The translations under genes were made by a program, and so were the position numbers. Positions 1-64,000 of a DNA stretch of 64,000 nucleotides are shown here, piece after piece. The DNA is from an uncultured Owenweeksia sp. (GTDB lineage: Bacteria; Bacteroidota; Bacteroidia; Flavobacteriales; Schleiferiaceae): the NCBI GenBank assembly GCA_937146805.1, contig CAKZRR010000017.1:124001-188000 (forward strand). Reading direction: 5' to 3'. Numbering within the stretch: the first letter of the stretch is position 1; every line of letters starts with the position of its first letter. Under the pieces are notes generated by a model, which did no database searches, had not been told where the DNA came from, and saw only the letters and a program-made list of their open reading frames with translations.

Positions 1-303
1 CGTTTAAAGTTTGTGCGTATTGGCGTCCGTAAATCAAATCCGGTAAGCAATTTAGAACTTAAAGTGGATGTGGGTATTCGCGATAATATCACGGTAATCC
101 GAAAAATTGTAGAGGACATAGATCAAGTTACGGCTGGTCAAAAGGTAATTACCTTAAAGTTCTCGGCCGATTACCAAATGAGCAAGAGAGTAACTACTAA
201 GTTGTTTTACGATTTAAATTTATCCCGATTTAAAACCTCTAATGCTTACCCGCTTACCACGCATCAGTTTGGTATTAGTTTGAGATTAAATTTGGGTAGT
301 TAG
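1..303 (+). CDS. sprA: SprA C-terminal fragment (T9SS outer membrane translocon)
   Basis: The window opens inside an open frame that runs in frame 1 to a stop at 303, so only about the last 100 residues are present. The fragment alternates polar and hydrophobic residues and ends in GISLRLNLGS, a typical last strand of an outer membrane beta barrel. SprA (Sov) is the giant barrel through which type IX secretion cargo leaves the cell. The name rests mainly on the gene order sprA-gcvH-vanZ-tonB, which is common in flavobacteria, and on the later T9SS cargo and gld genes. The barrel itself is visible; the exact family is inferred. Confidence 0.72.
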   Translation, partial: RLKFVRIGVRKSNPVSNLELKVDVGIRDNITVIRKIVEDIDQVTAGQKVITLKFSADYQMSKRVTTKLFYDLNLSRFKTSNAYPLTTHQFGISLRLNLGS

Positions 304-323
304 TAGTGTTTCAGAATAAAAAT

Positions 324-331
324 TAAATTTG
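324..331 (+). promoter_or_regulatory. Bacteroidota -7 promoter element for gcvH
   Basis: TAAATTTG matches the Bacteroidota -7 consensus TAnnTTTG exactly and lies 18 bases before the gcvH ATG. No well-spaced TTG -33 element is obvious. It supports the ATG at 350 over an upstream TTG at 329, which would fall inside this element. Confidence 0.5.
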
Positions 332-349
332 CCCGAAAATATTGTAAAA

Positions 350-730
350 ATGAATTTCCCTAGCGAATTAAAATATACGAAAGATCACGAGTGGATACGC
401 ATTGAAGGTGATATTGCTACTGTGGGTATTACCGATTTTGCTCAAAGTGAATTAGGTGATATTGTATTTGTTGAAATTGAAACGGAAGGCGAGGAGTTAG
501 ATAAGGAAGAAGTGTTTGGGTCGGTAGAAGCCGTAAAAACAGTTTCGGATTTATTTATGCCCATTTCTGGAGAAATTATGGAGTTTAATAGTTCTTTAGA
601 GTCGGCACCAGAAGTAGTAAACCAAGATCCTTACGGAGAAGGTTGGATGATAAAGATACGTATAAGTGATGCCAGTGAGCTAGATGCTTTATTGGATGTA
701 GAGACTTATAAAAGTGAAGCGGGTGTTTAA
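350..730 (+). CDS. gcvH: Glycine cleavage system H protein
   Basis: This 126-residue protein is the lipoyl carrier of the glycine cleavage system. It shuttles the aminomethyl group between the P, T and L proteins in the cytosol. It begins with the family N-terminus (KYTKDHEW) and carries the lipoylation motif [12 protein letters not shown] with the acceptor lysine at about residue 63. The length is normal for the family. The ATG at 350 is chosen because it gives the standard N-terminus and sits 18 bases after a TAnnTTTG element. The next gene overlaps its 3' end, suggesting cotranscription. The P, T and L partners are not in this window. Confidence 0.95.
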
Positions 731-1118
731 ACACATCGTTTTACAAAAGATAAAACCTTTTACCCTAGCCATTGGCTGGGGTATTTTTGTTTTTGGGGCA
801 AGCTTGACTCCCGGAAACGAAGTGCCTAAAATTTTTGAGCTTACCAATGATAAGCTCATTCATGCTGCCATATATTTTTTACAGGCCGCTCTAATAATTG
901 TTGGATTTACCCGTTTTAAAAAAAGCAACACACCAACCAAAACCATTTTGTTGTACGCTTTGGGTATCTGCCTTTTTATGGGTGGTATTATTGAAATAAT
1001 TCAAGAAATATTGATACCTAAAAGAACCGGAGATTGGCTCGATTTTATAGCCAACAACACCGGGTCGGTAATGTGCGCGCTTATATTCGTTATTCAACGA
1101 AAAGCGAAAGCCTATTAA
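714..1118 (+). CDS. VanZ-like small membrane protein
   Basis: A protein of about 134 residues with four predicted hydrophobic segments, matching the VanZ-like family in arrangement: a start near a membrane helix, TPG in the first loop, [10 protein letters not shown] before the second helix, and [20 protein letters not shown] near the end. The biochemical role of the family is poorly defined; the namesake gives low-level teicoplanin resistance. No ATG is available near the start. GTG at 714 or GTG at 723 would serve, and both overlap the end of gcvH, implying translational coupling. The sprA-gcvH-vanZ-tonB order is typical of flavobacteria. Confidence 0.82.
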
Positions 1119-1158
1119 GCTCTTTACGAGCACACTTGCTTTATTTTATTTCAAATTT

Positions 1159-1872
1159 ATGGAACCTAAAAAAAATCCAAACGCCCGACTGGAAGGAAAA
1201 AGTAGTTTATTCTTTTTGGTGGGAGCCACCCTTAGCCTGTTAATGGTAATTGCTATAATACAATATGAAAGAGCCTATAGCACACCCGTGCTGGAGTCAC
1301 CGGTTACTGCTAGTATTGATGATGATCCAACTCCAATAACCATAAGGGTGGTTGACAAGCCAAAAGTGGAAAAGAAAATTGAGCCTAAAATGGTTGATCC
1401 AAATAAGCTGGTAGTTACCATAAAAGACCCAGTAATTGAGTTGCCAACCGACTGGATTGATACGCCTGATGATGAAATGCCAGAAGTAATTGGTTTTGAT
1501 GAGGAGGAGGCAGAGGTGTTTGAGTTTGTAAGAATTGAAAATATTGCAAGACCTATTCTCTGCGAGAAGCACGGAAGTAAAGACTTACAGATGAGATGTT
1601 TTAACAGTTGGATTAAAACCTTTATTGCTGAAAATACAAACTATCCAGCTAAAGCAGCCGCTATTGGTTTAGAGGGAACTGTTTATGTGAGTTTTGTTAT
1701 CTCGGATTATGGAATGGTAGAAAAAGTAAAAATTGAGAAGGGTGAGTACCCTTTGTTAAATGAGGAGGCAAAACGAGTTATTTCTTCTATGCCAAAGATG
1801 ATTCCTGGAAGGCAAGGTGGAAAAAAGGTAAAAATGAGCATGGTAGTGCCAGTAAAGTTTAAGTTGAGTTAA
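1159..1872 (+). CDS. TonB-family energy transducer, no proline run
   Basis: A 237-residue inner membrane protein with a short cytosolic head (MEPKKNP), one transmembrane helix at about residues 15-36, a periplasmic linker and a C-terminal TonB domain from about 145. The YPAKAAAIGLEGTVYVSFVIS segment is the conserved TonB fold entry. TonB proteins couple the ExbBD proton-motive energy to outer membrane receptors. Unlike the next gene, the linker has few prolines and no poly-proline rod. It shares the MEPKKNP start and domain layout with that gene, so the two look like tandem paralogues. ExbB and ExbD are not in this window. Confidence 0.85.
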   Translation: MEPKKNPNARLEGKSSLFFLVGATLSLLMVIAIIQYERAYSTPVLESPVTASIDDDPTPITIRVVDKPKVEKKIEPKMVDPNKLVVTIKDPVIELPTDWIDTPDDEMPEVIGFDEEEAEVFEFVRIENIARPILCEKHGSKDLQMRCFNSWIKTFIAENTNYPAKAAAIGLEGTVYVSFVISDYGMVEKVKIEKGEYPLLNEEAKRVISSMPKMIPGRQGGKKVKMSMVVPVKFKLS

Positions 1873-1898
1873 CAGCTAAAAATTAACGCACTGCCAGT

Positions 1899-1927
1899 TT
1901 GCAAAGCCCAATTAATAAGTATCTTTA
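1899..1927 (+). promoter_or_regulatory. Candidate promoter for second TonB-like gene
   Basis: A TTG at 1899-1901 is followed, 18 bases later, by TATCTTTA at 1920-1927. This is one base off the TAnnTTTG consensus. The ATG lies about 27 bases further on. It suggests that the second TonB gene can be transcribed independently of the first. Confidence 0.4.
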
Positions 1928-1954
1928 GCCCCTTATTTAATAAATCCAGTTTTT

Positions 1955-2662
1955 ATGGAACCCAAAAAAAATCCAGAAGCCGATTTAGAACGTTCACGCG
2001 GTCTGTTTATGATGATTGGACTAGTGGTGGCTTTAGCGGTATGCGTTGGAGCGCTTCAGTACCGGTCGTATGATGATTCTATGACGGACTTAGGTAATTT
2101 AGATGTAGAGTTGGACGATGAAATTATTCCGATTACACAAAGAGAAGTTAAGCCGCCACCCCCGCCACCCCCGCCACCCCCCGAAATTATTGAAGTAGTT
2201 GAGGATGACGTGGAGTTGGAAGAGGAACTGGAAATCGAATCTACGGAAACAGATGAAAACGAAGAGGTAGAGGTGATTGAAGCTGAGGAGGAAGAATCGG
2301 ATGAGATTTTGAACTTTGCGATAGTAGAATCGGTACCTGTTTTTCCAGGCTGCGAAGCATCTAAAAATAACGATGAGAAGAAGGCTTGTTTTGAACAACA
2401 ACTTACAAAGTACGTGGCCAAAAAATTTGTTTTTCCTGAAATGGCTCGTAATATGGGTATTGGAGGAAAAGTATATGTTCAGTTTGTAATTGAAAAAGAT
2501 GGATCTATTTCTAATGTGGTAGTAGCCCGTGGAGTGGATAAGTCAATTGATGATGAGGCCATACGCGTGGTAAAATCATTACCCAAAATGACACCTGCTA
2601 AGCAAAGGGGTAAGCCCACTCGTATGAGTTTTATGCTTCCTATTAATGCTAAAATTCAATAA
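1955..2662 (+). CDS. TonB-family energy transducer with poly-proline rod
   Basis: A 235-residue TonB-like protein. It has a cytosolic head starting MEPKKNP, a transmembrane helix at about residues 16-36, ten consecutive prolines at 67-76, a strongly acidic linker to about residue 115, and a C-terminal TonB domain containing FPEMARNMGIGGKVYVQFVI. The proline segment is the classical rigid spacer that spans the periplasm. It follows a shorter-linker paralogue and is closed by a strong hairpin terminator. It likely energises TonB-dependent receptors such as the one at 58.4 kb, though that pairing is only inference. Confidence 0.9.
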   Translation: MEPKKNPEADLERSRGLFMMIGLVVALAVCVGALQYRSYDDSMTDLGNLDVELDDEIIPITQREVKPPPPPPPPPPEIIEVVEDDVELEEELEIESTETDENEEVEVIEAEEEESDEILNFAIVESVPVFPGCEASKNNDEKKACFEQQLTKYVAKKFVFPEMARNMGIGGKVYVQFVIEKDGSISNVVVARGVDKSIDDEAIRVVKSLPKMTPAKQRGKPTRMSFMLPINAKIQ

Positions 2663-2682
2663 AATAATAGTTTAAATTTTTT

Positions 2683-2712
2683 AAAAGCCTCCTCGGTTTT
2701 GAGGAGGCTTTT
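2683..2712 (+). terminator. Rho-independent terminator after TonB pair
   Basis: A perfect 12-base stem, AAAAGCCTCCTC with GAGGAGGCTTTT, encloses a six-base loop and is followed by T-rich sequence. It lies 20 bases after the TonB stop. Confidence 0.9.
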
Positions 2713-2732
2713 CTTTTTAGAGTCACTAAACC

Positions 2733-3545
2733 ATGAGCGTTATAACCACAAAATTAATTGAGCAAGCTATGAAGGCCTGCGTACTTGGAGGAATTGAAAT
2801 CCTAAAAGTATATGAAAGCACAATTGATGTATCTTATAAAGATGATAAATCTCCTTTAACAGAGGCAGATAAAAGAGCACACAATGCTATTGTGGCTATT
2901 TTAGAGCAAAACTCAATCCCAATACTGAGTGAAGAAGGCAAGCACGATGCCTATGCCGATAGAAAAGATTGGGAGTTGTTATGGGTGGTTGATCCACTAG
3001 ATGGAACAAAGGAATTTATTAAGCGCAATGGTGAGTTTACAGTAAACATTGCTTTGGTACAAAACGGAGCGCCTATTATGGGGGTTATTTTTGTGCCGGT
3101 TCAAAATCAATTATACATTGGAGCCGAAGGAGTTGGTGCCTTTCGTATGGCAGATATTAAAACGGTAGAGCAGGTGGAAAACTGGGAGAAGGTAAAAGCC
3201 AAGGCGGATGCTATCCCTGAAAAGCAAGAAAGAGCCTTTACTATGGTGGGAAGTCGATCGCACATGAGTGACGAAACGATGGCCTATTTTGAAAATATTA
3301 AAAAAGAACACCCCAATGCGGAGGTGATTTCGAAGGGAAGTAGCCTTAAAATTTGCATGGTAGCCGAAGGAAGTGCGGATGTGTATCCTCGTTTTGCTCC
3401 CACTATGGAGTGGGATACGGCAGCCGGTCATGGTATTGCTAAATATGCTGGTTTTGAAGTATTGCATCCCGAAAAGGGGACCCCATTAGAATACAACAAG
3501 GAAGATTTGCTAAATCCTTGGTTTATCGTGCAAAAAGCTGAATAA
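2733..3545 (+). CDS. cysQ: 3'(2'),5'-bisphosphate nucleotidase CysQ
   Basis: A 270-residue member of the inositol monophosphatase superfamily. It hydrolyses 3'-phosphoadenosine 5'-phosphate, the by-product of sulfate assimilation and sulfotransferase reactions, to AMP. The metal site is visible as SEEG (E68) and DPLDGT (D87, D90) with the later WDTAAGH motif near residue 226. Length and motif order are normal for CysQ. The gene starts 20 bases after a strong terminator, so it has its own promoter or is read through at low level. A sulfotransferase that would produce its substrate is encoded at 27.2 kb in the same window. Confidence 0.92.
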   Translation: MSVITTKLIEQAMKACVLGGIEILKVYESTIDVSYKDDKSPLTEADKRAHNAIVAILEQNSIPILSEEGKHDAYADRKDWELLWVVDPLDGTKEFIKRNGEFTVNIALVQNGAPIMGVIFVPVQNQLYIGAEGVGAFRMADIKTVEQVENWEKVKAKADAIPEKQERAFTMVGSRSHMSDETMAYFENIKKEHPNAEVISKGSSLKICMVAEGSADVYPRFAPTMEWDTAAGHGIAKYAGFEVLHPEKGTPLEYNKEDLLNPWFIVQKAE

Positions 3546-3562
3546 AATAGATTCAGTCTATT

Positions 3563-3592
3563 TTGTGTAGCCGATTAGGCGTGGTAAATTTG
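3563..3592 (+). promoter_or_regulatory. Promoter of the cytochrome oxidase accessory operon
   Basis: A TTG at 3563-3565 and TAAATTTG at 3585-3592, separated by 19 bases, match the Bacteroidota promoter form. The transcript would begin close to the TTG start codon of the heme O synthase gene. A weak hairpin (AAAATAGA/TCTATTTT) just upstream may end cysQ transcription. Confidence 0.55.
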
Positions 3593-3612
3593 CCACCCAA
3601 ATTACACCTCCG

Positions 3613-4515
3613 TTGGAAAAAATCCAAGAACTGACAACCACAAAAATATCCCTAGTAGGAAAGGCCAAAGCGGTAATGGAGCTCACCAAAGCTCGATTAA
3701 ACTTGAGCGTGGTATATTCTGCCATGGCGGGTTATTTTTTAGGTGCGGATGGTTATTCTCTGCAAACTATTTTCTACTTGGCTTTAGGAGGTTTTTTAGT
3801 GGTAGGAGCGGCTAATGGTTTTAACCAAGTTATTGAGCGTGACAGAGATGCCTTGATGAAACGTACCATGAACAGACCTTTGCCTACAGGCCGACTTTCG
3901 GTTTTAGAGGCCATGGTGGCCTGTACTTTGATGGGCTATAGCGGTTTGTTTTTACTCTATTTAATAAACCCCTTAACGGTGATATTTGGTGCAGCAGCAC
4001 TGTTTTTATATGTAGCCGTTTATACGCCTTTAAAGGCCGTGGGGCCTATTGCTGTTTTTGTAGGAGCCTTGCCTGGGGCCATACCCGCATTGCTGGGTTG
4101 GGTGGCTGCTACCAACGATTTTGATATTGAACCCGGTATTTTGTTTGCACTTCAATTTTTATGGCAATTTGCCCACTTTTGGGCCATTGGCTGGATAGCA
4201 GATGACGAATATAAAAAGGCCGGATATGTATTGCTACCTTCTAGAGAAAGAGATACGTCTACCGCTACGCAAATTGTAGTGTACACGCTATTTACCATCC
4301 CCATTTCTTTATTACCTCTTTTCAATTTTACAGGAGCGTTACATTTAAGCTGGGTTTCGGCAGGCATTATTTTGCTAGCAGGTATCTACTTTTTGTATAA
4401 ATCCATAGTTTTATATAAAACACGCGAAATTAAAGACGCTAGATCCTTGATGTTTGCCAGTATAATTTACCTGCCACTAGTACAGCTGATATACGTAATT
4501 GATAAATTGATTTAG
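3613..4515 (+). CDS. ctaB: Protoheme IX farnesyltransferase (heme O synthase)
   Basis: A UbiA-superfamily membrane enzyme of about 300 residues that attaches a farnesyl chain to heme B, giving heme O for the terminal oxidase. The first aspartate-rich motif is present as NQVIERDRDALMKRT followed by RPLPTGRLS, and the second region reads ADDEYKKAGYVLLP. About eight or nine hydrophobic helices follow one another. The TTG at 3613 is the best start because no ATG lies upstream and orthologues carry a similar cytosolic N-terminus; ATG at 3676 is an alternative. It heads an operon of oxidase genes, the next one beginning five bases after its stop. Confidence 0.93.
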   Translation: MEKIQELTTTKISLVGKAKAVMELTKARLNLSVVYSAMAGYFLGADGYSLQTIFYLALGGFLVVGAANGFNQVIERDRDALMKRTMNRPLPTGRLSVLEAMVACTLMGYSGLFLLYLINPLTVIFGAAALFLYVAVYTPLKAVGPIAVFVGALPGAIPALLGWVAATNDFDIEPGILFALQFLWQFAHFWAIGWIADDEYKKAGYVLLPSRERDTSTATQIVVYTLFTIPISLLPLFNFTGALHLSWVSAGIILLAGIYFLYKSIVLYKTREIKDARSLMFASIIYLPLVQLIYVIDKLI

Positions 4516-4519
4516 GAGG

Positions 4520-5101
4520 ATGGAAGTTTTAACGAAGCAGGAAAAAAGAAAAGTACGTAAGCCACTACTGTGGATAGCTTTGGCGAGTATTGTAATGATT
4601 TTTGCAGGCTTAACCAGTGGCTATATGGTGAGTAGATCAGCATTACAGGCTGAAAACCGTTGGTTGGAGTTTAGTTTACCCATGCAGTTTTACTGGGCTA
4701 CAGGTGCAATGTTATTGGCTAGCCTTTGTATGGTTTGGGCTAAGCAATTGGTTAAACAAAATAAAGTAGATCAAGTAAAAATACCAGTAGGCATTGCGTT
4801 GCTACTAGCCATTTTATTTGCGGTGGCCCAGTACATGGGTTGGCAAGATTTAATTAATAGAGGATTGTATTTTACAGGCTCTGATAGTCATACGGCTACC
4901 TCATGGGTATATGTAATCACCTTTGTACATTGGCTGCACGTTTTGTCCGGCATTATTGTTTTACTAGTAACTTTTATTAACGCAGCTAAAAAATCCTATA
5001 CACAGGAGGAGCATCTGGGTTTAGATTTAAGTGCCATTTATTGGCATTTCCTCGATGTTTTGTGGATTTATTTGTTCTGCTTTTTGGTATTTATTCGCTA
5101 A
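4520..5101 (+). CDS. Cytochrome c oxidase subunit III-type protein (short)
   Basis: A 193-residue heme-copper oxidase subunit III family protein with about five transmembrane segments. Family features include FVHWLHVLSGIIVLL and the C-terminal YWHFLDVLWIYLFCFLVF helix. It is preceded by AGGAGG directly before the ATG at 4520, one of the few strong Shine-Dalgarno-like sequences in this window. Two subunit III-type genes side by side are common in Bacteroidota oxidase operons. This shorter copy probably forms part of the same aa3/caa3-type complex as the next gene. The catalytic subunits are not in this window. Confidence 0.88.
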   Translation: MEVLTKQEKRKVRKPLLWIALASIVMIFAGLTSGYMVSRSALQAENRWLEFSLPMQFYWATGAMLLASLCMVWAKQLVKQNKVDQVKIPVGIALLLAILFAVAQYMGWQDLINRGLYFTGSDSHTATSWVYVITFVHWLHVLSGIIVLLVTFINAAKKSYTQEEHLGLDLSAIYWHFLDVLWIYLFCFLVFIR

Positions 5102-5121
5102 ACTTGCAAAAATTTTTAAGT

Positions 5122-6039
5122 ATGGCTAACGAAGCTTCTATTGATCACAAACCAACTGCCTTATGGGGAGGAGCCAAGCAACCGTTTGGTTCGGATTATG
5201 GTAAATTAATGATGTGGTTTTTCCTATTGTCTGATGCCCTTTCGTTTTCGGGATTTTTAGCCGCCATGGGAATGTATCGTTTTAAGTTTGAAGAAAGCTG
5301 GCCTGTTGCCGAAAACGTGTTTACACACTTTCCGCTATTACACGGTGATTGGCCGTTGTTGTTTGTGGCTTTAATGACCTTTATCCTTATTTTAAGTTCA
5401 GTAACAATGGTTATGGCTGTAGATGCCGGCCATAAAATGAACAAGAAAGGTGTAATTATTTGGATGGCACTTACCATTGTTGGAGGCTTTTTCTTTTTAG
5501 GCTCACAAGCTTGGGAGTGGAGTCACTTTATTCATGGAGATAAAGGGGGTGTGCAATTGGAAAACAATGAGGTTATGTACTTAAGCGACTCTGAAGGTGA
5601 AATAGTAACATTGCATGAACTTATTGTTGGTACCGAAAAACCACATGGAGCACACGCTCACTTTACCGATGCCGATTTAAAAACAGCTTTTGCGGCTAAT
5701 CACGATGTAACGCTTCGTAGCCCGGGTAAGGTACACGTACCAATGCCTAGAGCCGAAGCCGAAAGAGTAATGGAAAAGGCACATGTTATTCAAGGGGCTA
5801 ACCTTAAAGAAAACGAATATGGTAATGTGTTATTTGCCGATTTCTTTTTCTTTGTAACAGGCTTCCACGGCTTCCACGTATTTTCAGGGGTGCTCATTAA
5901 TATCATCATTTTTATAAATGTGATTGCAGGCACTTACGAAAAGAGAGGTCATTACGAAATGATTGAAAAAGTGGGTCTGTACTGGCACTTTGTAGATTTA
6001 GTTTGGGTATTTGTATTTACCTTCTTTTACCTGGTTTAA
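5122..6039 (+). CDS. Cytochrome c oxidase subunit III
   Basis: A subunit III protein of 305 residues when started at ATG 5122. An earlier in-frame start at 5041 would lie inside the previous gene and is rejected. Helices with GFHGFHVFSGVLIN and YWHFVDLVWVFVFTFFYLV are typical. A hydrophilic insertion of roughly 90 residues, rich in His, Glu and Asp, separates the third and fourth main helices; such insertions are usual in Bacteroidota homologues. It lies 20 bases after the shorter paralogue, in the same operon. Confidence 0.92.
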   Translation: MANEASIDHKPTALWGGAKQPFGSDYGKLMMWFFLLSDALSFSGFLAAMGMYRFKFEESWPVAENVFTHFPLLHGDWPLLFVALMTFILILSSVTMVMAVDAGHKMNKKGVIIWMALTIVGGFFFLGSQAWEWSHFIHGDKGGVQLENNEVMYLSDSEGEIVTLHELIVGTEKPHGAHAHFTDADLKTAFAANHDVTLRSPGKVHVPMPRAEAERVMEKAHVIQGANLKENEYGNVLFADFFFFVTGFHGFHVFSGVLINIIIFINVIAGTYEKRGHYEMIEKVGLYWHFVDLVWVFVFTFFYLV

Positions 6040-6074
6040 TTCGAATAAAAACTTTGCTTTAAAACTTTATAACT

Positions 6075-6422
6075 ATGGCACATAATACTAATCTTCCTAG
6101 CGAACATCATCATAGCCCAGAAGGCACCAGATGGATTTGGATGGTGTTTTTTCTATTGCTAATTGTAACCGCTGTAGAGGTTATTTTAGGTATCGTTAAA
6201 CCTGAGATTTTATTGGGGCAATTCCTAGGAACCTCGTGGTTGAACATTATTTTTATTGTACTTACCTTGTTTAAGGCATTCTACATTGTAGCTAAGTTTA
6301 TGCACCTAGGCTTTGAGCGTAAAAACTTAATGTGGACGATTGGTCTGCCTATGTTAATTCTAATTCCTTATTTGGCCTTTATTGTACTGGCTGAAGGAAC
6401 TTACATGAAGATTATTCCTTGA
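6075..6422 (+). CDS. Cytochrome c oxidase subunit IV family protein
   Basis: A 115-residue membrane protein with three hydrophobic helices after a His-rich N-terminus (SEHHHSPEG). The middle segment FKAFYIVAKFMHLGFERKNL is characteristic of the small subunit IV (CoxF/CtaF-like) family. It sits between subunit III and the SCO assembly factor. The TGA stop shares bases with the next ATG (TGATG), pointing to translational coupling. It probably stabilises the oxidase core. Confidence 0.88.
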   Translation: MAHNTNLPSEHHHSPEGTRWIWMVFFLLLIVTAVEVILGIVKPEILLGQFLGTSWLNIIFIVLTLFKAFYIVAKFMHLGFERKNLMWTIGLPMLILIPYLAFIVLAEGTYMKIIP

Positions 6423-7168
6423 TGAGTCAACATAATTCAATAAAAAGGGTAGTACTGATAAGTTTATTGGTACTACCCTTTTTAATTTATTTCTTTTGGG
6501 TTTACTCAGCCGAGCAAAACTTTTTTGTGACCTTAAACTACGTAGGGCCGCAAAATGGGGTAGCTGAAAACGGAGATACCAATTATTATAAAATACCCGA
6601 TTGGGAATTTACCACGCAGGACGATTCTACCTTGAGTAGTAAAGAGTTGGAAGGTGCTATTTACGTGGCCAATTTCTTTTTTGCTACCTGCCCCAGTATT
6701 TGTCCTGCCATGAATTATAATGTGCAGCAGGTTCAAGAGCGCTTTAAAGGTTATGAGCATATTAGAATTGTTTCCTTTTCGGTAGACCCGGAGCACGATA
6801 CCGTAGCAGTTTTAAAAAACTACGAAAAGCGCATGGGCGCAACGCCAGGTCGCTGGTTTTTCCTTACTGGAGATAAAGAAAAAATTTATCAAACGGCTGC
6901 CGGCTATTTCCTTTCAGCAATGGAAGATTCTTTAGCAGATGGCGGTTTTTTACATTCTGAGAATTTAGTATTGGTAGATTGGAAGGGCCGAATTAGAAGT
7001 GGTAAGGACGATCAGGGTAACCTTAAGGGCGTGTATAATGGCCTTAGCGTAGATGATGTAAATACTCTAAAAGACGATATTAAAGTATTAATTGCCGAAT
7101 ACGAAAAGCAAAAGTCGGTGGATGCTTATCGCGAAGAGAAGGCAAAAAAGGCGCAAGCTCATGACTAA
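6422..7168 (+). CDS. SCO1/SenC family copper chaperone
   Basis: A 248-residue thioredoxin-fold protein anchored by one N-terminal helix (about residues 10-27). The copper-binding motif CPSICP is present, and a distal His occurs in FLHSENLVLVD, so all three expected copper ligands can be seen. SCO proteins deliver copper to the CuA site of cytochrome oxidase subunit II. The ATG at 6422 overlaps the preceding stop and is preferred over a TTG at 6419. The C-terminal tail is long and charged (Lys/Glu-rich). The next gene overlaps its end by eight bases. Confidence 0.93.
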   Translation: MSQHNSIKRVVLISLLVLPFLIYFFWVYSAEQNFFVTLNYVGPQNGVAENGDTNYYKIPDWEFTTQDDSTLSSKELEGAIYVANFFFATCPSICPAMNYNVQQVQERFKGYEHIRIVSFSVDPEHDTVAVLKNYEKRMGATPGRWFFLTGDKEKIYQTAAGYFLSAMEDSLADGGFLHSENLVLVDWKGRIRSGKDDQGNLKGVYNGLSVDDVNTLKDDIKVLIAEYEKQKSVDAYREEKAKKAQAHD

Positions 7169-7727
7169 ATTAAAAGCCGTAAAAGATACCGATCAGCCAA
7201 CTCAAGAAGCCAAATGGGTGGTGCCCACTATTGTGGGATTATCAGTGGCAGTGCCCTTGTTGGTGGCTGCATTATTGCTGTTTCCTAGTGCCTTAAAATT
7301 AGACTTAGGAATTAATCGTGGTACCTTACCTGCGTTTCATGCATTGTTAAATGGAAGTACAGCTCTATTGCTCATTATGGCCTTGCTATTTGTCCGTAAA
7401 AGGAATATTGCCGCCCATAAAATCACCATGCTAACGGCCTTTGGCTTCTCTGCTATTTTTTTGGTTTCCTATGTTTTAAGTAAACTAAATGCCGACCCTA
7501 TTCCTTACGGAGGAGAAGGTTTTGCCCGTGGTTTGTACCTATTTGTATTAATAAGTCATATTGCTTTGAGTTTGCCCGTTTTACCTTTGGCCATGTTTGC
7601 CATTTATCGAGGTTTAACCTCTAATCTTCCTAAGCATAGAAGGGTAGTACGTTGGGCATTTCCAATATGGCTATACGTTTCTATAACAGGAGTTTTGGTA
7701 TACCTTTTTATGGCGCCTTATTATTAA
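7161..7727 (+). CDS. DUF420 membrane protein
   Basis: A 188-residue integral membrane protein of the DUF420 family, usually found in cytochrome oxidase operons. After a charged N-terminus it has about five helices. HALLNGSTALLLIMALLFV and ERR/HKITML-like stretches, with histidines near the helix ends, fit the family. The ATG at 7161 overlaps the end of the SCO gene by eight bases; a longer start at 7092 would overlap far more and is rejected. Its exact function is not established; an oxidase assembly role is inferred from context. Confidence 0.86.
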   Translation: MTKLKAVKDTDQPTQEAKWVVPTIVGLSVAVPLLVAALLLFPSALKLDLGINRGTLPAFHALLNGSTALLLIMALLFVRKRNIAAHKITMLTAFGFSAIFLVSYVLSKLNADPIPYGGEGFARGLYLFVLISHIALSLPVLPLAMFAIYRGLTSNLPKHRRVVRWAFPIWLYVSITGVLVYLFMAPYY

Positions 7728-7753
7728 TTGTAGCGGTTTAGCTAGTATCTTTG
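7728..7753 (+). promoter_or_regulatory. Promoter placing a leaderless start at 7758
   Basis: TTG at 7728-7730 and TATCTTTG at 7746-7753 are separated by 15 bases. The ATG of the next gene begins only four bases after the -7 element, so the transcript would have virtually no leader. Confidence 0.5.
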
Positions 7754-7757
7754 TCCC

Positions 7758-7988
7758 ATGCAAAAAGTCTTTCTAATTTGTATTCTTTTAGTATTTATCC
7801 CCTTGGCGGGAGAAGCACAATGTGCTATGTGTAAGGCTATTGCCGAAACAAACCAACAAGCAGGTAGTAGCGCAGCTACTGGGTTAAATGCGGGAATTAT
7901 GTATCTCATGGCCTTTCCCTATTTATTGATGGCTGGAGTGGGTTACGCCATTTACAGGCATAAAAAAAACAAAGCCAAGAGCGTGTAG
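7758..7988 (+). CDS. Small exported CAMC membrane protein
   Basis: A 76-residue protein with an N-terminal signal peptide (cleavage likely after GEAQ), a short CAMCK motif, and one C-terminal transmembrane helix followed by a Lys-rich cytosolic tail. The two cysteines could bind a metal or form a redox pair in the periplasm. It follows the DUF420 gene, as in other Bacteroidota oxidase operons, which suggests a role in oxidase maturation. It has its own exact TAnnTTTG element, so it may also be expressed alone. No specific function is recognised. Confidence 0.75.
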   Translation: MQKVFLICILLVFIPLAGEAQCAMCKAIAETNQQAGSSAATGLNAGIMYLMAFPYLLMAGVGYAIYRHKKNKAKSV

Positions 7989-8094
7989 CCGCTTTTACAA
8001 TCTATTCAGTTTTTCTTTTTTGGAGAGGATGCAATGTTTTTGCAAAAAATGCTTGAATGCCAAGCTTATGCAATCAAACATTGGCACTTTCGTT

Positions 8095-8102
8095 TATCTT
8101 TG
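8095..8102 (+). promoter_or_regulatory. -7 promoter element for the TolC-adaptor genes
   Basis: TATCTTTG matches TAnnTTTG and lies 32 bases before the ATG at 8135. The nearest upstream TTG (8081) is closer than the usual spacing, so only the -7 part is claimed. Confidence 0.4.
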
Positions 8103-8134
8103 GCCCGCTGCTTGAGCCCCTCAAATACTATAGC

Positions 8135-9565
8135 ATGAAACTTTTTATTACCACTGTTTTTTCCACCGTTTTATTAAGCGCGCTTGTGGCGCAAAATGAA
8201 TCAACCGGCCCTTGGACCATTGAAAAATGCGTAAGCCATGCCATTGAAAATAATATTCAGGTAAAGCAAAGTGCGTTGCAAGCTGAACTTACTAAAAACA
8301 GTTTAAACAGCGCTCAATGGGATTTTGCTCCAAACCTTAATGCCAGTGGTAATTACGGTTGGAATTTTGGATTAAATGTGGATCCTGTTACCAATTCTAT
8401 TAGCCAAACTACCCGTCAAACTTCTTCATTAGGCTTAAATGCTAACTGGACATTATACAGTGGTGGTAGACGATCGCAAACTTTGGATAAAAACAATTTA
8501 GATTATGCGGCTAGCAAGCACGATTTAAGCCAAATGAAAAATGACATTAGCTTAAACGTAGCTAGTGCTTATCTCCAAATTATATTAAATCAGGAAATAT
8601 TGGGAGTTGCTATTGAGCAGGTTCGTATTTCACAAATTCAATTAGATCGTACACAAAAGTTGGTTGATGCCGGAGCTAGCCCGCAGGGTGATTTGTTTCA
8701 ATTGCAATCGCAATTAGCTAGAGACGAGCAAAATAAAGTGGCTTCTAAAAACTCGGTTGCTTTGAGTAAGCTTAGATTGGCCAATCTACTACAGTTAGAT
8801 GATCCATTGAGTTTTGAGATAGTGAAGCCCGGTATTGAGGCGCCAGAGGCTACTGTAATTCTTCAGCCGGCTCAAAGCATTTATGAAGTGGCCGTGGAAA
8901 CCGAATCGAGCATTAAAAGTGCACAGGTACAAGTAAGCAGTAGCGAAAAATCAGTAAAGATTAGCCAATCAGCTTATATGCCAAGTGTTTCTTTGATAGC
9001 ACAAGTGGGCACGAGTTATTCCGATCAAATTAAATTGCCCGTTAATTCTACGGTACAGAGTTTGCCCATTGGGGTGGTTCAAGGTACGGGTGATGTAGTA
9101 GTTTCTGGGCCAGAGTTAGTGCCAGGTGGTTTTGAAGATAAGGCCTTGGGCGATCAGCTTAATGACAACCTTAATGAGTACGTGGCTTTTAATGTGAGTG
9201 TCCCTATTTTTAATAGAATGACCACTCGAAACACTACGCAGAACGCCAAAATAAATCAAGATTTAGCCGATTTACAATTGCAGCAAGAAAAACTTACTTT
9301 AAAGCAAAGTGTATTTGAAGCGCATGCCGATGCTAAGGCTGGATATAATGCTTATTTAGCGGCTCAAAAAGCGACAACGGCCAGCGAGGAAGCGTTTAAG
9401 TATGCTAGTGAAAGAGCAAAGGTTGGTGCTATCAATCAGTTTGATTTTGAAAATGCCAAGAACAATTTGGCGATTGCTAAATCGGAAATGATACGTGCTA
9501 AATTTGATTACGTTTTTAAAGTGAAGGTGTTGGAGTTTTATTTAACCAGAAACATTAAATTTTAA
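8135..9565 (+). CDS. TolC-family outer membrane efflux protein
   Basis: A 476-residue TolC-like protein with a signal peptide ending around LVAQN and the family entry WTIEKCVSHAIENNIQVKQS. The two halves carry long amphipathic helices (alpha barrel) and barrel segments, as expected for the trimeric export duct. The ATG at 8135 gives a proper signal peptide; the in-frame upstream extension to 8057 does not. The stop lies three bases before the membrane fusion gene, so the two form an operon. No inner membrane pump follows, so the transport substrate cannot be inferred. Confidence 0.92.
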   Translation: MKLFITTVFSTVLLSALVAQNESTGPWTIEKCVSHAIENNIQVKQSALQAELTKNSLNSAQWDFAPNLNASGNYGWNFGLNVDPVTNSISQTTRQTSSLGLNANWTLYSGGRRSQTLDKNNLDYAASKHDLSQMKNDISLNVASAYLQIILNQEILGVAIEQVRISQIQLDRTQKLVDAGASPQGDLFQLQSQLARDEQNKVASKNSVALSKLRLANLLQLDDPLSFEIVKPGIEAPEATVILQPAQSIYEVAVETESSIKSAQVQVSSSEKSVKISQSAYMPSVSLIAQVGTSYSDQIKLPVNSTVQSLPIGVVQGTGDVVVSGPELVPGGFEDKALGDQLNDNLNEYVAFNVSVPIFNRMTTRNTTQNAKINQDLADLQLQQEKLTLKQSVFEAHADAKAGYNAYLAAQKATTASEEAFKYASERAKVGAINQFDFENAKNNLAIAKSEMIRAKFDYVFKVKVLEFYLTRNIKF

Positions 9566-9568
9566 CCA

Positions 9569-10855
9569 ATGAGTAAGCGCCTCAAAATTATTCTAGCCAT
9601 TGCTGTAGTTTTAATAGTGGCATTGGTGGCTGCCAAAAAGCAAGGCTGGATAGGTGGCGAAGAAATTACCGCAGTAAAGTTAAGTGAGGTTGTGCTCCGA
9701 GATTTAGAGGAAACCGTAATTGCCAGCGGAAAAATTCAGCCGGAAGTAGAGGTGATGTTGAGTTCTGAAGTATCAGGCGAGATTATTGAGTTACCTATTA
9801 ATGAAGGGGATCAAGTTCGTAAAGGAGATTTACTAATTCGTATAAACCCAGACATTTACCAGTCGGCTGTAAACAGAGCGCTAGCAGCCTTAAATAGTAG
9901 CAAGGCGGCTGTTTCTTCGGCCAAAGCCCAGTTAAAAGAAATTGAGAGTAGTTTTAAAAGATCTCAAAAACTATACACTCAAAAAGTAATTAGCGATGCC
10001 GAATTTGAAGCGGCCCAGCGTGGTTTTGATGTGGCCGAACTCAATGTGCAATCCGCGCAATATCAATTGGCGAGTGCACAAGCTACTTATCGCGAAGCTA
10101 ATGATAACTTAGCACGAACCACCATTTATGCCCCTCATGATGGTACTATTAGCAGGTTGAATTCGGAAGTAGGCGAACGAGTGGTTGGTACGGCTCAAAT
10201 GGCAGGTACCGAAATTGCTCGATTGGCGAATCTACAAAACATGGAAGTGTTGGTAGAGGTGAACGAAAATGATATTGTAAGGGTAAATGTGGGTGATACC
10301 GCCTTAATTGAGGTAGATGCTTATTTGGATGAAGAGTTTAAAGGTATTGTTACCGAGATAGCCAACTCAGCAAGGTTGCAGGGAGTAAGCTCCGATCAAG
10401 TAACCAATTTTGAGGTAAAAGTTAGGATGGTAAAAAGCTCTTATGGCGAGTTGGTGAAGGATAGCACAGAATCACCCTTTAGACCGGGAATGACCGCTTC
10501 GGTAGAAATTAAAACGGCTCGTAAATCACAGGTGCTTTCTTTGCCCATTGAGGCAGTAACAACGCGTACTGATACCAGCAGCCAAGCTAAATCGTACCGA
10601 ATGCGTAAAGCCAGCACTAGCACCAACGATATTTTTGAAGTAGTATTTGTTTACCATAATGGAAAGGCTGTTTTGAAAGTGGTGGAGACGGGTATTCAGG
10701 ATGACGAGTTTATTGAAATTGTGGAAGGTGTTGTAGAAGGAGATGAAGTAATTAGTGGCCCTTATAGCCTGGTGAGTAAGGAGTTGATAAATGGCGATGT
10801 TGTAGAGAAAGAAAAGGAAGGACGAAAGTCAAAAAGCGAACAAAGCAAAGAATAA
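9569..10855 (+). CDS. HlyD/RND-type periplasmic adaptor protein
   Basis: A 428-residue membrane fusion protein. It has an N-terminal membrane anchor (residues about 6-22), a split biotinyl-lipoyl domain (VSGEIIELPINEGDQVRKGDLL and the later TTIYAPHDGTISRLN), a helical hairpin of about residues 95-170, and beta-barrel and membrane-proximal domains. These adaptors bridge an inner membrane pump and TolC. The C-terminus ends in a charged tail. The stop overlaps the tsaB start (TAATG). The closest functional class is MacA-like, but no pump gene is adjacent. Confidence 0.9.
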   Translation: MSKRLKIILAIAVVLIVALVAAKKQGWIGGEEITAVKLSEVVLRDLEETVIASGKIQPEVEVMLSSEVSGEIIELPINEGDQVRKGDLLIRINPDIYQSAVNRALAALNSSKAAVSSAKAQLKEIESSFKRSQKLYTQKVISDAEFEAAQRGFDVAELNVQSAQYQLASAQATYREANDNLARTTIYAPHDGTISRLNSEVGERVVGTAQMAGTEIARLANLQNMEVLVEVNENDIVRVNVGDTALIEVDAYLDEEFKGIVTEIANSARLQGVSSDQVTNFEVKVRMVKSSYGELVKDSTESPFRPGMTASVEIKTARKSQVLSLPIEAVTTRTDTSSQAKSYRMRKASTSTNDIFEVVFVYHNGKAVLKVVETGIQDDEFIEIVEGVVEGDEVISGPYSLVSKELINGDVVEKEKEGRKSKSEQSKE

Positions 10856-11544
10856 TGGCTTTGATTTTGTGCATAGAAACAGCTACCAAAAATTGCTCGG
10901 TAGCTTTGAGTGATAAGGGAGCGATTCTAGCTTTCCGCGAGGCACGAAGCGATCAATACATACACTCTGAAAAACTACACCTCTTTTGCAAAGAAGTAAT
11001 GCAAGAGGCGGGTAAGCATTTAAATGATTTGGATGCGATAGCGATAGGTATTGGCCCAGGTTCATATACTGGTTTGCGCATAGGTTTATCGGCAGCTAAA
11101 GGTTTTGCTTTTACCCTTCAAATTCCACTAGTAAGCGCCAATAGTTTAGAGATTTTAGCGGTAGGTTATTTAGCCAACAACCCATTGCAGGTGGGTGAAC
11201 TTTTGTTTCCAATGATTGATGCGCGTAGAATGGAAGTATATACCGCTGCTTTTTCAAGCGAAGGCGCGGCAATGGAAGAAGTAAAGGCCTTGGTAATTGA
11301 TGAGAATAGCTTAGAAGCTTATGAAGCTAAACAGTTGATTTTGATAGGGGATGGAGCCGCTAAATGCAAGGATGTTTTAGAGGCTAAAGCTGTAAAAATT
11401 GCAGAGCCCATCTATCCAAATGCTATGATGCTATCGACTTTGGCCCAACAAAAACTAACCAATGGAGTTATAGATGATATAGCTTATTTGGAACCTTTTT
11501 ACCTGAAGGAATTTATTGCTGGCAAACCCAAAAAATTACTGTAG
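10855..11544 (+). CDS. tsaB: tRNA threonylcarbamoyladenosine biosynthesis protein TsaB
   Basis: A 229-residue ASKHA-fold protein that dimerises with TsaD to make the t6A37 modification of ANN-decoding tRNAs. The N-terminal ILCIETATKNCSVALS and the central GIGPGSYTGLRIGLSAAKG are diagnostic of TsaB. Length is typical. The ATG overlaps the adaptor stop by one base. The gene ends nine bases inside the convergent tag gene. Confidence 0.94.
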   Translation: MALILCIETATKNCSVALSDKGAILAFREARSDQYIHSEKLHLFCKEVMQEAGKHLNDLDAIAIGIGPGSYTGLRIGLSAAKGFAFTLQIPLVSANSLEILAVGYLANNPLQVGELLFPMIDARRMEVYTAAFSSEGAAMEEVKALVIDENSLEAYEAKQLILIGDGAAKCKDVLEAKAVKIAEPIYPNAMMLSTLAQQKLTNGVIDDIAYLEPFYLKEFIAGKPKKLL

Positions 11545-12105
11545 CTGCTTATATCTAAAACAGCCGGTAAAGTGATCGTTTACCATGCCACAGGCCTGCA
11601 TGTGGGCATACAGGGTAGTTGATCCCACAAATTTAAATCCACGTTTTTTAAGGTCTTTGCTGAGTGCATCCGAAATAGGCGAAGTAGCGGGTACCTCACT
11701 CATGTCTTTAAATTGATTTTGAATAGGCTTATGATCTACAAACCCCCAGATGTACTTACAAAATGAGCCAAACTCTTTTTGAATTTTGATAAACTGCTGA
11801 GCATTGTTAATAGCAGCGGCTACCTTCAGTTTATTGCGAATAATGCCAGTGTCGTTTAATAATTCCGCTTGTTTAGCTTGATCGTATTGAGCAATTTTTT
11901 GGTAGTTAAACTGATCAAAAGCTTTTTTAAAGTTCTCTCTTTTTCGTAAAATGGTAATCCAGCTAAGCCCCGCTTGAAAGGATTCTAATAATAAGAATTC
12001 AAACATTTTAGCGTCATCATGTACAGGAACGCCCCACTCTTCATCATGGTATTTTTGATATTCAGGGTCTTTTCCTGGCCAGCTACATCGACTAATTTCG
12101 CTCAT
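11536..12105 (-). CDS. tag: DNA-3-methyladenine glycosylase I
   Basis: A 189-residue helix-hairpin-helix base-excision enzyme that removes 3-methyladenine from alkylated DNA. The N-terminus (RCSWPG, then YHDEEWGVP) and the C-terminus (HMQACGMVNDH, GC) supply the Cys/His zinc-snap residues, and FLLLESFQAGLSWITILRKR is the family core. The ATG shares its A with the stop of the upstream TfoX-like gene, so the two are cotranslated. It overlaps the 3' end of tsaB by nine bases. Confidence 0.95.
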   Translation of the reverse strand: MSEISRCSWPGKDPEYQKYHDEEWGVPVHDDAKMFEFLLLESFQAGLSWITILRKRENFKKAFDQFNYQKIAQYDQAKQAELLNDTGIIRNKLKVAAAINNAQQFIKIQKEFGSFCKYIWGFVDHKPIQNQFKDMSEVPATSPISDALSKDLKKRGFKFVGSTTLYAHMQACGMVNDHFTGCFRYKQLQ

Positions 12106-12434
12106 TATTTTTTGGTTTTTTTAGCTACATCAAAGGCTACTTGAGCCCACTGTTTAAGTTTGGTTTTATCGGTCAAAATTGTTTCGGGCACTTGCCAATA
12201 AGGCATACTCCGGCCTGGTTTGTTTCCAGGTCTAAAGTCACTCATGCCTTCTTTTTCAAAATCTTGCTTGGTATGTTCATCGGCTTTTAGCCTAAAAACA
12301 CCTCCGCCTATTAAGGCAAACATAATTTGCTCTTTAAAAAAGCCAACCCCTCCAAACATTTTTTTTGTTTCAAAACTTCCAAATTCAGAAAGCTGGTCAA
12401 TAACAAAATTCAAGTCTTTTTCGTTCACTGCCAT
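12105..12434 (-). CDS. TfoX N-terminal domain protein
   Basis: A 109-residue protein matching the TfoX/Sxy N-terminal domain: SEFGSFETKKMFGGVGFF, then MFALIGGGVFRLKAD and GRSMPYWQVPE. Full TfoX regulates competence in gamma-proteobacteria, but single-domain proteins like this are widespread and have no settled role. It is translationally coupled to tag. A link with DNA repair is only suggested by that pairing. Confidence 0.85.
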   Translation of the reverse strand: MAVNEKDLNFVIDQLSEFGSFETKKMFGGVGFFKEQIMFALIGGGVFRLKADEHTKQDFEKEGMSDFRPGNKPGRSMPYWQVPETILTDKTKLKQWAQVAFDVAKKTKK

Positions 12435-12561
12435 ATACTTAGTATTTTAATTTATGATTTGATTTACCAATACCTCAGTTAAAAACAAAAATCCAAGGTT
12501 TAGGTATAAAACGTTGGTAAAGCTTTTCTTTGCATCAAATTCTAACCGCTCTAATTTAGGA

Positions 12562-14640
12562 ATGAAACGCACTCCTATCCGGAAAACTCAAAAAAAAAAT
12601 AATCGCATTTTCCGCGTTTTCGAAATAGTAAGCTCCATTATGGTGTGGATATTACTATCGTGGGTGGTACTTATTATTTGGAGGGGCTATGTAAATCAGA
12701 TTGAAGAAAGTCAACGGAATGAAGTAATACTTACAGGCCAGTTTATTTCGCAGCAATTTGCTCAGTTAGTTAAGCAGGATATTGAGGCACTTGAGAATTT
12801 AAAAGAACGTATTGAAATTAGCAATGGCGACTTTTTTCAATTTTGGGCCTATGATGCCCGTAGAATTCTAGAGCAAAACCCTAGTTTTTTGTTGGTTGAA
12901 TGGATTGATAGCAACAAAATTATTCAACGAATTGAACCTTTAAGAGGCAATGAGTCGGCTTTGTTTTTAGATTTAAACTCGGTGCCCTACCGAACGCAAG
13001 GTTGGATCAAAACCAAGACCGATAGTGCCACTAATATTACAGAATGGGCTCAATTAACGCAGCTAGGCAATGCTTTTTTGGTGGATGTGCCCGTTTTTTA
13101 CGGTGCTAAATTTAGAGGTACTATTACTGGAGCTTTTAACTTTTCGTGGTTTTTAGATGCCATGATGCAGCGTTATCCAATGTATAATGCCGTAGCTGTT
13201 GATAATTTGGGACAGCAGTTTTACGAAGCAAATTCTCAGCCCCTGAGCGAACATAGCGAGGGTATGACCTATACCACTTATATTGTTCCTTCGGTTACAA
13301 GTAGCCAAAATTGGGGTTTTACGCTAAAGCCTAATTTGTCCTTTTTTGAACAGAATAGGTTGTTAGAGAAAAGATTGAGCTTAATGCTGGGCTTGGTTTT
13401 GGCCGCATTGCTGAGTTTAGCATTGTTTTTACTGTTAAAATCAAGACGAGAATCTGCTCGGGTTAAGATGGTTAACATGGCTCTAAACAAGTCCAATCGT
13501 AACTTGGCTATTCAAATGAAAAAGGCGGAGGATGCCTCTAATATTAAGTCCGAGTTTCTGTCAAATATGAGCCATGAAATTAGGACTCCGTTAAATGCTG
13601 TGCTGGGTTTAATTGGCATTATGCAGCGCTCTGAACATTCCATGGAGCAATCAAAGTATTTGGCCATGATGGAGTTTTCGTCTAAGAATTTACTTTGGTT
13701 GGTGAATGATATTTTAGAAATCGATAAAATCGAATCTGGTAAGGTAGAGCTCAAAAAATTACCTTTTTCTCCTTTAAGTGAACTCCAAAGTATTTTAGAT
13801 TTATACCAGCCTAGTTTTGACGAAAAGCAATTGAAGCTACAGTTGGATATAAATGGATCTACTGATGTGGAGGTAATAGGTGATTCGGTAAAGTACAATC
13901 AAATATTAACCAACTTGGTGCGCAATGCTTTTAAATTTACGGAGAAGGGTTTTGTGAAAGTGAGTTATCATCAGCAACATTTAGGCGAAAGATTGCGATT
14001 GGAAATTGAAATTAAGGATAGTGGTATTGGAATTCCGCCAGAGAAATTGTCGAGCATTTTTGACCGTTTTACACAGGTAGAGGGAAGTTATAATAGAAAG
14101 TATGAGGGCAGTGGTTTAGGGTTGGCCATTACTAAAAAACTGGTTGATGCTTTTGAGGGCGATATACAGGTGAGTAGCGAGTTTAACGAAGGCGCTAAAT
14201 TTGTGGTTCGTTTTAGTTTTCCGGTAAATATTGAAACAGAAATTCATGAAACTGGACAGGTAGAAGAAAAACCAAGTTACCCCGAAGCCAAAATATTGGT
14301 GGTAGAGGATAATGCTTTAAACATTTTGGTAATCACTAAGTTTTTGGAGCAATTTGATATAAAAGCGGCAGTAGCTAAAAATGGCAAATTGGCTTTGGAT
14401 GAAGTGCAAAATGAAACCTTCGATCTTATTTTTATGGATATGCACATGCCCGAAATGGATGGAGTAGAAGCCACTCAAAAAATGAGGGAACAAGGCCTAG
14501 AAATGCCCATAATTGGTTTGTCGGCCAACGTAACACACGAGGCAAAAACACAAGGTATGGAGGCGGGTATGCAGGATTATTTAACCAAGCCGTTTACGCG
14601 AGACATGATTTTACGCTGCCTTAAAAAGTATATTGATTAG
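12562..14640 (+). CDS. Hybrid sensor histidine kinase with C-terminal receiver
   Basis: A 692-residue membrane kinase. A Lys/Arg-rich head precedes TM1 (about residues 20-42), an extracytoplasmic CHASE-like sensor domain follows to about 275, then TM2, a HisKA dimer domain with FLSNMSHEIRTPLN, an HATPase domain (DSGIGIPPEKL, GSGLGLAI) and a receiver domain with the phospho-Asp in FMDMHMPEMDG and the conserved LTKPF lysine. The ATG at 12562 is chosen over TTG at 12514. There is no neighbouring output regulator, so phosphotransfer is probably to a distant partner. The CHASE call is moderate. Confidence 0.9.
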   Translation: MKRTPIRKTQKKNNRIFRVFEIVSSIMVWILLSWVVLIIWRGYVNQIEESQRNEVILTGQFISQQFAQLVKQDIEALENLKERIEISNGDFFQFWAYDARRILEQNPSFLLVEWIDSNKIIQRIEPLRGNESALFLDLNSVPYRTQGWIKTKTDSATNITEWAQLTQLGNAFLVDVPVFYGAKFRGTITGAFNFSWFLDAMMQRYPMYNAVAVDNLGQQFYEANSQPLSEHSEGMTYTTYIVPSVTSSQNWGFTLKPNLSFFEQNRLLEKRLSLMLGLVLAALLSLALFLLLKSRRESARVKMVNMALNKSNRNLAIQMKKAEDASNIKSEFLSNMSHEIRTPLNAVLGLIGIMQRSEHSMEQSKYLAMMEFSSKNLLWLVNDILEIDKIESGKVELKKLPFSPLSELQSILDLYQPSFDEKQLKLQLDINGSTDVEVIGDSVKYNQILTNLVRNAFKFTEKGFVKVSYHQQHLGERLRLEIEIKDSGIGIPPEKLSSIFDRFTQVEGSYNRKYEGSGLGLAITKKLVDAFEGDIQVSSEFNEGAKFVVRFSFPVNIETEIHETGQVEEKPSYPEAKILVVEDNALNILVITKFLEQFDIKAAVAKNGKLALDEVQNETFDLIFMDMHMPEMDGVEATQKMREQGLEMPIIGLSANVTHEAKTQGMEAGMQDYLTKPFTRDMILRCLKKYID

Positions 14641-14641
14641 G

Positions 14642-15643
14642 TTACAGGTACCAAAAATGCGTGCCTTCCAATAGGTTCATTTCGGCTAAGTAAGTTTCCA
14701 ATTTTTCTTTTTCCGCTTTAGGCGGATGAATAGCTAACAATATCTGAGTTTGCTTTAGGTTGGTTACCATTGATAAAGCTTCAATTTTATGACCATCAAT
14801 ACCTTTAGGGTATTTTTCGGCCTGCCAATCCAACCAGCTAAATGGAATACTTCGTTCGCGCAATATTGCAGCGGTTAGTCGTCCCTTTTTACCAGCTCCC
14901 CACAATTGCAAGTTTTCTTTTTTAGGAGTCAGCTTTATAAAGCGGTTTATTTTTAGCTTAAAAAAAGCTTCCTGCTGGTAATGCTCGCTATGGCGGGAGG
15001 TTCGGTTGGGATGTTCGCGCCAATTTAAGGTGACCTCTGGTATACCTTTCAGGCGAAAACCGTGCTCATACCACTTAAATACAAGATCGTAATCCTCAGG
15101 ATAATTTAGGTTTTCAAAGCCGCCTATTTCCAATAATTCTTTTTTGGCTATTATCCAGTTGGGTGAGGCCACTACACATTCGCGGAAAATGTTTTGATAG
15201 AACGCTTGATTTTCTACCACGCCATTTAGCCACTTTTGATACTGCTGGTAACCTTTGCTTATAGGTTTGTCTGAAAAGTAATTAACCTTACCTGTGACTA
15301 TCGTTTTCGGTGCCTCCCGCTCTAAGGCGGAGATTAAAATCTGTAAGCGATTGGCAGGCATTACATCGTCTGCATCCATTCGGCTAATAAGCTTACCTGT
15401 ACTGTGGTTAAGGGCTGTTTGCAAAGCAGGTACAATCCCAACCTCTTTATTGGCTAGTAACTTTATCCGGGAGTCTAATCGTGCAGCTTGAGTAATTATT
15501 TCTTGCGAGCCATCGGTACTTCCGTCATCTACAAAAATCCATTCCCAATTTTTAAAATTTTGGTTTTGCCCTGATGTTAGGCAATCCGTTAAAAAGGGAG
15601 CCGCATTTTTTACAGGGCTAAGTATAGATAGCCGAGGAGCCAC
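14642..15643 (-). CDS. Family 2 glycosyltransferase
   Basis: A 333-residue GT-A fold glycosyltransferase. It opens with RLSILSPVKNAAPFLTDCL, and the nucleotide-sugar site is visible as FVDDGSTDGSQ and SRMDADDVM (DxD). The final third is unusual for a bare GT2: LQLWGAGKKGRLTAAILRER resembles a nucleotide-binding or acyl-phosphate-type motif, suggesting an extra C-terminal domain. It starts at GTG seven bases after the VOC gene stop and is convergent with the hybrid kinase, one base apart. The sugar and acceptor are unknown. Confidence 0.85.
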   Translation of the reverse strand: MAPRLSILSPVKNAAPFLTDCLTSGQNQNFKNWEWIFVDDGSTDGSQEIITQAARLDSRIKLLANKEVGIVPALQTALNHSTGKLISRMDADDVMPANRLQILISALEREAPKTIVTGKVNYFSDKPISKGYQQYQKWLNGVVENQAFYQNIFRECVVASPNWIIAKKELLEIGGFENLNYPEDYDLVFKWYEHGFRLKGIPEVTLNWREHPNRTSRHSEHYQQEAFFKLKINRFIKLTPKKENLQLWGAGKKGRLTAAILRERSIPFSWLDWQAEKYPKGIDGHKIEALSMVTNLKQTQILLAIHPPKAEKEKLETYLAEMNLLEGTHFWYL

Positions 15644-15650
15644 GGCAGTT

Positions 15651-16709
15651 TTAGTCTTTTACTTTATTAAATCGAAGTGCTTTAAGCATCCAGTTAGGAA
15701 GCGGTTTTTCGGGTTTTCTATTCTTAATATTTAAGTACCAATTCCACTTTTCCATTACCGGAACCTTGTGCGTTTCCACAAATTCAATCCATGCACCATC
15801 GGGGTCTTCAATATAAGAGAATCTTCCAGCCGCCTGTCCCATATCAAAAGAGCCATCGCTATCTACCGTAAAGGGGAAGCCAGCCGCTTCACATTCTGAT
15901 TGGAGTGCTTTCATATTGCGTACATCAAAACAAAGGTGAATATAACCAAGGTCGCCCCAGAAACGATTCTCAAACAATTTACGGCCGTTACCATCTAATT
16001 TTTGAATAAGTTCAATTTGGCTATTACCCAGTAAGGGACCAAAAGCACCTTTACGGGGCTTTGAGTTTTGGAGTAGTACGCGTCTAAACTTTCCTTTCCC
16101 ACCTTCCAGCTCAGCTAAGTCATCAAACACGCCCGTTTCATCGTAAATTACCTGGTCATGTTCCAGCACGTCCCGGTAAAGTTTCAAGCTTTTATCAATA
16201 TCACTTACGCCCATTACAGCACCATAAGCACCGCCCGTTAGATGGTCGTTTTCACCAAACCAATCATTTCCTTTTACTACATTAAAGAGGTTGCCATTCG
16301 GATCTTTTACGTAAAAATGGGGGTTGCCAGTGGGGTCTGTTGCCAGCTCGCCCTGTATGTCTAAACCTCTATCCTTAAAGGTGTTGTAAGCTTTTTTTAC
16401 ATCGCGGCTTTTCATTTTGGCCATGTAAATACCATAGTCGCCCAGGCTAGGTGTAAAGGTAGGGGGCTGCGCTTCGCGGCTGGTAAATTGCCAAATTTCA
16501 AAACCACCTCCACCTTGCATGTTAATAGTCAAAGCTGCATTTCGGCTGTGTACCTCACCACCCGTATAAATTGTCATTAAGGGAGCCTCAGCCGCTTCTT
16601 CAAAAATACCAATGTCCATTCCAAAATTTTGGCGGTACCATTTCCAAAGGGGATGTACGCCACGGTTGCCAATACCTATTTGTTGTATGCCTGAGATTAC
16701 TTTTTTCAT
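15651..16709 (-). CDS. Double-domain VOC (glyoxalase-like) protein
   Basis: A 352-residue protein with two vicinal oxygen chelate modules, each in the beta-alpha-beta-beta-beta arrangement. Module one runs from HPLWKWYRQNFGMD to DPNGNLFNVV; module two runs from DIDKSLKLYRDVLEHD to YIEDPDGAWIEFVE. The family covers glyoxalases, dioxygenases and resistance proteins, and the substrate cannot be read from sequence. It lies between the SDR and the glycosyltransferase on the same strand with short gaps, so a three-gene operon is likely. Confidence 0.82.
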   Translation of the reverse strand: MKKVISGIQQIGIGNRGVHPLWKWYRQNFGMDIGIFEEAAEAPLMTIYTGGEVHSRNAALTINMQGGGGFEIWQFTSREAQPPTFTPSLGDYGIYMAKMKSRDVKKAYNTFKDRGLDIQGELATDPTGNPHFYVKDPNGNLFNVVKGNDWFGENDHLTGGAYGAVMGVSDIDKSLKLYRDVLEHDQVIYDETGVFDDLAELEGGKGKFRRVLLQNSKPRKGAFGPLLGNSQIELIQKLDGNGRKLFENRFWGDLGYIHLCFDVRNMKALQSECEAAGFPFTVDSDGSFDMGQAAGRFSYIEDPDGAWIEFVETHKVPVMEKWNWYLNIKNRKPEKPLPNWMLKALRFNKVKD

Positions 16710-16742
16710 TACTGTTGTATTTTTTGCTGCCTTATACTATTT

Positions 16743-17534
16743 CTAAGGCTTATTTTTTCGAAGCATTTTTAAAAAAAGCTTCGGAAACAAAGCTTTTATT
16801 TTTACCGAGTGATTCTGCATGCCTTTGCCAATAATCACCTCGGGCATTTTATTTTCAATACCCTTTATCATTTGGGCTACACAGGTGTCCACATCAATCC
16901 CATCTTCTTGTAAGGCACTTTCTTTACCATATTTTGATCCAGATCCATCCAAAGCATTTTGCGAAATTTCTGTTTTAATGCCTACTGCACATAACATACT
17001 TACCCCAATGTTGTTTTCAAATTCTTCCAGCATTAGAGTTTCAAAAAAGCCGTGCAGTGCAAATTTGCTTGCAGCGTAAGCCGAACGTTCATAAAATCCG
17101 AACTTAGCGCCCAAGCTACTATTTACAGCTATGTAGCTTTGTGTTTGTTTACGCAGATGAGGTAGTAATTCTTTGGTAAGTGCCACGGTGCCAAAATAGT
17201 TTACATCCATCAGGCGTTTGTCCACTTCCAATGTCGTGTCAGCGATGTACGATCGTTGACTGATACCCGCGTTGTGAAACATCAAATCAAGTTGATTGTA
17301 TTTTTCAAAAACTTGGTTTACCTTTTTGGGGAAGGAATCAATTACTTCCATATCCAAAGGTAAAATCAAATGATTACCAGGGTTAAGCTGTTTTAGTGTT
17401 TGCTCTAAGCCTTTTTCGCTGCGTGCCGAAAGGATAATATGTGCTCCTCGTTTGCTTAATTGGATTGCCATTTCACGGCCAATACCCGAGCTAGCACCTG
17501 TTATCCAAACTACTTTATTGTCAAAGTTTTTCAC
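16743..17534 (-). CDS. SDR-family oxidoreductase
   Basis: A 263-residue short-chain dehydrogenase/reductase. The Rossmann cofactor motif is GASSGIGRE, the NAG structural motif is HNAGIS, and the catalytic centre reads NSSLGAKFGFYERSAYAASK (Ser, Tyr, Lys). Arg following the first strand suggests NADP(H) use, but this is tentative. It starts with GTG at 17534; no closer ATG gives the full Rossmann strand. It is the first gene of the minus-strand SDR-VOC-GT2 set. Confidence 0.9.
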   Translation of the reverse strand: MKNFDNKVVWITGASSGIGREMAIQLSKRGAHIILSARSEKGLEQTLKQLNPGNHLILPLDMEVIDSFPKKVNQVFEKYNQLDLMFHNAGISQRSYIADTTLEVDKRLMDVNYFGTVALTKELLPHLRKQTQSYIAVNSSLGAKFGFYERSAYAASKFALHGFFETLMLEEFENNIGVSMLCAVGIKTEISQNALDGSGSKYGKESALQEDGIDVDTCVAQMIKGIENKMPEVIIGKGMQNHSVKIKALFPKLFLKMLRKNKP

Positions 17535-17646
17535 GGTTTCAAAGAAAAGAAAATTGCTTGTATTGATGCGTAATTTAACGGTGCTATTGGCTATAAGAAA
17601 AAAGCTACTGCACGAAAGTCCCTATTTTGGCAAATTAAATAAACGA

Positions 17647-18966
17647 ATGATGCAGAAAACTCTCTCTACTCTCTCTGCCCTTTTGTTGTTCACCAACGTT
17701 TGGAGTCAAGATTGGGCTATCAAAGCCAAGGCTACTGTGCCTATGGCAATTTCTAATAATGCGGTTACCGAAGGTTGGGTAAATGGCGTTCCTCATGTAT
17801 ATACTTTTGGTGGAATAGATTCCAGTAAATCGGCATCGGGCATTACCCTTAATAGTTTTAGGTACAATACAGCTACCGATGTTTGGGATACCTTGGCAGA
17901 CATACCCGATACGCTTGGGAAAATAGCGATGGGTGCGAGCACTGTAAAAAACAAAATTTACATTATTGGTGGTTATCATGTACGTGCCAATAGTAGCGAG
18001 GTGTCATCCAATAAAGTGCACGTGTTTGATCCGCAAAGCAATAGTTTTTTGGCAGACGCCAGTCCTTTGCCAGTAGCTACAGATGACCATGTACAAGCGG
18101 TGTATAACGATAGTTTAATTTTTGTAATAGGCGGCTGGAGCAATACAGGCAATATTGCTAACGTGCAGATTTACGATCCTAAAAACGATAATTGGCAGGT
18201 AGGAAGTGCTTTGCCTAATACCAATAGCTACTTACATTTTGGAGCTTCCGGTACCATAGTAGGCAATACCATTTATTATTTTGGTGGAGCTCGCATGGGA
18301 ATTAACTTCCCAATTACCAATACGGTACGCATAGGTGATATTAACCCCAATAATCCCACGCAAATTGCTTGGCGCGATACGGTTTTAAGCCCCGCAATAG
18401 TGGGATACCGAATGGCGGTAACGGAAGCCTATGGCCGTGTACATTGGTTAGGAGGCAGCGCTAAAACGTACAACTACAATGGAAAAGCCTATAGCAATGG
18501 CAGTGGGGTGGAACCTCTTAACCGTAATTTGGTAATGTTTACTAGAAATACTTTGGGCTTTTGGCCTGATAGCTCCTTTACTATTCGATATCCGATGGAT
18601 TTACGAGGAATTGCCAAAACGCAAGCCAACATTAGGTATATAGTGGGAGGTATGGAAAGCGGCCAAAAGGTGAGTAATAAATTGTTACAACTACGCCATG
18701 TAGAAATTTTCTCAGAACCCGAATGGGCGAAAGATGTGGGCGCGCATATTTATCCAAATCCTGCTAAAGGCACTTTTAAAATTAGCGGTAAAGAGCATTG
18801 GAGCAACGTAAAGTTGATAGACGTTAATGGAACAATTCTTAAAGAATGGACTAATCCAGAGTTAGAAAAGCAATTTAGCATTAGCGACTTTCCAGAAGGG
18901 CTCTATTTGTTGCGGCTTACTAATTCGCACGAAAGTGCCATGCTAAAGTTGAGGATTGGGAGATAA
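17647..18966 (+). CDS. Secreted Kelch-repeat protein with T9SS sorting domain
   Basis: A protein of about 439 residues. It has a signal peptide (LSALLLFTNVWSQ), then Kelch-type blades recognisable by paired glycines and Trp/Tyr (IYIIGGY, IFVIGGWS, IYYFGGAR, RIHWLGGS-like), and a C-terminal type A sorting domain (IYPNPAKGTFKI, KLIDVNGTILKEW, FPEGLYLLRL). Such proteins are exported by the T9SS and released or attached at the surface. The ATG pair at 17647/17650 gives the signal peptide, whereas the longer frame from 17452 overlaps the SDR gene. The ligand is unknown. Confidence 0.88.
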   Translation: MMQKTLSTLSALLLFTNVWSQDWAIKAKATVPMAISNNAVTEGWVNGVPHVYTFGGIDSSKSASGITLNSFRYNTATDVWDTLADIPDTLGKIAMGASTVKNKIYIIGGYHVRANSSEVSSNKVHVFDPQSNSFLADASPLPVATDDHVQAVYNDSLIFVIGGWSNTGNIANVQIYDPKNDNWQVGSALPNTNSYLHFGASGTIVGNTIYYFGGARMGINFPITNTVRIGDINPNNPTQIAWRDTVLSPAIVGYRMAVTEAYGRVHWLGGSAKTYNYNGKAYSNGSGVEPLNRNLVMFTRNTLGFWPDSSFTIRYPMDLRGIAKTQANIRYIVGGMESGQKVSNKLLQLRHVEIFSEPEWAKDVGAHIYPNPAKGTFKISGKEHWSNVKLIDVNGTILKEWTNPELEKQFSISDFPEGLYLLRLTNSHESAMLKLRIGR

Positions 18967-19038
18967 TCTTAATATGAGATTTGTAAGTGCGCAAAAACTG
19001 CTTAGGCGAACTCGTAATAGGTAAGTTTATATTAGTCC

Positions 19039-19335
19039 ATGGAATTGAAACCAGATTCAAAAAGAGCGCTTTATTATTCAATTGGATATGTAGGTCTTTG
19101 TACAATTCTTTTGTATTCGATCTACCCCTCAGATCCTTTCGCATTTGAAAGTCTTTACGACAATTCATTTTATCTATTGTTGAATTTATTGGCAATCCCC
19201 GGGCAGTTGTTTAGTTGGGGAATAAGATTCATGGGTGTTGATTCCGAAATTACTGAATTCTTATTTGTAATTCTAAGTCAATTGATTAACGTGGCCTTAT
19301 GGTGGCGAATAATTTTATACGTTAAGAGAAAATAA
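19039..19335 (+). CDS. Small membrane protein, unknown
   Basis: A 98-residue protein with about three hydrophobic helices, an aromatic-rich first half and a Lys/Arg-rich C-terminus. No family is recognised. Its ATG lies in an AT-rich context after the Kelch gene, and codon use resembles a real gene. It belongs to a short run of small unknown genes (19.0-20.0 kb). Confidence 0.55.
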   Translation: MELKPDSKRALYYSIGYVGLCTILLYSIYPSDPFAFESLYDNSFYLLLNLLAIPGQLFSWGIRFMGVDSEITEFLFVILSQLINVALWWRIILYVKRK

Positions 19336-19476
19336 GGGGTAATATAGTAGTTAACAAAACGTTTCCGAACAAAACAGATACAATAACCTGTACTATCTAG
19401 GTCGAGACCGTTCCCTCAGCGCAACCAACTATACGTTTTCCGCATCTAGCTTAGGTAAACCTAAAATTATAGAAAT

Positions 19477-19782
19477 ATGAGAACTTTAATAACTGTTTGC
19501 TGCGTGGTAGCTTTACTAAGCTGTAAAAAAGAAAAGAAGGCACAAGCTAGTTTGCCTACTTGTATTAAAACAGAAATAGCCAGTGATTCCACCTTAGTGG
19601 TAAAAACACAGGTAATAAAAGGGCAGGTACATTATTGGCTTAATACAGGCGCAGCTGCTTGGGATGGCCCTGAGTTTATAGTAGATGGAAACTGTAATGA
19701 AGTTTGTCAGCTACCAGTTTGGACTTTGCCACCTTGTTTTAGCGATTATAACCCAAATGGCTGGACTCAAGTTTGGCCTTAA
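19477..19782 (+). CDS. Small cysteine-containing lipoprotein, unknown
   Basis: A 101-residue protein with a lipoprotein signal (VVALLSCKK). The mature part has Cys residues in LPTCIKTE, GNCNEVCQLP and PPCFSDY, which could form disulfides in the periplasm or on the surface. It shows no recognised domain. The C-terminus runs four bases into the convergent small membrane gene. Similar tiny lipoproteins of unknown role are frequent in Bacteroidota. Confidence 0.6.
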   Translation: MRTLITVCCVVALLSCKKEKKAQASLPTCIKTEIASDSTLVVKTQVIKGQVHYWLNTGAAAWDGPEFIVDGNCNEVCQLPVWTLPPCFSDYNPNGWTQVWP

Positions 19783-19985
19783 TTACCACCCCTTATTTTT
19801 TTTACTATTACCGATAAAAGATAGAGTACCAGTACAAAGCCAAATACCTGGCCAGTAAGTTTTAGGATTCCAGATGCTATAACCATCAAATCGGTAGTGC
19901 CATTATTTCCGCGAGCAAAGTACACCAGCAGGGCGCAAACAAAAGAGATGAAAAAGGCGGAGATTATTTTCTGAAAATGTTTCAT
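19779..19985 (-). CDS. Small two-helix membrane protein, unknown
   Basis: A 68-residue protein with two hydrophobic helices joined by a short polar loop (ARGNNGTTDL) and a basic C-terminus. It lies eight bases downstream of the DUF255 gene on the same strand, so it may be cotranscribed. Its end overlaps the lipoprotein gene by four bases. No family is recognised, and the call as a gene is moderate. Confidence 0.5.
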   Translation of the reverse strand: MKHFQKIISAFFISFVCALLVYFARGNNGTTDLMVIASGILKLTGQVFGFVLVLYLLSVIVKKIRGGN

Positions 19986-19993
19986 TTAAAAAT

Positions 19994-22096
19994 CTAAAAT
20001 TTAATCAATGTCAAGGCCTCGTCCAGTTTTTGGACAGGCAATTGGCATACTTTGTTTTGGCACACGTAAATATAGGTTTCGCCTTGTACAAATCGGTTTT
20101 GCAATAGAGGAGATTCAGTTTCCTTTTCGGCATAAACCCAAACAATATTGGGAAGGTAGTTTTTTTTAAACCGCCCATAAATTTGCTCGGCTTCTTTGCC
20201 CGAAATAGCCACTTCGTAAAAGGGGTAAGTAAACCAATTATGCAGCTGCGCCCAATTACTATAGTTATCTCCATAAGCCAAAAAACGCTCTTTGTTTACC
20301 TGGTTCAACATGTCCAGTGCTTGATGTTCATAAGCTGGTTCATCCAGATACTTTGCCAATAAAAATAGGTTTTTAGCCATTACCGAGTTAGCGGCAGGAA
20401 TTACGTTATCGGTAATTTCTAAACTTTTGGCAATAAGCTGTTTGCTGTTTAGGTTTCGCATAAAAAACAAGCTGGTAGCCACATCTTGGAAATTAGCTTT
20501 TACATACACTGTCCACTTTTTAGCATGGGTTAGATAGCTGATCTCACCAGTGGCCTCGTACAGTTTTACAAAGGCGGCAATACTATGTGCATAATCCTCT
20601 AAAAGCCCATCAATACTGCTGTGCCCAGCTTTGTAGGTATGGTAAAGGCTGCCGTCATTTTTTAGTTGGTTTTTTAAAATCCATTGGGCGCATCCAATAG
20701 CCCGTTCTTGGCTTTTTTCGCTTTCGCTGAATATGTTTTTAGGTAAGGTGGCAGCATCTAGCAAACCGATAATCATTTGGGCGTTCCAACTGGTAAGCGC
20801 CTTGTCATCTAAACCAGGGCGAATTCGTTCTGACCGTTTTTTTAGTAATAAGTTATTCCATTCCATGGCTTTGCTTTCCCATGTGTCTGTTGTCCATTCA
20901 GCAGATTTAAGGGGTTTTTCGCTTCGCATTAAAATAATATTTCCGTGCTCCCAGCGGCCTTTTTTTAAATCGTAGTAGCTGCTAAAAGCCTCCCAATCTT
21001 GAGCAGGAATTACAGCCTGTAGTTTGGCTTCTGTCCAAACATAAAACTTACCTTCTTCGCCTTCGCTATCGGCATCTAAAGCCGAATAAAACTCACCTTT
21101 TGGGCCACTCATTTCGCGTTTTAGCCATTGGTAGGTTTGTGCCACTATTTGGCCGTAAAGTGGATTTTTAGTTTGTTGGTAGGCTTCCGAATACAGACTT
21201 AACAGCTGCGCATTGTCATACAGCATCTTTTCAAAGTGTGGTGCTTTCCAAATTTCATCCGTACTATAGCGAGCAAAGCCGCCACCTACTTGGTCGTAAA
21301 TGCCCCCAAAAGCCATTTTGTTTAAAGTAAGTATGGTATGCTCCAAAGCCTCTTCATTCCCGCTAAGGGCAGCCCATTGCAACAAAAACTGGTAGTTATT
21401 GGGTAGCGGAAACTTAGGTGCTCTATTGGGGCCACCCTCTTGGGTGTCAAAGTTTTTTTGCCAATTTCCAAAAAGAGTTTCGGTATCTGTTTTACTAAAG
21501 TTAGGTGGTTCGGGGTTGGCGGTTACCAGTTCCGCTTGGCTAACCCCTTGGGTTAGTTTTTCGGCATACTCCAATACTTTTTCGGGTTCTTCTTGGTACA
21601 TTTCCCAAATACCTTTTAGCGCTTGCATCCAATTTTTTTTAGGAAAATAGGTGCCTCCCCAAACAGGGCGTCCATCTGGTAAACAAACTACATTTAGGGG
21701 CCAGCCACCGGAGCCGGTCATTAACTGTACAGCCGTCATGTAAATTTGATCTACATCAGGCCTTTCTTCTCTATCCACCTTTACGGATATGTAATGCGTA
21801 TTCATTAGCTCAGCAGCGCTACTATCTTCAAAGCTTTCGTGCTCCATAACATGGCACCAATGGCAAGCCGAATAACCAATACTTACCACCACTAATTTAT
21901 TTTCAGTTTTAGCTTGCTCAAAAGCGGCATCACCCCATGGCATCCAGTTTACAGGGTTGTAAGCATGCTGAAGTAAGTAAGGACTGGTTTCGTTAATGAG
22001 GGCATTGCTGTGTTGCTGCTCCATAGTAGGTTTGCTTTTTTGGGCTTGGCATCCCGCAAGGAAAATTGTAGCAATTAATAGAAGGTAAAATTTCAT
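19994..22096 (-). CDS. DUF255 thioredoxin-like lipoprotein (YyaL/SSP411 family)
   Basis: A 700-residue protein of the YyaL/spermatogenesis-associated protein 20 family. It has a lipoprotein signal (IFLAGCQ), a thioredoxin-fold DUF255 domain with [15 protein letters not shown] (CxxC-type centre), followed by a long alpha/alpha toroid resembling sugar-processing enzymes. [21 protein letters not shown] is the conserved second block. The function is uncharacterised in bacteria; a lipid anchor is unusual among homologues and would place it in the periplasm or outer membrane. Length is normal for the family. Confidence 0.88.
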
Positions 22097-22118
22097 GGGT
22101 AACCAATTGGAGTGCCGT

Positions 22119-22150
22119 AAAAAATAAGAGGCGAGCCGATGCCCGCCTCT
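22119..22150 (-). terminator. Minus-strand terminator after the M20 dipeptidase
   Basis: The minus strand forms AGAGGCG/CGCCTCT with an inner GC pair and is followed by a T-rich tract. It lies just after the stop of the dipeptidase gene at 22164. Confidence 0.75.
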
Positions 22151-22163
22151 GTAAAGAACTGAT

Positions 22164-23555
22164 TTAAGAACCTTTTAAGGCTTTAAAGTGCTTGTAAAAT
22201 AAGGGAATGGTTTCAATGCCTTTGTAAAAATTAAAAAGGCCGTAATGTTCGTTTGGCGAATGGATGGCATCGCTATCCAAGCCAAATCCCATTAAAATGG
22301 ATTTTACCCCTAGTTCTTTTTCAAATAAAGCTACAATGGGTATGCTACCTCCGCTACGAACAGGCACGGGCTTTTTACCATAGCTTTCTTCCATGGCCTT
22401 ACTGGCGGCTAAATAGCCTGGGTTATCGGTTGGCGAAACATAGGGGTCGCCACCATGGTGTGGAGTAACTTCAACTTTAACCGAGCTTGGCGCAATACTA
22501 TTAAAGTAATCACTAAAAAGCTGCGTAATTTCATCGGGTTCTTGGTGTGGTACTAAGCGCATCGAAATTTTAGCAAAAGCTTCCGAAGCAATTACTGTTT
22601 TAGCACCTTCACCGGTATAACCACCCCAAATTCCGTTTACATCTAGGGTAGGTCGTATTGAGTTTCTCTCCATGGTACTGTATCCTTCTTCACCATGAAT
22701 GTCGCTAAGATCTAGAGCTTTTTTGTAGGCATCTAAATTAAAAGGTGCTTTGGCCATTTCGGCACGCTCTTCCGTACTTAGTACTTCTACTTTGTCGTAA
22801 AAACCGGGTATAGTAATAGCGTTGTTTTCATCCTGTAAAGAGGCAATCATTTTGGTGAGGATGTTAATGGGGTTGGCCACAGCACCACCGTATAAACCAG
22901 AATGTAAATCACGATTTGGTCCTGTTACTTTTACCTCTACGTAGCTTAAGCCGCGTAGGCCGGTAGTAATGCTAGGCGTATCGTTTCCTAAAATACCGGT
23001 ATCAGAAATTAGAATTACATCGCATTTCAATTTATCTTGATTTCGAGCTACAAACCAACCAAGGTTTTCGGAGCCTACTTCTTCTTCACCTTCAATCATA
23101 AACTTTACGTTGCAGCAAAGTGTGTTGGTTTGGTTCATTACCTCCAAGGCCTTTACATGCATGTACATTTGCCCTTTATCATCGCAAGCGCCTCTGGCAA
23201 AAACAGCTCCTTCGGGGTGAATATCCGTTTTCTTAACTACAGGCTCAAAAGGGCCGCTGGTCCAAAGGTCTAACGGATCGGGCGGTTGCACATCGTAATG
23301 GCCATAAACCAGTACGGTAGGTAATGCGGGGTCTAGCATTTTTTCGGCATATACAATGGGGTAGCCAGGTGTTTCGCAAACCTCTACACTATCTACACCA
23401 GCTTTTTCAAGCGATGCACGTACGGCTTCGGCAGTTTTTAATACATCATTTTTATAAGCTGAATCTGCAGAAATACTGGGAATGCGAAGTAAATCCTTAA
23501 GCTCCTCTAAAAATCGATCTTTATGTTGGTCTATGTAATTCTTTTGGTTACTCAT
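22164..23555 (-). CDS. M20-family dipeptidase
   Basis: A 463-residue zinc peptidase of the M20/CNDP type that cleaves small peptides. Metal-site motifs are visible: YGHYDVQPP (His, Asp), [14 protein letters not shown] (second Asp), [13 protein letters not shown] (catalytic and bridging Glu), and SDTGI. The dimerisation lid is inserted in the middle, as usual. The ATG at 23555 lies 16 bases after a minus-strand TAnnTTTG element. A terminator follows the stop, so it is a single-gene unit, probably cytosolic. Confidence 0.93.
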
Positions 23556-23571
23556 GTATTTAAATTTTCAT

Positions 23572-23579
23572 CAAAGATA
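23572..23579 (-). promoter_or_regulatory. -7 promoter element for the M20 dipeptidase
   Basis: The minus strand reads TATCTTTG, an exact TAnnTTTG match, 16 bases before the start codon. Confidence 0.45.
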
Positions 23580-23638
23580 AATCATCTCCAAAGGCTTTTA
23601 GAGATTTTAGTGAATTAGAATGGAGCCTTTTTAAGGCC

Positions 23639-24523
23639 TTAGCTGGCAAATAAAACCAAGCTTACAATACCACCAATAATAAGCAGGCGGTACAGTTGGT
23701 TAATGCGCGAAAAGTGTTGCTGCGTTTGTGCTTTGGCTAAAAGTAATAGCGAAAAGAATACACCTAGTCCACCTAATACGAGGTAGTAACTAATTCCGGT
23801 AAATTGTGTTTTGTAAAAAATAGCGGCTGCCGGCAGGGCGCCTAAAACTGCAAATACAGCTACAAGCCACTTGGTGTTTTTTAGTCCAAAGGTGGCCGGT
23901 AAGGTAGGGTAGCCCACAATTACATCTCCTTTAAGGGCTTCAAGGTCTTTAATTATTTCACGAATAAAAATGATTAGTAAAATGAAGCTGATGTAGGTGA
24001 GTATAAGCAGATCTTCGAGATGATAATAGATGAAGATGGCAAAAAAGGGAGTGATGGAAAGAAGAGCAGCCGTTAGGTTTCCCACGAAAGTGATTTTTTT
24101 GAGCTTATGTGAGTAAAACCAAAGCCCAAAAATGTAGGCGCTAAAAAATAAAAGCACTTTAGGCGAAGCCATTAAAGCCAACACAGCTCCAATGGTATTA
24201 AACAAAAAGTACAGCCTTAGGGTGGTAGATTGCCTCAGTATCTTTTCGTACACGGTTTTGTTGGGACGGTTGATGAGGTCTTTCTCTAAATCGTAAAAAT
24301 TATTGATGATGTAGCCTGCAGCAATGCAAAATAACGAAGCAAAAACAAGGTAGTGAAGGTTGGGGTTGGAGAGGGTTTGCTTCCAGTTTTCTTTGGGATT
24401 GAGAATAAATACTACAGCCAAGTATTGGCTTAAAGCCAGGAAGAAAATATTGTACCAACGTACCAACGAAAGCAAGGCAGAAACCTTGAAAAATACAAGT
24501 TTATGCCTTCTGGAAAGCGCCAA
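23639..24523 (-). CDS. UbiA-family prenyltransferase (DGGGP synthase-like)
   Basis: A 294-residue membrane prenyltransferase with about eight helices and both aspartate motifs: NNFYDLEKDLINRP and DLEALKGDVIVGYPTLPATFG. Bacteroidota proteins in this position are usually named geranylgeranylglycerol-phosphate geranylgeranyltransferase, which adds the second prenyl chain to GGGP. That activity is inferred from family and from its mevalonate-pathway neighbour. The start is TTG at 24523, two bases after the kinase stop, so the pair is cotranslated. A GGGP synthase is encoded at 41.4 kb. A quinone or other acceptor is an alternative. Confidence 0.85.
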   Translation of the reverse strand: MALSRRHKLVFFKVSALLSLVRWYNIFFLALSQYLAVVFILNPKENWKQTLSNPNLHYLVFASLFCIAAGYIINNFYDLEKDLINRPNKTVYEKILRQSTTLRLYFLFNTIGAVLALMASPKVLLFFSAYIFGLWFYSHKLKKITFVGNLTAALLSITPFFAIFIYYHLEDLLILTYISFILLIIFIREIIKDLEALKGDVIVGYPTLPATFGLKNTKWLVAVFAVLGALPAAAIFYKTQFTGISYYLVLGGLGVFFSLLLLAKAQTQQHFSRINQLYRLLIIGGIVSLVLFAS

Positions 24524-24525
24524 GT

Positions 24526-25464
24526 TTAAAAGCGGTAAATAAGTTCGGGATGATGATTTTTAAGTAAATCTTGCGCCTTTTCGTAATCGGGTGTAAAACC
24601 TAAAATAAATCCACCACCGCCTGATCCACAAAGTTTTAAGTAGTAAGCATTGGTGTCAATTCCTTGTTGCCACAGTTGTTGCACACTTTTAGGAATCATC
24701 GGATTAAAATACTCTAACACCAAATGACTCAACTTTTTAAGGTTGCTAAAAAGGGGCGTGGTATCTCCTTTTAAAAAAGCTTGAATACAAGCATCATTGT
24801 ACTTGGTAAATTCATCCTTCATCAATTTGCGGAAACCTTGGTTTTTCATCTTTTCCATAAAGATGTTTACCATGGGTTGTGTTTCGCCTGGTTGGCCACT
24901 ATTTAGTAAAAATATAGCGCCTTTTCCTTTGCCTGACTCAGGGATGTGCACAGTTCCCAAATCCTCTTTAGAGTTAATAAGCACCGGAAGTTGTAGGTAG
25001 CAAATAAGGGGGTCTAACCCACTACTTTTACCGTGGAAATACGATTCCATTTGCCCAAAAATTTGTTTCAATTTTAGGATGGAATCCTTATCAATGTTTT
25101 TGTCTGGATCTATTTTATCTAGGGCATATTTATCGTAGATGGCCGCACATAAAGCACCGCTGCTTCCTACGCCATACCCTTCGGGTATGCTGCTGTCAAA
25201 ATAAAAACCAGCCGTTAAATCATCTGTTAAAGTATCTAAATCAAGCGGAGCCAAAATTTGATTACTGGCCTGTAGTTGCTTTAAATGTTCTAAAAAACGA
25301 ACTAAACTTTGGTTTGATTTTTCGGCTTTGCCCTGCAAGGCCTCGCTTTGCTTAAAAGCGCCTTGGTAGTAATTGTAAGGGATAGAGAGCCCTTGCGAAT
25401 TATTGATAATGCCGTATTCTCCAAAAAGAAGAATTTTAGCGTAGTAAAATGGGTTTTTACTCAT
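24526..25464 (-). CDS. GHMP-family mevalonate kinase
   Basis: A kinase of 312 residues when started at ATG 25464, phosphorylating mevalonate in the isoprenoid pathway. GHMP motifs are present: YAKILLFGEYGII at the start, PEGYGVGSSGALCAAIY as the ATP loop, and KLCGSGGGGFILGF near the end. A TTG at 25503 extends the frame upstream but lies in the -7 element, so the ATG is preferred. It precedes the UbiA gene by two bases. The diphosphomevalonate decarboxylase is 3.6 kb away, separated by the accessory block. Confidence 0.88.
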   Translation of the reverse strand: MSKNPFYYAKILLFGEYGIINNSQGLSIPYNYYQGAFKQSEALQGKAEKSNQSLVRFLEHLKQLQASNQILAPLDLDTLTDDLTAGFYFDSSIPEGYGVGSSGALCAAIYDKYALDKIDPDKNIDKDSILKLKQIFGQMESYFHGKSSGLDPLICYLQLPVLINSKEDLGTVHIPESGKGKGAIFLLNSGQPGETQPMVNIFMEKMKNQGFRKLMKDEFTKYNDACIQAFLKGDTTPLFSNLKKLSHLVLEYFNPMIPKSVQQLWQQGIDTNAYYLKLCGSGGGGFILGFTPDYEKAQDLLKNHHPELIYRF

Positions 25465-25500
25465 AAGCTTTTCAGGCTCAGTGCCCGATAAAAGGTTGGG

Positions 25501-25508
25501 CAAATATA
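25501..25508 (-). promoter_or_regulatory. -7 element for the mevalonate kinase-UbiA operon
   Basis: The minus strand reads TATATTTG, matching TAnnTTTG, 36 bases before the ATG at 25464. Its position rules out the TTG at 25503 as a start. Confidence 0.5.
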
Positions 25509-25652
25509 CGTTTGTAAATTGAATATGGATGACGACATTGATAAATGGCTGGAATTGGCAAAATTCTATTGTGGTTTGAAATAGGGGTGTGTAGGATTGT
25601 TTTGATTTTGAAGGTTTATATTGCGGGTATAAACAAGACCGTATCTATTTAG

Positions 25653-26240
25653 ATGAAACGATTTTTCAAACTTTTAATTTATTCGATATTGGGGCTTCTG
25701 CTCATCGCAGGCCTATTCATTGTGTATCTAAAAAGTAACTTGAATAATAGTTTTGAAGAATCAGAAATCAAGGATCTAGTATCCGAGATTAAATTAGCAA
25801 GGAACCTTCCAAACGGCTTTATCACAGCATATAACCTAATTCATCCAATAACATCTACTACGAATATAATACTGGACTGGATCTTTGAAAAAGGAAGCAG
25901 AACCTGTCCTTGCCTAGATGTGGCTAGTGTGAGTCGGAATCTGACATTGAAGAATAGTAGAATTACAGGAAACCGATATGCTCTTGCTTGGAAATTGGAA
26001 AAACAATTATCGCAGCGAGAGTGCTTGAACTACCTTGGTACTAAATATGATTTGCTTTATCAATGTATTGGATTGGAAGAGGCTTCAAAGTATTATTTTA
26101 ACCAAGAGTTGGATTTCTTAAGCAACAAACAATTTGTTGTGTTGGCCTTAATGATGCAAAATCCATCTTACTACAACCCCAAAAGAAATCCGGAAATAAT
26201 AGAGGAGAAACTAAAAGATTTTGGGTTCACATCCAATTGA
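25653..26240 (+). CDS. Membrane-anchored GT51-like protein lacking catalytic motif
   Basis: A 195-residue protein with one N-terminal helix (about residues 5-28) and a C-terminal half resembling the later motifs of the GT51 peptidoglycan transglycosylases: ALAWKLEKQLSQRECLNYL corresponds to the LA.xLExxLSKxEILExYLN region, and ALMMQNPSYYNPKRNPEI to the LAxxxQxPxxYNPxxxP region, preceded by EEASKYYF. The first motif with the catalytic glutamate (EDxxFxxHxG) and the second (STIxQQ) are not visible. It therefore looks like a non-enzymatic relative. It begins an accessory block on the strand opposite to the flanking operon. Confidence 0.62.
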   Translation: MKRFFKLLIYSILGLLLIAGLFIVYLKSNLNNSFEESEIKDLVSEIKLARNLPNGFITAYNLIHPITSTTNIILDWIFEKGSRTCPCLDVASVSRNLTLKNSRITGNRYALAWKLEKQLSQRECLNYLGTKYDLLYQCIGLEEASKYYFNQELDFLSNKQFVVLALMMQNPSYYNPKRNPEIIEEKLKDFGFTSN

Positions 26241-26266
26241 GTACTTGAGCTGTTAGATAAACTTCA

Positions 26267-26863
26267 ATGAGTGATCCTCGAAAAAATATAATAATTCTAG
26301 TTTATGGTGTCTTACTGTTCCATTCTACTTTAGGTAAAACGCACGCTGTTTTTGTCTATTTATTTATTCTGTTGATAGAGCTTATTCTATTGGTATTGTT
26401 GTACGGAATTTCCAATTTCGCTTCTAAAGAAAAATCAAAAATTGATTTCACTAGCGTAATGATTGGTGCTGTACCCTTAGCACTTTTTAGCTATTGCATT
26501 ATTTATTTGGCGGCCATAAAGTTTGATGGAGTAGATGGTTTTAATGGATTTCTATATCCAGTAAGTATTTTCAAAAAGCAAGTATTGCTTGGCGTTATTG
26601 GAATTCTGATTGGTTATTCATCTGATTTTTGGAAGCGAAAAAAGGTAAGTTATAAATTGAAGGTAATTGAGTCTAAAGTTATTTATCAAGGCTTAAAATT
26701 GTGGGTTTTGGGCGCTTTAACTATTGTTATAATGACCCTAATCCCCACAAAGTTTTATCCTTTTGGAATTTCGATTTTGCCCATTGCTAGGATTGTTATG
26801 GAGTTTTCGTGGAATAAAATAAATTTGGATAATAATCAAAGAAAGTGGCTTAGTGCTAATTAA
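26267..26863 (+). CDS. Multi-pass membrane protein, unknown
   Basis: A 198-residue integral membrane protein with about five hydrophobic helices and charged loops (FASKEKSKIDF, KRKKVSYKLKV). No family is recognised. It lies 26 bases after the GT51-like gene on the same strand and may be cotranscribed with it. Its base composition looks more AT-rich than the housekeeping flanks, by eye. Confidence 0.62.
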   Translation: MSDPRKNIIILVYGVLLFHSTLGKTHAVFVYLFILLIELILLVLLYGISNFASKEKSKIDFTSVMIGAVPLALFSYCIIYLAAIKFDGVDGFNGFLYPVSIFKKQVLLGVIGILIGYSSDFWKRKKVSYKLKVIESKVIYQGLKLWVLGALTIVIMTLIPTKFYPFGISILPIARIVMEFSWNKINLDNNQRKWLSAN

Positions 26864-26962
26864 GGGAATTGGTTTATTTGCTGTTTTAGGATGCGTAGAT
26901 GTAATAACTTGAACTTATTTTAGACAGGTGTTTTAGAGATAGAGACTTAAAGACTAAAAAAC

Positions 26963-27157
26963 ATGATAAAATCAGTAAAAATCATATTAATAGTAATTGG
27001 AGCCTTTGGTGTTTTAGCGGGTGTGTTTTCGTTGATTAATGGTGCGGATCTTATGGAGAGTTATTCGGGAATATTTATGGGTGTTGTATTAATGGGAGTG
27101 TTTTGTTTTATAAGGGAAGTACGGATGATAGAACAAATGAATGATTACTTTGAATAG
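26963..27157 (+). CDS. Small two-helix membrane protein, unknown
   Basis: A 64-residue protein with two hydrophobic helices separated by a short polar loop (NGADLMESYSG), ending in a charged cytosolic tail. It stands between two unknown genes in the accessory block, with a gap of about 100 bases on each side. It is a plausible small gene with no known relatives recognised. Confidence 0.5.
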   Translation: MIKSVKIILIVIGAFGVLAGVFSLINGADLMESYSGIFMGVVLMGVFCFIREVRMIEQMNDYFE

Positions 27158-27246
27158 TGGTCTAATCCACAATGGATATATTTGCTTTGTGTTGATTAAT
27201 GGCTATGTTCACCCCAATAGAACCATAGGATAAAAGGCTTCAGTAA

Positions 27247-28218
27247 ATGTTGAAATTATTAAAAAAAATTCGGTTCACTCTTATTCAACGAAATATTGAT
27301 AGGAAAGAAAAAAAGGGCATTGAAAGTACCACGCTGAAAGGGAACTCAGAAGAAAAAATATTTTTCATTTTGGGATCGGGTAGAAATGGGAGCACTTTAA
27401 TGGCTAAGTTGTTAAATAAACACTCTCAAATTTTTTTACCGCCAGAGCAATATGCACTGCCTTATAGTATTGCAGATTGGCATGTAAGTCCAATAAAAAA
27501 ATGGCAGATATATAGTAAAAAACAGCTAACTAGGTATAGGCAAAACAACAATAATTGGAAGCTGGATGAGGGTGATTATGTGCAAATAGCAAAGCAAATT
27601 GAAAACTTAACTGCAAACGAGAGAGGCCCACGAGAAATATTTAAAAAAGTGTTTTTTCAGTATGCCAAAAAGTATGCTGCGAATAAATCAGCTGTTGGTG
27701 ATCACAGTCCTCTTAGTACGTTGTTTTATAAGTATTTAGCGTATGAATTCAGAGAGGATTATCATGTTTTTTTAATAAGGCACCCGTTGGATGTGGTGTT
27801 GTCCTACTCAAAAATGCCTGAAAATGCAGCTAGTAATCCACAAGATTCGGTTAAAAAATGGAACAACAGTGTGGCTGCATATGATTATTTAAAAGAGAAA
27901 AAGGCTAAGATTTTTTTGGTTCGCTATGAGGACTTGGTGCAAAAGCCTAGAGAAATTATTGGGGAGGTTTTATGTTTTCTAAATATAGCTAAAGAGGATT
28001 TATTTATAAAAGAAAACAGCCAACTGGCCAATGACTCGTTGGGAGTAAGCTCACTTAGACATCATCAAAACTTGTTTAAGCCAATCAGCTCAGATTCAAT
28101 AGGTAAGTGGAAAGTGGGGTTGGACCCGGAGCTTATTTGCAAAATTCAAGCAGATGTTAAGATAAATGCACAGCGTTTTGGCTATAGTCTTGAAATAAAT
28201 CATGAGCCCAAAAATTGA
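27247..28218 (+). CDS. Sulfotransferase-family protein
   Basis: A 323-residue PAPS-dependent sulfotransferase. The 5'-phosphosulfate loop is visible as FILGSGRNGSTLMAKLL, and the 3'-phosphate motif as FLIRHPLDVVLSYSK. It would transfer sulfate from PAPS to a hydroxyl or amine, perhaps on a glycan or lipid. The acceptor cannot be inferred. PAP, its product, would be cleared by CysQ at 2.7 kb. The 3' end overlaps the next gene by 17 bases. The gene is AT-rich and in the accessory block. Confidence 0.85.
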   Translation: MLKLLKKIRFTLIQRNIDRKEKKGIESTTLKGNSEEKIFFILGSGRNGSTLMAKLLNKHSQIFLPPEQYALPYSIADWHVSPIKKWQIYSKKQLTRYRQNNNNWKLDEGDYVQIAKQIENLTANERGPREIFKKVFFQYAKKYAANKSAVGDHSPLSTLFYKYLAYEFREDYHVFLIRHPLDVVLSYSKMPENAASNPQDSVKKWNNSVAAYDYLKEKKAKIFLVRYEDLVQKPREIIGEVLCFLNIAKEDLFIKENSQLANDSLGVSSLRHHQNLFKPISSDSIGKWKVGLDPELICKIQADVKINAQRFGYSLEINHEPKN

Positions 28219-28845
28219 CACGCATTTAATAGATGGTTGCGGGCGTTGTTCGTTGTATAAAACGCCTCAATGTAAGGTGCATACTTGGCAAGCCGAGTTA
28301 AAACTGTTGCGGAGTTTGGTGTTGGAATGTGGTTTGGAAGAAGAGTATAAATGGTCGCAACCCTGTTATACGTGTCAATCTAAAAACGTGCTAATTGTTA
28401 CAGCTTTTAAGAGTTATGCTGCTTTACGTTTTTTAAAGGAGCCCTATTAAAGGATGCGGAAGATTTACTGGTAGCGCCAGGCGAAAGTTCGCAATCGGGG
28501 AGACTCATAAAATTTACGAGCACTAAAAATATTGAAGCTTTACTCCCTGTTTTAAAAGCCTATATTTTTGAAGCTATAGAAGTGGAAAAAGCTGGTTTAG
28601 AAGTTGCTTTAAAGAAATACGTTGAACCATTGCCTGAAGAACTCTTAGAGAAATTTAAGGAATTGCCTAATTTAAAAATAGCTTTTGAGGGGCTAACACC
28701 AGGTAGGCAGCGCGGTTATATTATTCACTTTTCGCAACCAAAACAATCTAAAACAAGAACCAACCGAATTGAAAAGTGCCAACCTAAGATTATGAAGGGA
28801 GAAGGTATGAACGACCATTATAGGTCGATGCGAAAATCACCCTAA
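28202..28845 (+). pseudogene. Frameshifted YdeI/DUF1801-family gene
   Basis: The first frame (28202-28450) reads through the DUF1801-like segment WSQPCYTCQSKNVLIVTAFKSYAALRF and then stops. The continuation GALLKDAEDLLVAPGESS and the family C-terminus (RIEKCQPKIMKGEGMND) are in the next frame, open from the T run to 28845. One T too few in a run of six (28429-28434) causes the break, so the intact protein would be about 213 residues. It is either a decayed gene, a sequencing error at a homopolymer, or, less likely, programmed -1 frameshifting on T-TTT-TTA. It overlaps the sulfotransferase end by 17 bases. Confidence 0.8.
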
Positions 28846-28989
28846 GGCTTGGTTTTTCGAGACAGATTTATACAACGCAAGAGTTCTTTTCCAAATACAA
28901 TAGGACGATCATCTGCTCTCTGGCAAGTTGCGAATAGGTTCTCTTTAAAAGAAAAGATGTTTCCAAAATGAAATGTTTGATTTCGATAT

Positions 28990-29046
28990 CCTCCGCTAGG
29001 AGCCTGTACTGAGCTTGTCGAAGTAAAGGTGCCTGAAAGGCGGAGG
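28990..29046. repeat. Inverted repeat enclosing a CTGAGCTTGTCGAAG element
   Basis: CCTCCGC at 28990-28996 and GCGGAGG at 29040-29046 form a long-loop stem. Inside lies TACTGAGCTTGTCGAAGTA (29008-29024), a form of the CTGAGC[CT]TGTCGAAG short repeat seen in many genomes. It sits immediately after the end of mvaD (minus strand), so it may work as a transcription end or be a REP-like insertion. Confidence 0.5.
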
Positions 29047-29052
29047 CGGATT

Positions 29053-30090
29053 TTATTTCAATTCAATCGCTCCTTCACCCACACTATCCTTAATATACCT
29101 GCCGTCTCTTAGGTAGCCCTTGAGTTCACTCTCTACAAATGTCTTCACTTCATTTTCTGCTGAAGCAGGAAAAAGTAAATGTACATTAGCACCTGCATCT
29201 AGGGTGAAATAAAGCGGGGTATTGGTTTCTTTTCTGAACTGCCATACGAGGTCAATGATTTTAACTGTGTTGGGTTTCATAAGGATGAAATAAGGCTGCG
29301 AAGTCATCATCATAGCGTGCAGCGTAAGGGCCTCACTTTCCACCAAATTTCCAAAAGCTTCTAGATTGCCGCTTTCCAGAATGGACTCAAGCTTTGCTAG
29401 ATTTTTATGTGCCTGCTCAAATCGCTTTTTAGCAAAGGGATGATTGTTCATTAACCCATGTCCTGCCGTGCTACTCACACTTTTAGAGCCGACCTCTACA
29501 AGCAGTACATAGTCTTTAAAAGTCTTAAAAACCTCATGCACTTCTCCCTGAAAAGGAGTTGCGTATTGATCGTTACTACTTGGGCTGTTAGCACTTTCCC
29601 CCCATTGTACTAACCCGCCATACACTGAGCGGCTGGCACTCCCAGAGCCCAATCTGGCCCATTCACTAGCCTTTTGTAGAAAGTTGGTTTGCTCCTTCTC
29701 TTCCAAACGACTTTTAAGCGTAAGCAAGCAAAGTGCTAAAGCACTCATGCCCGAGGCACTACTTGCTATACCACTACTATGCGGAAAGCTATTGTGGGTT
29801 TTTATGCTGATATGGTATTCCTTTAAAAAACCCGCTTTATGCACAATGGTTTTAAAGAACTTCTCAATTTTTGGTTTGAAACTTTCCTCCAGTTTTCCAT
29901 CCAACAATACTTCAAAATCGAACTCACTAGATGATTGCTTTGGTGAAAAAGTAACCTCCGTTTCAGTATAACACTCATTTAGCGTAAAGCTTAAACTCGG
30001 GTTTGCTGGAATTTGATTCGCATGTTTACCCCAATATTTTACTAAGGCAATATTAGATGGGCTGCGCCATTTTGCTACGTGGATGGACAT
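29053..30090 (-). CDS. mvaD: Diphosphomevalonate decarboxylase
   Basis: A 345-residue GHMP-fold enzyme converting mevalonate diphosphate to isopentenyl diphosphate, ATP-dependently. The signature N-terminus is WRSPSNIALVKYWGKHANQ, the ATP loop is PHSSGIASSASGMSALAL, and the catalytic region contains SGSASRSVYGGLVQWGE. Length and motif order fit. It completes, with the mevalonate kinase at 24.5 kb, part of the mevalonate route. fabD follows upstream on the same strand. Confidence 0.95.
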   Translation of the reverse strand: MSIHVAKWRSPSNIALVKYWGKHANQIPANPSLSFTLNECYTETEVTFSPKQSSSEFDFEVLLDGKLEESFKPKIEKFFKTIVHKAGFLKEYHISIKTHNSFPHSSGIASSASGMSALALCLLTLKSRLEEKEQTNFLQKASEWARLGSGSASRSVYGGLVQWGESANSPSSNDQYATPFQGEVHEVFKTFKDYVLLVEVGSKSVSSTAGHGLMNNHPFAKKRFEQAHKNLAKLESILESGNLEAFGNLVESEALTLHAMMMTSQPYFILMKPNTVKIIDLVWQFRKETNTPLYFTLDAGANVHLLFPASAENEVKTFVESELKGYLRDGRYIKDSVGEGAIELK

Positions 30091-30130
30091 TAGTTTGTGT
30101 TTGAATTATTACCCCTTTGGGGCAGGGGCT

Positions 30131-31003
30131 TTAGGCGCTAGCCGCAACGGTATCTCTATTTATCTTTTTCACTAAACCTTGTAACACTTTACCTGGGCCA
30201 ACTTCCACAAACTCTGTAGCGCCATCAGCTATCATGTTTTGCACACTTTGCGTCCATTTTACGGGCGCAGTGAGCTGTGCAATTAGATTTTTCTTTATTT
30301 CGTTTGGATCGATTACAGCGGTAGTGCTTACATTTTGATACACTGGGCAGTTTGGTTGATTGAAAGTTGTGGCTTCAATAGCAGCCGCTAATTCTTCCTC
30401 CGCTGGTTTCATCAATGGTGAGTGAAATGCTCCACCAACTGGAAGTAATAAAGCTCTTCTAGCACCAGCTTCTTTCATTTTTTCGCAAGCTGCTTCTACT
30501 GCTGGTACGCTTCCCGAAATTACCAATTGACCCGGGCAGTTGTAATTAGCCGCTACCACGATTCCTTCGGTGGCTTCGCAAATTTCCTCAACGTGTACGT
30601 CTTCCAAACTCAAAACAGCGGCCATGGTTGAAGGTTCCATTTCACAAGCTTTTTGCATAGCCATCGCTCTTTTGGAAACTAATGTAAGACCGTCTTCAAA
30701 AGACAAAGTGCCATTAGCCACCAAAGCTGAAAGCTCGCCTAAAGAATGACCAGCCACCATATCAGGCTTGAAGTTATCTAAGGTTTTAGCCAAAATCACC
30801 GAGTGTAAAAACACAGCGGGCTGGGTTACTTTAGTTTGTTTTAAATCTTCGGCAGTACCGTCAAACATAATGTCGGTAATACGGAAGCCAAGTATATCAT
30901 TAGCTTTTTCAAAAAGTCCTTTAGCTACAGTTGAAGATTCGTAAAGGTCTTTGCCCATACCTACAAACTGTGCGCCTTGTCCGGGGAAGATGTATGATTT
31001 CAT
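30131..31003 (-). CDS. fabD: Malonyl-CoA:ACP transacylase
   Basis: A 290-residue enzyme that loads malonyl groups onto acyl carrier protein for fatty acid synthesis. It starts IFPGQGAQ, has the active-site serine in AGHSLGEL (about residue 86), the conserved Arg in KRAMAMQ, and the catalytic His in GGAFHSPLM. Length is normal. It is transcribed on the minus strand with mvaD downstream, 40 bases apart. Confidence 0.96.
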   Translation of the reverse strand: MKSYIFPGQGAQFVGMGKDLYESSTVAKGLFEKANDILGFRITDIMFDGTAEDLKQTKVTQPAVFLHSVILAKTLDNFKPDMVAGHSLGELSALVANGTLSFEDGLTLVSKRAMAMQKACEMEPSTMAAVLSLEDVHVEEICEATEGIVVAANYNCPGQLVISGSVPAVEAACEKMKEAGARRALLLPVGGAFHSPLMKPAEEELAAAIEATTFNQPNCPVYQNVSTTAVIDPNEIKKNLIAQLTAPVKWTQSVQNMIADGATEFVEVGPGKVLQGLVKKINRDTVAASA

Positions 31004-31008
31004 GGTGG

Positions 31009-31043
31009 TAGTATTTAGTATGAAGTACTAAGTATTTAGTACT
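31009..31043. repeat. Short TACT/AGTA-rich repeat next to four-helix-bundle gene
   Basis: The stretch contains repeated AGTATTTAGTA and AGTACTAAGTATTTAGTAC units, and a related GTACTCAACACTCAGTACT occurs on the other side of the small gene (31426-31450). Similar intergenic repeats commonly flank the four-helix-bundle genes in Bacteroidota; here they may mark an insertion between fabD and queD. Confidence 0.4.
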
Positions 31044-31052
31044 CGTATCTGT

Positions 31053-31412
31053 TTAGATTTTAGTTTTTAAATGACTTTGGAGAGAATGATTCATTTTTTG
31101 AATTTCTTCCAAAAGTTCAAAATGTCTTATAAGTTTTTTTGCTTTCATCAAGTCTAAATCGACAAGCAAAAGTAATTGAGTTTCTAGTTCACTGGCAGAT
31201 CCGTTAGCAATACTCAAAAATCGAACAAAGTCTTTTGGACTATTTCTTCCAGCGCCTTCAGCTATGTTTGAAGGTATTGAAACAGCGCACCTATTGATTT
31301 GGGAGGTAAGACCGAATTGCTCATTAGCGGGAAGTAGCTTGGTAATAAGATAAACTTCTTTTACCAACGCCATCGCTTTTTGCCAAATTTTCAGTTCTTT
31401 AAATTGATGCAT
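31053..31412 (-). CDS. Four-helix-bundle protein (23S rRNA IVP family)
   Basis: A 119-residue helical protein matching the family found inside 23S rRNA intervening sequences. The hallmarks are FKELKIWQKAMALVKEVY, FGLTSQINRCAVSIPSNIAEGAGR and FVRFLSIANGSASELETQLLL. The family fold also appears as the Avd accessory protein of diversity-generating retroelements, but no reverse transcriptase is here. Its cellular role is unknown. It is an orphan between fabD and queD, flanked by short repeats. Confidence 0.88.
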   Translation of the reverse strand: MHQFKELKIWQKAMALVKEVYLITKLLPANEQFGLTSQINRCAVSIPSNIAEGAGRNSPKDFVRFLSIANGSASELETQLLLLVDLDLMKAKKLIRHFELLEEIQKMNHSLQSHLKTKI

Positions 31413-31456
31413 GTTTTTCTTTTCTCAAGACTTTGTACTCAACACTCAGTACTTTT

Positions 31457-31867
31457 TCACCCCCAATATTCAACCGCATTATTCTCGGTTTCATCCAAAC
31501 GAATTTTATGTAATTCACAGTTGTGACCTGCAATTAGCGGTTTTAAGATATCCCATATTTCAACAGCAAGAACTTCGGTGCTGGTAAATTTCCCTTTCAT
31601 AAAATCTACATCATGGTTGAGGTTAGCGTGATCCAGTTTCTCAATAATTTCATCTTTTATCATGTTCTTTAAATCCACAAGGTTCATCACAAAACCAGTG
31701 TCAGGATTAATTTCTCCCTTTACCGTTACTGTAAGCGTATAATTATGCCCATGGAAGTTTTTATTGGAACACTTGCCAAACACTTCCAAGTTTTTTTCCG
31801 TACTCCAATTGGGATTAAACAGTTGGTGTGCCGCGCTAAATCTTTCCTTTCTTTCGATGTAAATCAT
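31457..31867 (-). CDS. queD: 6-carboxytetrahydropterin synthase
   Basis: A protein of 136 residues when started at ATG 31867, converting dihydroneopterin triphosphate to the queuosine/7-deazapurine precursor. The zinc and catalytic residues are visible: RFSAAHQL, GKCSNKNFHGHNYTL, and LDHANLNHDV. An extended frame to 31966 overlaps the divergent engB region and is rejected. It has a -7 element just upstream and shares its control region with engB. Confidence 0.93.
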   Translation of the reverse strand: MIYIERKERFSAAHQLFNPNWSTEKNLEVFGKCSNKNFHGHNYTLTVTVKGEINPDTGFVMNLVDLKNMIKDEIIEKLDHANLNHDVDFMKGKFTSTEVLAVEIWDILKPLIAGHNCELHKIRLDETENNAVEYWG

Positions 31868-31884
31868 GCAATGCAAAATTTGCG

Positions 31885-31892
31885 CAAAGATA
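31885..31892 (-). promoter_or_regulatory. -7 promoter element for queD
   Basis: The minus strand reads TATCTTTG (TAnnTTTG) 17 bases before the queD ATG. Confidence 0.45.
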
Positions 31893-31971
31893 ATTTTTTG
31901 AACTACAGGTGAGCAGACAGATTTTTGCTGAAAATGCGAAGGAGGTAAAGCGGGGGCTACACACAATAATT

Positions 31972-31979
31972 TACCTTTG
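31972..31979 (+). promoter_or_regulatory. -7 promoter element of engB (leaderless)
   Basis: TACCTTTG matches TAnnTTTG and ends four bases before the engB ATG, so transcription would start at or very near the codon. Confidence 0.45.
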
Positions 31980-31983
31980 CGCC

Positions 31984-32589
31984 ATGCATATATCCAAAGC
32001 CGAATTTTTGTGTAGCAATACCGAAGTTAGTAAATGCCCTGAGGCCAATAAACCCGAATATGCCTTTATTGGCAGAAGTAACGTGGGGAAAAGTAGCCTT
32101 ATTAATATGTTGGTACAACGAAAAGGTTTGGCAAAAACATCCGGCCGACCCGGAAAAACACAATTGATAAATCACTTTTTGGTAAATGAACAGTGGTACC
32201 TCACGGATTTACCGGGCTATGGTTACGCTAAAGTGAGCAAAGATGCCCGTGAAAAATTCACCAAGTTTATTAACGATTATATTTTGGAGCGGAGCAATTT
32301 GGTGAACCTTTTTGTGTTGATTGATTGCCGCCACGAGCCTCAAAAAATTGACATGGAATTTATGAATTGGTTAGGCGAATGCGGAATTGCTTTTAGCATG
32401 GTTTTTACCAAATCGGATAAATTGACCAAGCGGAAATTAAGTGAAAGTATTAAGAATTATATGGATAAGATGCTTCAATTTTGGGCAGAAGCACCGGTGT
32501 ACTTTGTTAGTTCGGCAGAGAATACAATGGGGCGTGATGAAATTCTCGATTACATCGAAAAAATTAATAGCGGCCTAGAAAAGGAGTAG
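31984..32589 (+). CDS. engB: Ribosome biogenesis GTPase EngB (YihA/YsxC)
   Basis: A 201-residue TRAFAC GTPase acting in large-subunit assembly. The G motifs are [14 protein letters not shown] (G1), [11 protein letters not shown] (G3), TKSDK (G4) and SSAE (G5). The ATG at 31984 gives the standard start MHISKAEFL; a frame from 31909 lies upstream of the promoter. It is convergent with gldC, two bases apart. Confidence 0.96.
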
Positions 32590-32590
32590 A

Positions 32591-32926
32591 TTATTTTTTT
32601 AGAATTTGAAGGCGATGGCCTAAGTCCAAGGCAAACTCACGCATGCCATTAGCAGCTTCGGTTTCACCAGTAGCTCGTTCTAAAGTATCGGCTAATCCCA
32701 GCATGGTTTGATGCACCATTTGTTTCATTTCATCTGCCAATAGTTCCTTTGTCCAAAGGTCAATTTTTAGAGTGTCTCCATCTTTTTTGTCCCAAACGGA
32801 AATTAGCATACCTTTTGCTGCCGCATGATTAATGCCGCCATCGCTGGCGCTCCACTCTATGCGTTCAGGTACTTTGTTTTCATCTAATCCGATATGAAAT
32901 TTTATTTCTGAAGTGTGTGCGGGCAT
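32591..32926 (-). CDS. gldC: Gliding motility protein GldC
   Basis: A 111-residue protein matching GldC: it begins with SEIKFHIGLDENKVPERIEWSA, then AAKGMLISVWDKKDGDTLKIDLWTKEL and a C-terminal helix. GldC is a small cytosolic factor that enhances flavobacterial gliding. It is next to gldB on the same strand, matching known flavobacterial order. It has a clear promoter upstream on the minus strand. Confidence 0.93.
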   Translation of the reverse strand: MPAHTSEIKFHIGLDENKVPERIEWSASDGGINHAAAKGMLISVWDKKDGDTLKIDLWTKELLADEMKQMVHQTMLGLADTLERATGETEAANGMREFALDLGHRLQILKK

Positions 32927-32984
32927 TTTTTTGGAAGATATTTAAAACTAGATATTAAATGCTAGTATTGTTTTTTTGAAGCGG

Positions 32985-33014
32985 CAAAGCTATTGCTTTG
33001 AGAGGTTAGTACAA
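32985..33014 (-). promoter_or_regulatory. Promoter for gldC
   Basis: On the minus strand a TTG (33012-33014) is followed, 19 bases later, by TAGCTTTG (32985-32992), a full TTG-N19-TAnnTTTG match. Confidence 0.5.
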
Positions 33015-33067
33015 AGTAAGGAGTGGATAGAAATCTTATTACTAGTTTCTCAATACTAAATACTGCT

Positions 33068-34051
33068 TTAGGGCTTATACCCACTTAGTTTCAGCATTTT
33101 TTGACTGTCAGTTTCATTTGCCAATTGTGCTACAGTAACATCAGGGTTATTTTCCATAAACGACTTAATAACTTGCCAACCAACCCATCGTCCTACCATG
33201 CCGGGTGTTTCAGCATCTAGTTTGGTTCTAAATTTAGAGAAAGGTGCCAATTCAATAAAGCGCCTTTTTAGGTCTTGATTGGTATCAAAAAGCAAATCAT
33301 TTTCAACAAAGTAAGCCCACATGGTGCGTTCATTTTTTTGACAAAAGCCAATTTTTTCTGGTGGGTATTTAATAATTACAGCCGGTTCTTTTTGCGGCAT
33401 TACCTTTTGCAGGATATAAAGCGCACGTCCATAATAAAGCATATCATCCAATAGGTTGGCTGCTTCCCGTTTACGGTTAATATGAATTTCGCTAATGGCT
33501 TCAATGCAGTCTCTAACCATAAAGGTAGGTTGGCGGTAAAAAGCTAAGTAGCTATCCACCCCTTGATAATACTTTTTATCGGGTCCTAAGTAATTATCCA
33601 TACCAGCAAAACAGACCTGTGCTTGAGGAGCAAAAAGCACAGGGTACTCCATGTCAAGGTTAGATATGTAACTGTAAAAGGTAATAGGAGGAGTGTTTGG
33701 AAAGTAGTGATAGAGGTGTTTCATCGAAAAATTAAGATTTTCGTTTACCTCCTTAAAATCGAAAAATACATCTTGTGTAGCCTTGTAAAGTTCCTGCTGG
33801 TTAGGATCAGTTCGCTGGCTTTTCCAAAATCGCAAAGTTTTACCTCCACTAAAAAATTCTGGAAAATCTTTTGCTAACCGATCAATTTCGGTTGGCATTT
33901 TTGCGGTGTCACTTTCAAAAAAGGCTTGGTCAAAGCGTTTAAACTCGGATTCTTGTTTAATTTGCGAAAGATCTACTTCGGTAGATTGGTTACAGCCAAT
34001 TGCTAAAGGTAGAAATAGCCAGAATATTTTACGAAACATAAGTTTTTTCAA
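33068..34051 (-). CDS. gldB: Gliding motility lipoprotein GldB
   Basis: A 327-residue lipoprotein with the signal FLPLAIGCNQS. The N-terminal mature block FKRFDQAFFESDTAKMPTEI and the C-terminal ETPGMVGRWVGWQVIKSFM are typical of GldB. GldB is essential for flavobacterial gliding and T9SS function, and sits at the cell envelope. It lies upstream of gldC on the minus strand with 141 bases between. It is divergent from an outer membrane barrel gene. Confidence 0.92.
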   Translation of the reverse strand: MKKLMFRKIFWLFLPLAIGCNQSTEVDLSQIKQESEFKRFDQAFFESDTAKMPTEIDRLAKDFPEFFSGGKTLRFWKSQRTDPNQQELYKATQDVFFDFKEVNENLNFSMKHLYHYFPNTPPITFYSYISNLDMEYPVLFAPQAQVCFAGMDNYLGPDKKYYQGVDSYLAFYRQPTFMVRDCIEAISEIHINRKREAANLLDDMLYYGRALYILQKVMPQKEPAVIIKYPPEKIGFCQKNERTMWAYFVENDLLFDTNQDLKRRFIELAPFSKFRTKLDAETPGMVGRWVGWQVIKSFMENNPDVTVAQLANETDSQKMLKLSGYKP

Positions 34052-34080
34052 TTGATTACTTTAAAGAGTTTCTAATTTTG
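34052..34080 (+). promoter_or_regulatory. Promoter for outer membrane barrel gene and nadE
   Basis: TTG at 34052-34054 and TAATTTTG at 34073-34080, 18 bases apart, match the Bacteroidota form. The ATG follows 16 bases later. Confidence 0.55.
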
Positions 34081-34096
34081 ACAAAAATTAACAACC

Positions 34097-34789
34097 ATGA
34101 AAAAGAATAATGTAATAATGCTCATTTTGTTGTTAGGAATGAGCTTGGGTTTACAAGCGCAGTCCGATGGCGGCAAAAGTAAAATTCGTATGGGAATACA
34201 CGCTATGCCCAATGTGAGTTTTTTAAGCACCACTGATGAAGATTTGGATACTAAATCAAAGCTAAAATTTGGTTTTGGCTTAATTACCGAGTTTAACTTT
34301 GCAGATAATTATTCTTTTTTAACTGGAGTGGACTACGTAATGCGTGGTGGTGAGTTTACAAAGGATTTTGATCAGGCGGTAATGCCTGGTGTTAGTGATA
34401 CCATAACGGAACTGAACGCGGCTTTTATACAAATACCCCTAATGCTTAAGATGCGTACTAAGCAATTTGGTTACATGAAGTATTTTGCCGAGTTTGGTGG
34501 TATTGCGGCCTTTAGAGCTAAAGAAGAACTAATTTTTAAGCCAAAAAAGGTGGAGTCTGATGTAAATGATAATTACGTTGCTTTTGCCGATTTTATTTTC
34601 TCGGTAGGGCTTGGGGCTGAGTACCATTTGGGTGGTCAAACTTATTTGCTGTTGGGCGTGTATTACAATCATAGCTTAAGTGATATTTTGAAAAAAGACA
34701 AGGCGCAGGATGCCAACAAACTTTGGGACGTTGAGAAATACAATTACCGCTTTAATTACGTGGGACTTAAAGTAGGAGTGCTATTTTAA
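34097..34789 (+). CDS. Outer membrane beta-barrel protein (PorT-like fold)
   Basis: A 230-residue protein with a signal peptide (LILLLGMSLGLQAQ) and about eight amphipathic strands with Gly-rich turns, ending YNYRFNYVGLKVGVLF (aromatic last residue). It matches the outer membrane protein beta-barrel family that includes PorT-like T9SS proteins. No specific function can be given. It is divergent from gldB and may form an operon with nadE. Confidence 0.8.
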   Translation: MKKNNVIMLILLLGMSLGLQAQSDGGKSKIRMGIHAMPNVSFLSTTDEDLDTKSKLKFGFGLITEFNFADNYSFLTGVDYVMRGGEFTKDFDQAVMPGVSDTITELNAAFIQIPLMLKMRTKQFGYMKYFAEFGGIAAFRAKEELIFKPKKVESDVNDNYVAFADFIFSVGLGAEYHLGGQTYLLLGVYYNHSLSDILKKDKAQDANKLWDVEKYNYRFNYVGLKVGVLF

Positions 34790-34808
34790 ATTTACGAGTA
34801 AAATTTAC

Positions 34809-35609
34809 ATGCAAACAGCAAAAGTTACCGAGCACATTGTTGCTTGGTTAAAGGAATATGCTACCAAAGCGAATTGTAAAGGTTTTGTTATTGGTATTTC
34901 AGGTGGAATCGATTCAGCGGTAACTTCTACTCTTTGTGCTAAAACGGGCATGACTACACTTTGTGTTGAAATGCCCATTCATCAAAATCAGAGTCAGGAA
35001 ATTAGAGGAAAGACACATATAGAATGGCTTAAAAATAGCTTCGAAAATGTGGATAGTTTAGCGGTTGATTTGAGCGAAACTTTTGATGCTTTGAGCGGGG
35101 TATTGCCGCAAACAAGCAATTTCGAGCGTAGAGATTTGAGTTTGGCCAACACTAGAGCACGTCTCCGTATGACTAGTCTGTACTACATGGCTGGCATTAG
35201 AGGTTTTTTAGTGGCCGGTACTGGTAATAAGGTGGAAGATTTTGGTGTAGGTTTTTATACAAAGTATGGAGATGGAGGTGTGGATTTAAGTCCAATTGCC
35301 GATTTGTTGAAGTCTGAGGTAAAAGAATTAGCAAGTTACTTATCCATAGATAGTTCCGTTGTAAATGCAGCACCTACTGATGGTTTGTGGGGGGATGACA
35401 GAACGGATGAAGATCAGTTGGGAGCTACCTATTTAGAGCTGGAATGGGCCATGCAAAAGTATGATTTGAATGAGCCAGCGGAAAATTTTGTAGGAAGGGA
35501 GCGCGAGGTATTTGAAATTTATACTAAATTACACCGCTCTAACTTACATAAGATGCGGCCTGTACCGATATGTATTATCGAAAAAGAGTTGAGAAATAAT
35601 GTAAACTAG
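34809..35609 (+). CDS. nadE: Ammonia-dependent NAD+ synthetase
   Basis: A 266-residue N-type ATP-pyrophosphatase that makes NAD+ from nicotinic acid adenine dinucleotide and ammonia. The PP-loop is ISGGIDSAVTS, and substrate motifs are ARLRMTSLY and GTGNKVEDFGVGFYTKYGDGGVDL. The glutaminase domain of the larger form is absent, so ammonia is the nitrogen source. It lies 20 bases after the barrel gene. In flavobacteria nadE commonly neighbours gldB and gldC. Confidence 0.96.
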   Translation: MQTAKVTEHIVAWLKEYATKANCKGFVIGISGGIDSAVTSTLCAKTGMTTLCVEMPIHQNQSQEIRGKTHIEWLKNSFENVDSLAVDLSETFDALSGVLPQTSNFERRDLSLANTRARLRMTSLYYMAGIRGFLVAGTGNKVEDFGVGFYTKYGDGGVDLSPIADLLKSEVKELASYLSIDSSVVNAAPTDGLWGDDRTDEDQLGATYLELEWAMQKYDLNEPAENFVGREREVFEIYTKLHRSNLHKMRPVPICIIEKELRNNVN

Positions 35610-35697
35610 AGATGTCAGAGCCAACCAAAAAAAACCTACCTTGTTGCACCTATTATTTGGTGAAAGGAATTAATGAGGAAAAATAAAATTGCAAAGA

Positions 35698-36312
35698 ATG
35701 ATTAGATTAATACTCGCAGATGATCATGCCGTAGTGCGTAAAGGGCTTCAACTTTTTATCGGTTATGAAGATAACTTGAAATTGGTAGGCGAAGCTTCAG
35801 ATGGTGAAGAGCTGCTACAGGTTATTCAAGACCAAGAAGCAGACATTTTATTGTTGGATTTGGATATGCCGAAAATGAATGGAATTACGGCCATTCGTAA
35901 AATCAAGGAATTGGCTCCAGATTTAAAAATCATTATACTTTCGATGCATCCAGAGGATCTTTATGGAAAGACAGCCTATCAAATGGGAGCTTATGGTTAT
36001 ATGATTAAGGATGAGGAGCCTAAAAAGCTTATTGTAGCTATTAATAAAGTAGCAGCTGGCGAAAAAGTGTTTAGCGATAGCGTGTTAAACGCTAAAAAGA
36101 GAGATAAGGCTATTCGCTTAAGTCAACGCGAAATAGAGGTGTTAAAACTTCTTTCTACAGGTAAGTCTAACAAGGATATATCCGAAGAATTAGAAATTAG
36201 CGATAAAACGGTAAGTACGTATAAGCTTCGTTTGCTCAATAAAATTGGCGCGAAGTCGGTAGTAGATTTAGTGAATTTTTCTACTGCGTACCCAGAGATT
36301 CTTAATCGCTAG
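35698..36312 (+). CDS. NarL/LuxR-type response regulator
   Basis: A 204-residue two-domain regulator. The receiver domain has the acid pocket (LADDHAVVRKG), the phospho-Asp in LLLDLDMPKMNG and Lys in MIKDE. The C-terminal LuxR-type helix-turn-helix is LSQREIEVLKLLSTGKSNKDISEEL. The ATG at 35698 is preferred; no partner kinase is adjacent. A Cys-containing 24-codon open frame lies just before it. Confidence 0.93.
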   Translation: MIRLILADDHAVVRKGLQLFIGYEDNLKLVGEASDGEELLQVIQDQEADILLLDLDMPKMNGITAIRKIKELAPDLKIIILSMHPEDLYGKTAYQMGAYGYMIKDEEPKKLIVAINKVAAGEKVFSDSVLNAKKRDKAIRLSQREIEVLKLLSTGKSNKDISEELEISDKTVSTYKLRLLNKIGAKSVVDLVNFSTAYPEILNR

Positions 36313-36357
36313 TAAGCAAGACTATTTATTTTTTTAACGATGCGTACTTACATTAGC

Positions 36358-36365
36358 TACTTTTG
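36358..36365 (+). promoter_or_regulatory. -7 promoter element of der
   Basis: TACTTTTG matches TAnnTTTG, 20 bases before the GTG start of der. Confidence 0.4.
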
Positions 36366-36384
36366 CGGCTAAATTATTTTAGCA

Positions 36385-37689
36385 GTGGCAAATATTGTAG
36401 CAATCGTAGGTCGTCCCAATGTTGGTAAATCAACATTATTCAATCGGTTAACCCAAAGTCGTGAGGCCATCGTAGATTCGGTGTCGGGAGTAACAAGAGA
36501 TCGTATTTACGGTAAGTTTGATTGGTCTGGAAGAGATTTTTCGGTAATTGATACCGGAGGTTACGTTATTGGTTCGGACGATATCTTTGAAGAAGAGATT
36601 AGAAAACAGGTGATATTGGCTATGGATGAGGCTAATATTATTGTTTTTGTAGTGGATGCGGATGAAGGCATTACTGGAATGGATCAAGAAGTGGCTGCTA
36701 TGCTGCGTAAAAATAAAAAGCCCGTATTATTAGTCGCCAATAAGGTGGATAACGCCATGAGGCAAACCCAATCGGCCGAATTTTATGGTCTAGGTTTGGG
36801 AGAAATTTACAATATATCGGCAATCAATGGGTCAGGAACAGGCGAGCTACTAGATAAAATTGTAGAAGAATTACCAGATGATGTTGAGGAAGAAGACTTA
36901 AAGCTTCCGCGTATTGCGGTAGTTGGCAGGCCTAATGTTGGTAAATCCTCTTTTATTAACGCCCTTACGGGAGAAGAAAGAAACATCGTAACCGATATTG
37001 CAGGTACTACTCGCGACTCTATTAATACGCGCTACAAGCTTTTTGGTAAAGATTTTATACTGGTAGATACTGCGGGTGTTCGTAAGAAAACCAAGGTTCA
37101 CGAAAACTTGGAGTTTTACTCGGTAATGCGTTCTGTTCGTGCTATCGAAAATTCGGATGTATGTGTGTTGATACTGGATGCCACAAGAGGTGTTGAAAGT
37201 CAGGATTTGTCCATTTTTGGATTGGCCGAAAAGAATAAAAAAGGGATTGTTATTTTAGTGAATAAATGGGATCTAATTGAAAAAGATCATAAGACTGCTG
37301 AAAAGTTTAAATCTTTGATTATTAAAAAATTAGAGCCATTTACGGATTTACCAGTCATCTTTGTATCGGTGCTAAATAAGCAGCGCATATTTCAAGCCAT
37401 TGAAGAGGCTATGAGAGTGTATGAAAGAAGAGAGCAGCACATTGCAACCAGTAAGTTAAATGATTTGATGCTGCCCATCATTGAAGCTATGCCACCGCCC
37501 GCTCTAAAGGGTAAATACGTAAAAATAAAATTTTGCACTCAGTTGCCTACACAAACACCTTCGTTTGCCTTTTTTGCTAATTTGCCGCAGTACGTTAAGG
37601 AGCCTTATAAGCGATTTTTAGAGAACAAGCTTCGCGAAAATTTCGATTTCACGGGTGTTCCGGTTCAAATTTACCTTCGTAAAAAGTAG
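36385..37689 (+). CDS. der: Ribosome biogenesis GTPase Der (EngA)
   Basis: A 434-residue tandem-GTPase for 50S assembly. The two G domains begin [13 protein letters not shown] and [13 protein letters not shown]; each has a G3 (DTGG, DTAG) and an NKVD/NKWD motif, and a C-terminal KH-like domain ([12 protein letters not shown]) follows. The start is GTG at 36385, giving MANIVAIVG; no ATG fits. It is convergent with gldA, 26 bases apart. Confidence 0.96.
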
Positions 37690-37715
37690 AAAACCTAAGA
37701 GCTAATTGAGGTTTC

Positions 37716-38615
37716 TTACTTCTCCGTGAGTTGTTGAAAAATTTGCTCTAATTTTTGTTCCTCTTGTTTTATTTCTAAAACCGCTGCTTGCTGTGATACG
37801 GCATGGTTAAATATAGAAGCTCTGATGTCTATTCCAGGCATGGACTCAAAAAGCCATTTGGTTGCAGATACCTTTTTTAAGGCTTTTACACCAGCAATAG
37901 CGCTTAGTTCTTTTTGTTCTAACTTCCTGTCAAACTCCACCACAAATACTTTATCGCTTTGAGTGGTTTTTAAGTCAGAGGTAGGTTTGTCCGTTACAAT
38001 TTTGCCGTTATTAATGATAATAACCCTGTCACATAGCAGTTCCACTTCTTGCATAATGTGAGTAGAAAGCATTATCGTTTTGCTGGCACCAATTTCTTTA
38101 ATAACGTCACGTATTTCGGCCAGTTGATTGGGGTCTAAACCAGTGGTGGGTTCATCCAATATAAGTACTTCGGGGTTGTGTAAAAGGGCGGCTGCTAAAC
38201 CCGTTCGTTGACGATAACCTTTTGATAGTTGAGAAAGTTTTTTGTGGCTTTCTTTTGTGAGTCCCACTTTGTCAATTATCTCATTAATACTTTCTCTTGG
38301 AGCTTTGTAAATGCCTGCCATAAAAGCTAGATACTCACGTACATACATCTCTAAATAGAGGGGGTTGTGCTCGGGCAAGTAGCCTACCTTTTTTCGGATA
38401 GCAATACTGTCTTCCATTACATCCATCCCGCAAACTTTGGCGCTGCCACTACTTTGTGGGAGGTAGCAAGTTAAAATTTTCATCATGGTTGATTTTCCGG
38501 CACCGTTAGGGCCTAAAAATCCTACTATTTCACCACTTCCAATTTTAAAGCTTACTTGGTCAAGCGCCTTTTGCTCCCCGTATATTTTGCTAATATTTTT
38601 TACTTCTATCGACAT
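37716..38615 (-). CDS. gldA: Gliding motility ABC transporter ATPase GldA
   Basis: A 299-residue ABC ATPase. Walker A is FLGPNGAGKST, the signature is LSKGYRQRTGLA, and Walker B is VLILDEPTTGLDP. KKVGYLPEHNPLYLEMYVREYL is a strong GldA-type stretch. GldA works with GldF and GldG as an ABC exporter needed for gliding; these partners are not in the window, as is common in flavobacteria. Confidence 0.9.
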   Translation of the reverse strand: MSIEVKNISKIYGEQKALDQVSFKIGSGEIVGFLGPNGAGKSTMMKILTCYLPQSSGSAKVCGMDVMEDSIAIRKKVGYLPEHNPLYLEMYVREYLAFMAGIYKAPRESINEIIDKVGLTKESHKKLSQLSKGYRQRTGLAAALLHNPEVLILDEPTTGLDPNQLAEIRDVIKEIGASKTIMLSTHIMQEVELLCDRVIIINNGKIVTDKPTSDLKTTQSDKVFVVEFDRKLEQKELSAIAGVKALKKVSATKWLFESMPGIDIRASIFNHAVSQQAAVLEIKQEEQKLEQIFQQLTEK

Positions 38616-38801
38616 GCTGCTATTTCTGCGCGCTAAGCTAAAAATTAATGCCCACTTTGCTTATTTATTTGTACTGATATACTTGGTTAATATTGCTCAG
38701 TAACCAGAAATTTAGCTCTTAATTTTGCTTAAGTTTGAACGCTTAAAAATGAGATGGGTGTGGTGTTCAAGTTTAAAGAAAAGGCGCTAGTTTACTAAAG
38801 C

Positions 38802-39746
38802 ATGCAAGGTGTTATTCAAAAATCTACAGGTAGTTGGTATCAAGTAAAAACCAGTAACCACCAATTGGTGGAGTGCCGTATTGTGGGTAAGTTGCGCTTA
38901 AGCGGAATTAAAAGTACCAACCCGGTGGCCGTAGGTGATGTGGTAGAATTTGAATTGGAAAATGGTGCGGAAACGGGTATCATAAAAAAGATACTGCCTC
39001 GTAAAAACTACATTATTCGTAAATCTGTAAACCTTGCCAAGCAAACGCAAATTATTGCAGCAAACTTAGATCAGGCCGTACTGATTGTTACTCTTGATTT
39101 CCCTAAGACCTTTCCACGGTTTATTGATCGATTTTTGGTTACGGCCGAGGCGTATAGCATTCCGGCAACGGTAGTTTTTAATAAGGTTGATTTATATGAT
39201 GAAAACTTACTAAATGATTTGGAGTTTTATACGCTAGTATATCAAAATGCAGGTTACCAAGTATTGCATACTTCGGTGCCAGATGATTTTGGTTTGGCGG
39301 ATTTTAAGCAGATTTTAAAGGATAAAACAAGCTTATTGAGCGGACATTCAGGGGTGGGTAAATCTACTCTAATCAATACGATTGAACCAAAGTTAGATTT
39401 AAAGACATCCTTTATTTCAGATTCGCATCATCAAGGCCAGCACACTACTACTTTTGCCGAAATGTTTGCTTTAAGTTTTGGCGGAAATATAATTGATACC
39501 CCAGGAATAAAGGGCTTTGGTTTGGTGGAAATGGAGCAGGAAGAGATTGGTGACTACTTTCCAGAAATACTGGCGTTAAAAAGTGCCTGTAAATTTAATA
39601 ATTGCTTACACTTAAACGAGCCGCAGTGTGCGGTGAAGGAAGCTGCTGAGGAAGGAACTTTTGCCTTTACCCGTTACGAGAGTTACCTTAGTTTTGTAAG
39701 CGGAAATGAAGAAGATAATTTTAGAAAAGATATTTATGCAAATTAA
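38802..39746 (+). CDS. rsgA: Ribosome small subunit GTPase RsgA
   Basis: A 314-residue circularly permuted GTPase for 30S maturation. The G4 motif NKVD precedes the P-loop LLSGHSGVGKSTLIN, followed by the switch (TTTFAEMFAL) and G3 DTPGIKGF. An N-terminal OB-fold and a C-terminal zinc cluster (CKFNNCLHLNEPQC) are visible. The end overlaps the acid phosphatase gene by 11 bases. Confidence 0.95.
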   Translation: MQGVIQKSTGSWYQVKTSNHQLVECRIVGKLRLSGIKSTNPVAVGDVVEFELENGAETGIIKKILPRKNYIIRKSVNLAKQTQIIAANLDQAVLIVTLDFPKTFPRFIDRFLVTAEAYSIPATVVFNKVDLYDENLLNDLEFYTLVYQNAGYQVLHTSVPDDFGLADFKQILKDKTSLLSGHSGVGKSTLINTIEPKLDLKTSFISDSHHQGQHTTTFAEMFALSFGGNIIDTPGIKGFGLVEMEQEEIGDYFPEILALKSACKFNNCLHLNEPQCAVKEAAEEGTFAFTRYESYLSFVSGNEEDNFRKDIYAN

Positions 39747-40578
39747 AAAATGGAGTGCATTAGTACTCGGAGCTACACTTTTAGTGGGAGCTTGTGGAAC
39801 ACAAAAAAGCAACACTCAAACAGAAGTGAAACCCGAACCTATTTCGGATCACCTTGTAAATAGTACACTTTGGTTTCAACGATCGTATGAGGCCAAGTAT
39901 ACTTTTGAGCAAGCTTATAGGCATGCGGGCACCTTGTTGGAACAAAATGTACAGCGTGCGGCTAGCAGAGGAAGACGAATGGCGGTTATCATAGATTTGG
40001 ACGAAACCGTATTGGATAACAGTCCTTATGAGGCGCGGCTAGTTGTAAATAACGAAAGTTACAACGAGGAATCTTGGGCTAAGTGGGTGAACGAACGATC
40101 GGCTGCTGTTTTGCCTGGGGTAATTCACTTCATTAAAAAGGCAGAAGCGTTGGGCGTAGAGGTTTTTTATGTGTCAAACCGTTCGGTTGATTTAATGGAA
40201 CCCACCTTAGATAACCTAATTCAACAAGGCTTACCCTTTGCGGATGGCGAGCATATTTTGCTAAAAGAAGGAGATTCAGATAAAACCGAGCGAAGAGAAC
40301 GTATAAAGCAAACTCACAGAGTGGTATTGGTTGTTGGTGATCAGATGGAGGATTTTATGTTGGAATATACTCAAATATATGACGAGGCTACGAGCGATGG
40401 GTCAGACCGAGCGCCTATATCAGGAGTAGATTCATTGAGTCAGTATTTTGTGATTTTGCCAAACCCAATGTACGGTTCTTTTGAGCGCTCTACCTATAAT
40501 GGTAATTCGGTGAGTGAAGCGGAGAAAATGGAGTATAGAAAGCGTGCTTTAAATGTAAACAGGAAAATGAAGCAGTGA
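39736..40578 (+). CDS. Class C acid phosphatase lipoprotein (e(P4) family)
   Basis: A 280-residue HAD-superfamily 5'-nucleotidase. The lipoprotein signal is GATLLVGACGT, and the catalytic motif is MAVIIDLDETVLDNSPYE (DxDxT). Later SNRS and VGDQMEDFM are motifs 2 and 4. Family members dephosphorylate nucleotides (including NMN) at the outer membrane to permit uptake. The ATG at 39736 overlaps the rsgA end by 11 bases; the extended frame to 39706 would lie deeper in rsgA. Confidence 0.93.
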   Translation: MQIKKWSALVLGATLLVGACGTQKSNTQTEVKPEPISDHLVNSTLWFQRSYEAKYTFEQAYRHAGTLLEQNVQRAASRGRRMAVIIDLDETVLDNSPYEARLVVNNESYNEESWAKWVNERSAAVLPGVIHFIKKAEALGVEVFYVSNRSVDLMEPTLDNLIQQGLPFADGEHILLKEGDSDKTERRERIKQTHRVVLVVGDQMEDFMLEYTQIYDEATSDGSDRAPISGVDSLSQYFVILPNPMYGSFERSTYNGNSVSEAEKMEYRKRALNVNRKMKQ

Positions 40579-41027
40579 GAGCGTTACTACAGAGGGTTTC
40601 GGGTGCATCAGTGCTGATTGATACTACTGAAAAGCAAGAGATAGGCTGTGGATTAGTGGTGTTAGTGGGTATTGAAGAAGCGGATAGTGAGGAAGATATT
40701 ATTTGGCTAATCAAGAAAATAATGACTTTGCGAATTTTTCGTGATGTTGATGGTAAAATGAACCTTTCGGTGAAGGATATTGATGGGGATCTTTTGGTAG
40801 TAAGCCAGTTTACCCTACATGCATCTACCCGTAAAGGAAATCGACCAAGTTTTATTAAAGCAGCTAAGCCAGAGCAAGCCGTTCCTTTGTATCTCAAATT
40901 TATTGAGGAGTGCAAAATTCATTTCCCGAAAGGGGTGAGAACTGGAAAGTTTGGCGCTAATATGGAGATAACTTTAACCAACGATGGGCCAGTAACCATT
41001 TGGCTAGACAGTAAAAACAGGGAGTAA
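40575..41027 (+). CDS. dtd: D-aminoacyl-tRNA deacylase
   Basis: A 150-residue enzyme that hydrolyses D-aminoacyl-tRNA and so protects translation. VSQFTLHASTRKGNRPSF and the C-terminal ANMEITLTNDGPVTIWL hold the two active-site sections. It starts with GTG overlapping the previous TGA by three bases, which implies coupling. Its stop overlaps the next ATG (TAATG). Confidence 0.96.
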   Translation: MRALLQRVSGASVLIDTTEKQEIGCGLVVLVGIEEADSEEDIIWLIKKIMTLRIFRDVDGKMNLSVKDIDGDLLVVSQFTLHASTRKGNRPSFIKAAKPEQAVPLYLKFIEECKIHFPKGVRTGKFGANMEITLTNDGPVTIWLDSKNRE

Positions 41028-41359
41028 TGGCAGAGGGAATAAAGGAGATGCAAAAGGTAGTGGATGATTGGATTAATAATCACGGGGTACGGTATTTTAA
41101 TGAACTTACTAATATGGCCCAGCTTACCGAAGAGGTAGGTGAAGTGGCTCGGATTATAGCACGCAGGTATGGGGAGCAAAGCGAAAAAGAAAGTGATAAG
41201 AGTAAAGACTTAGGTGAAGAACTGGCCGATGTTCTTTTTGTAACGCTTTGTTTAGCAAACCAAACAGGTGTAGATTTACAAGGCGCTTTTGACAAAAAAA
41301 TGGAGGTGAAAACCAAGCGCGATCACGATAGGCATCAAAATAACAGTAAGCTAAAATAA
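41027..41359 (+). CDS. MazG-like nucleotide pyrophosphohydrolase
   Basis: A 110-residue all-alpha pyrophosphatase. LTEEVGEVARIIARRYGE and DLGEELADVLFVTLCLANQTGVDL provide the acidic metal residues (EExxE and ExxD) of the MazG fold. It is short, so it resembles the single-domain family rather than full MazG. The substrate (a house-cleaning non-canonical NTP) is inferred from family. It is the last gene of the rsgA-phosphatase-dtd-mazG operon. Confidence 0.9.
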   Translation: MAEGIKEMQKVVDDWINNHGVRYFNELTNMAQLTEEVGEVARIIARRYGEQSEKESDKSKDLGEELADVLFVTLCLANQTGVDLQGAFDKKMEVKTKRDHDRHQNNSKLK

Positions 41360-41369
41360 ACTCTTAGAT

Positions 41370-42113
41370 CTAAGATTGATGCACAGCTTTTGCAATTTGC
41401 TTTATGAGCTTTGGATTTTTTTCGGTAGCATTTCCTATAACCACAATATCGGCCCCAGCTAAACAAACTTCACGCGCCATTTCGGGTGTTTTAATACCTC
41501 CACCAATAATTATTGGTGTTGAAACAGAGGCTCTTACTTGGTTAATCATTTGAGTGCTAACGGGTTTGTCTGCGCCCGATCCGCCATCTAAATAAGTGAG
41601 TTTTTGACCCAGCATTTCTCCAGCCATAGCGGTACAAGCTGCAATTTCACCTTTGTTATAAGGTATAGGAAAGCTGCCGCTCATGTAAGAGGCGGTGGTT
41701 GCTTTTCCACAATCTACCAGTAAATAGCCAGTGGCTAAAGGCTCTAATTTTGCTTGTTTTATATAAGGTGCAGAAATCACGTGGCTGCCAATCAATAATT
41801 CGGGGTTGCGACCCGAGATTAAGGATAAAAACAAAATGGCATCTGCTTTATCAGAAATTTGAAGGATGCTGCCAGGGAATATAATAACGGGAACATCGGT
41901 AAGTTTTTTGATTTTTGAAATACAGGTATCCAGGGCATCCTTAATTAAAAGGCTTCCGCCTAAAAAAATAAGATCAGCTTTGGCGCTATTAATTTGTTCA
42001 ATAATAGCCTCCAGTTCGGCATCATTTGGCGTGTCAGGGTCAATAAGCACGGCCAATTGCTTGCGTTTTTCGCTATGCGCCTGATATATTTTATCGAGAA
42101 TTTTTGTTGCCAT
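41370..42113 (-). CDS. Geranylgeranylglyceryl phosphate synthase (PcrB/GGGPS)
   Basis: A 247-residue TIM-barrel prenyltransferase that ether-links a prenyl diphosphate to glycerol-1-phosphate. The family motifs are LIDPDTP, FPGSILQIS, YLDGGSGADKPV and IIGGGIKTPEM, covering the glycerol phosphate and phosphate sites. The length fits the group II enzymes present in some Bacteroidota. In this window it complements the UbiA prenyltransferase at 23.6 kb and the mevalonate genes. Product chain length cannot be read. Confidence 0.93.
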   Translation of the reverse strand: MATKILDKIYQAHSEKRKQLAVLIDPDTPNDAELEAIIEQINSAKADLIFLGGSLLIKDALDTCISKIKKLTDVPVIIFPGSILQISDKADAILFLSLISGRNPELLIGSHVISAPYIKQAKLEPLATGYLLVDCGKATTASYMSGSFPIPYNKGEIAACTAMAGEMLGQKLTYLDGGSGADKPVSTQMINQVRASVSTPIIIGGGIKTPEMAREVCLAGADIVVIGNATEKNPKLIKQIAKAVHQS

Positions 42114-42124
42114 ATTTCAATGCA

Positions 42125-42132
42125 CAAACCTA
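42125..42132 (-). promoter_or_regulatory. -7 promoter element of the GGGPS gene
   Basis: The minus strand reads TAGGTTTG (TAnnTTTG), 11 bases before the ATG at 42113; no well-placed -33 TTG is seen. Confidence 0.35.
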
Positions 42133-42163
42133 AAAAAGTAATTAGATAAGTTAGGAGATAATT

Positions 42164-42817
42164 TTAGAGGATTGCAGCGGCTGTATTTTCCCATCCGTAT
42201 GTGAGGTAAACGGGGTGTAAATAGTCAAAGAAAAGTTGCGCTTGCTGTGGTCCTTTATCATTATTTTGGATTAAGGCGGTGGTTTCTTGCGGATGTTTTA
42301 AATCAAAAGGTTGTACGTGGAGCTGTTTGATAAAATCGAGCTTACGGTTTCCGGTAATTTTTACAAGGCACTCTTTGGCTCCCCAATAATGTGTTAGGTG
42401 AGCTAAGGTTTCTTTGGCGTGCAAACTTTTTTCCTCGGCTGGGCGTATAAATTTTGGAGCAATACGCGCAATTTGCTCACGTTCCAGTTCTAAGTCAATT
42501 CCAACGGCCTGCTTAGAGCTTACAATAACACCTGCAAAACCTTTGGTGTGTGATACTGAAATGTGAGGGCCATTTTCTAAAAAAGGTTTTCCTTCTGAGT
42601 TGTAAAGCAATTGACGGGTTTCGCCAAAAATGTTTTTAACGCTATGTCTTACGGCTAAAAATTCTTTACGTTTCAGCTCTTTAGTGAAACTGTGATAACG
42701 GCTTTCATCACTTTTACTGAGGTTAATTTCAGACATAAGCTCACCTTCACTTTCGGCTATTTGCCATAAAACTATGGAGGTATGTGGGTTGGGTTTAATA
42801 CGCTTGAAAAGTGGCAT
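42164..42817 (-). CDS. Sfp-type 4'-phosphopantetheinyl transferase
   Basis: A 217-residue transferase that activates carrier proteins by adding the phosphopantetheine arm. The magnesium motif is AVGIDLELERE and the second motif is HYWGAKECLVKITG. SVSHTKGFAGVIVS is the conserved SxSHs region. Since no AcpS is visible here, it may serve fatty acid synthesis or secondary metabolism. It is divergent from ahcY. Confidence 0.9.
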   Translation of the reverse strand: MPLFKRIKPNPHTSIVLWQIAESEGELMSEINLSKSDESRYHSFTKELKRKEFLAVRHSVKNIFGETRQLLYNSEGKPFLENGPHISVSHTKGFAGVIVSSKQAVGIDLELEREQIARIAPKFIRPAEEKSLHAKETLAHLTHYWGAKECLVKITGNRKLDFIKQLHVQPFDLKHPQETTALIQNNDKGPQQAQLFFDYLHPVYLTYGWENTAAAIL

Positions 42818-42836
42818 TCAAATAACTAATTCAATT

Positions 42837-42865
42837 TTGTGAATCAATAAGTTGCGGTATCTTTG
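42837..42865 (+). promoter_or_regulatory. Promoter of ahcY
   Basis: TTG at 42837-42839 and TATCTTTG at 42858-42865 are 18 bases apart, a full match to the Bacteroidota consensus. The ATG is 36 bases further. Confidence 0.6.
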
Positions 42866-42900
42866 CAGCCGTAAAATATCGAATTTAAAAGAATACAAAT

Positions 42901-44211
42901 ATGAGTAATGCAGTAGCAAGCTACGTACCCTACAAAGTTAAAGACATTTCCTTAGCTGAGTATGGAAGAATGGAAATTGAATTGGCCGAAGCGGAAATGC
43001 CAGGTTTAATGTCGCTTCGCGCTGAGTATGGTGCGTCTAAGCCATTAGCAGGAGCACGTATTGCAGGATGTTTACACATGACGATTCAAACGGCTGTTTT
43101 GATTGAAACTTTAGTTGAGCTAGGTGCAGATGTTACTTGGTCATCATGTAATATTTTTTCAACTCAAGATCACGCGGCAGCGGCCATCGCAGCAGCTGGT
43201 ATCCCCGTTTATGCTTGGAAAGGGATGAGCGATGAGGAGTTTGACTGGTGTATTGAGCAAACATTATGGTTTGGCGAAGATCGCAAGCCATTAAATATGA
43301 TTTTGGATGACGGTGGCGATTTAACCAATATGGTATTAGATCGTTTTCCTGAGTTGGTGCCAGAGGTAAAAGGTCTTTCGGAAGAAACTACTACAGGTGT
43401 TCACCGTTTGGTGGAACGCGAAAATAACGGTACGCTGCCAATGCCTGCTATTAACGTAAACGATTCGGTAACCAAATCAAAGTTTGATAATAAATACGGC
43501 TGTAAAGAATCATTGGTAGATGCTATTCGTAGAGCTACTGATGTTATGATGGCGGGTAAAGTTGCTGTTGTAGCTGGTTATGGAGATGTAGGTAAAGGTT
43601 CAGCGGCTTCATTGCGCGGTGCAGGTGCTCGTGTAATTGTTACTGAGATTGACCCGATTTGCGCTTTGCAGGCTGCTATGGACGGATTTGAAGTTAAAAA
43701 GATGAAGGATGCCGTATCTGAAGCCAATATTGTAGTAACAACAACTGGAAATAAAGATATTATTACAGGAAGCCACTTTGCTAAAATGAAGGATAAAACC
43801 ATCGTTTGTAACATTGGTCATTTTGATAATGAAATTGATGTAAACTGGTTGAACGAAAACGCAAGCAAAAAAGAAGTAAAGCCTCAGGTAGATTTATACA
43901 ATTTAAATGGGGTTGATATTATTTTGTTGGCCGAAGGAAGATTAGTAAACCTAGGTTGCGCAACTGGCCACCCTAGTTTTGTGATGTCTAACTCATTCAC
44001 CAATCAAACGTTAGCCCAGTTAGAAATTTGGACTAACGGAGCCGCTTATGAGAATAAGGTATATATGTTGCCTAAACATTTGGATGAAAAGGTGGCCCGT
44101 TTACACTTGTCTAAAATTGGCGTAGAGTTGGATGAGCTAAGCCCTGACCAAGCCGAGTATATTGGTGTGCCGCAAAACGGACCATTTAAACCAGAATACT
44201 ATCGCTATTAA
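42901..44211 (+). CDS. ahcY: Adenosylhomocysteinase
   Basis: A 436-residue NAD+-dependent enzyme that splits S-adenosylhomocysteine to adenosine and homocysteine, relieving methyltransferase inhibition. Substrate-domain residues are in [18 protein letters not shown], and the NAD loop is [15 protein letters not shown]. The C-terminus KPEYYRY, with conserved Lys-Tyr, completes the active site of the neighbouring subunit. It ends with a strong terminator and is a single-gene unit. Confidence 0.97.
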
Positions 44212-44240
44212 TTAGTAAAAAAAATATAAGTATTTGATCC

Positions 44241-44283
44241 AAAGGTGTTCTTATTAAAAAAATAAGAACACCTTTATTTTTTT
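44241..44283 (+). terminator. Strong terminator after ahcY
   Basis: A 15-base stem (AAAGGTGTTCTTATT with AATAAGAACACCTTT) is followed by a run of T residues, 30 bases after the ahcY stop. Confidence 0.92.
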
Positions 44284-44313
44284 AACTAATTTGCGCCATC
44301 TCTACTTTCTACT

Positions 44314-45426
44314 ATGGTAACAATTGACAGAGTTTATCAGCTAATAGCTGAACATACAAACGATTTAGTGTGTATCCACGATAGGGAGAATACTATACGA
44401 TTTGCTACAGCATCTAGTATGGATATTTTAGGCCATACTGCGGATGCTATCTTAGGAAAAAAACTGACTGAGTTTTTGGCACCTGAGTTTGTTAATGAGA
44501 TGGATTTTACCACGCTTCGAAAGTTTTTCGATAATCCGGGTTCACGCATTAGATACCAAGTACGTAAGGGAGAGAATAATTTGCGATGGTTAGAAACGGC
44601 TTTTAGCGAAATAGCAGAAAGTGACGAAAGCGAGTACAGCATTTTAAGTACCACCAGAGATATTACGGGAAGTGTTCATCTTACCGAAGACTTGATGGAA
44701 GCTCTGGCTAAGGAGCAAGCAGCTTTGGCAAAGGAACAGGACTTATCACGTTTTAAAGAAAGCTTGTATTCGGTAGCTAGTCATGAATTTAAAACACCCT
44801 TAGCGGTAATTCAGGCTAATATAGAAATGCTTAAAATTAAAAAGTTCAATCCCAAATTGTTTGCTGATTCGCTTGAGCAAATGGAGGAGGAGATTGATCG
44901 GCTGAATAGCATGATTGCTGACATGCTACAGTTGAAAAAATTAACGATGGGGGAGACCACCGTAAAGGCAGAGCGGATAGCTTTGGTAGGTGTTATTGAA
45001 GATGTGATTTATAACGATTGTTTGAAGGCTTATCCAAAAGTTAAAACGGCCTATACAATTAAGGGCAAAGAGCGTGAGATGGATGGCGACTACTCTTTGT
45101 TACGCTATATTTTTAGCAATTTGATGATTAATGCTTGTAAGTTTTCGAAAAAGGATTCGGAGGTGAACGTTGAGTTGTTGTTTGAAACAGAATTTTTAAA
45201 AGTAGCGGTTAAAGACCAAGGAATTGGAATTCCGCTAGAAGAGCAAGAAGCTATTTTTGGTTCGTTTTATCGAGCTAAAAATGTAAGCAATATTCAAGGC
45301 ACCGGAGTAGGCCTTTCGGTTGTTAAGGAATTTGTAGCTTTACACGGAGGCAAAATTTATTTAGACAGTAAGCCCAATGAGGGGAGTACGTTTTATGTTG
45401 AATTACCATATACCATAACCAAATGA
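44314..45426 (+). CDS. PAS-domain histidine kinase, soluble
   Basis: A 370-residue kinase without a transmembrane helix. A PAS domain (about residues 8-120, with HDRENTIRFATASSMDILGHT) precedes a HisKA region with SVASHEFKTPLAVIQ (phospho-His) and an HATPase with VKDQGIGIPLEEQ and GTGVGLSVV. It most likely senses an intracellular cue. Its stop overlaps the next gene start by four bases (ATGA), so kinase and regulator are cotranslated. Confidence 0.93.
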   Translation: MVTIDRVYQLIAEHTNDLVCIHDRENTIRFATASSMDILGHTADAILGKKLTEFLAPEFVNEMDFTTLRKFFDNPGSRIRYQVRKGENNLRWLETAFSEIAESDESEYSILSTTRDITGSVHLTEDLMEALAKEQAALAKEQDLSRFKESLYSVASHEFKTPLAVIQANIEMLKIKKFNPKLFADSLEQMEEEIDRLNSMIADMLQLKKLTMGETTVKAERIALVGVIEDVIYNDCLKAYPKVKTAYTIKGKEREMDGDYSLLRYIFSNLMINACKFSKKDSEVNVELLFETEFLKVAVKDQGIGIPLEEQEAIFGSFYRAKNVSNIQGTGVGLSVVKEFVALHGGKIYLDSKPNEGSTFYVELPYTITK

Positions 45427-46163
45427 AAAAAAAGTTATTAGTTGTAGAAGACAACGAAAAGCTTAGAGGAACCATTGTTACCCTTTTAGAGGATCATTTT
45501 GAAGTAGATCAGGCGGCCGATGGCCGAGAAGGAATTAATAAGGCTCGTTTGCACAGACCGGATTTGATTATTTCGGACATTATGATGCCGGATACAAATG
45601 GTTATGAGTTGGTAGACGAGCTTAAAGAAGCGGACGCCACTAAGCATATACCTATTATTTTGCTTACTGCTTTAAGTGAAGATGAAAAGAAAATAGAGGG
45701 GTTTAATTTTGGCGCTGATGATTATGTAGTAAAGCCGTTTAAATTTGATGTATTACTTTCTAGAATTAATAATTTGTTAAAAACTAGAGAGGATTTAAAG
45801 AAGATATACGATAAAGCAGCTCCTATTCATCATGAGTTTGGTGTTAAAGATCCGCTACTATCGCACATGGAAGCTTTATTGGTAAATCAGTTTAAGTTTA
45901 GAAATTTTAGTATTCCTGAAATCGCAGAATTAATGAATATGACTCCTTCTAAATTAGAAAGAGAAGTGAAGCGATTAACCGGTATGACTCCTATAAAATA
46001 CATCAACGACTTTAGATTAGCTAAGGCCAAGGATATGTTGGAGAAAGGCGACTTAAGTATTTTTGAAGTATCCTATGCATTAGGCTTTAAGAGTATGAGT
46101 TACTTTGGTAAAGCCTACAAAGAAAAGTATGGTATAGCCCCATCAAAAACCTCTGAAATATAA
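45423..46163 (+). CDS. Response regulator with AraC-type DNA-binding domain
   Basis: A 246-residue regulator. The receiver (LVVEDNEKLRG, ISDIMMPDTNGYEL with phospho-Asp, YVVKPFKFDVLL) is followed by an AraC-type double helix-turn-helix with LMNMTPSKLEREVKRLTGMTPIKYI and FEVSYALGFKSMSYFGKAYKEKYG. It is likely the cognate partner of the preceding kinase, acting as a transcription factor. It is followed four bases later by a stand-alone receiver. Confidence 0.93.
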   Translation: MKKKLLVVEDNEKLRGTIVTLLEDHFEVDQAADGREGINKARLHRPDLIISDIMMPDTNGYELVDELKEADATKHIPIILLTALSEDEKKIEGFNFGADDYVVKPFKFDVLLSRINNLLKTREDLKKIYDKAAPIHHEFGVKDPLLSHMEALLVNQFKFRNFSIPEIAELMNMTPSKLEREVKRLTGMTPIKYINDFRLAKAKDMLEKGDLSIFEVSYALGFKSMSYFGKAYKEKYGIAPSKTSEI

Positions 46164-46167
46164 ATTT

Positions 46168-46584
46168 ATGGCGCTCTCCATCATGATTGTGGACAACGAT
46201 CAAGTAAACAGTTTTGTCCTCAAAAATATTATTACTCGTAATTACAGCGAAGCTCAAATTTCGATGTTTCCAGATGGAGCTGATGCACTGGATCACTTAG
46301 AGAAGCTGAATAGCGATGGTGAAGAATTTCCAAAAGTAATTTTGTTAGACATTTACATGCCCATTATTAGTGGTTTTGAGTTTCTAGAAAAGTACGTAGA
46401 TGAGTACCAGCATAAAAGCTCCAATATTTTTGTGATGAGCAACTCGCTTAGTAAGGAAGATCAACAACGCGCTAACGAGTTTTCGGTGGTACGTGGTTTC
46501 ATTACCAAGCCATTAATCTATAACAACATTCAGTTTATTATTGAAACTTATGTAGAGGGAAAACCCTCAAAAAGTGACATTTAA
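46168..46584 (+). CDS. Single-domain response regulator
   Basis: A 138-residue receiver with IMIVDNDQVNS, phospho-Asp in ILLDIYMPIISGFEF and Lys in GFITKPL. There is no output domain, so it probably passes or competes for phosphate as in other single-domain receivers. It is the third gene of a kinase-regulator-receiver cluster. The last 18 bases overlap a possible tiny antisense frame. Confidence 0.88.
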   Translation: MALSIMIVDNDQVNSFVLKNIITRNYSEAQISMFPDGADALDHLEKLNSDGEEFPKVILLDIYMPIISGFEFLEKYVDEYQHKSSNIFVMSNSLSKEDQQRANEFSVVRGFITKPLIYNNIQFIIETYVEGKPSKSDI

Positions 46585-46665
46585 AAAACTACCAATTAAT
46601 ACCAACCACAGTAAAACATAAATAAAGAGTTCGGCTAAAGTCTTGTAGAGCGCTTTTGTATCCAT
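46567..46665 (-). CDS. Candidate 32-residue membrane microprotein
   Basis: On the minus strand an ATG-to-TGA frame encodes 32 residues: a short polar head (MDTKALYKT) and a single hydrophobic helix (FIYVLLWLVLIGSFL). It is convergent with and slightly overlaps the preceding receiver gene. No ribosome site or strong promoter is evident, as expected in Bacteroidota. It is a candidate only. Confidence 0.3.
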   Translation of the reverse strand: MDTKALYKTLAELFIYVLLWLVLIGSFLNVTF

Positions 46666-46790
46666 AACTTGTAGAATTAGTATATAGGTATAACGCGGGT
46701 TTTTAGCAAATGGTGGGGTATGGTAATAGTAAATGAGTTAACGATTTTTAACTCAGAAATAAAACAGATAAAAATTAACTTCAAAAAACT

Positions 46791-46819
46791 TTGGCAATTA
46801 CAAATTAGAAGTATCTTTG
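46791..46819 (+). promoter_or_regulatory. Promoter of initiator tRNA
   Basis: TTG at 46791-46793 and TATCTTTG at 46812-46819, 18 bases apart, match the consensus exactly, 12 bases before the tRNA 5' end. Confidence 0.6.
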
Positions 46820-46831
46820 CCGACCATATAT

Positions 46832-46904
<73 letters not shown>

Positions 46905-46910
46905 CTAAGT

Positions 46911-46948
46911 AAAAGGCTTCGGATTTATTTTCCGAAGCCTTTTTTTTT
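46911..46948 (+). terminator. Terminator after initiator tRNA
   Basis: AAAAGGCTTCGGA pairs with TCCGAAGCCTTTT around an AT-rich loop, followed by a T run, immediately after the tRNA and before era. Confidence 0.92.
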
Positions 46949-46965
46949 ACCTAAAAATTCAAAAA

Positions 46966-47850
46966 ATGGCGCACCGTGCAGGATTTGTAAATATTATAGG
47001 AAACCCCAATGTGGGTAAATCTACCTTGTTGAACGCCTTATTAGGTGAGCAACTATCTATTACCACACCCAAAGCACAAACTACACGTCATCGAATTTTA
47101 GGTTTATTAAATGGAGAAGATTACCAGGTGGTATTTTCGGATACACCGGGTATTATTAACCCGGGCTATGCCTTGCAAGAGTCTATGATGGATTTTGTTC
47201 GCTCTTCTTTTGAGGATGCGGATATTTTTCTTTTTATGACTGAGCCTAATGAAACTCAATTGAAAGACCCTGTCTTTTTTGAGCGCTTAACTAAAGTGGA
47301 GGTGCCCGTAATGGTGTTGGTAAACAAGATTGATTTGAGTGATCAGCAGGCATTGGAAAAGGTAGTTACCCATTGGGCGAGCCTTTTGCCTAAAGCAGAG
47401 ATATATCCCATATCTGCGTTAAATAAGTTTAATACGCCAGAGGTATTGCAGCGTATTTTAGAATTGCTACCAGAGAGCCCGGCTTATTTTTCTAAAGAGC
47501 AGTTAAGCGATCGTGATGAACGATTTTTTGTGTCTGAGATGGTGCGCGAACAGATTTTAAACCATTACGGAAAGGAGATACCTTATGCGGTGCAGGTAGA
47601 GGTAGAGGAATTTAAGGAAGAGGAGAAAATAATACGAGTACGAGCGATTATTTATGTAGAGCGCGATACCCAAAAGGGTATTATCATTGGTCATCAAGGG
47701 AAAATGATAAAGCGAATGGGTACGGATGCCCGTAAAAAAATGGAACAATTTTTTAAGAAGAAGATCTTCTTAGAGGTATTTGTGAAAGTGCGCAAAAACT
47801 GGCGTCAAAGTGAGGAGCAGCTCAAACGTTTCGGTTACAACCGAAAATAA
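46966..47850 (+). CDS. era: GTPase Era
   Basis: A 294-residue GTPase for 16S rRNA maturation. The G motifs are [14 protein letters not shown], the switch TPKAQTTRHRILG, DTPGI and NKIDLS, followed by a KH domain with GIIIGHQGKMIKRMGTDARK. Length is normal. It begins 18 bases after the tRNA terminator and is convergent with the LRR gene, whose stop touches its own. Confidence 0.97.
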   Translation: MAHRAGFVNIIGNPNVGKSTLLNALLGEQLSITTPKAQTTRHRILGLLNGEDYQVVFSDTPGIINPGYALQESMMDFVRSSFEDADIFLFMTEPNETQLKDPVFFERLTKVEVPVMVLVNKIDLSDQQALEKVVTHWASLLPKAEIYPISALNKFNTPEVLQRILELLPESPAYFSKEQLSDRDERFFVSEMVREQILNHYGKEIPYAVQVEVEEFKEEEKIIRVRAIIYVERDTQKGIIIGHQGKMIKRMGTDARKKMEQFFKKKIFLEVFVKVRKNWRQSEEQLKRFGYNRK

Positions 47851-48423
47851 TTAATCATCGCAATCGCAGCCGTAGGTGCTAAAAAGTTTTAGCCGTGGCA
47901 TGGCTTCGCTAATCCAAGTTAGTTGGGTAGTTTTAAAGTAGGTGTTTCGTAAATCTAGCTGTATTAATTGCGGGCATTGTACAATGGCACTGTCAATGTG
48001 ATTCACGCTACTATCCCAAAGGTCTAAATTTTCGAGATGCTTAAAATTGGCAATACTTGCAGGTATTTGAGGTATCGGGTTTCTATCTAAAACCAAAACA
48101 CGTAAGGCTGGGGCTTCTTGTAAGAATTCAGGAAAAGCATCCATTTGATTTTTACTGAGGATGAGCGTGTGTAAGTGGGGTAGTTGGTTAAGGAAGGCAG
48201 GGAGCTTTTGAATTTTATTTTTACTTAAATCGAGTGTTTCTATGTTTTTAAATTGGGCAATTTGGGCGGGTACGCTGTCTAGTTTTTTGCGCTGTAGTTT
48301 AAGGCTTTTAACGAGCAGGGGTTGCTCGCTAGCGGTTAACAAATTCTGAAAATGTTGTCCATCTGCCGAAAGGCAAATAACCCAACTAAGCAGGGTTAAG
48401 AGCCAGGCGCGCTTGTTGAGCAT
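47851..48423 (-). CDS. Secreted leucine-rich repeat protein
   Basis: A protein of 190 residues with a signal peptide (LLTLLSWVICLSADG) and about six leucine-rich repeats of the LxxLxLxxNxIxxLP type, such as IETLDLSKNKIQKLPAFL, LHTLILSKNQMDAFPEFL and LRVLVLDRNPIPQIPASI. LRRs form ligand-binding solenoids. There is no sorting tag, so it is probably periplasmic or outer-membrane-associated; the ligand is unknown. The ATG at 48423 puts 38 bases of overlap with the end of ribF. Confidence 0.82.
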   Translation of the reverse strand: MLNKRAWLLTLLSWVICLSADGQHFQNLLTASEQPLLVKSLKLQRKKLDSVPAQIAQFKNIETLDLSKNKIQKLPAFLNQLPHLHTLILSKNQMDAFPEFLQEAPALRVLVLDRNPIPQIPASIANFKHLENLDLWDSSVNHIDSAIVQCPQLIQLDLRNTYFKTTQLTWISEAMPRLKLFSTYGCDCDD

Positions 48424-49324
48424 CTTTGTGAAGTTGTTGTACAAGGGCTTCTGCATTTTCAAATTTTATTTCGGAGCGAAGGTGTTGCTTAAAGCTAAGC
48501 GTAATTTGCTGGCCGTAAATGTTTTTGTTGAAGTCAAAAATATGAACTTCTATGGTTTTAAAGCGGCCATTAAAAGTAGGGCGATTTCCGATGTTACACA
48601 TACCCTTAAAGTGTTGGTTGGGCTGAGCGGGAAAGCTCACTTCTACAGCGTACACGCCATCAGCCGGAATAATTTTATGAGGATCTTTTAGGAGAATATT
48701 GGCTGTTGGGAAGCCGATGGATTGTCCGATTTTTTCGCCCTCAACCACTAAACCGTTGAGTAAAAAAGTATAGCCAAGGTATTCGCTGGCTGTTTTTAGT
48801 TGGCCATTTAGCAGAGCGCGCCTAATTTTGGTACTGCTTACGGTGGTATTTTCTACATCTTTAGCAGGGATTTCTTCTACTTCGAAACCGTATACAGGGC
48901 CAAATTCTTTAAGGTGCTCAAAGCTGCCTTCGCGGTTACGACCAAAATGATGATCGTAACCAATTACTAGTTTTTTAGCTCCTATGCTGTTTACTAGTAT
49001 GTTGCGAACAAAATCTAAAGAGCTGGTACGGCTAAACTCTTTGGTAAAAGGGTGTATTATTAAATGGTTGAGCCCAGTTTTTTTGAGAAGCTCTATTTTT
49101 TCGGCTTGTGAATTAATCATCCGTAAATCGGCATCGGGCTGCAAAACTAATCTAGGATGCGGATTGAAAGTGAGTAAAACAGACTCGCCCCCGCTTTGCT
49201 GGGCTACCCGATTTAGTTGATTTAGTATTTTTTTATGCCCAAGGTGTACGCCATCAAAAGTGCCTGTGGTTACCACGGCATTGTTAAGTGGTGTAAAATC
49301 TTCAAGCGAAAAGTAAACTTTCAA
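48386..49324 (-). CDS. ribF: Bifunctional riboflavin kinase/FAD synthetase
   Basis: A 312-residue enzyme making FMN and FAD. The N-terminal adenylyltransferase has TGTFDGVHLGHKKIL and the TTVSSTKIRRAL motif. The C-terminal riboflavin kinase has GKIGQSIGFPTANI-like GxxxGxPTAN and NIGNRPTFN. Both domains look intact. It lies upstream of the LRR gene on the minus strand and overlaps it. Confidence 0.96.
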   Translation of the reverse strand: MKVYFSLEDFTPLNNAVVTTGTFDGVHLGHKKILNQLNRVAQQSGGESVLLTFNPHPRLVLQPDADLRMINSQAEKIELLKKTGLNHLIIHPFTKEFSRTSSLDFVRNILVNSIGAKKLVIGYDHHFGRNREGSFEHLKEFGPVYGFEVEEIPAKDVENTTVSSTKIRRALLNGQLKTASEYLGYTFLLNGLVVEGEKIGQSIGFPTANILLKDPHKIIPADGVYAVEVSFPAQPNQHFKGMCNIGNRPTFNGRFKTIEVHIFDFNKNIYGQQITLSFKQHLRSEIKFENAEALVQQLHKDAQQARLALNPA

Positions 49325-49427
49325 GTGGATGTTGGGATTATAAGTTTTTAAAAATCAACTTTTTGCGTTGATACGATTAACGGAAATGACTTGGCTCGAA
49401 AATAGATAAATTAAAACTTAAGTTCAG

Positions 49428-49459
49428 TTGGTTTTGATTAACAAAAACAACTATTTTTG
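49428..49459 (+). promoter_or_regulatory. Promoter of atpDC
   Basis: TTG at 49428-49430 and TATTTTTG at 49452-49459 are 21 bases apart. The atpD ATG is 53 bases further on. Confidence 0.5.
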
Positions 49460-49472
49460 CGCCAAATTTTAA

Positions 49473-51017
<1,545 letters not shown>

Positions 51018-51054
51018 TTTTTTGCTGATTTAATAATCATTTTTTATACTCAAA

Positions 51055-51345
51055 ATGCAGTTAGAAATAATTACCCCAGAGCATAAAGTATTTGAAGGAG
51101 AAGCGGTAGCCGCTCAATTCCCTGGTAAGGATGGCTTGTTTCAAGTATTGGATAACCATGCTGCGATTATTAGTGTTTTAAAGCAAGGAGAGGTAAAAAT
51201 TGATTTAGCCAATTCGTTTAAAAAAACCGAAGAATCGAACGAGCAAATTGCCGTTGATGCCAAAAATGATAAGGTGATTAGATTTGCCTTAAAAGGCGGA
51301 GTGGTAGAAGTAAGCGATAATAAGGTAATTGTACTGGCCGACTAA
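51055..51345 (+). CDS. atpC: ATP synthase F1 subunit epsilon
   Basis: A 96-residue protein comprising the N-terminal beta-sandwich of epsilon (LEIITPEHKVFEGEAVAAQFPGKDG, AIISVLKQGEVKI). The C-terminal inhibitory helical hairpin is missing, giving a shorter form than the E. coli protein; this truncated form is common in Bacteroidota. It couples the rotor and stator of the F1 part. It lies 37 bases after atpD and is followed by a terminator. Confidence 0.95.
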   Translation: MQLEIITPEHKVFEGEAVAAQFPGKDGLFQVLDNHAAIISVLKQGEVKIDLANSFKKTEESNEQIAVDAKNDKVIRFALKGGVVEVSDNKVIVLAD

Positions 51346-51370
51346 GCCCGTATTAACAATATACATAACG

Positions 51371-51408
51371 CCCCTGTTGATAGCTTTTCAACAGGGGTTT
51401 TGTTTTTT
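51371..51408 (+). terminator. Terminator after atpC
   Basis: CCCCTGTTGA pairs with TCAACAGGGG around a short loop and is followed by a T-rich tract, ending atpDC transcription. Confidence 0.9.
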
Positions 51409-51546
51409 AGCCTAATAAACAAGTCATTCATCGGTATCAGTAGTCTAATTCCTTCTTAATAACTGTTTATTAGCATGTTGTTTTGAAGTAAGGCTATTTG
51501 TAATTTTCGAAAAATTTAGATAAGTATCTAACAACTATTACTATAC

Positions 51547-54500
51547 ATGAAACAATTAGTAAATTTTGGATTAAGCCTTTTTGCCTTTTTAGCTATAGGT
51601 CTTAATCTACAAGCGCAAAACGAGATAGCTGTTTTTTCAGGTCGTCAAACTTCTGCTGCCACAACGGTAGCAAACGCCAGTGCAACACCATTGAGTCAAG
51701 GGGTAGGATTAACGGCTTCAGGTACATCTACTTTTAATAGTAGAGCCTGGTCTTTAGATTCCACAAGTGTTAATGACGCCATTGCCAATGATGAATATAT
51801 AGAATGGACAGTATCGGCAGTTATTGGTTATACCGTTTTTATATCTGAAATGGAAATAGATTACGACAGAAGTAATACAGGGCCAAAACGAATTGCGATT
51901 AGAACCAGTTTGGATGGTTATGCCAGCGATATTTACGTTGACTCTACGGTGTCCGAGTCGGGTGAAGTGGTTGTAATAGATTCGTTAAATCTTATATCCG
52001 CTCCAGGTGGAAGTATTACTTTTAGGCTGTATGGTTACCATGCTACTACATCATCAGGTACTTTTGATATCGAGAGTGACGATTTAGGAACAGTATTAGG
52101 TCAAGCCGATGCGGGTATTTTGGTGAGAGGCGCTGTGTTTGTTAATTGTACACCTCCTACGGTACAGGCAAGTAGTGTAAGTGCTAGTTCTATTACTACC
52201 ACATCTATGGATTTAAACTGGACACGTGGAAATGGAGACTCGGTGATGGTGATTGCCAAGCAACGAGGGACTAATTTTTTCGGACCTTTTAATGGAATTA
52301 GATTAGGCGCTGATGCCGTTTACGGTAATGGAGCTTCGGTAGGAGACGGTTTTGTGGTATATAAAGGAACGGGTACTTCGGTAAGCTTAAGCAGTCTAGC
52401 GGTAGGTACGCCTTACGAGTTTCAGGTATTAGAATATTTTGGAGCGGATCCTTGTTACGTAAATGGCGGTACTGTGGCATATGCCCGTACGCTGTGTCTT
52501 CAGGCTGAAGACCCAAATAATTTTGCAGGCTCACCTAATACGCTTGTCACTACTTTAACCTGGAATTCCTCAGACTGTATGGATGGGGTGATTGTTGTTG
52601 GAAGTTTAGCACAGGTGGCTGGAACACCTTCTGGTACTTTTGCTAGCTATACTGATAACTCTGTTTTTGGTTTGGGTGGTTTACTTAACCCAGGCGAATT
52701 TGTAGTATATAGTGGAGTGGATAGTTCAGTGACAGTAACAGGTCTTACCAATTTAACTCCTTATAATTACAAGGTTTTTAGCTCTAAAGGGGCTACTTGG
52801 AGTCCGGGTAAAGCTACGCAGGTTACGCCCGATGTACCAGCAACTTACGGAGATATTTGGATCACGGAGATCATGGTGAACCCAAATGAGGTTGCTGATC
52901 GTCATGGTGAATGGTTTGAAGTATATAATAATACAGATTCTCCAATAAATTTACAAGGGTGGACCATTGCAGGTAGAAAAGTTGATGGCGAGCATGTAAT
53001 TAACAAAGAGGTGATTGTGCCCGCCTACGATTTTGCTGTGTTAAGTGCATTAGAGAATAGTGCCAATAATGGAGGGGTTCCTTCAGATTATCAATACCAG
53101 TACAGTCGTATAAAGATTAATAATGGACCAGATACCTTGCGGTTGACTAATAATATAGGAGTTCCTATGGATACAGTTGCGTGGGATAATGGAACTAACT
53201 TTCCCTATGAGCCAGGTAAATCTTTGGTTTACACTGGTACCAATCAAAACCAAAATAGTGATATTTCTTTATGGAAATTATCGGATAAAAGAGAAGGGTA
53301 CACAGCTGCGGGAGCCGATTTAGGATCGCCTGGGATGGCTGGTTCTTACCAATATATTAATTGGCTGGTTTTTGAAAATGGTTATTGGAGTCAAGAGCCA
53401 GACGCTACAACGGGGGCTAGAAATGCCATTGTAAAAAGAGATGAGGATGGAAGCTTGTTTTATGCCACCACTTCGGTAAATAGATTAGTTGTTGAGCCAG
53501 GAGCGACACTTGATATTGGAAGCAATAATAATATGCAAATAGGAGATACTGCCTTTTTTATGGCCGATACCATTTCAGGCTATTCAATGGTTAGAGGAGA
53601 CTTTGTTGGACACAGCGAGTATTGGATTATTTTTGAGTCAGATTTAACCGCTCGCTGGTTTAACGCGGCTATCCCTATTGAGGGTGATTTAGCGGATGTT
53701 AAACTATCGTCAGGAAGTTTTAGGAGTTTAGCTGAAAGTACTGGCGGGATGGATAGTAATCAGGTAAATGTTTGGAATTTTGAGCCAACAATTCTGGATA
53801 CTTATACGAGCGAAGGTTCTTGGACACCCATTCAGGCTTTAACGGAGGATTCACATGAGGTGGGATATTCTATCTTTTTGGGCGCACCTTATTTTGGCAC
53901 ACTTCCGATAATTGGTAAGGCAAGAGGGGATTTAGCTAATGGCTCGATCTCCATGCCTATAAGCCAAGCTAATGGGGGTTATAATTTTGTGCCTAATCCT
54001 TATCCTTCAACGCTTAATTGGAACTCTTTAATACTAGACAATCCATTGTTGAATAAAACATATTATACTTTTAATGATGATTCGGATAGCGTGTATGTGG
54101 GTTATAATAGTTTGTCGGGAGGTATTAATATACCAGGAACCGTGGTTGGGGGTACACGATATTTGGCGCCTACTCAGGGCTTTTTTATAAATGCAGGCAC
54201 GGCTACCACGCTCGAATTTGAGAATGACCAGCGGACAGTTACGCAATCACCTCGAGTTTACAAAACAGCAGGTTCAGAAGGTATTTTTTTAGTAGTAGAA
54301 AATAAGACTACTAATAAATCGGATTATTTATATGTAGGTTTTCAACCCGGTGCAAATGATGGCTACCAAACTATTTTAGATGGGCGTAAAAAGATGAATA
54401 CGGCCCGTAAAACGCCTAATTTTTACAGTGAGTTGTTAGGTGAGAACTATATGTACAAGTTTGTAAACGATCAGTTTGCTAGCAAAAGCATCCCGCTTAC

Positions 54501-54954
54501 CTTTACTTCGCGTATGTCGGCTAGCTTCGAGATAAGTTCCTTATTGAAGTATATCGACCCAGCTTGGACAGTTGTGTTGGAAGATGTTTCGAATAATACT
54601 TTTACCAATATTAAAAACAATAATTACAGCTTTAACTTCCAAAAAACAGCTAGTAATGTTACCCATCATTTTGTGCTACATATTAATACTAATGGAGTAG
54701 GTATAGATGAGTTGACAAAGTCTGATATGTATTGGCACAAAACCACATCTGGTATTGCAGTAAATACGGGTGCTTCTCCAATTAAGGGAGGCGAATTGTT
54801 AGTGCATGATATTTCGGGTAAGGTGTTACATAAGATAAATATTGGGGAAGCACAAGAGGTGGAAGTTAATATGGAAAAATACAGCCATGCGGTGTACTTT
54901 ATTAGTATTGTACAAAGTGGTGCTACGGTGTACCGTAATAAGGTAACCTGGTAG
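51547..54954 (+). CDS. Large T9SS cargo protein with lamin-tail-like domain
   Basis: An 1135-residue exported protein. It has a signal peptide (LFAFLAIGLNLQAQ), an N-terminal beta-sandwich region, two fibronectin-III-like segments around residues 215-430 (each ending in a VTGL/LTPYNYKV type turn), a lamin-tail-like domain at about 435-570 (GDIWITEIMVNPN, GEWFEVYNN, INLQGWTI) and a C-terminal type A sorting domain from about 1050. The C-terminal half is related to the next gene. It is most likely a cell-surface or secreted adhesin-like protein. No enzymatic motif is visible. Confidence 0.88.
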   Translation: MKQLVNFGLSLFAFLAIGLNLQAQNEIAVFSGRQTSAATTVANASATPLSQGVGLTASGTSTFNSRAWSLDSTSVNDAIANDEYIEWTVSAVIGYTVFISEMEIDYDRSNTGPKRIAIRTSLDGYASDIYVDSTVSESGEVVVIDSLNLISAPGGSITFRLYGYHATTSSGTFDIESDDLGTVLGQADAGILVRGAVFVNCTPPTVQASSVSASSITTTSMDLNWTRGNGDSVMVIAKQRGTNFFGPFNGIRLGADAVYGNGASVGDGFVVYKGTGTSVSLSSLAVGTPYEFQVLEYFGADPCYVNGGTVAYARTLCLQAEDPNNFAGSPNTLVTTLTWNSSDCMDGVIVVGSLAQVAGTPSGTFASYTDNSVFGLGGLLNPGEFVVYSGVDSSVTVTGLTNLTPYNYKVFSSKGATWSPGKATQVTPDVPATYGDIWITEIMVNPNEVADRHGEWFEVYNNTDSPINLQGWTIAGRKVDGEHVINKEVIVPAYDFAVLSALENSANNGGVPSDYQYQYSRIKINNGPDTLRLTNNIGVPMDTVAWDNGTNFPYEPGKSLVYTGTNQNQNSDISLWKLSDKREGYTAAGADLGSPGMAGSYQYINWLVFENGYWSQEPDATTGARNAIVKRDEDGSLFYATTSVNRLVVEPGATLDIGSNNNMQIGDTAFFMADTISGYSMVRGDFVGHSEYWIIFESDLTARWFNAAIPIEGDLADVKLSSGSFRSLAESTGGMDSNQVNVWNFEPTILDTYTSEGSWTPIQALTEDSHEVGYSIFLGAPYFGTLPIIGKARGDLANGSISMPISQANGGYNFVPNPYPSTLNWNSLILDNPLLNKTYYTFNDDSDSVYVGYNSLSGGINIPGTVVGGTRYLAPTQGFFINAGTATTLEFENDQRTVTQSPRVYKTAGSEGIFLVVENKTTNKSDYLYVGFQPGANDGYQTILDGRKKMNTARKTPNFYSELLGENYMYKFVNDQFASKSIPLTFTSRMSASFEISSLLKYIDPAWTVVLEDVSNNTFTNIKNNNYSFNFQKTASNVTHHFVLHINTNGVGIDELTKSDMYWHKTTSGIAVNTGASPIKGGELLVHDISGKVLHKINIGEAQEVEVNMEKYSHAVYFISIVQSGATVYRNKVTW

Positions 54955-55130
54955 TACTAAGCAGTATTAAAAATAAACGGTGTTATATTTTTAAAAGTAC
55001 CGTTTGTTTTTGTGATTATAAGTTGATTTTGTAAGGCGGAAAAAGTTAGCGCAATCTTTAAAGTTTAATAGATTATAACTAATGCTTTGATTGCGATAGG
55101 TTTGTATAACTAATTATTTATTGTGGGATT

Positions 55131-55163
55131 TTGTGTACTAAGTACAATATTATTTTACTTTTG
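55131..55163 (+). promoter_or_regulatory. Promoter of second T9SS cargo gene
   Basis: TTG at 55131-55133 and TACTTTTG at 55156-55163, 22 bases apart, match the consensus, 31 bases before the ATG. Confidence 0.5.
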
Positions 55164-55193
55164 CCCCCTGAATGTTAATCTAATTTTAATATC

Positions 55194-57491
55194 ATGAAAA
55201 TAAAACTACTTCCTCTATTGGTGCTGGTACCCTTCTTGGGAATGGCACAGTGGTCTATCACCACGCTCGGTGCAAACCACAAAATTTCTTTCGACAAATC
55301 AGTTGCAGGCGTTAATGGCGGACAGTTTGTTGGTTTAGGTGCTACGAATGTGCAATCCAATGGTTTGCTAAACTCAAATGCTTGGGCAATGGGTTCAAAC
55401 GGAAACTCATTTGTTTATGGAGCCAGTTCAGTTGCTAACTACTTTAAAAGGGGTAATAGTAACAATTCGGTAGGTACGGTAGGTGTATACGCCTTTAACA
55501 CGGCAGGCCCTTTAAGTGGCACGGATTATTGCTTAGGATTCAAAGGTAATAGTTTGACAGGTGATTTTAATACCGGTTTGGTTACTATTAAATTAACCAA
55601 TAATACGGGTTCTACAATTAATGTGTTGCGTTTGGGTTATGAAGCGAAAGAGTTGAATTCTACCAATGAAGATACGGAATTGGAAGTGTCTTATTCTTTT
55701 GATAATTTCTTTTACACTCCTTTTGCTTCTGGATTTAATCATGAAACGGAACAAGCTTTGGATGCAAGCCCTACATGGACAACTTCTAATAAAGGGACTT
55801 TGTTAACGGGTTTAACTTGGGCAAACGGTGCGGATTTGTATATTCAATGGGTTGTTTCACAGGGTTCTGCTGGTGATAACTCAGGATTGATGGATGAAAT
55901 AGGGATTGATGATATTATTGTTCGTCCTTATGCTTCAGATTATATATTTAATGGAACAGCTTGGGATGTGGATCCTAGTGGTGTTAATGATCCAACGGCT
56001 AGTGCTTTGGTGCTGCCAGGTGCAAGTACAGCACAGTTAACGGCTTCCACTATTTTGGGAGTTTTGAATGTCGAAAATAACGGTTCAATCAATATTCAGT
56101 CAGATTTAACAGTAGTTGATTCTGCCTTTTTTAACGCGGGCGCAGCAGGTTATTCTTCAGTTCACGGTGAAATTATTGGTAAGACTTGTTATCAGATTTA
56201 TTTAAACTCTGAAGGTGGACGTTGGTTTAACTTAGGTATTCCGGTAGACACCACTTTAGCTGCGATTAAAGGGATTAAGGTGAATGCACATGGCGTATCT
56301 AATAGTACCAATATTTACAGGTACGATGCTTCTCAAAATGTTGGTGGCGAAGGAGTATTTGTTCCAGCCAACGCTTTAACCGAGGATACGGAGAAGATAG
56401 GCTACCAAATTTGGGGTGGCGATGGTACGTACTTTGGAGATGCACCTTATACATTAACTATTTGTGGCGATTTGATGGATGGAACAATTACGATTCCGGT
56501 TTCAGGTGGTAACACGGGTGGATATAATATTATCCCAAATGTGTATGCTTCTCCAATGTCTTGGCTAGCTTTTACAAACAATGCTGAAAATGTGGATATG
56601 GCGAAAGTGTTTTATATCCAAGACGGGCAAGATGTAGGTACTACGTATAAGGAGTATCACACTGTAAGTGGCTCAGGGCCGAGTGGGGGTCAAAATTTAA
56701 TTGCGCCAGGGCAATCGTTTTTTGTTCGTGTTAACCCAGGTACTACTAATGGTTTATTGGATTTTGAAAATTCGAATAGAACTTTTGATAATAATGTACC
56801 AGCCTTTAAAACACAAACAACGGTAGATTTCATTAGTGTATTGGTTTCGGATAATACGGAAACTTACAAAGATGAAGTTGTTTTAATGTTTGATGGAGCG
56901 TATTCAGATAATGCTGGAGATAGAGAAGATGCAGGTCAAATGCCTAGAACAGGAGCATTTCCGAACGTATACACTATCCACAATGGCGAAAACATTTCGT
57001 ATAACGCATTTAACGATCAATTTTCTGTTAAGTCTGTAGATGTTGGTTTTGACGCAGCAGAGTCAGGGGTTTATACTTTTGATATCTTTAAAGATGAAAT
57101 TCCAACGGCTTGGACGGTTATCTTACAAGATAAGTTAACAGGGGATTTAACCAATCTACGTAAAACAACCTATAGCTTTAGCCACGTAACGGGTGCTGCT
57201 GCTAATCGTTTTGCGTTGCATATTAATAAAACCGGTGCGGTTAGTGTTAATGAGGTAGAAACCAGAAACGTATACGCTTATACAGATAATGCTAACCTAA
57301 TGGTGAACTTAGCAGATTTGCAAAAAGCAGAAGTAATGGTGGTAGATGTTACGGGTAAGGTAGTTTTTGAAAAAACAGATGTTAACAACCTTGTAAAGGT
57401 TGATATGACAAATTGGTCTAAAGGCGTTTACTTTGTGAAAGTTCTTGCCAATGGCGCAGCCATCTTAAACCAAAAGGTAATTAACGACTAA
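55194..57491 (+). CDS. T9SS cargo protein, paralogue of preceding gene
   Basis: A 765-residue exported protein with a signal peptide (LLVLVPFLGMAQ), a beta-rich N-terminal region with a conserved CLGFKGNSLTGDFNTG stretch, and a large C-terminal part shared with the preceding protein (RWFNLGIPVD, ALTEDTEKIGYQIWGG, GYNIIPNVYASPMSW, AWTVILQD). It ends in a type A sorting domain (NVYAYTDNANLMVNL, MVVDVTGKVVFEK, GVYFVKVL). Together they look like a tandem duplication with replaced N-termini. No function can be stated. Confidence 0.87.
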   Translation: MKIKLLPLLVLVPFLGMAQWSITTLGANHKISFDKSVAGVNGGQFVGLGATNVQSNGLLNSNAWAMGSNGNSFVYGASSVANYFKRGNSNNSVGTVGVYAFNTAGPLSGTDYCLGFKGNSLTGDFNTGLVTIKLTNNTGSTINVLRLGYEAKELNSTNEDTELEVSYSFDNFFYTPFASGFNHETEQALDASPTWTTSNKGTLLTGLTWANGADLYIQWVVSQGSAGDNSGLMDEIGIDDIIVRPYASDYIFNGTAWDVDPSGVNDPTASALVLPGASTAQLTASTILGVLNVENNGSINIQSDLTVVDSAFFNAGAAGYSSVHGEIIGKTCYQIYLNSEGGRWFNLGIPVDTTLAAIKGIKVNAHGVSNSTNIYRYDASQNVGGEGVFVPANALTEDTEKIGYQIWGGDGTYFGDAPYTLTICGDLMDGTITIPVSGGNTGGYNIIPNVYASPMSWLAFTNNAENVDMAKVFYIQDGQDVGTTYKEYHTVSGSGPSGGQNLIAPGQSFFVRVNPGTTNGLLDFENSNRTFDNNVPAFKTQTTVDFISVLVSDNTETYKDEVVLMFDGAYSDNAGDREDAGQMPRTGAFPNVYTIHNGENISYNAFNDQFSVKSVDVGFDAAESGVYTFDIFKDEIPTAWTVILQDKLTGDLTNLRKTTYSFSHVTGAAANRFALHINKTGAVSVNEVETRNVYAYTDNANLMVNLADLQKAEVMVVDVTGKVVFEKTDVNNLVKVDMTNWSKGVYFVKVLANGAAILNQKVIND

Positions 57492-57522
57492 AATTAGCTC
57501 AATCTTAATAATTGTTCAAACG

Positions 57523-57711
57523 ATGAAAAATGTATTCTTAACCTTAGGTGTTGCTTTGCTTTTTAGCGCTGCAGTATATGCACAACCTGGCAAGGGTAAT
57601 CCTGGAGGTAATCCAGTGCCGATTGACGGTGGTATTAGCTTGCTAATTGCGGCTGGCGCGGCACTAGGAGGGAAAAAGGCATTTGATGCCTATAAAAAGA
57701 AGGAAGATTAA
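57523..57711 (+). CDS. PID-CTERM-type small exported protein
   Basis: A 62-residue protein with a signal peptide (TLGVALLFSAAVYAQ), a short Gly/Pro linker (PGKGNPGGNP), the motif VPIDGGISLLIAAGAALGGKKA, and a Lys-rich end. It matches the PID-CTERM pattern: a PxDGG signature, one transmembrane helix, and a basic tail. Such tags are thought to be processed by dedicated sortase-like or exosortase-related enzymes. Its position directly behind two T9SS cargo genes is suggestive. The mature part is almost nothing but the tag. Confidence 0.75.
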   Translation: MKNVFLTLGVALLFSAAVYAQPGKGNPGGNPVPIDGGISLLIAAGAALGGKKAFDAYKKKED

Positions 57712-57745
57712 ACAAACCTGAAAAAGGTTGTTTATATAATAAAGC

Positions 57746-57781
57746 AACGGAATCTGATTGAAAAATCGGATTCCGTTTTTT
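57746..57781 (+). terminator. Terminator between convergent genes
   Basis: AACGGAATCTGATT pairs with AATCGGATTCCGTT around GAAA (one G-U wobble), followed by a T run. It ends transcription from the plus strand, directly against the end of the minus-strand lipoprotein gene. Confidence 0.9.
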
Positions 57782-58218
57782 TAGTTACGGATATACAGCA
57801 CGTTGTTGCTTAGGCTTGCACTGTAAGGAAAGAGACTGATAGTGGCTTCATCTACGGGCGAACCGTCAAATAATAGATACTTTTCATTTCCACAAGGACA
57901 GATGGCAAACAGTCCATCATTTGACAACTCTAATTGCGAACAATTCTCCGCATAATGTTCAGGGCAGGCTCTATCGTAAATAGCAAAGTCATCTATGCCC
58001 CCATTTAAATACCTTCGGTATATAATTAGCCCACGGTAGCCGCCTGTATGAAAGATGGCTCCGCCAGGAACGCCCAAATCATAACTCGAAGGGTTGTTTA
58101 AGTACACATATTCTTCAAAAGAAACATTTGGAAAATCAGAGCGTTGTGATTTTTTTTTACAGCCTGAGGCAACCCCTATTAAAAGTAGGGTCAATACTAG
58201 TGAAGATGACTTAAACAT
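57781..58218 (-). CDS. Rieske-like lipoprotein with altered cluster ligands
   Basis: A 145-residue lipoprotein (signal ending GVASGCKKK). The C-terminal 90 residues resemble a Rieske fold: FAIYDRACPEH, then LFAICPCGNEKYLLFDGSPV. A true Rieske site has CxH and CxxH with a second His; here CxxH and CPCG occur, so the cluster ligands look partly lost. It may keep the fold with another role. It is convergent with the PID-CTERM gene and stands alone. Confidence 0.65.
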   Translation of the reverse strand: MFKSSSLVLTLLLIGVASGCKKKSQRSDFPNVSFEEYVYLNNPSSYDLGVPGGAIFHTGGYRGLIIYRRYLNGGIDDFAIYDRACPEHYAENCSQLELSNDGLFAICPCGNEKYLLFDGSPVDEATISLFPYSASLSNNVLYIRN

Positions 58219-58437
58219 TGGGTGCTTTGAGTTTTTAAAAAGGCAATGTTAACAGGTATTTTTTTGATTGTTTCAACAATCTTAAAGAAATGTTAAAACA
58301 AAGAACTTCATTTTCAACAGATTATTTTAAAAGGTGCTGTTCATTGCTCTAAAGCGTTGTTATTAAGGAGCGTTTTATGTTATATTTACGGCCTTCAAAA
58401 AATTAGGGGAGTAAAAATTCATTAAGATTGAATATTT

Positions 58438-61400
58438 ATGGGAAAGAGACTACTTGCGTTATTTTTAATTATTTCATCAATTTCAATATACGCTCAATCA
58501 AGGCCGGGTTCGTTAAAAGGAACTATTACGGATGAAAAAACCGGAGAAAAATTACCCTTTGTAAATGTGGTAATTAAAGATGATGCGGGTGCGATGGTAA
58601 CCGGAGGAACTACGGATTTTGATGGGGTTTACCATATCAATCCATTAGCAGCTGGAACCTATACCGTAGAAGTGTCCTCTATTGAGTACGCTAAGATAAG
58701 TATAACAGGGGTGCTTATTTCCCCAAACAGTCCTACGATTCAAAACTTTAAAATGAAGTTAGGAACCACTACGTTAACAGCGGTGGAAGTAGAATGGGTG
58801 CGGCCATTAATTGATAAAAGTGGTAGATCATCTAATGTAGTCACTGGTGGTGACGTAGTAAATATGGCTGCGCGCTCCATAACTGGTATTGTTGCCCAAA
58901 CTGCCGGTGCTACGGTTGATGAGGCGGGGAATGTATCTGTTAGAGGTGGTCGTCCAGAGGGGACTGTTTATTTTATTGACGGTGTAAAGGTTAGAGGAAG
59001 TGTAAACTTACCACAAGCGGCCATTGCTCAAACAGAGTTTATAGTGGGTGGTTTACCTGCTCAGTATGGTGACGCGATTGGAGGTGTTAGTAATACCACC
59101 ACTAAAGGGCCAAGTTCGGAGTATTTTGGTTCTATTGAAGTAGTGTCTTCTTCTCCGTTTAATTGGCAGTTGTTTAATGATCGTCCTATTGATCCACAAA
59201 ATTACAACTTGGCAGCTCTTACTTTAGGTGGTCCTATTCCTTTTTGGAAAGATGACCAAGGAAAGCCGCGTTTGGGTTTTTTACTTTCTACAGAGTATCA
59301 ATATATAAAGGAGCCAAGACCATCTAGTTTGCCCTATATTCAGTTAAATGAAGATACGCTAAAGTCTATACAGGAAAATCCAATTGTGTTAGATTCTACG
59401 GGTACTAGTTATATTAACAGGTCAGAGTTGGTTGATGAACGCTCTTTGTCCGATACTTGGATTCGTCCTAATTCAGATAATCATGTGGTTCGTGTAAACG
59501 CCAATTTGCAGATAAAGCCAACTAAACGTACCACGGTAAGTTTAGGTGGTAGGTTGAATTACTCTAATTCTAATCGCAGTAGTTATGGCAATCATATTTT
59601 TAATTACGATAATAATCTGGATCAGATTAGTACAGACTGGAGTGCTTTCTTACGCTTCCAACAGGCTTTTGCGAATGATACTTCATCAAAAAGCATGATA
59701 AAAAATGCGTACTATACCTTGCAATTAGATTACACTCAGAATTACGATAAAACCTATGATGAAGATTTTGGAGATGACTTCTTTAGCTATGGTCATGTGG
59801 GTAAGTTTGACATTCAATCAACACCTCGATTTGCTAGGGGAATAGATTCTATTACACAAACCGATGCTTGGTTGTATGTAAATGATGATGATACCAATAT
59901 TATTTATACGCCAGGTAACGCAAATCCTTACCTATCTAATTACATGTCGTCTTACTATAGGTTGGCCGAAACTAATCCAGGTTTAAACACATCTGATTTT
60001 GATGTGTTGGAATCAGGAATTACGCCCCCAATTAACGGATTTAACCCCAGCTCGGTGTATAGTAATTTGTGGGGTAATATGGGTAGTGTACAGGCCATTA
60101 ACACCATGGGTGTTGGAGGAACGAATTATTTCACCCGCAAAAACACCCAGTTTAGAGTTACGGCTTCGACCAGTTTCGATATTAAAGATCATTCATTGAT
60201 TTTAGGTTTTGAGTACGAGCAACGTAATGATAGAGCATACGCTTTAGATGCTACCCGTATGTGGAACCAAATGCGTTTGTTTCAAAACCAGCCTAACCAA
60301 GATTTAGATTTGGCTAACCCTATTTTTGTGTATGATGATCAAGGTGTTTTTCAGGATACCATTATGTACAACAGAGCTTATTCCGAGAATGATGCCAGTG
60401 CCTTTTCTGAGAACGTTAGGGCGGCTATGGGGTTAGATAGGTTTGGTACTGAGGTGATTAATATTGATGCGATGGATCCAAGTTTCTTTTCGCTTGATAT
60501 GTTTTCACCGGATGAATTAATCAACCCCAATGGTACACGCTATGTTTCTTATTATGGGTATGATTATACCGGTGAGTTATTGGATAATCAACCAACTGTT
60601 TCTGATTTCTTTTTGAAAAAGGATGAAAATGGAAGATTTGAAAGACCAGTAGGCGCTTTTCAACCAATCTATATTGCAGGTTATATTCAAGATCAGTTTA
60701 CCTATAGAGACCTTACTTTTAATATTGGTGTTCGTGTAGATAGATTTGATTTAAATCAACAAGTATTAAAGGATCCTTATATCCTATATCCATTTTATAC
60801 AGCATCTGATTTACCAAATTCACCATTGGCGGGTAGTGTAAGTGAGGTGCCATCTTCAATTGGAGGTGACTATGCGGTGTATGTAAGTTCGTATGATTAC
60901 TCAACAGCTACCGTTGTGGGTTATCGTGATGGAGACCAATATTACGCAGCGAATGGTGAGGCGTTGAGCGATCCAAGTTTTTTAGCAAATGCAGCTGGTG
61001 GGGGTATTAAACCTTTTACATTGTTAACGCCTACTGAAAGAGTACAAGCGGAAGCAGCCGCGGGTGGTAAATTTATCCCAGGAGAGTCGTTTAAAGATTA
61101 TGAGCCACAAACAGTGGTAATGCCACGTATAGCATTCAGTTTCCCTATTAGTGATGAAGCGATTTTTACGGCACATTATGATATTTTGGCACAACGTCCT
61201 TCATCAGGCTTATCAAGGCTAGATCCTTTTGATTATTTGGATTTAATTAATTCAAGAGCAACATCAACAATGAATAATCCGAATTTGGAGCCTCAAAAAA
61301 CGACTGAGTACGAAATTGGCTTTAAGCAAAAATTAACCGAAAAAACGGCTTTAAAAATATCTGCCTTTTATCGTGAGCTTAGAGATCTTATGCAAACGGT

Positions 61401-62160
61401 ATCTTTTACACAAGCTTATCCTATTGAGTATGTGGCCTATGGTAATCGTGATTTTGGTACGGTAAAAGGTTTCTCTTTTGAGTACGAAATGCGTAGAACA
61501 AACAACTTAAAACTGGATGCGAACTATACCTTACAGTTTGCAGATGGTACAGGTTCTAGCGCTACCAGTGGTGTGAATTTAGCCAGAGCAGGTCAGCCTA
61601 ACTTGCGTTACATCTTGCCTTTAAGCTATGATAATCGTCATCAAGTTTCAGTTCGAGCAGATTATAGATTTGGCAAAGATGAAGGCCCAGTTTTGTGGGA
61701 TAAAAACATATTGGAGCAGTTTGGTGTAAACTTGGTGATGAATGCCCTATCGGGTCGTCCATATACTAAGCGTAATGACTCTTATGTAGTTACAACTACT
61801 AATCCTTCAAGCGAGGCTTTGGTGGAAGGTCAAATTAATGGATCAAGATTGCCATGGCAAGTAACATTTGATGCTCGTATTAATAAGGTATTCCCGGTAG
61901 GAAAGGAAGATAAGAGACAGACGATGGAGGTGTATGTTCAAATTTTGAACCTTTTGGGTACAGAGAACACAGTTGGAGTATATGCCTTTACGGGTAGTCC
62001 GGATGATGACGGATACTTAGCCAGTGCGGAAGCACAAGCGCAGTTGGCTGAACAAACTAGCACCCAGGCCTATATAGATATGTATAACAGAAGAGTAGCT
62101 AGTCCTTTTAACTACTCCTTGCCTAGAAGAGTACGTTTAGGAATATCGTACAACTTTTAA
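58438..62160 (+). CDS. TonB-dependent receptor with carboxypeptidase-like domain
   Basis: A 1240-residue outer membrane receptor. After the signal peptide (IISSISIYAQ) comes a carboxypeptidase-regulatory-like beta-sandwich (GSLKGTITDEKTGEKLPFVNV, about residues 23-115), a plug domain (GNVSVRGGRPEGTVYFIDGVKV, GGLPAQYGDAIGGV) and a long beta barrel that ends RRVRLGISYNF. The layout is like SusC. It is followed 22 bases later by a secreted protein that runs off the window. No SusD follows. It needs TonB, perhaps from 1.2-2.7 kb. The substrate is unknown. Confidence 0.93.
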   Translation: MGKRLLALFLIISSISIYAQSRPGSLKGTITDEKTGEKLPFVNVVIKDDAGAMVTGGTTDFDGVYHINPLAAGTYTVEVSSIEYAKISITGVLISPNSPTIQNFKMKLGTTTLTAVEVEWVRPLIDKSGRSSNVVTGGDVVNMAARSITGIVAQTAGATVDEAGNVSVRGGRPEGTVYFIDGVKVRGSVNLPQAAIAQTEFIVGGLPAQYGDAIGGVSNTTTKGPSSEYFGSIEVVSSSPFNWQLFNDRPIDPQNYNLAALTLGGPIPFWKDDQGKPRLGFLLSTEYQYIKEPRPSSLPYIQLNEDTLKSIQENPIVLDSTGTSYINRSELVDERSLSDTWIRPNSDNHVVRVNANLQIKPTKRTTVSLGGRLNYSNSNRSSYGNHIFNYDNNLDQISTDWSAFLRFQQAFANDTSSKSMIKNAYYTLQLDYTQNYDKTYDEDFGDDFFSYGHVGKFDIQSTPRFARGIDSITQTDAWLYVNDDDTNIIYTPGNANPYLSNYMSSYYRLAETNPGLNTSDFDVLESGITPPINGFNPSSVYSNLWGNMGSVQAINTMGVGGTNYFTRKNTQFRVTASTSFDIKDHSLILGFEYEQRNDRAYALDATRMWNQMRLFQNQPNQDLDLANPIFVYDDQGVFQDTIMYNRAYSENDASAFSENVRAAMGLDRFGTEVINIDAMDPSFFSLDMFSPDELINPNGTRYVSYYGYDYTGELLDNQPTVSDFFLKKDENGRFERPVGAFQPIYIAGYIQDQFTYRDLTFNIGVRVDRFDLNQQVLKDPYILYPFYTASDLPNSPLAGSVSEVPSSIGGDYAVYVSSYDYSTATVVGYRDGDQYYAANGEALSDPSFLANAAGGGIKPFTLLTPTERVQAEAAAGGKFIPGESFKDYEPQTVVMPRIAFSFPISDEAIFTAHYDILAQRPSSGLSRLDPFDYLDLINSRATSTMNNPNLEPQKTTEYEIGFKQKLTEKTALKISAFYRELRDLMQTVSFTQAYPIEYVAYGNRDFGTVKGFSFEYEMRRTNNLKLDANYTLQFADGTGSSATSGVNLARAGQPNLRYILPLSYDNRHQVSVRADYRFGKDEGPVLWDKNILEQFGVNLVMNALSGRPYTKRNDSYVVTTTNPSSEALVEGQINGSRLPWQVTFDARINKVFPVGKEDKRQTMEVYVQILNLLGTENTVGVYAFTGSPDDDGYLASAEAQAQLAEQTSTQAYIDMYNRRVASPFNYSLPRRVRLGISYNF

Positions 62161-62182
62161 TAATATTTAGAAACAACAGATT

Positions 62183-64000
62183 ATGAGAGTGACTAAATTT
62201 ATAGCAGTGGCTGTAGCCTTAATGGTAACAGTATCCAGCGCTGAAGCTCGCGAAAATGTGGGTCAGAAAAAGCAACGTAAGTCGGCACATAAGGCGTTGG
62301 CAGAAGGTTGTGCAGCAGCAACTTCTTCATCGGATTTATCTATTAACAACGTACGTACTCGTATATTGGGTAGTGGTGATATGTGGTGGGATTTAGACGA
62401 TGCCAAGTACGAAGTACCTAAGGGAAGTGATAAGCACTCCATGTTTGCTGGAGCTCTTTGGTTAGGAGGATATGATGAAGCTGATCAGCTAAAATTAGCG
62501 GCAATGACCTACCGTCAATCAGGTGTTGACTACTGGCCAGGTCCATTAACAGATGATCAAACAGCTTCAGTTACTTCTGAAACTTGTGAGCGTTATAATC
62601 GTCATTGGACGGTATATCGTGATGAAGTAGAGTTGCATGCAGCTTGGATTAAGTGTAAATCAGATCCTAGGTGTGATGAAGCAGATAGATTTCCTGGGTA
62701 TGGTCCAGCGAGTGTTCCTCTGAGCATTAAAACGTGGCCCGGTAACGGAGTAGACGGGGAATTGCCTAATAAATTAGCGCCTTACTTTGAAGATGACACC
62801 AACGGAATTCCGGGATTTTACGAATATGAGTGGGATTACCCAGCTTATGATGTAGATGGAGGTTTGGATTGCCAAAAAAAGGAAATTGATATTTTATACG
62901 GAGACCAAACTATTTGGTGGGTGTATAATGATAAAGGTAATGTACATACTGAAACACAAGCAGGTGCTTTAGGTTTTGAAATTAGAGCACAAGCCTTTGC
63001 CTTTACTTCTAATGACGAAGTGAATAACATGACTTTTAATAATTACCGTATTATTAATAAATCAACCTTTAAGCTTACCGACACCTATTTTGGTACTTGG
63101 TTTGATCCGGATGTAGGAAATGCAACGGATGATATTATTGGTAGTGATATTTCACGTGGTTTAGGTTATTGCTATAATAAAGATAATGATGATGAAGGTC
63201 CTAATGGTTATGGCCAAAACCCTCCTGCTATCGGCTTTGATTTCTTTCAAGGGCCCTTCGCAGATTACTTTGACGGAGTAGATAATGATCGTGATGGCTG
63301 CGTGGATGGAGTACGTAATGACATTGGTATCTGTGAGACTGAAAGCCAGGGAGCAGGTATCAACGAGCGTATAATCATGTCGGGTTTTATGTATTATAAT
63401 AACAACTCTACTAATAGAGGTAATCCAGATGTAGCGCTAGATTATTATAATTATTTACGTAGTTTATGGAAAAACGGAAACTCGCTAATCATTGAAACAC
63501 CTTCTGGTGCTGGTAGTACTGCCAATGGTGATGGCTTTGTAGCTTCTAATACGGGTACCGCAACGGTATTTGCTTATCCAGGTTTGTCATATGATACAAC
63601 AGGTGCTTTTGAACCTTCGCAACCAATTGATTGGTGGGAGTCTCCTGCAGCGGGTGCTGATAAGCGTGGCTTGCACTCAGCAGGGCCGTTTTCTTTATCT
63701 CCTGGGGCATTAAATTTTATTACCACAGGTACAGTATGGGCACGTAACTTTAATAGCACCGATTTGTTTGCTTCTGTAAATGATGTAATTGTAGCGGATG
63801 ATAAAGCACAACAATTATTTGATAATTGCTTTAATGTGTTGGACGGACCCGATTCACCAGAATTGGAGATTGTAGAGATGGATAAAGAATTAATTCTGAA
63901 GTTAAACAATCCGTTTACGAGTAAGACGATTTTCTACAATGAAGAAGATCCAGCTATTACACCTGATAAAGATTGGACTCCTGTGCAGATTGACAGTGCG
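62183..64000 (+). CDS. Secreted partner of the TonB receptor (3'-truncated)
   Basis: An open frame of 606 codons starts at ATG 62183 and runs without a stop to the window edge, so the gene is incomplete. It has a signal peptide (FIAVAVALMVTVSSAEA), then a large beta-rich ectodomain containing WWDLDDAKY, FAGALWLGGYDE, EVNNMTFNNYRIINKS and a putative calcium-binding loop FDGVDNDRDGCVDG. It begins 22 bases after the receptor stop. It may carry a T9SS sorting domain beyond the window; this is inference. No family name is recognised. Confidence 0.85.
   Translation, partial: MRVTKFIAVAVALMVTVSSAEARENVGQKKQRKSAHKALAEGCAAATSSSDLSINNVRTRILGSGDMWWDLDDAKYEVPKGSDKHSMFAGALWLGGYDEADQLKLAAMTYRQSGVDYWPGPLTDDQTASVTSETCERYNRHWTVYRDEVELHAAWIKCKSDPRCDEADRFPGYGPASVPLSIKTWPGNGVDGELPNKLAPYFEDDTNGIPGFYEYEWDYPAYDVDGGLDCQKKEIDILYGDQTIWWVYNDKGNVHTETQAGALGFEIRAQAFAFTSNDEVNNMTFNNYRIINKSTFKLTDTYFGTWFDPDVGNATDDIIGSDISRGLGYCYNKDNDDEGPNGYGQNPPAIGFDFFQGPFADYFDGVDNDRDGCVDGVRNDIGICETESQGAGINERIIMSGFMYYNNNSTNRGNPDVALDYYNYLRSLWKNGNSLIIETPSGAGSTANGDGFVASNTGTATVFAYPGLSYDTTGAFEPSQPIDWWESPAAGADKRGLHSAGPFSLSPGALNFITTGTVWARNFNSTDLFASVNDVIVADDKAQQLFDNCFNVLDGPDSPELEIVEMDKELILKLNNPFTSKTIFYNEEDPAITPDKDWTPVQIDSA

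Follow-up and report, generated by a model that had tools for sequence, protein, structure and literature searches.

The window, by which we mean the whole 64,000-nucleotide stretch of DNA analysed here, encodes a geranylgeranylglyceryl phosphate synthase (GGGPS), a UbiA-superfamily membrane protein and two mevalonate enzymes, which raises the question of whether this bacterium could make an archaeal-like diether lipid and, if so, which UbiA protein would serve as its DGGGP synthase (DGGGPS). The initial annotation had placed a UbiA gene at 23.6 kb next to a mevalonate kinase at 24.5 kb, a diphosphomevalonate decarboxylase at 29.1 kb and a GGGP synthase at 41.4 kb, and all four ORFs were found at those places, on the minus strand. 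The UbiA protein, hereafter A (23639..24523; 294 codons; a DGGGPS-related paralogue), scored 94.1 bits against Pfam UbiA (PF01040; cut-off 34.2), and the mevalonate kinase ORF (24526..25503; GHMP family) lies upstream of it with a gap of 2 bases. Both the GHMP N and C domains of the kinase were above cut-off, and its top NCBIfam model, TIGR00549, reached 69.8 bits, below the cut-off of 163. The decarboxylase (29053..30090) passed TIGR01240 (188.2 versus 171.35 bits).

The GGGPS (41370..42113, minus strand; PcrB family) passed two curated cut-offs, with 279.6 bits against NF003198 (cut-off 247) and 195.0 against TIGR01769 (cut-off 161.55). Its top PDB match by sequence was 4jej (E 3.5e-56; 44.6% identity over 231 columns), which we take to be the F. 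johnsoniae GGGPS entry; the conserved barrel residues, taken as 23 near-invariant columns, are all kept. A damaged enzyme was suspected from the Asp in YLDGGSG, where 4jej and 4mm1 have Glu, and the idea was dropped because the class loci usually carry Asp there and one Cloacimonadota locus carries it too. The F. johnsoniae GGGPS is assigned to group IIb in the available text of a review (PMC9385802).

The UbiA gene beside the kinase is the more difficult case. The initial annotation credited A with both Asp motifs, and this was borne out for the first and not for the second (unless codons of A are given, residue numbers are those of MjDGGGPS, from M. jannaschii). Read from the DNA, motif 1 (codons N74 to D82, 24278..24304, minus strand) is intact, with N74, D78 and D82 at N62, D66 and D70, whereas motif 3 (codons D193 to D200, 23924..23947, minus strand) retains D193 and D200 at D180 and D187 and has Ala196 in place of the middle Asp, D183. 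D183 is kept in 0/17 members of clade A, as against 174/178 other Bacteroidia-type proteins, 22/22 FCB proteins and 7/7 archaeal ones; these counts omit L155 and L216 (no ORF of 230 residues) and nine or ten listed duplicate loci, the 178 rows come from class genomes and named public ones, with possible near-identical genes and a few other phyla among them, and four of the 22 FCB rows (L190, L191, L200 and L201) are from records with Bacteroidetes in the title. The full motif-3 triad is found in none of the 17 clade A members, while the motif-1 N, D and D occur in every one. In MjDGGGPS, according to the available text of PMC9385802, alanine mutants of D66, D70, D180, D183 and D187 strongly reduce activity, and motif mutants impair GGGP binding and hardly GGPP binding. 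Given these effects on activity and GGGP binding, the D183 loss suggests that A most likely makes no DGGGP and uses a prenyl diphosphate with another acceptor. Simple decay is not the explanation, since clade A has invariant residues of its own (F76, H139, K140 and Y205, each 17/17).

That A is nonetheless a DGGGP synthase, perhaps alongside the second homologue described below, with D183 dispensable in this lineage, strikes us as unlikely. DGGGPS is the top solved-structure match of A both by sequence (6m31, E 1.4e-12) and for its predicted structure (AF2 pLDDT 90.8; 6m31 again, Z 24.3, rmsd 3.7, 274 residues), a likeness that counts against our preferred reading. The window protein also retains motif 1, D180, D187 and the motif-2 residues Y125 and K130 (across the clade, Y in 16/17 and K in 10/17), and motif 3 tolerates some change, as D180 is Gly in 3/7 archaeal homologues. 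Against this stand the D183 loss throughout the clade and the absence of D180 from three and of D187 from four of its 17 members. The tunnel residues weigh on the same question. F148 of MjDGGGPS lines the GGPP tunnel and its mutation abolished GGPP binding (available text of PMC9385802); at the tunnel positions I29, F148 and S171 the window protein has L, F and I, and Phe at F148 is found in 15/17 clade A members, 5/178 other Bacteroidia-type, 19/22 FCB and 3/7 archaeal proteins. I29 and S171 do not distinguish A, and A has Asn at the D63 position. Judged from sequence, Phe148 speaks for prenyl-diphosphate binding by A.

Family models and phylogeny place A near the DGGGP synthases and apart from them. 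A fell below the GGGP geranylgeranyltransferase cut-offs (NF009512, 104.5/278 bits; NF009521, 92.6/296; NF009522, 81.2/353). Its top model, NF009513, is likewise the top model of the non-A homologues L030, L035, L063, L064, L065, L066 and L067, so that model ranking alone does not part the two kinds of protein. MenA and CtaB identities were rejected, as no such model was among the profile matches of A up to E 0.001 and A falls within the Bacteroidia DGGGPS-like clade; the same genome encodes a heme O synthase (TIGR01473, 254.1/210.3) and a MenA (TIGR00751, 271.5/102.15) besides A, names that rest on NCBIfam-type models, the CtaB and MenA profiles used across genomes having been built from the same proteins that they scored. 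Evolutionarily, clade A received 100/100 support within the Bacteroidia DGGGPS-like clade, itself supported at 100/100, in a careful tree from which 25 of 90 rows had been removed as outgroups or as long or odd sequences; in a quick tree with MenA and CtaB, the MenA rows formed a long branch amid aberrant rows of the class, and that placement was not used. The initial annotation had let its reading hang on where the UbiA protein groups: it does fall inside the DGGGPS-like family and not with the heme or menaquinone enzymes, but forms a paralogue clade of its own.

A better candidate for the DGGGP synthase, to judge from its sequence, is probably a second UbiA homologue, B, on contig 29 (G000:C29:40178-41122, row L056), identified by profile and residues. 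It has all eight MjDGGGPS residues (N62, D66, D70, Y125, K130, D180, D183 and D187), which tells against A in the role, and MjDGGGPS is its top solved-structure match by sequence. B scored 265 bits against NF009512 ('GGGP geranylgeranyltransferase'), narrowly below the cut-off of 278, and for that reason is filed as a candidate. At I29, F148 and S171 it has L, V and V, positions at which archaeal homologues also vary; the Phe148 kept in A and absent from B speaks somewhat against B and lends A some weight as a DGGGP synthase. In this genome the genes for GGGPS and B are on separate contigs. We call B the Maf-linked and A the mevalonate-kinase-linked UbiA. In taking the UbiA gene beside the kinase for the DGGGP synthase, the initial annotation had thus probably picked the wrong one, with D183 lost from A and B the better candidate.

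Co-occurrence across the class is consistent with this assignment. GGGPS was found in 132/149 class genomes, and an intact eight-residue UbiA other than A in 126 of those 132, as opposed to 4/17 genomes without GGGPS, a comparison that ignores kinship among genomes and leaves out a few weak PF01040 matches in the GGGPS-lacking genomes. Those four, which tell against the assignment, are G018, G094, G122 and G123. So do the six GGGPS-bearing genomes that by our count have no such protein: G016, G017 (truncated ORF only), G027 (ORF not settled), G057 and G091 (in both, only D180 altered) and G098. Of the four proteins without D183 among the 178 non-A ones, three (L062, L063 and L064) are encoded in genomes that lack GGGPS (G013, G054 and G094). 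A, for its part, is present without a GGGPS match in G020, G147 and G123. G020 has A beside the kinase and neither GGGPS nor B; G147, of family f50, likewise lacks both and retains the decarboxylase, kinase and A, whereas G057 and G091 of that family have GGGPS, A and B. Such survival of A without GGGPS and B is hard to square with a DGGGP synthase role, although G016, which has GGGPS and A and whose other UbiA homologue is divergent, points the other way.

The constant companions of A are mevalonate genes. Clade A was seen in 17/149 genomes of class Bacteroidia, to which the search was directed, and in 15/17 loci A and the kinase gene share a strand and are no more than 33 bases apart; of the other two loci, one has the kinase gene 719 bases off and the other, L024, does not have it within the examined flank. 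This closeness, together with the 2-base gap in the window, indicates that the pairing is not due to chance. The decarboxylase adjoins the kinase in 9/17 loci within short flanks, and in the examined flanks mevalonate enzymes are the neighbours common to most A loci, the only other recurring one being a pseudouridine synthase in three loci of the same order. A kinase-linked UbiA paralogue was not found in the open-access literature, as searched largely at the level of listings rather than full texts, nor did a search of that literature yield any paper on Bacteroidetes terpene cyclases of the UbiA type. A belongs to a UbiA clade that is linked to the mevalonate pathway and apparently undescribed.

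UBIAD1 is held to tune HMG-CoA reductase, and by analogy A might have no catalytic role and instead sense or buffer prenyl diphosphate so as to tune the mevalonate pathway, a reading to which we give less weight still than to A as a DGGGP synthase. It would account for a motif 1 that is intact throughout a clade without a single complete motif-3 triad, for the Phe148 in 15/17 members and for the mevalonate neighbours in the examined flanks; MjDGGGPS motif mutants kept GGPP binding (available text of PMC9385802), and the UBIAD1-HMGCR complex is among the structural matches of A (Z 18.2, rank 10). Any UbiA protein would, however, be expected to resemble UBIAD1 in structure, A is not distinguished at I29 and S171, and D180 and D187 are still present in the window protein. 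It is, by the same analogy, a long shot that an archaeal-type lipid synthase gave rise to a membrane receptor for prenyl diphosphate that has ceased to be a transferase and informs the mevalonate enzymes encoded next to it of isoprenoid status. On present evidence A may be either a prenyltransferase for another acceptor or such a sensor.

The remainder of the genome (98.9% complete assembly; class Bacteroidia, as inferred) supplies some of the pathway. No match to DXP reductoisomerase was found in it, which makes mevalonate the likely prenyl source, as the initial annotation had supposed. There are two polyprenyl synthases, one of which (L076) is nearest to the IdsA and GGPPS models, below their cut-offs, and a GGR-superfamily protein (TIGR02032, 161.4 versus 158.8, at superfamily level; archaeal reductase NF041080, 87.3 versus 580). 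Two further enzymes of an archaeal route were looked for in the genome and neither was found. The archaeal-type G1PDH model NF002022 had no match there, nor any above cut-off in the 149 class genomes, with 3/14 controls above it, and CarS, the CDP-archaeol synthase (PF01864), had none in the genome, with matches in 7/14 controls. The single match in this genome to PF13685, the one model used that covers a bacterial AraM, lies on contig 52 and was rejected as a G1PDH because it is AroB. At this completeness of the assembly, absence is not proof. PF13685 matches 123/149 genomes, most of them not individually identified; 8 of the 12 best class loci were scanned, and each had AroB or an iron-containing alcohol dehydrogenase as its best family. 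The archaeal-like route proposed at the outset thus stands as to a pair made up of GGGPS and a DGGGPS-type protein, the mevalonate supply, a GGPPS-like enzyme and a GGR-superfamily protein, but not as to G1PDH and CarS.

The lack of a CarS match bears on the product. GGGPS and B may serve something other than a membrane phospholipid, with GGGP or DGGGP dephosphorylated, possibly by a HAD phosphatase, to a neutral or minor prenyl-glycerol lipid, which we regard as possible, if doubtful; this concerns the product only and is compatible with our preferred reading of A and B. The gene for this HAD phosphatase lies directly upstream of B, and a similar gene recurs beside many B homologues. Its product, however, scores above the cut-off for the KdsC family (TIGR01670, 121.0 versus 106.95), and lipopolysaccharide sugar synthesis is the simpler role for it. 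As a precedent, the mono-ether of Bacillales is dephosphorylated. That Bacillales make such a one-chain ether is described in the available text of PMC9179154.

Taken together, the computed gene identities, paralogy, residue loss, synteny and co-occurrence make it likely, in our view, that GGGPS and B form a diether route, and that A is a duplicated paralogue that makes no DGGGP and uses another acceptor. GGGPS would link glycerol phosphate to a (most likely C20) prenyl chain, and B would probably add the second chain to give a DGGGP-type diether, the mevalonate pathway feeding the route. Either something other than a recognisable G1PDH would supply the glycerol-1-phosphate, or the substrate would be G3P. 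A would stem from a duplication within the DGGGPS-like clade of Bacteroidia and have settled beside mevalonate kinase, keeping the motif-1 residues and losing D183. Bacteroidota widely bear GGGPS, and a genome can have more than one UbiA protein that might be mistaken for its partner. Parting Maf-linked B from kinase-linked A tells which UbiA gene to study, and D183 offers a simple sequence test for which UbiA can partner GGGPS.

With respect to known systems, GGGPS and DGGGPS homologues in FCB bacteria without a recognisable G1PDH are already published (Coleman 2019, PMC6431249; Villanueva 2020, PMC7852524; Lombard 2012, PMC3533463), in line with the initial annotation and with what we find here. 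In the available text of these papers, kinase-linked and Maf-linked UbiA proteins are not separated, and the GGGPS/DGGGPS pair of Cloacimonetes is co-localised, unlike GGGPS and B. The available text of a 2025 Black Sea lipid paper holds nothing on GGGP synthase. A shares its superfamily and bacterial group with EboC/Ubi-297 of marine Flavobacteria (PMC9235831), an identity rejected at 31.7 bits against the NF035940 cut-off of 250. The window GGGPS resembles the Bacteroidota enzyme 4jej, with no substantive difference found. Finally, MjDGGGPS (6m31, 7bpu) is the nearest known structure to both UbiA proteins, from which B departs in lacking F148, and A in lacking D183, in the Asn at D63 and in belonging to a separate, kinase-adjacent clade.

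Profile matches recovered all four of the genes that the initial annotation had placed in the window, namely those for a UbiA-family protein (23639-24523, hereafter A), mevalonate kinase (24526-25503), diphosphomevalonate decarboxylase (29053-30090) and GGGP synthase (GGGPS, 41370-42113). All lie on the minus strand, and the last two score over their curated cut-offs. The kinase is identified by GHMP domains over cut-off, a TIGR00549 match below threshold and its neighbouring genes. The window lies within contig 17; the genome measures 3.16 Mb and is 98.9% complete. The tree positions of named relatives point to class Bacteroidia and probably to order Flavobacteriales. The window also carries, on the plus strand, a CtaB-type UbiA protein, heme O synthase (3712-4461; TIGR01473 over cut-off). 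Plus-strand genes at 25653-28218 (a short transglycosylase-domain protein, a protein without a Pfam match and a sulfotransferase) separate the kinase from the decarboxylase, unlike the order in at least nine relatives, where the two are adjacent.

The GGGPS shows 0 deviations at 23 near-invariant columns of a 41-row alignment (in which the window protein, like that of one other genome, is present twice), and 4jej is its closest solved relative by sequence (E 3.5e-56; 44.6% identity over 231 columns). PF01884 matches occur in 132 of the 149 class Bacteroidia genomes compared, so the GGGPS gene is ordinary in the class. Sharing a strand with GGGPS, and ~50 bases upstream of it, is a 4'-phosphopantetheinyl transferase superfamily gene (42164-42817; PF01648 over cut-off); nine of the 33 GGGPS loci examined in the class, our own included, have a gene of this type within ~100 bases of GGGPS. 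As for the rest of the pathway, mevalonate is the likely isoprenoid source, since a profile search of the genome found no DXP reductoisomerase. Two polyprenyl synthases are encoded, one closest to the IdsA and GGPPS models though under their cut-offs, together with one GGR-superfamily protein that is barely above its cut-off and far under the archaeal reductase models. Profile searches found no CarS in this genome, nor a G1P dehydrogenase, the sole PF13685 match there being AroB; the G1P dehydrogenase model NF002022 was over cut-off in 0 of the 149 class genomes.

Searching the genome with A as query located a second UbiA homologue, B, on contig 29, where genes for a DUF2520 protein and then a KdsC-family HAD phosphatase precede it and Maf follows. 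The pairing of a B-type gene with a same-strand Maf-like gene is repeated across the class. Against NF009512 (GGGP geranylgeranyltransferase; cut-off 278), B scored 265 bits and A 104.5, both below cut-off; the best model for A is NF009513, but this is likewise the best model for several non-A homologues. The remaining UbiA proteins of the genome are the heme O synthase, MenA and a very divergent fifth (L286, G000:C32) slightly under the Pfam cut-off. Among the 17 A loci, the kinase gene is on the same strand and at most 33 bases away in 15 and 719 bases away in one more, and at one (L024) no kinase gene was found within the flank examined; the decarboxylase adjoins the kinase in at least nine, as judged from short flanks.

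Evolutionarily, the 15 A rows of a careful 65-row tree form one clade (support 100/100, stem 0.89) nested in a Bacteroidia clade (100/100), which itself falls among FCB proteins beside the archaeal DGGGPS-type. A quick 90-row tree with outgroups likewise unites A in a single clade (SH-aLRT 94). These placements make A a duplicated copy of the DGGGPS-like gene of Bacteroidia. Its AF2 model (pLDDT 90.8) matched 6m31 best (Z 24.3, rmsd 3.7, 274 residues), followed by other UbiA proteins, a predicted likeness that informs on fold and not on reaction. Separately, the UbiA of L215, titled as a Chryseobacterium gleum MAG, is very near that of a Crocinitomicaceae MAG (L226), and the name of L215 may be wrong.

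In the Methanocaldococcus jannaschii enzyme (MjDGGGPS), the key residues are reported to be N62, D66, D70, Y125, K130 and the three Asp of motif 3; activity fell strongly on alanine replacement of D66, D70, D180, D183 and D187, and motif mutants were impaired in binding GGGP but hardly in binding GGPP (PMC9385802). That paper numbers motif 3 in two ways, and we use D180, D183 and D187, which agree with the chain. Aligned to this chain, D183 is kept in none of 17 A members, compared with 112/113 Maf-linked B-type, 62/65 other Bacteroidia-type, 22/22 FCB and 7/7 archaeal homologues. The full triad is likewise absent from A (0/17) and present in 172 of all 178 non-A Bacteroidia-type proteins, 22/22 FCB and 4/7 archaeal ones. 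D63 is also replaced throughout A, motif 1 is complete in all 17 members, and F76, H139, K140 and Y205 are invariant in A and rare among the 178, which argues that A is under constraint of its own. The initial annotation had put A forward as the possible DGGGP synthase, and one residue favours that reading: F148, in the GGPP tunnel, is Phe in 15/17 A and 5/178 other Bacteroidia-type proteins, and Val in B. This result raised our confidence in A as DGGGP synthase slightly and lowered as little that in our main reading, in which A is probably not this enzyme; with D183 lost throughout, the former still seems unlikely. B departs from the archaeal enzyme at F148, but archaeal homologues vary there too (Phe in 3/7). 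Because Phe148 is kept, A seems capable of holding a prenyl diphosphate. We posit that it is most likely a prenyltransferase acting on a different acceptor. That A might instead be a sensor of the mevalonate pathway, the boldest of the readings considered and one in line with its kinase linkage and its complete motif 1, strikes us as improbable.

Across the class, an intact eight-residue non-A UbiA accompanies GGGPS in 126/132 genomes (G017 and G027, with unresolved loci, scored as lacking it) versus 4/17 genomes without GGGPS, the UbiA family model having been run on all 17 (Fisher p 3e-11, relatedness ignored). Contrasts within two genome families agree with this link. In f50, GGGPS and B are both missing from G147 and both present in G057 and G091. 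In f22, GGGPS is missing from G094, whose B has Asn in place of D183, and G061 and G124 retain both, although G094 also carries a second, intact-looking homologue (L065). In f21 the contrast disagrees, as G018 and G122 lack GGGPS yet retain an intact-looking B. Asn at D183 was seen in three B-type proteins (L062, L063, L064), all from GGGPS-lacking genomes (G013, G054, G094), the first two of one genus, and is possibly a sign of GGGP dependence. The fourth non-A protein without D183 (L072, G036:C53) is an extra copy, a long-branched third Maf-linked UbiA with several catalytic residues lost, in a genome that also has A and B. A itself occurs without GGGPS or B in G020 and G147, and without GGGPS in G123.

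Taken together, the archaeal-like route proposed in the initial annotation exists in kind, but A is probably not its second enzyme, given the loss of D183 in all 17 members. In the open-access literature searched, we found no description of the kinase-linked paralogue or its motif-3 loss. The general idea is already known: Bacteroidetes GGGPS and DGGGPS-type sequences were recorded earlier (Lombard 2012, PMC3533463), a DGGGPS-like group in Flavobacteria was recognised in the Ubi-297 paper (PMC9235831), and orthologues of both enzymes were reported from all 12 FCB phyla surveyed, with G1PDH in only two (Coleman 2019, PMC6431249). The Cloacimonetes pair has been expressed in Escherichia coli, the missing G1PDH being remarked on there as well (Villanueva 2020, PMC7852524), and, as told in Coleman 2019, archaeal-type phospholipids were obtained from it.
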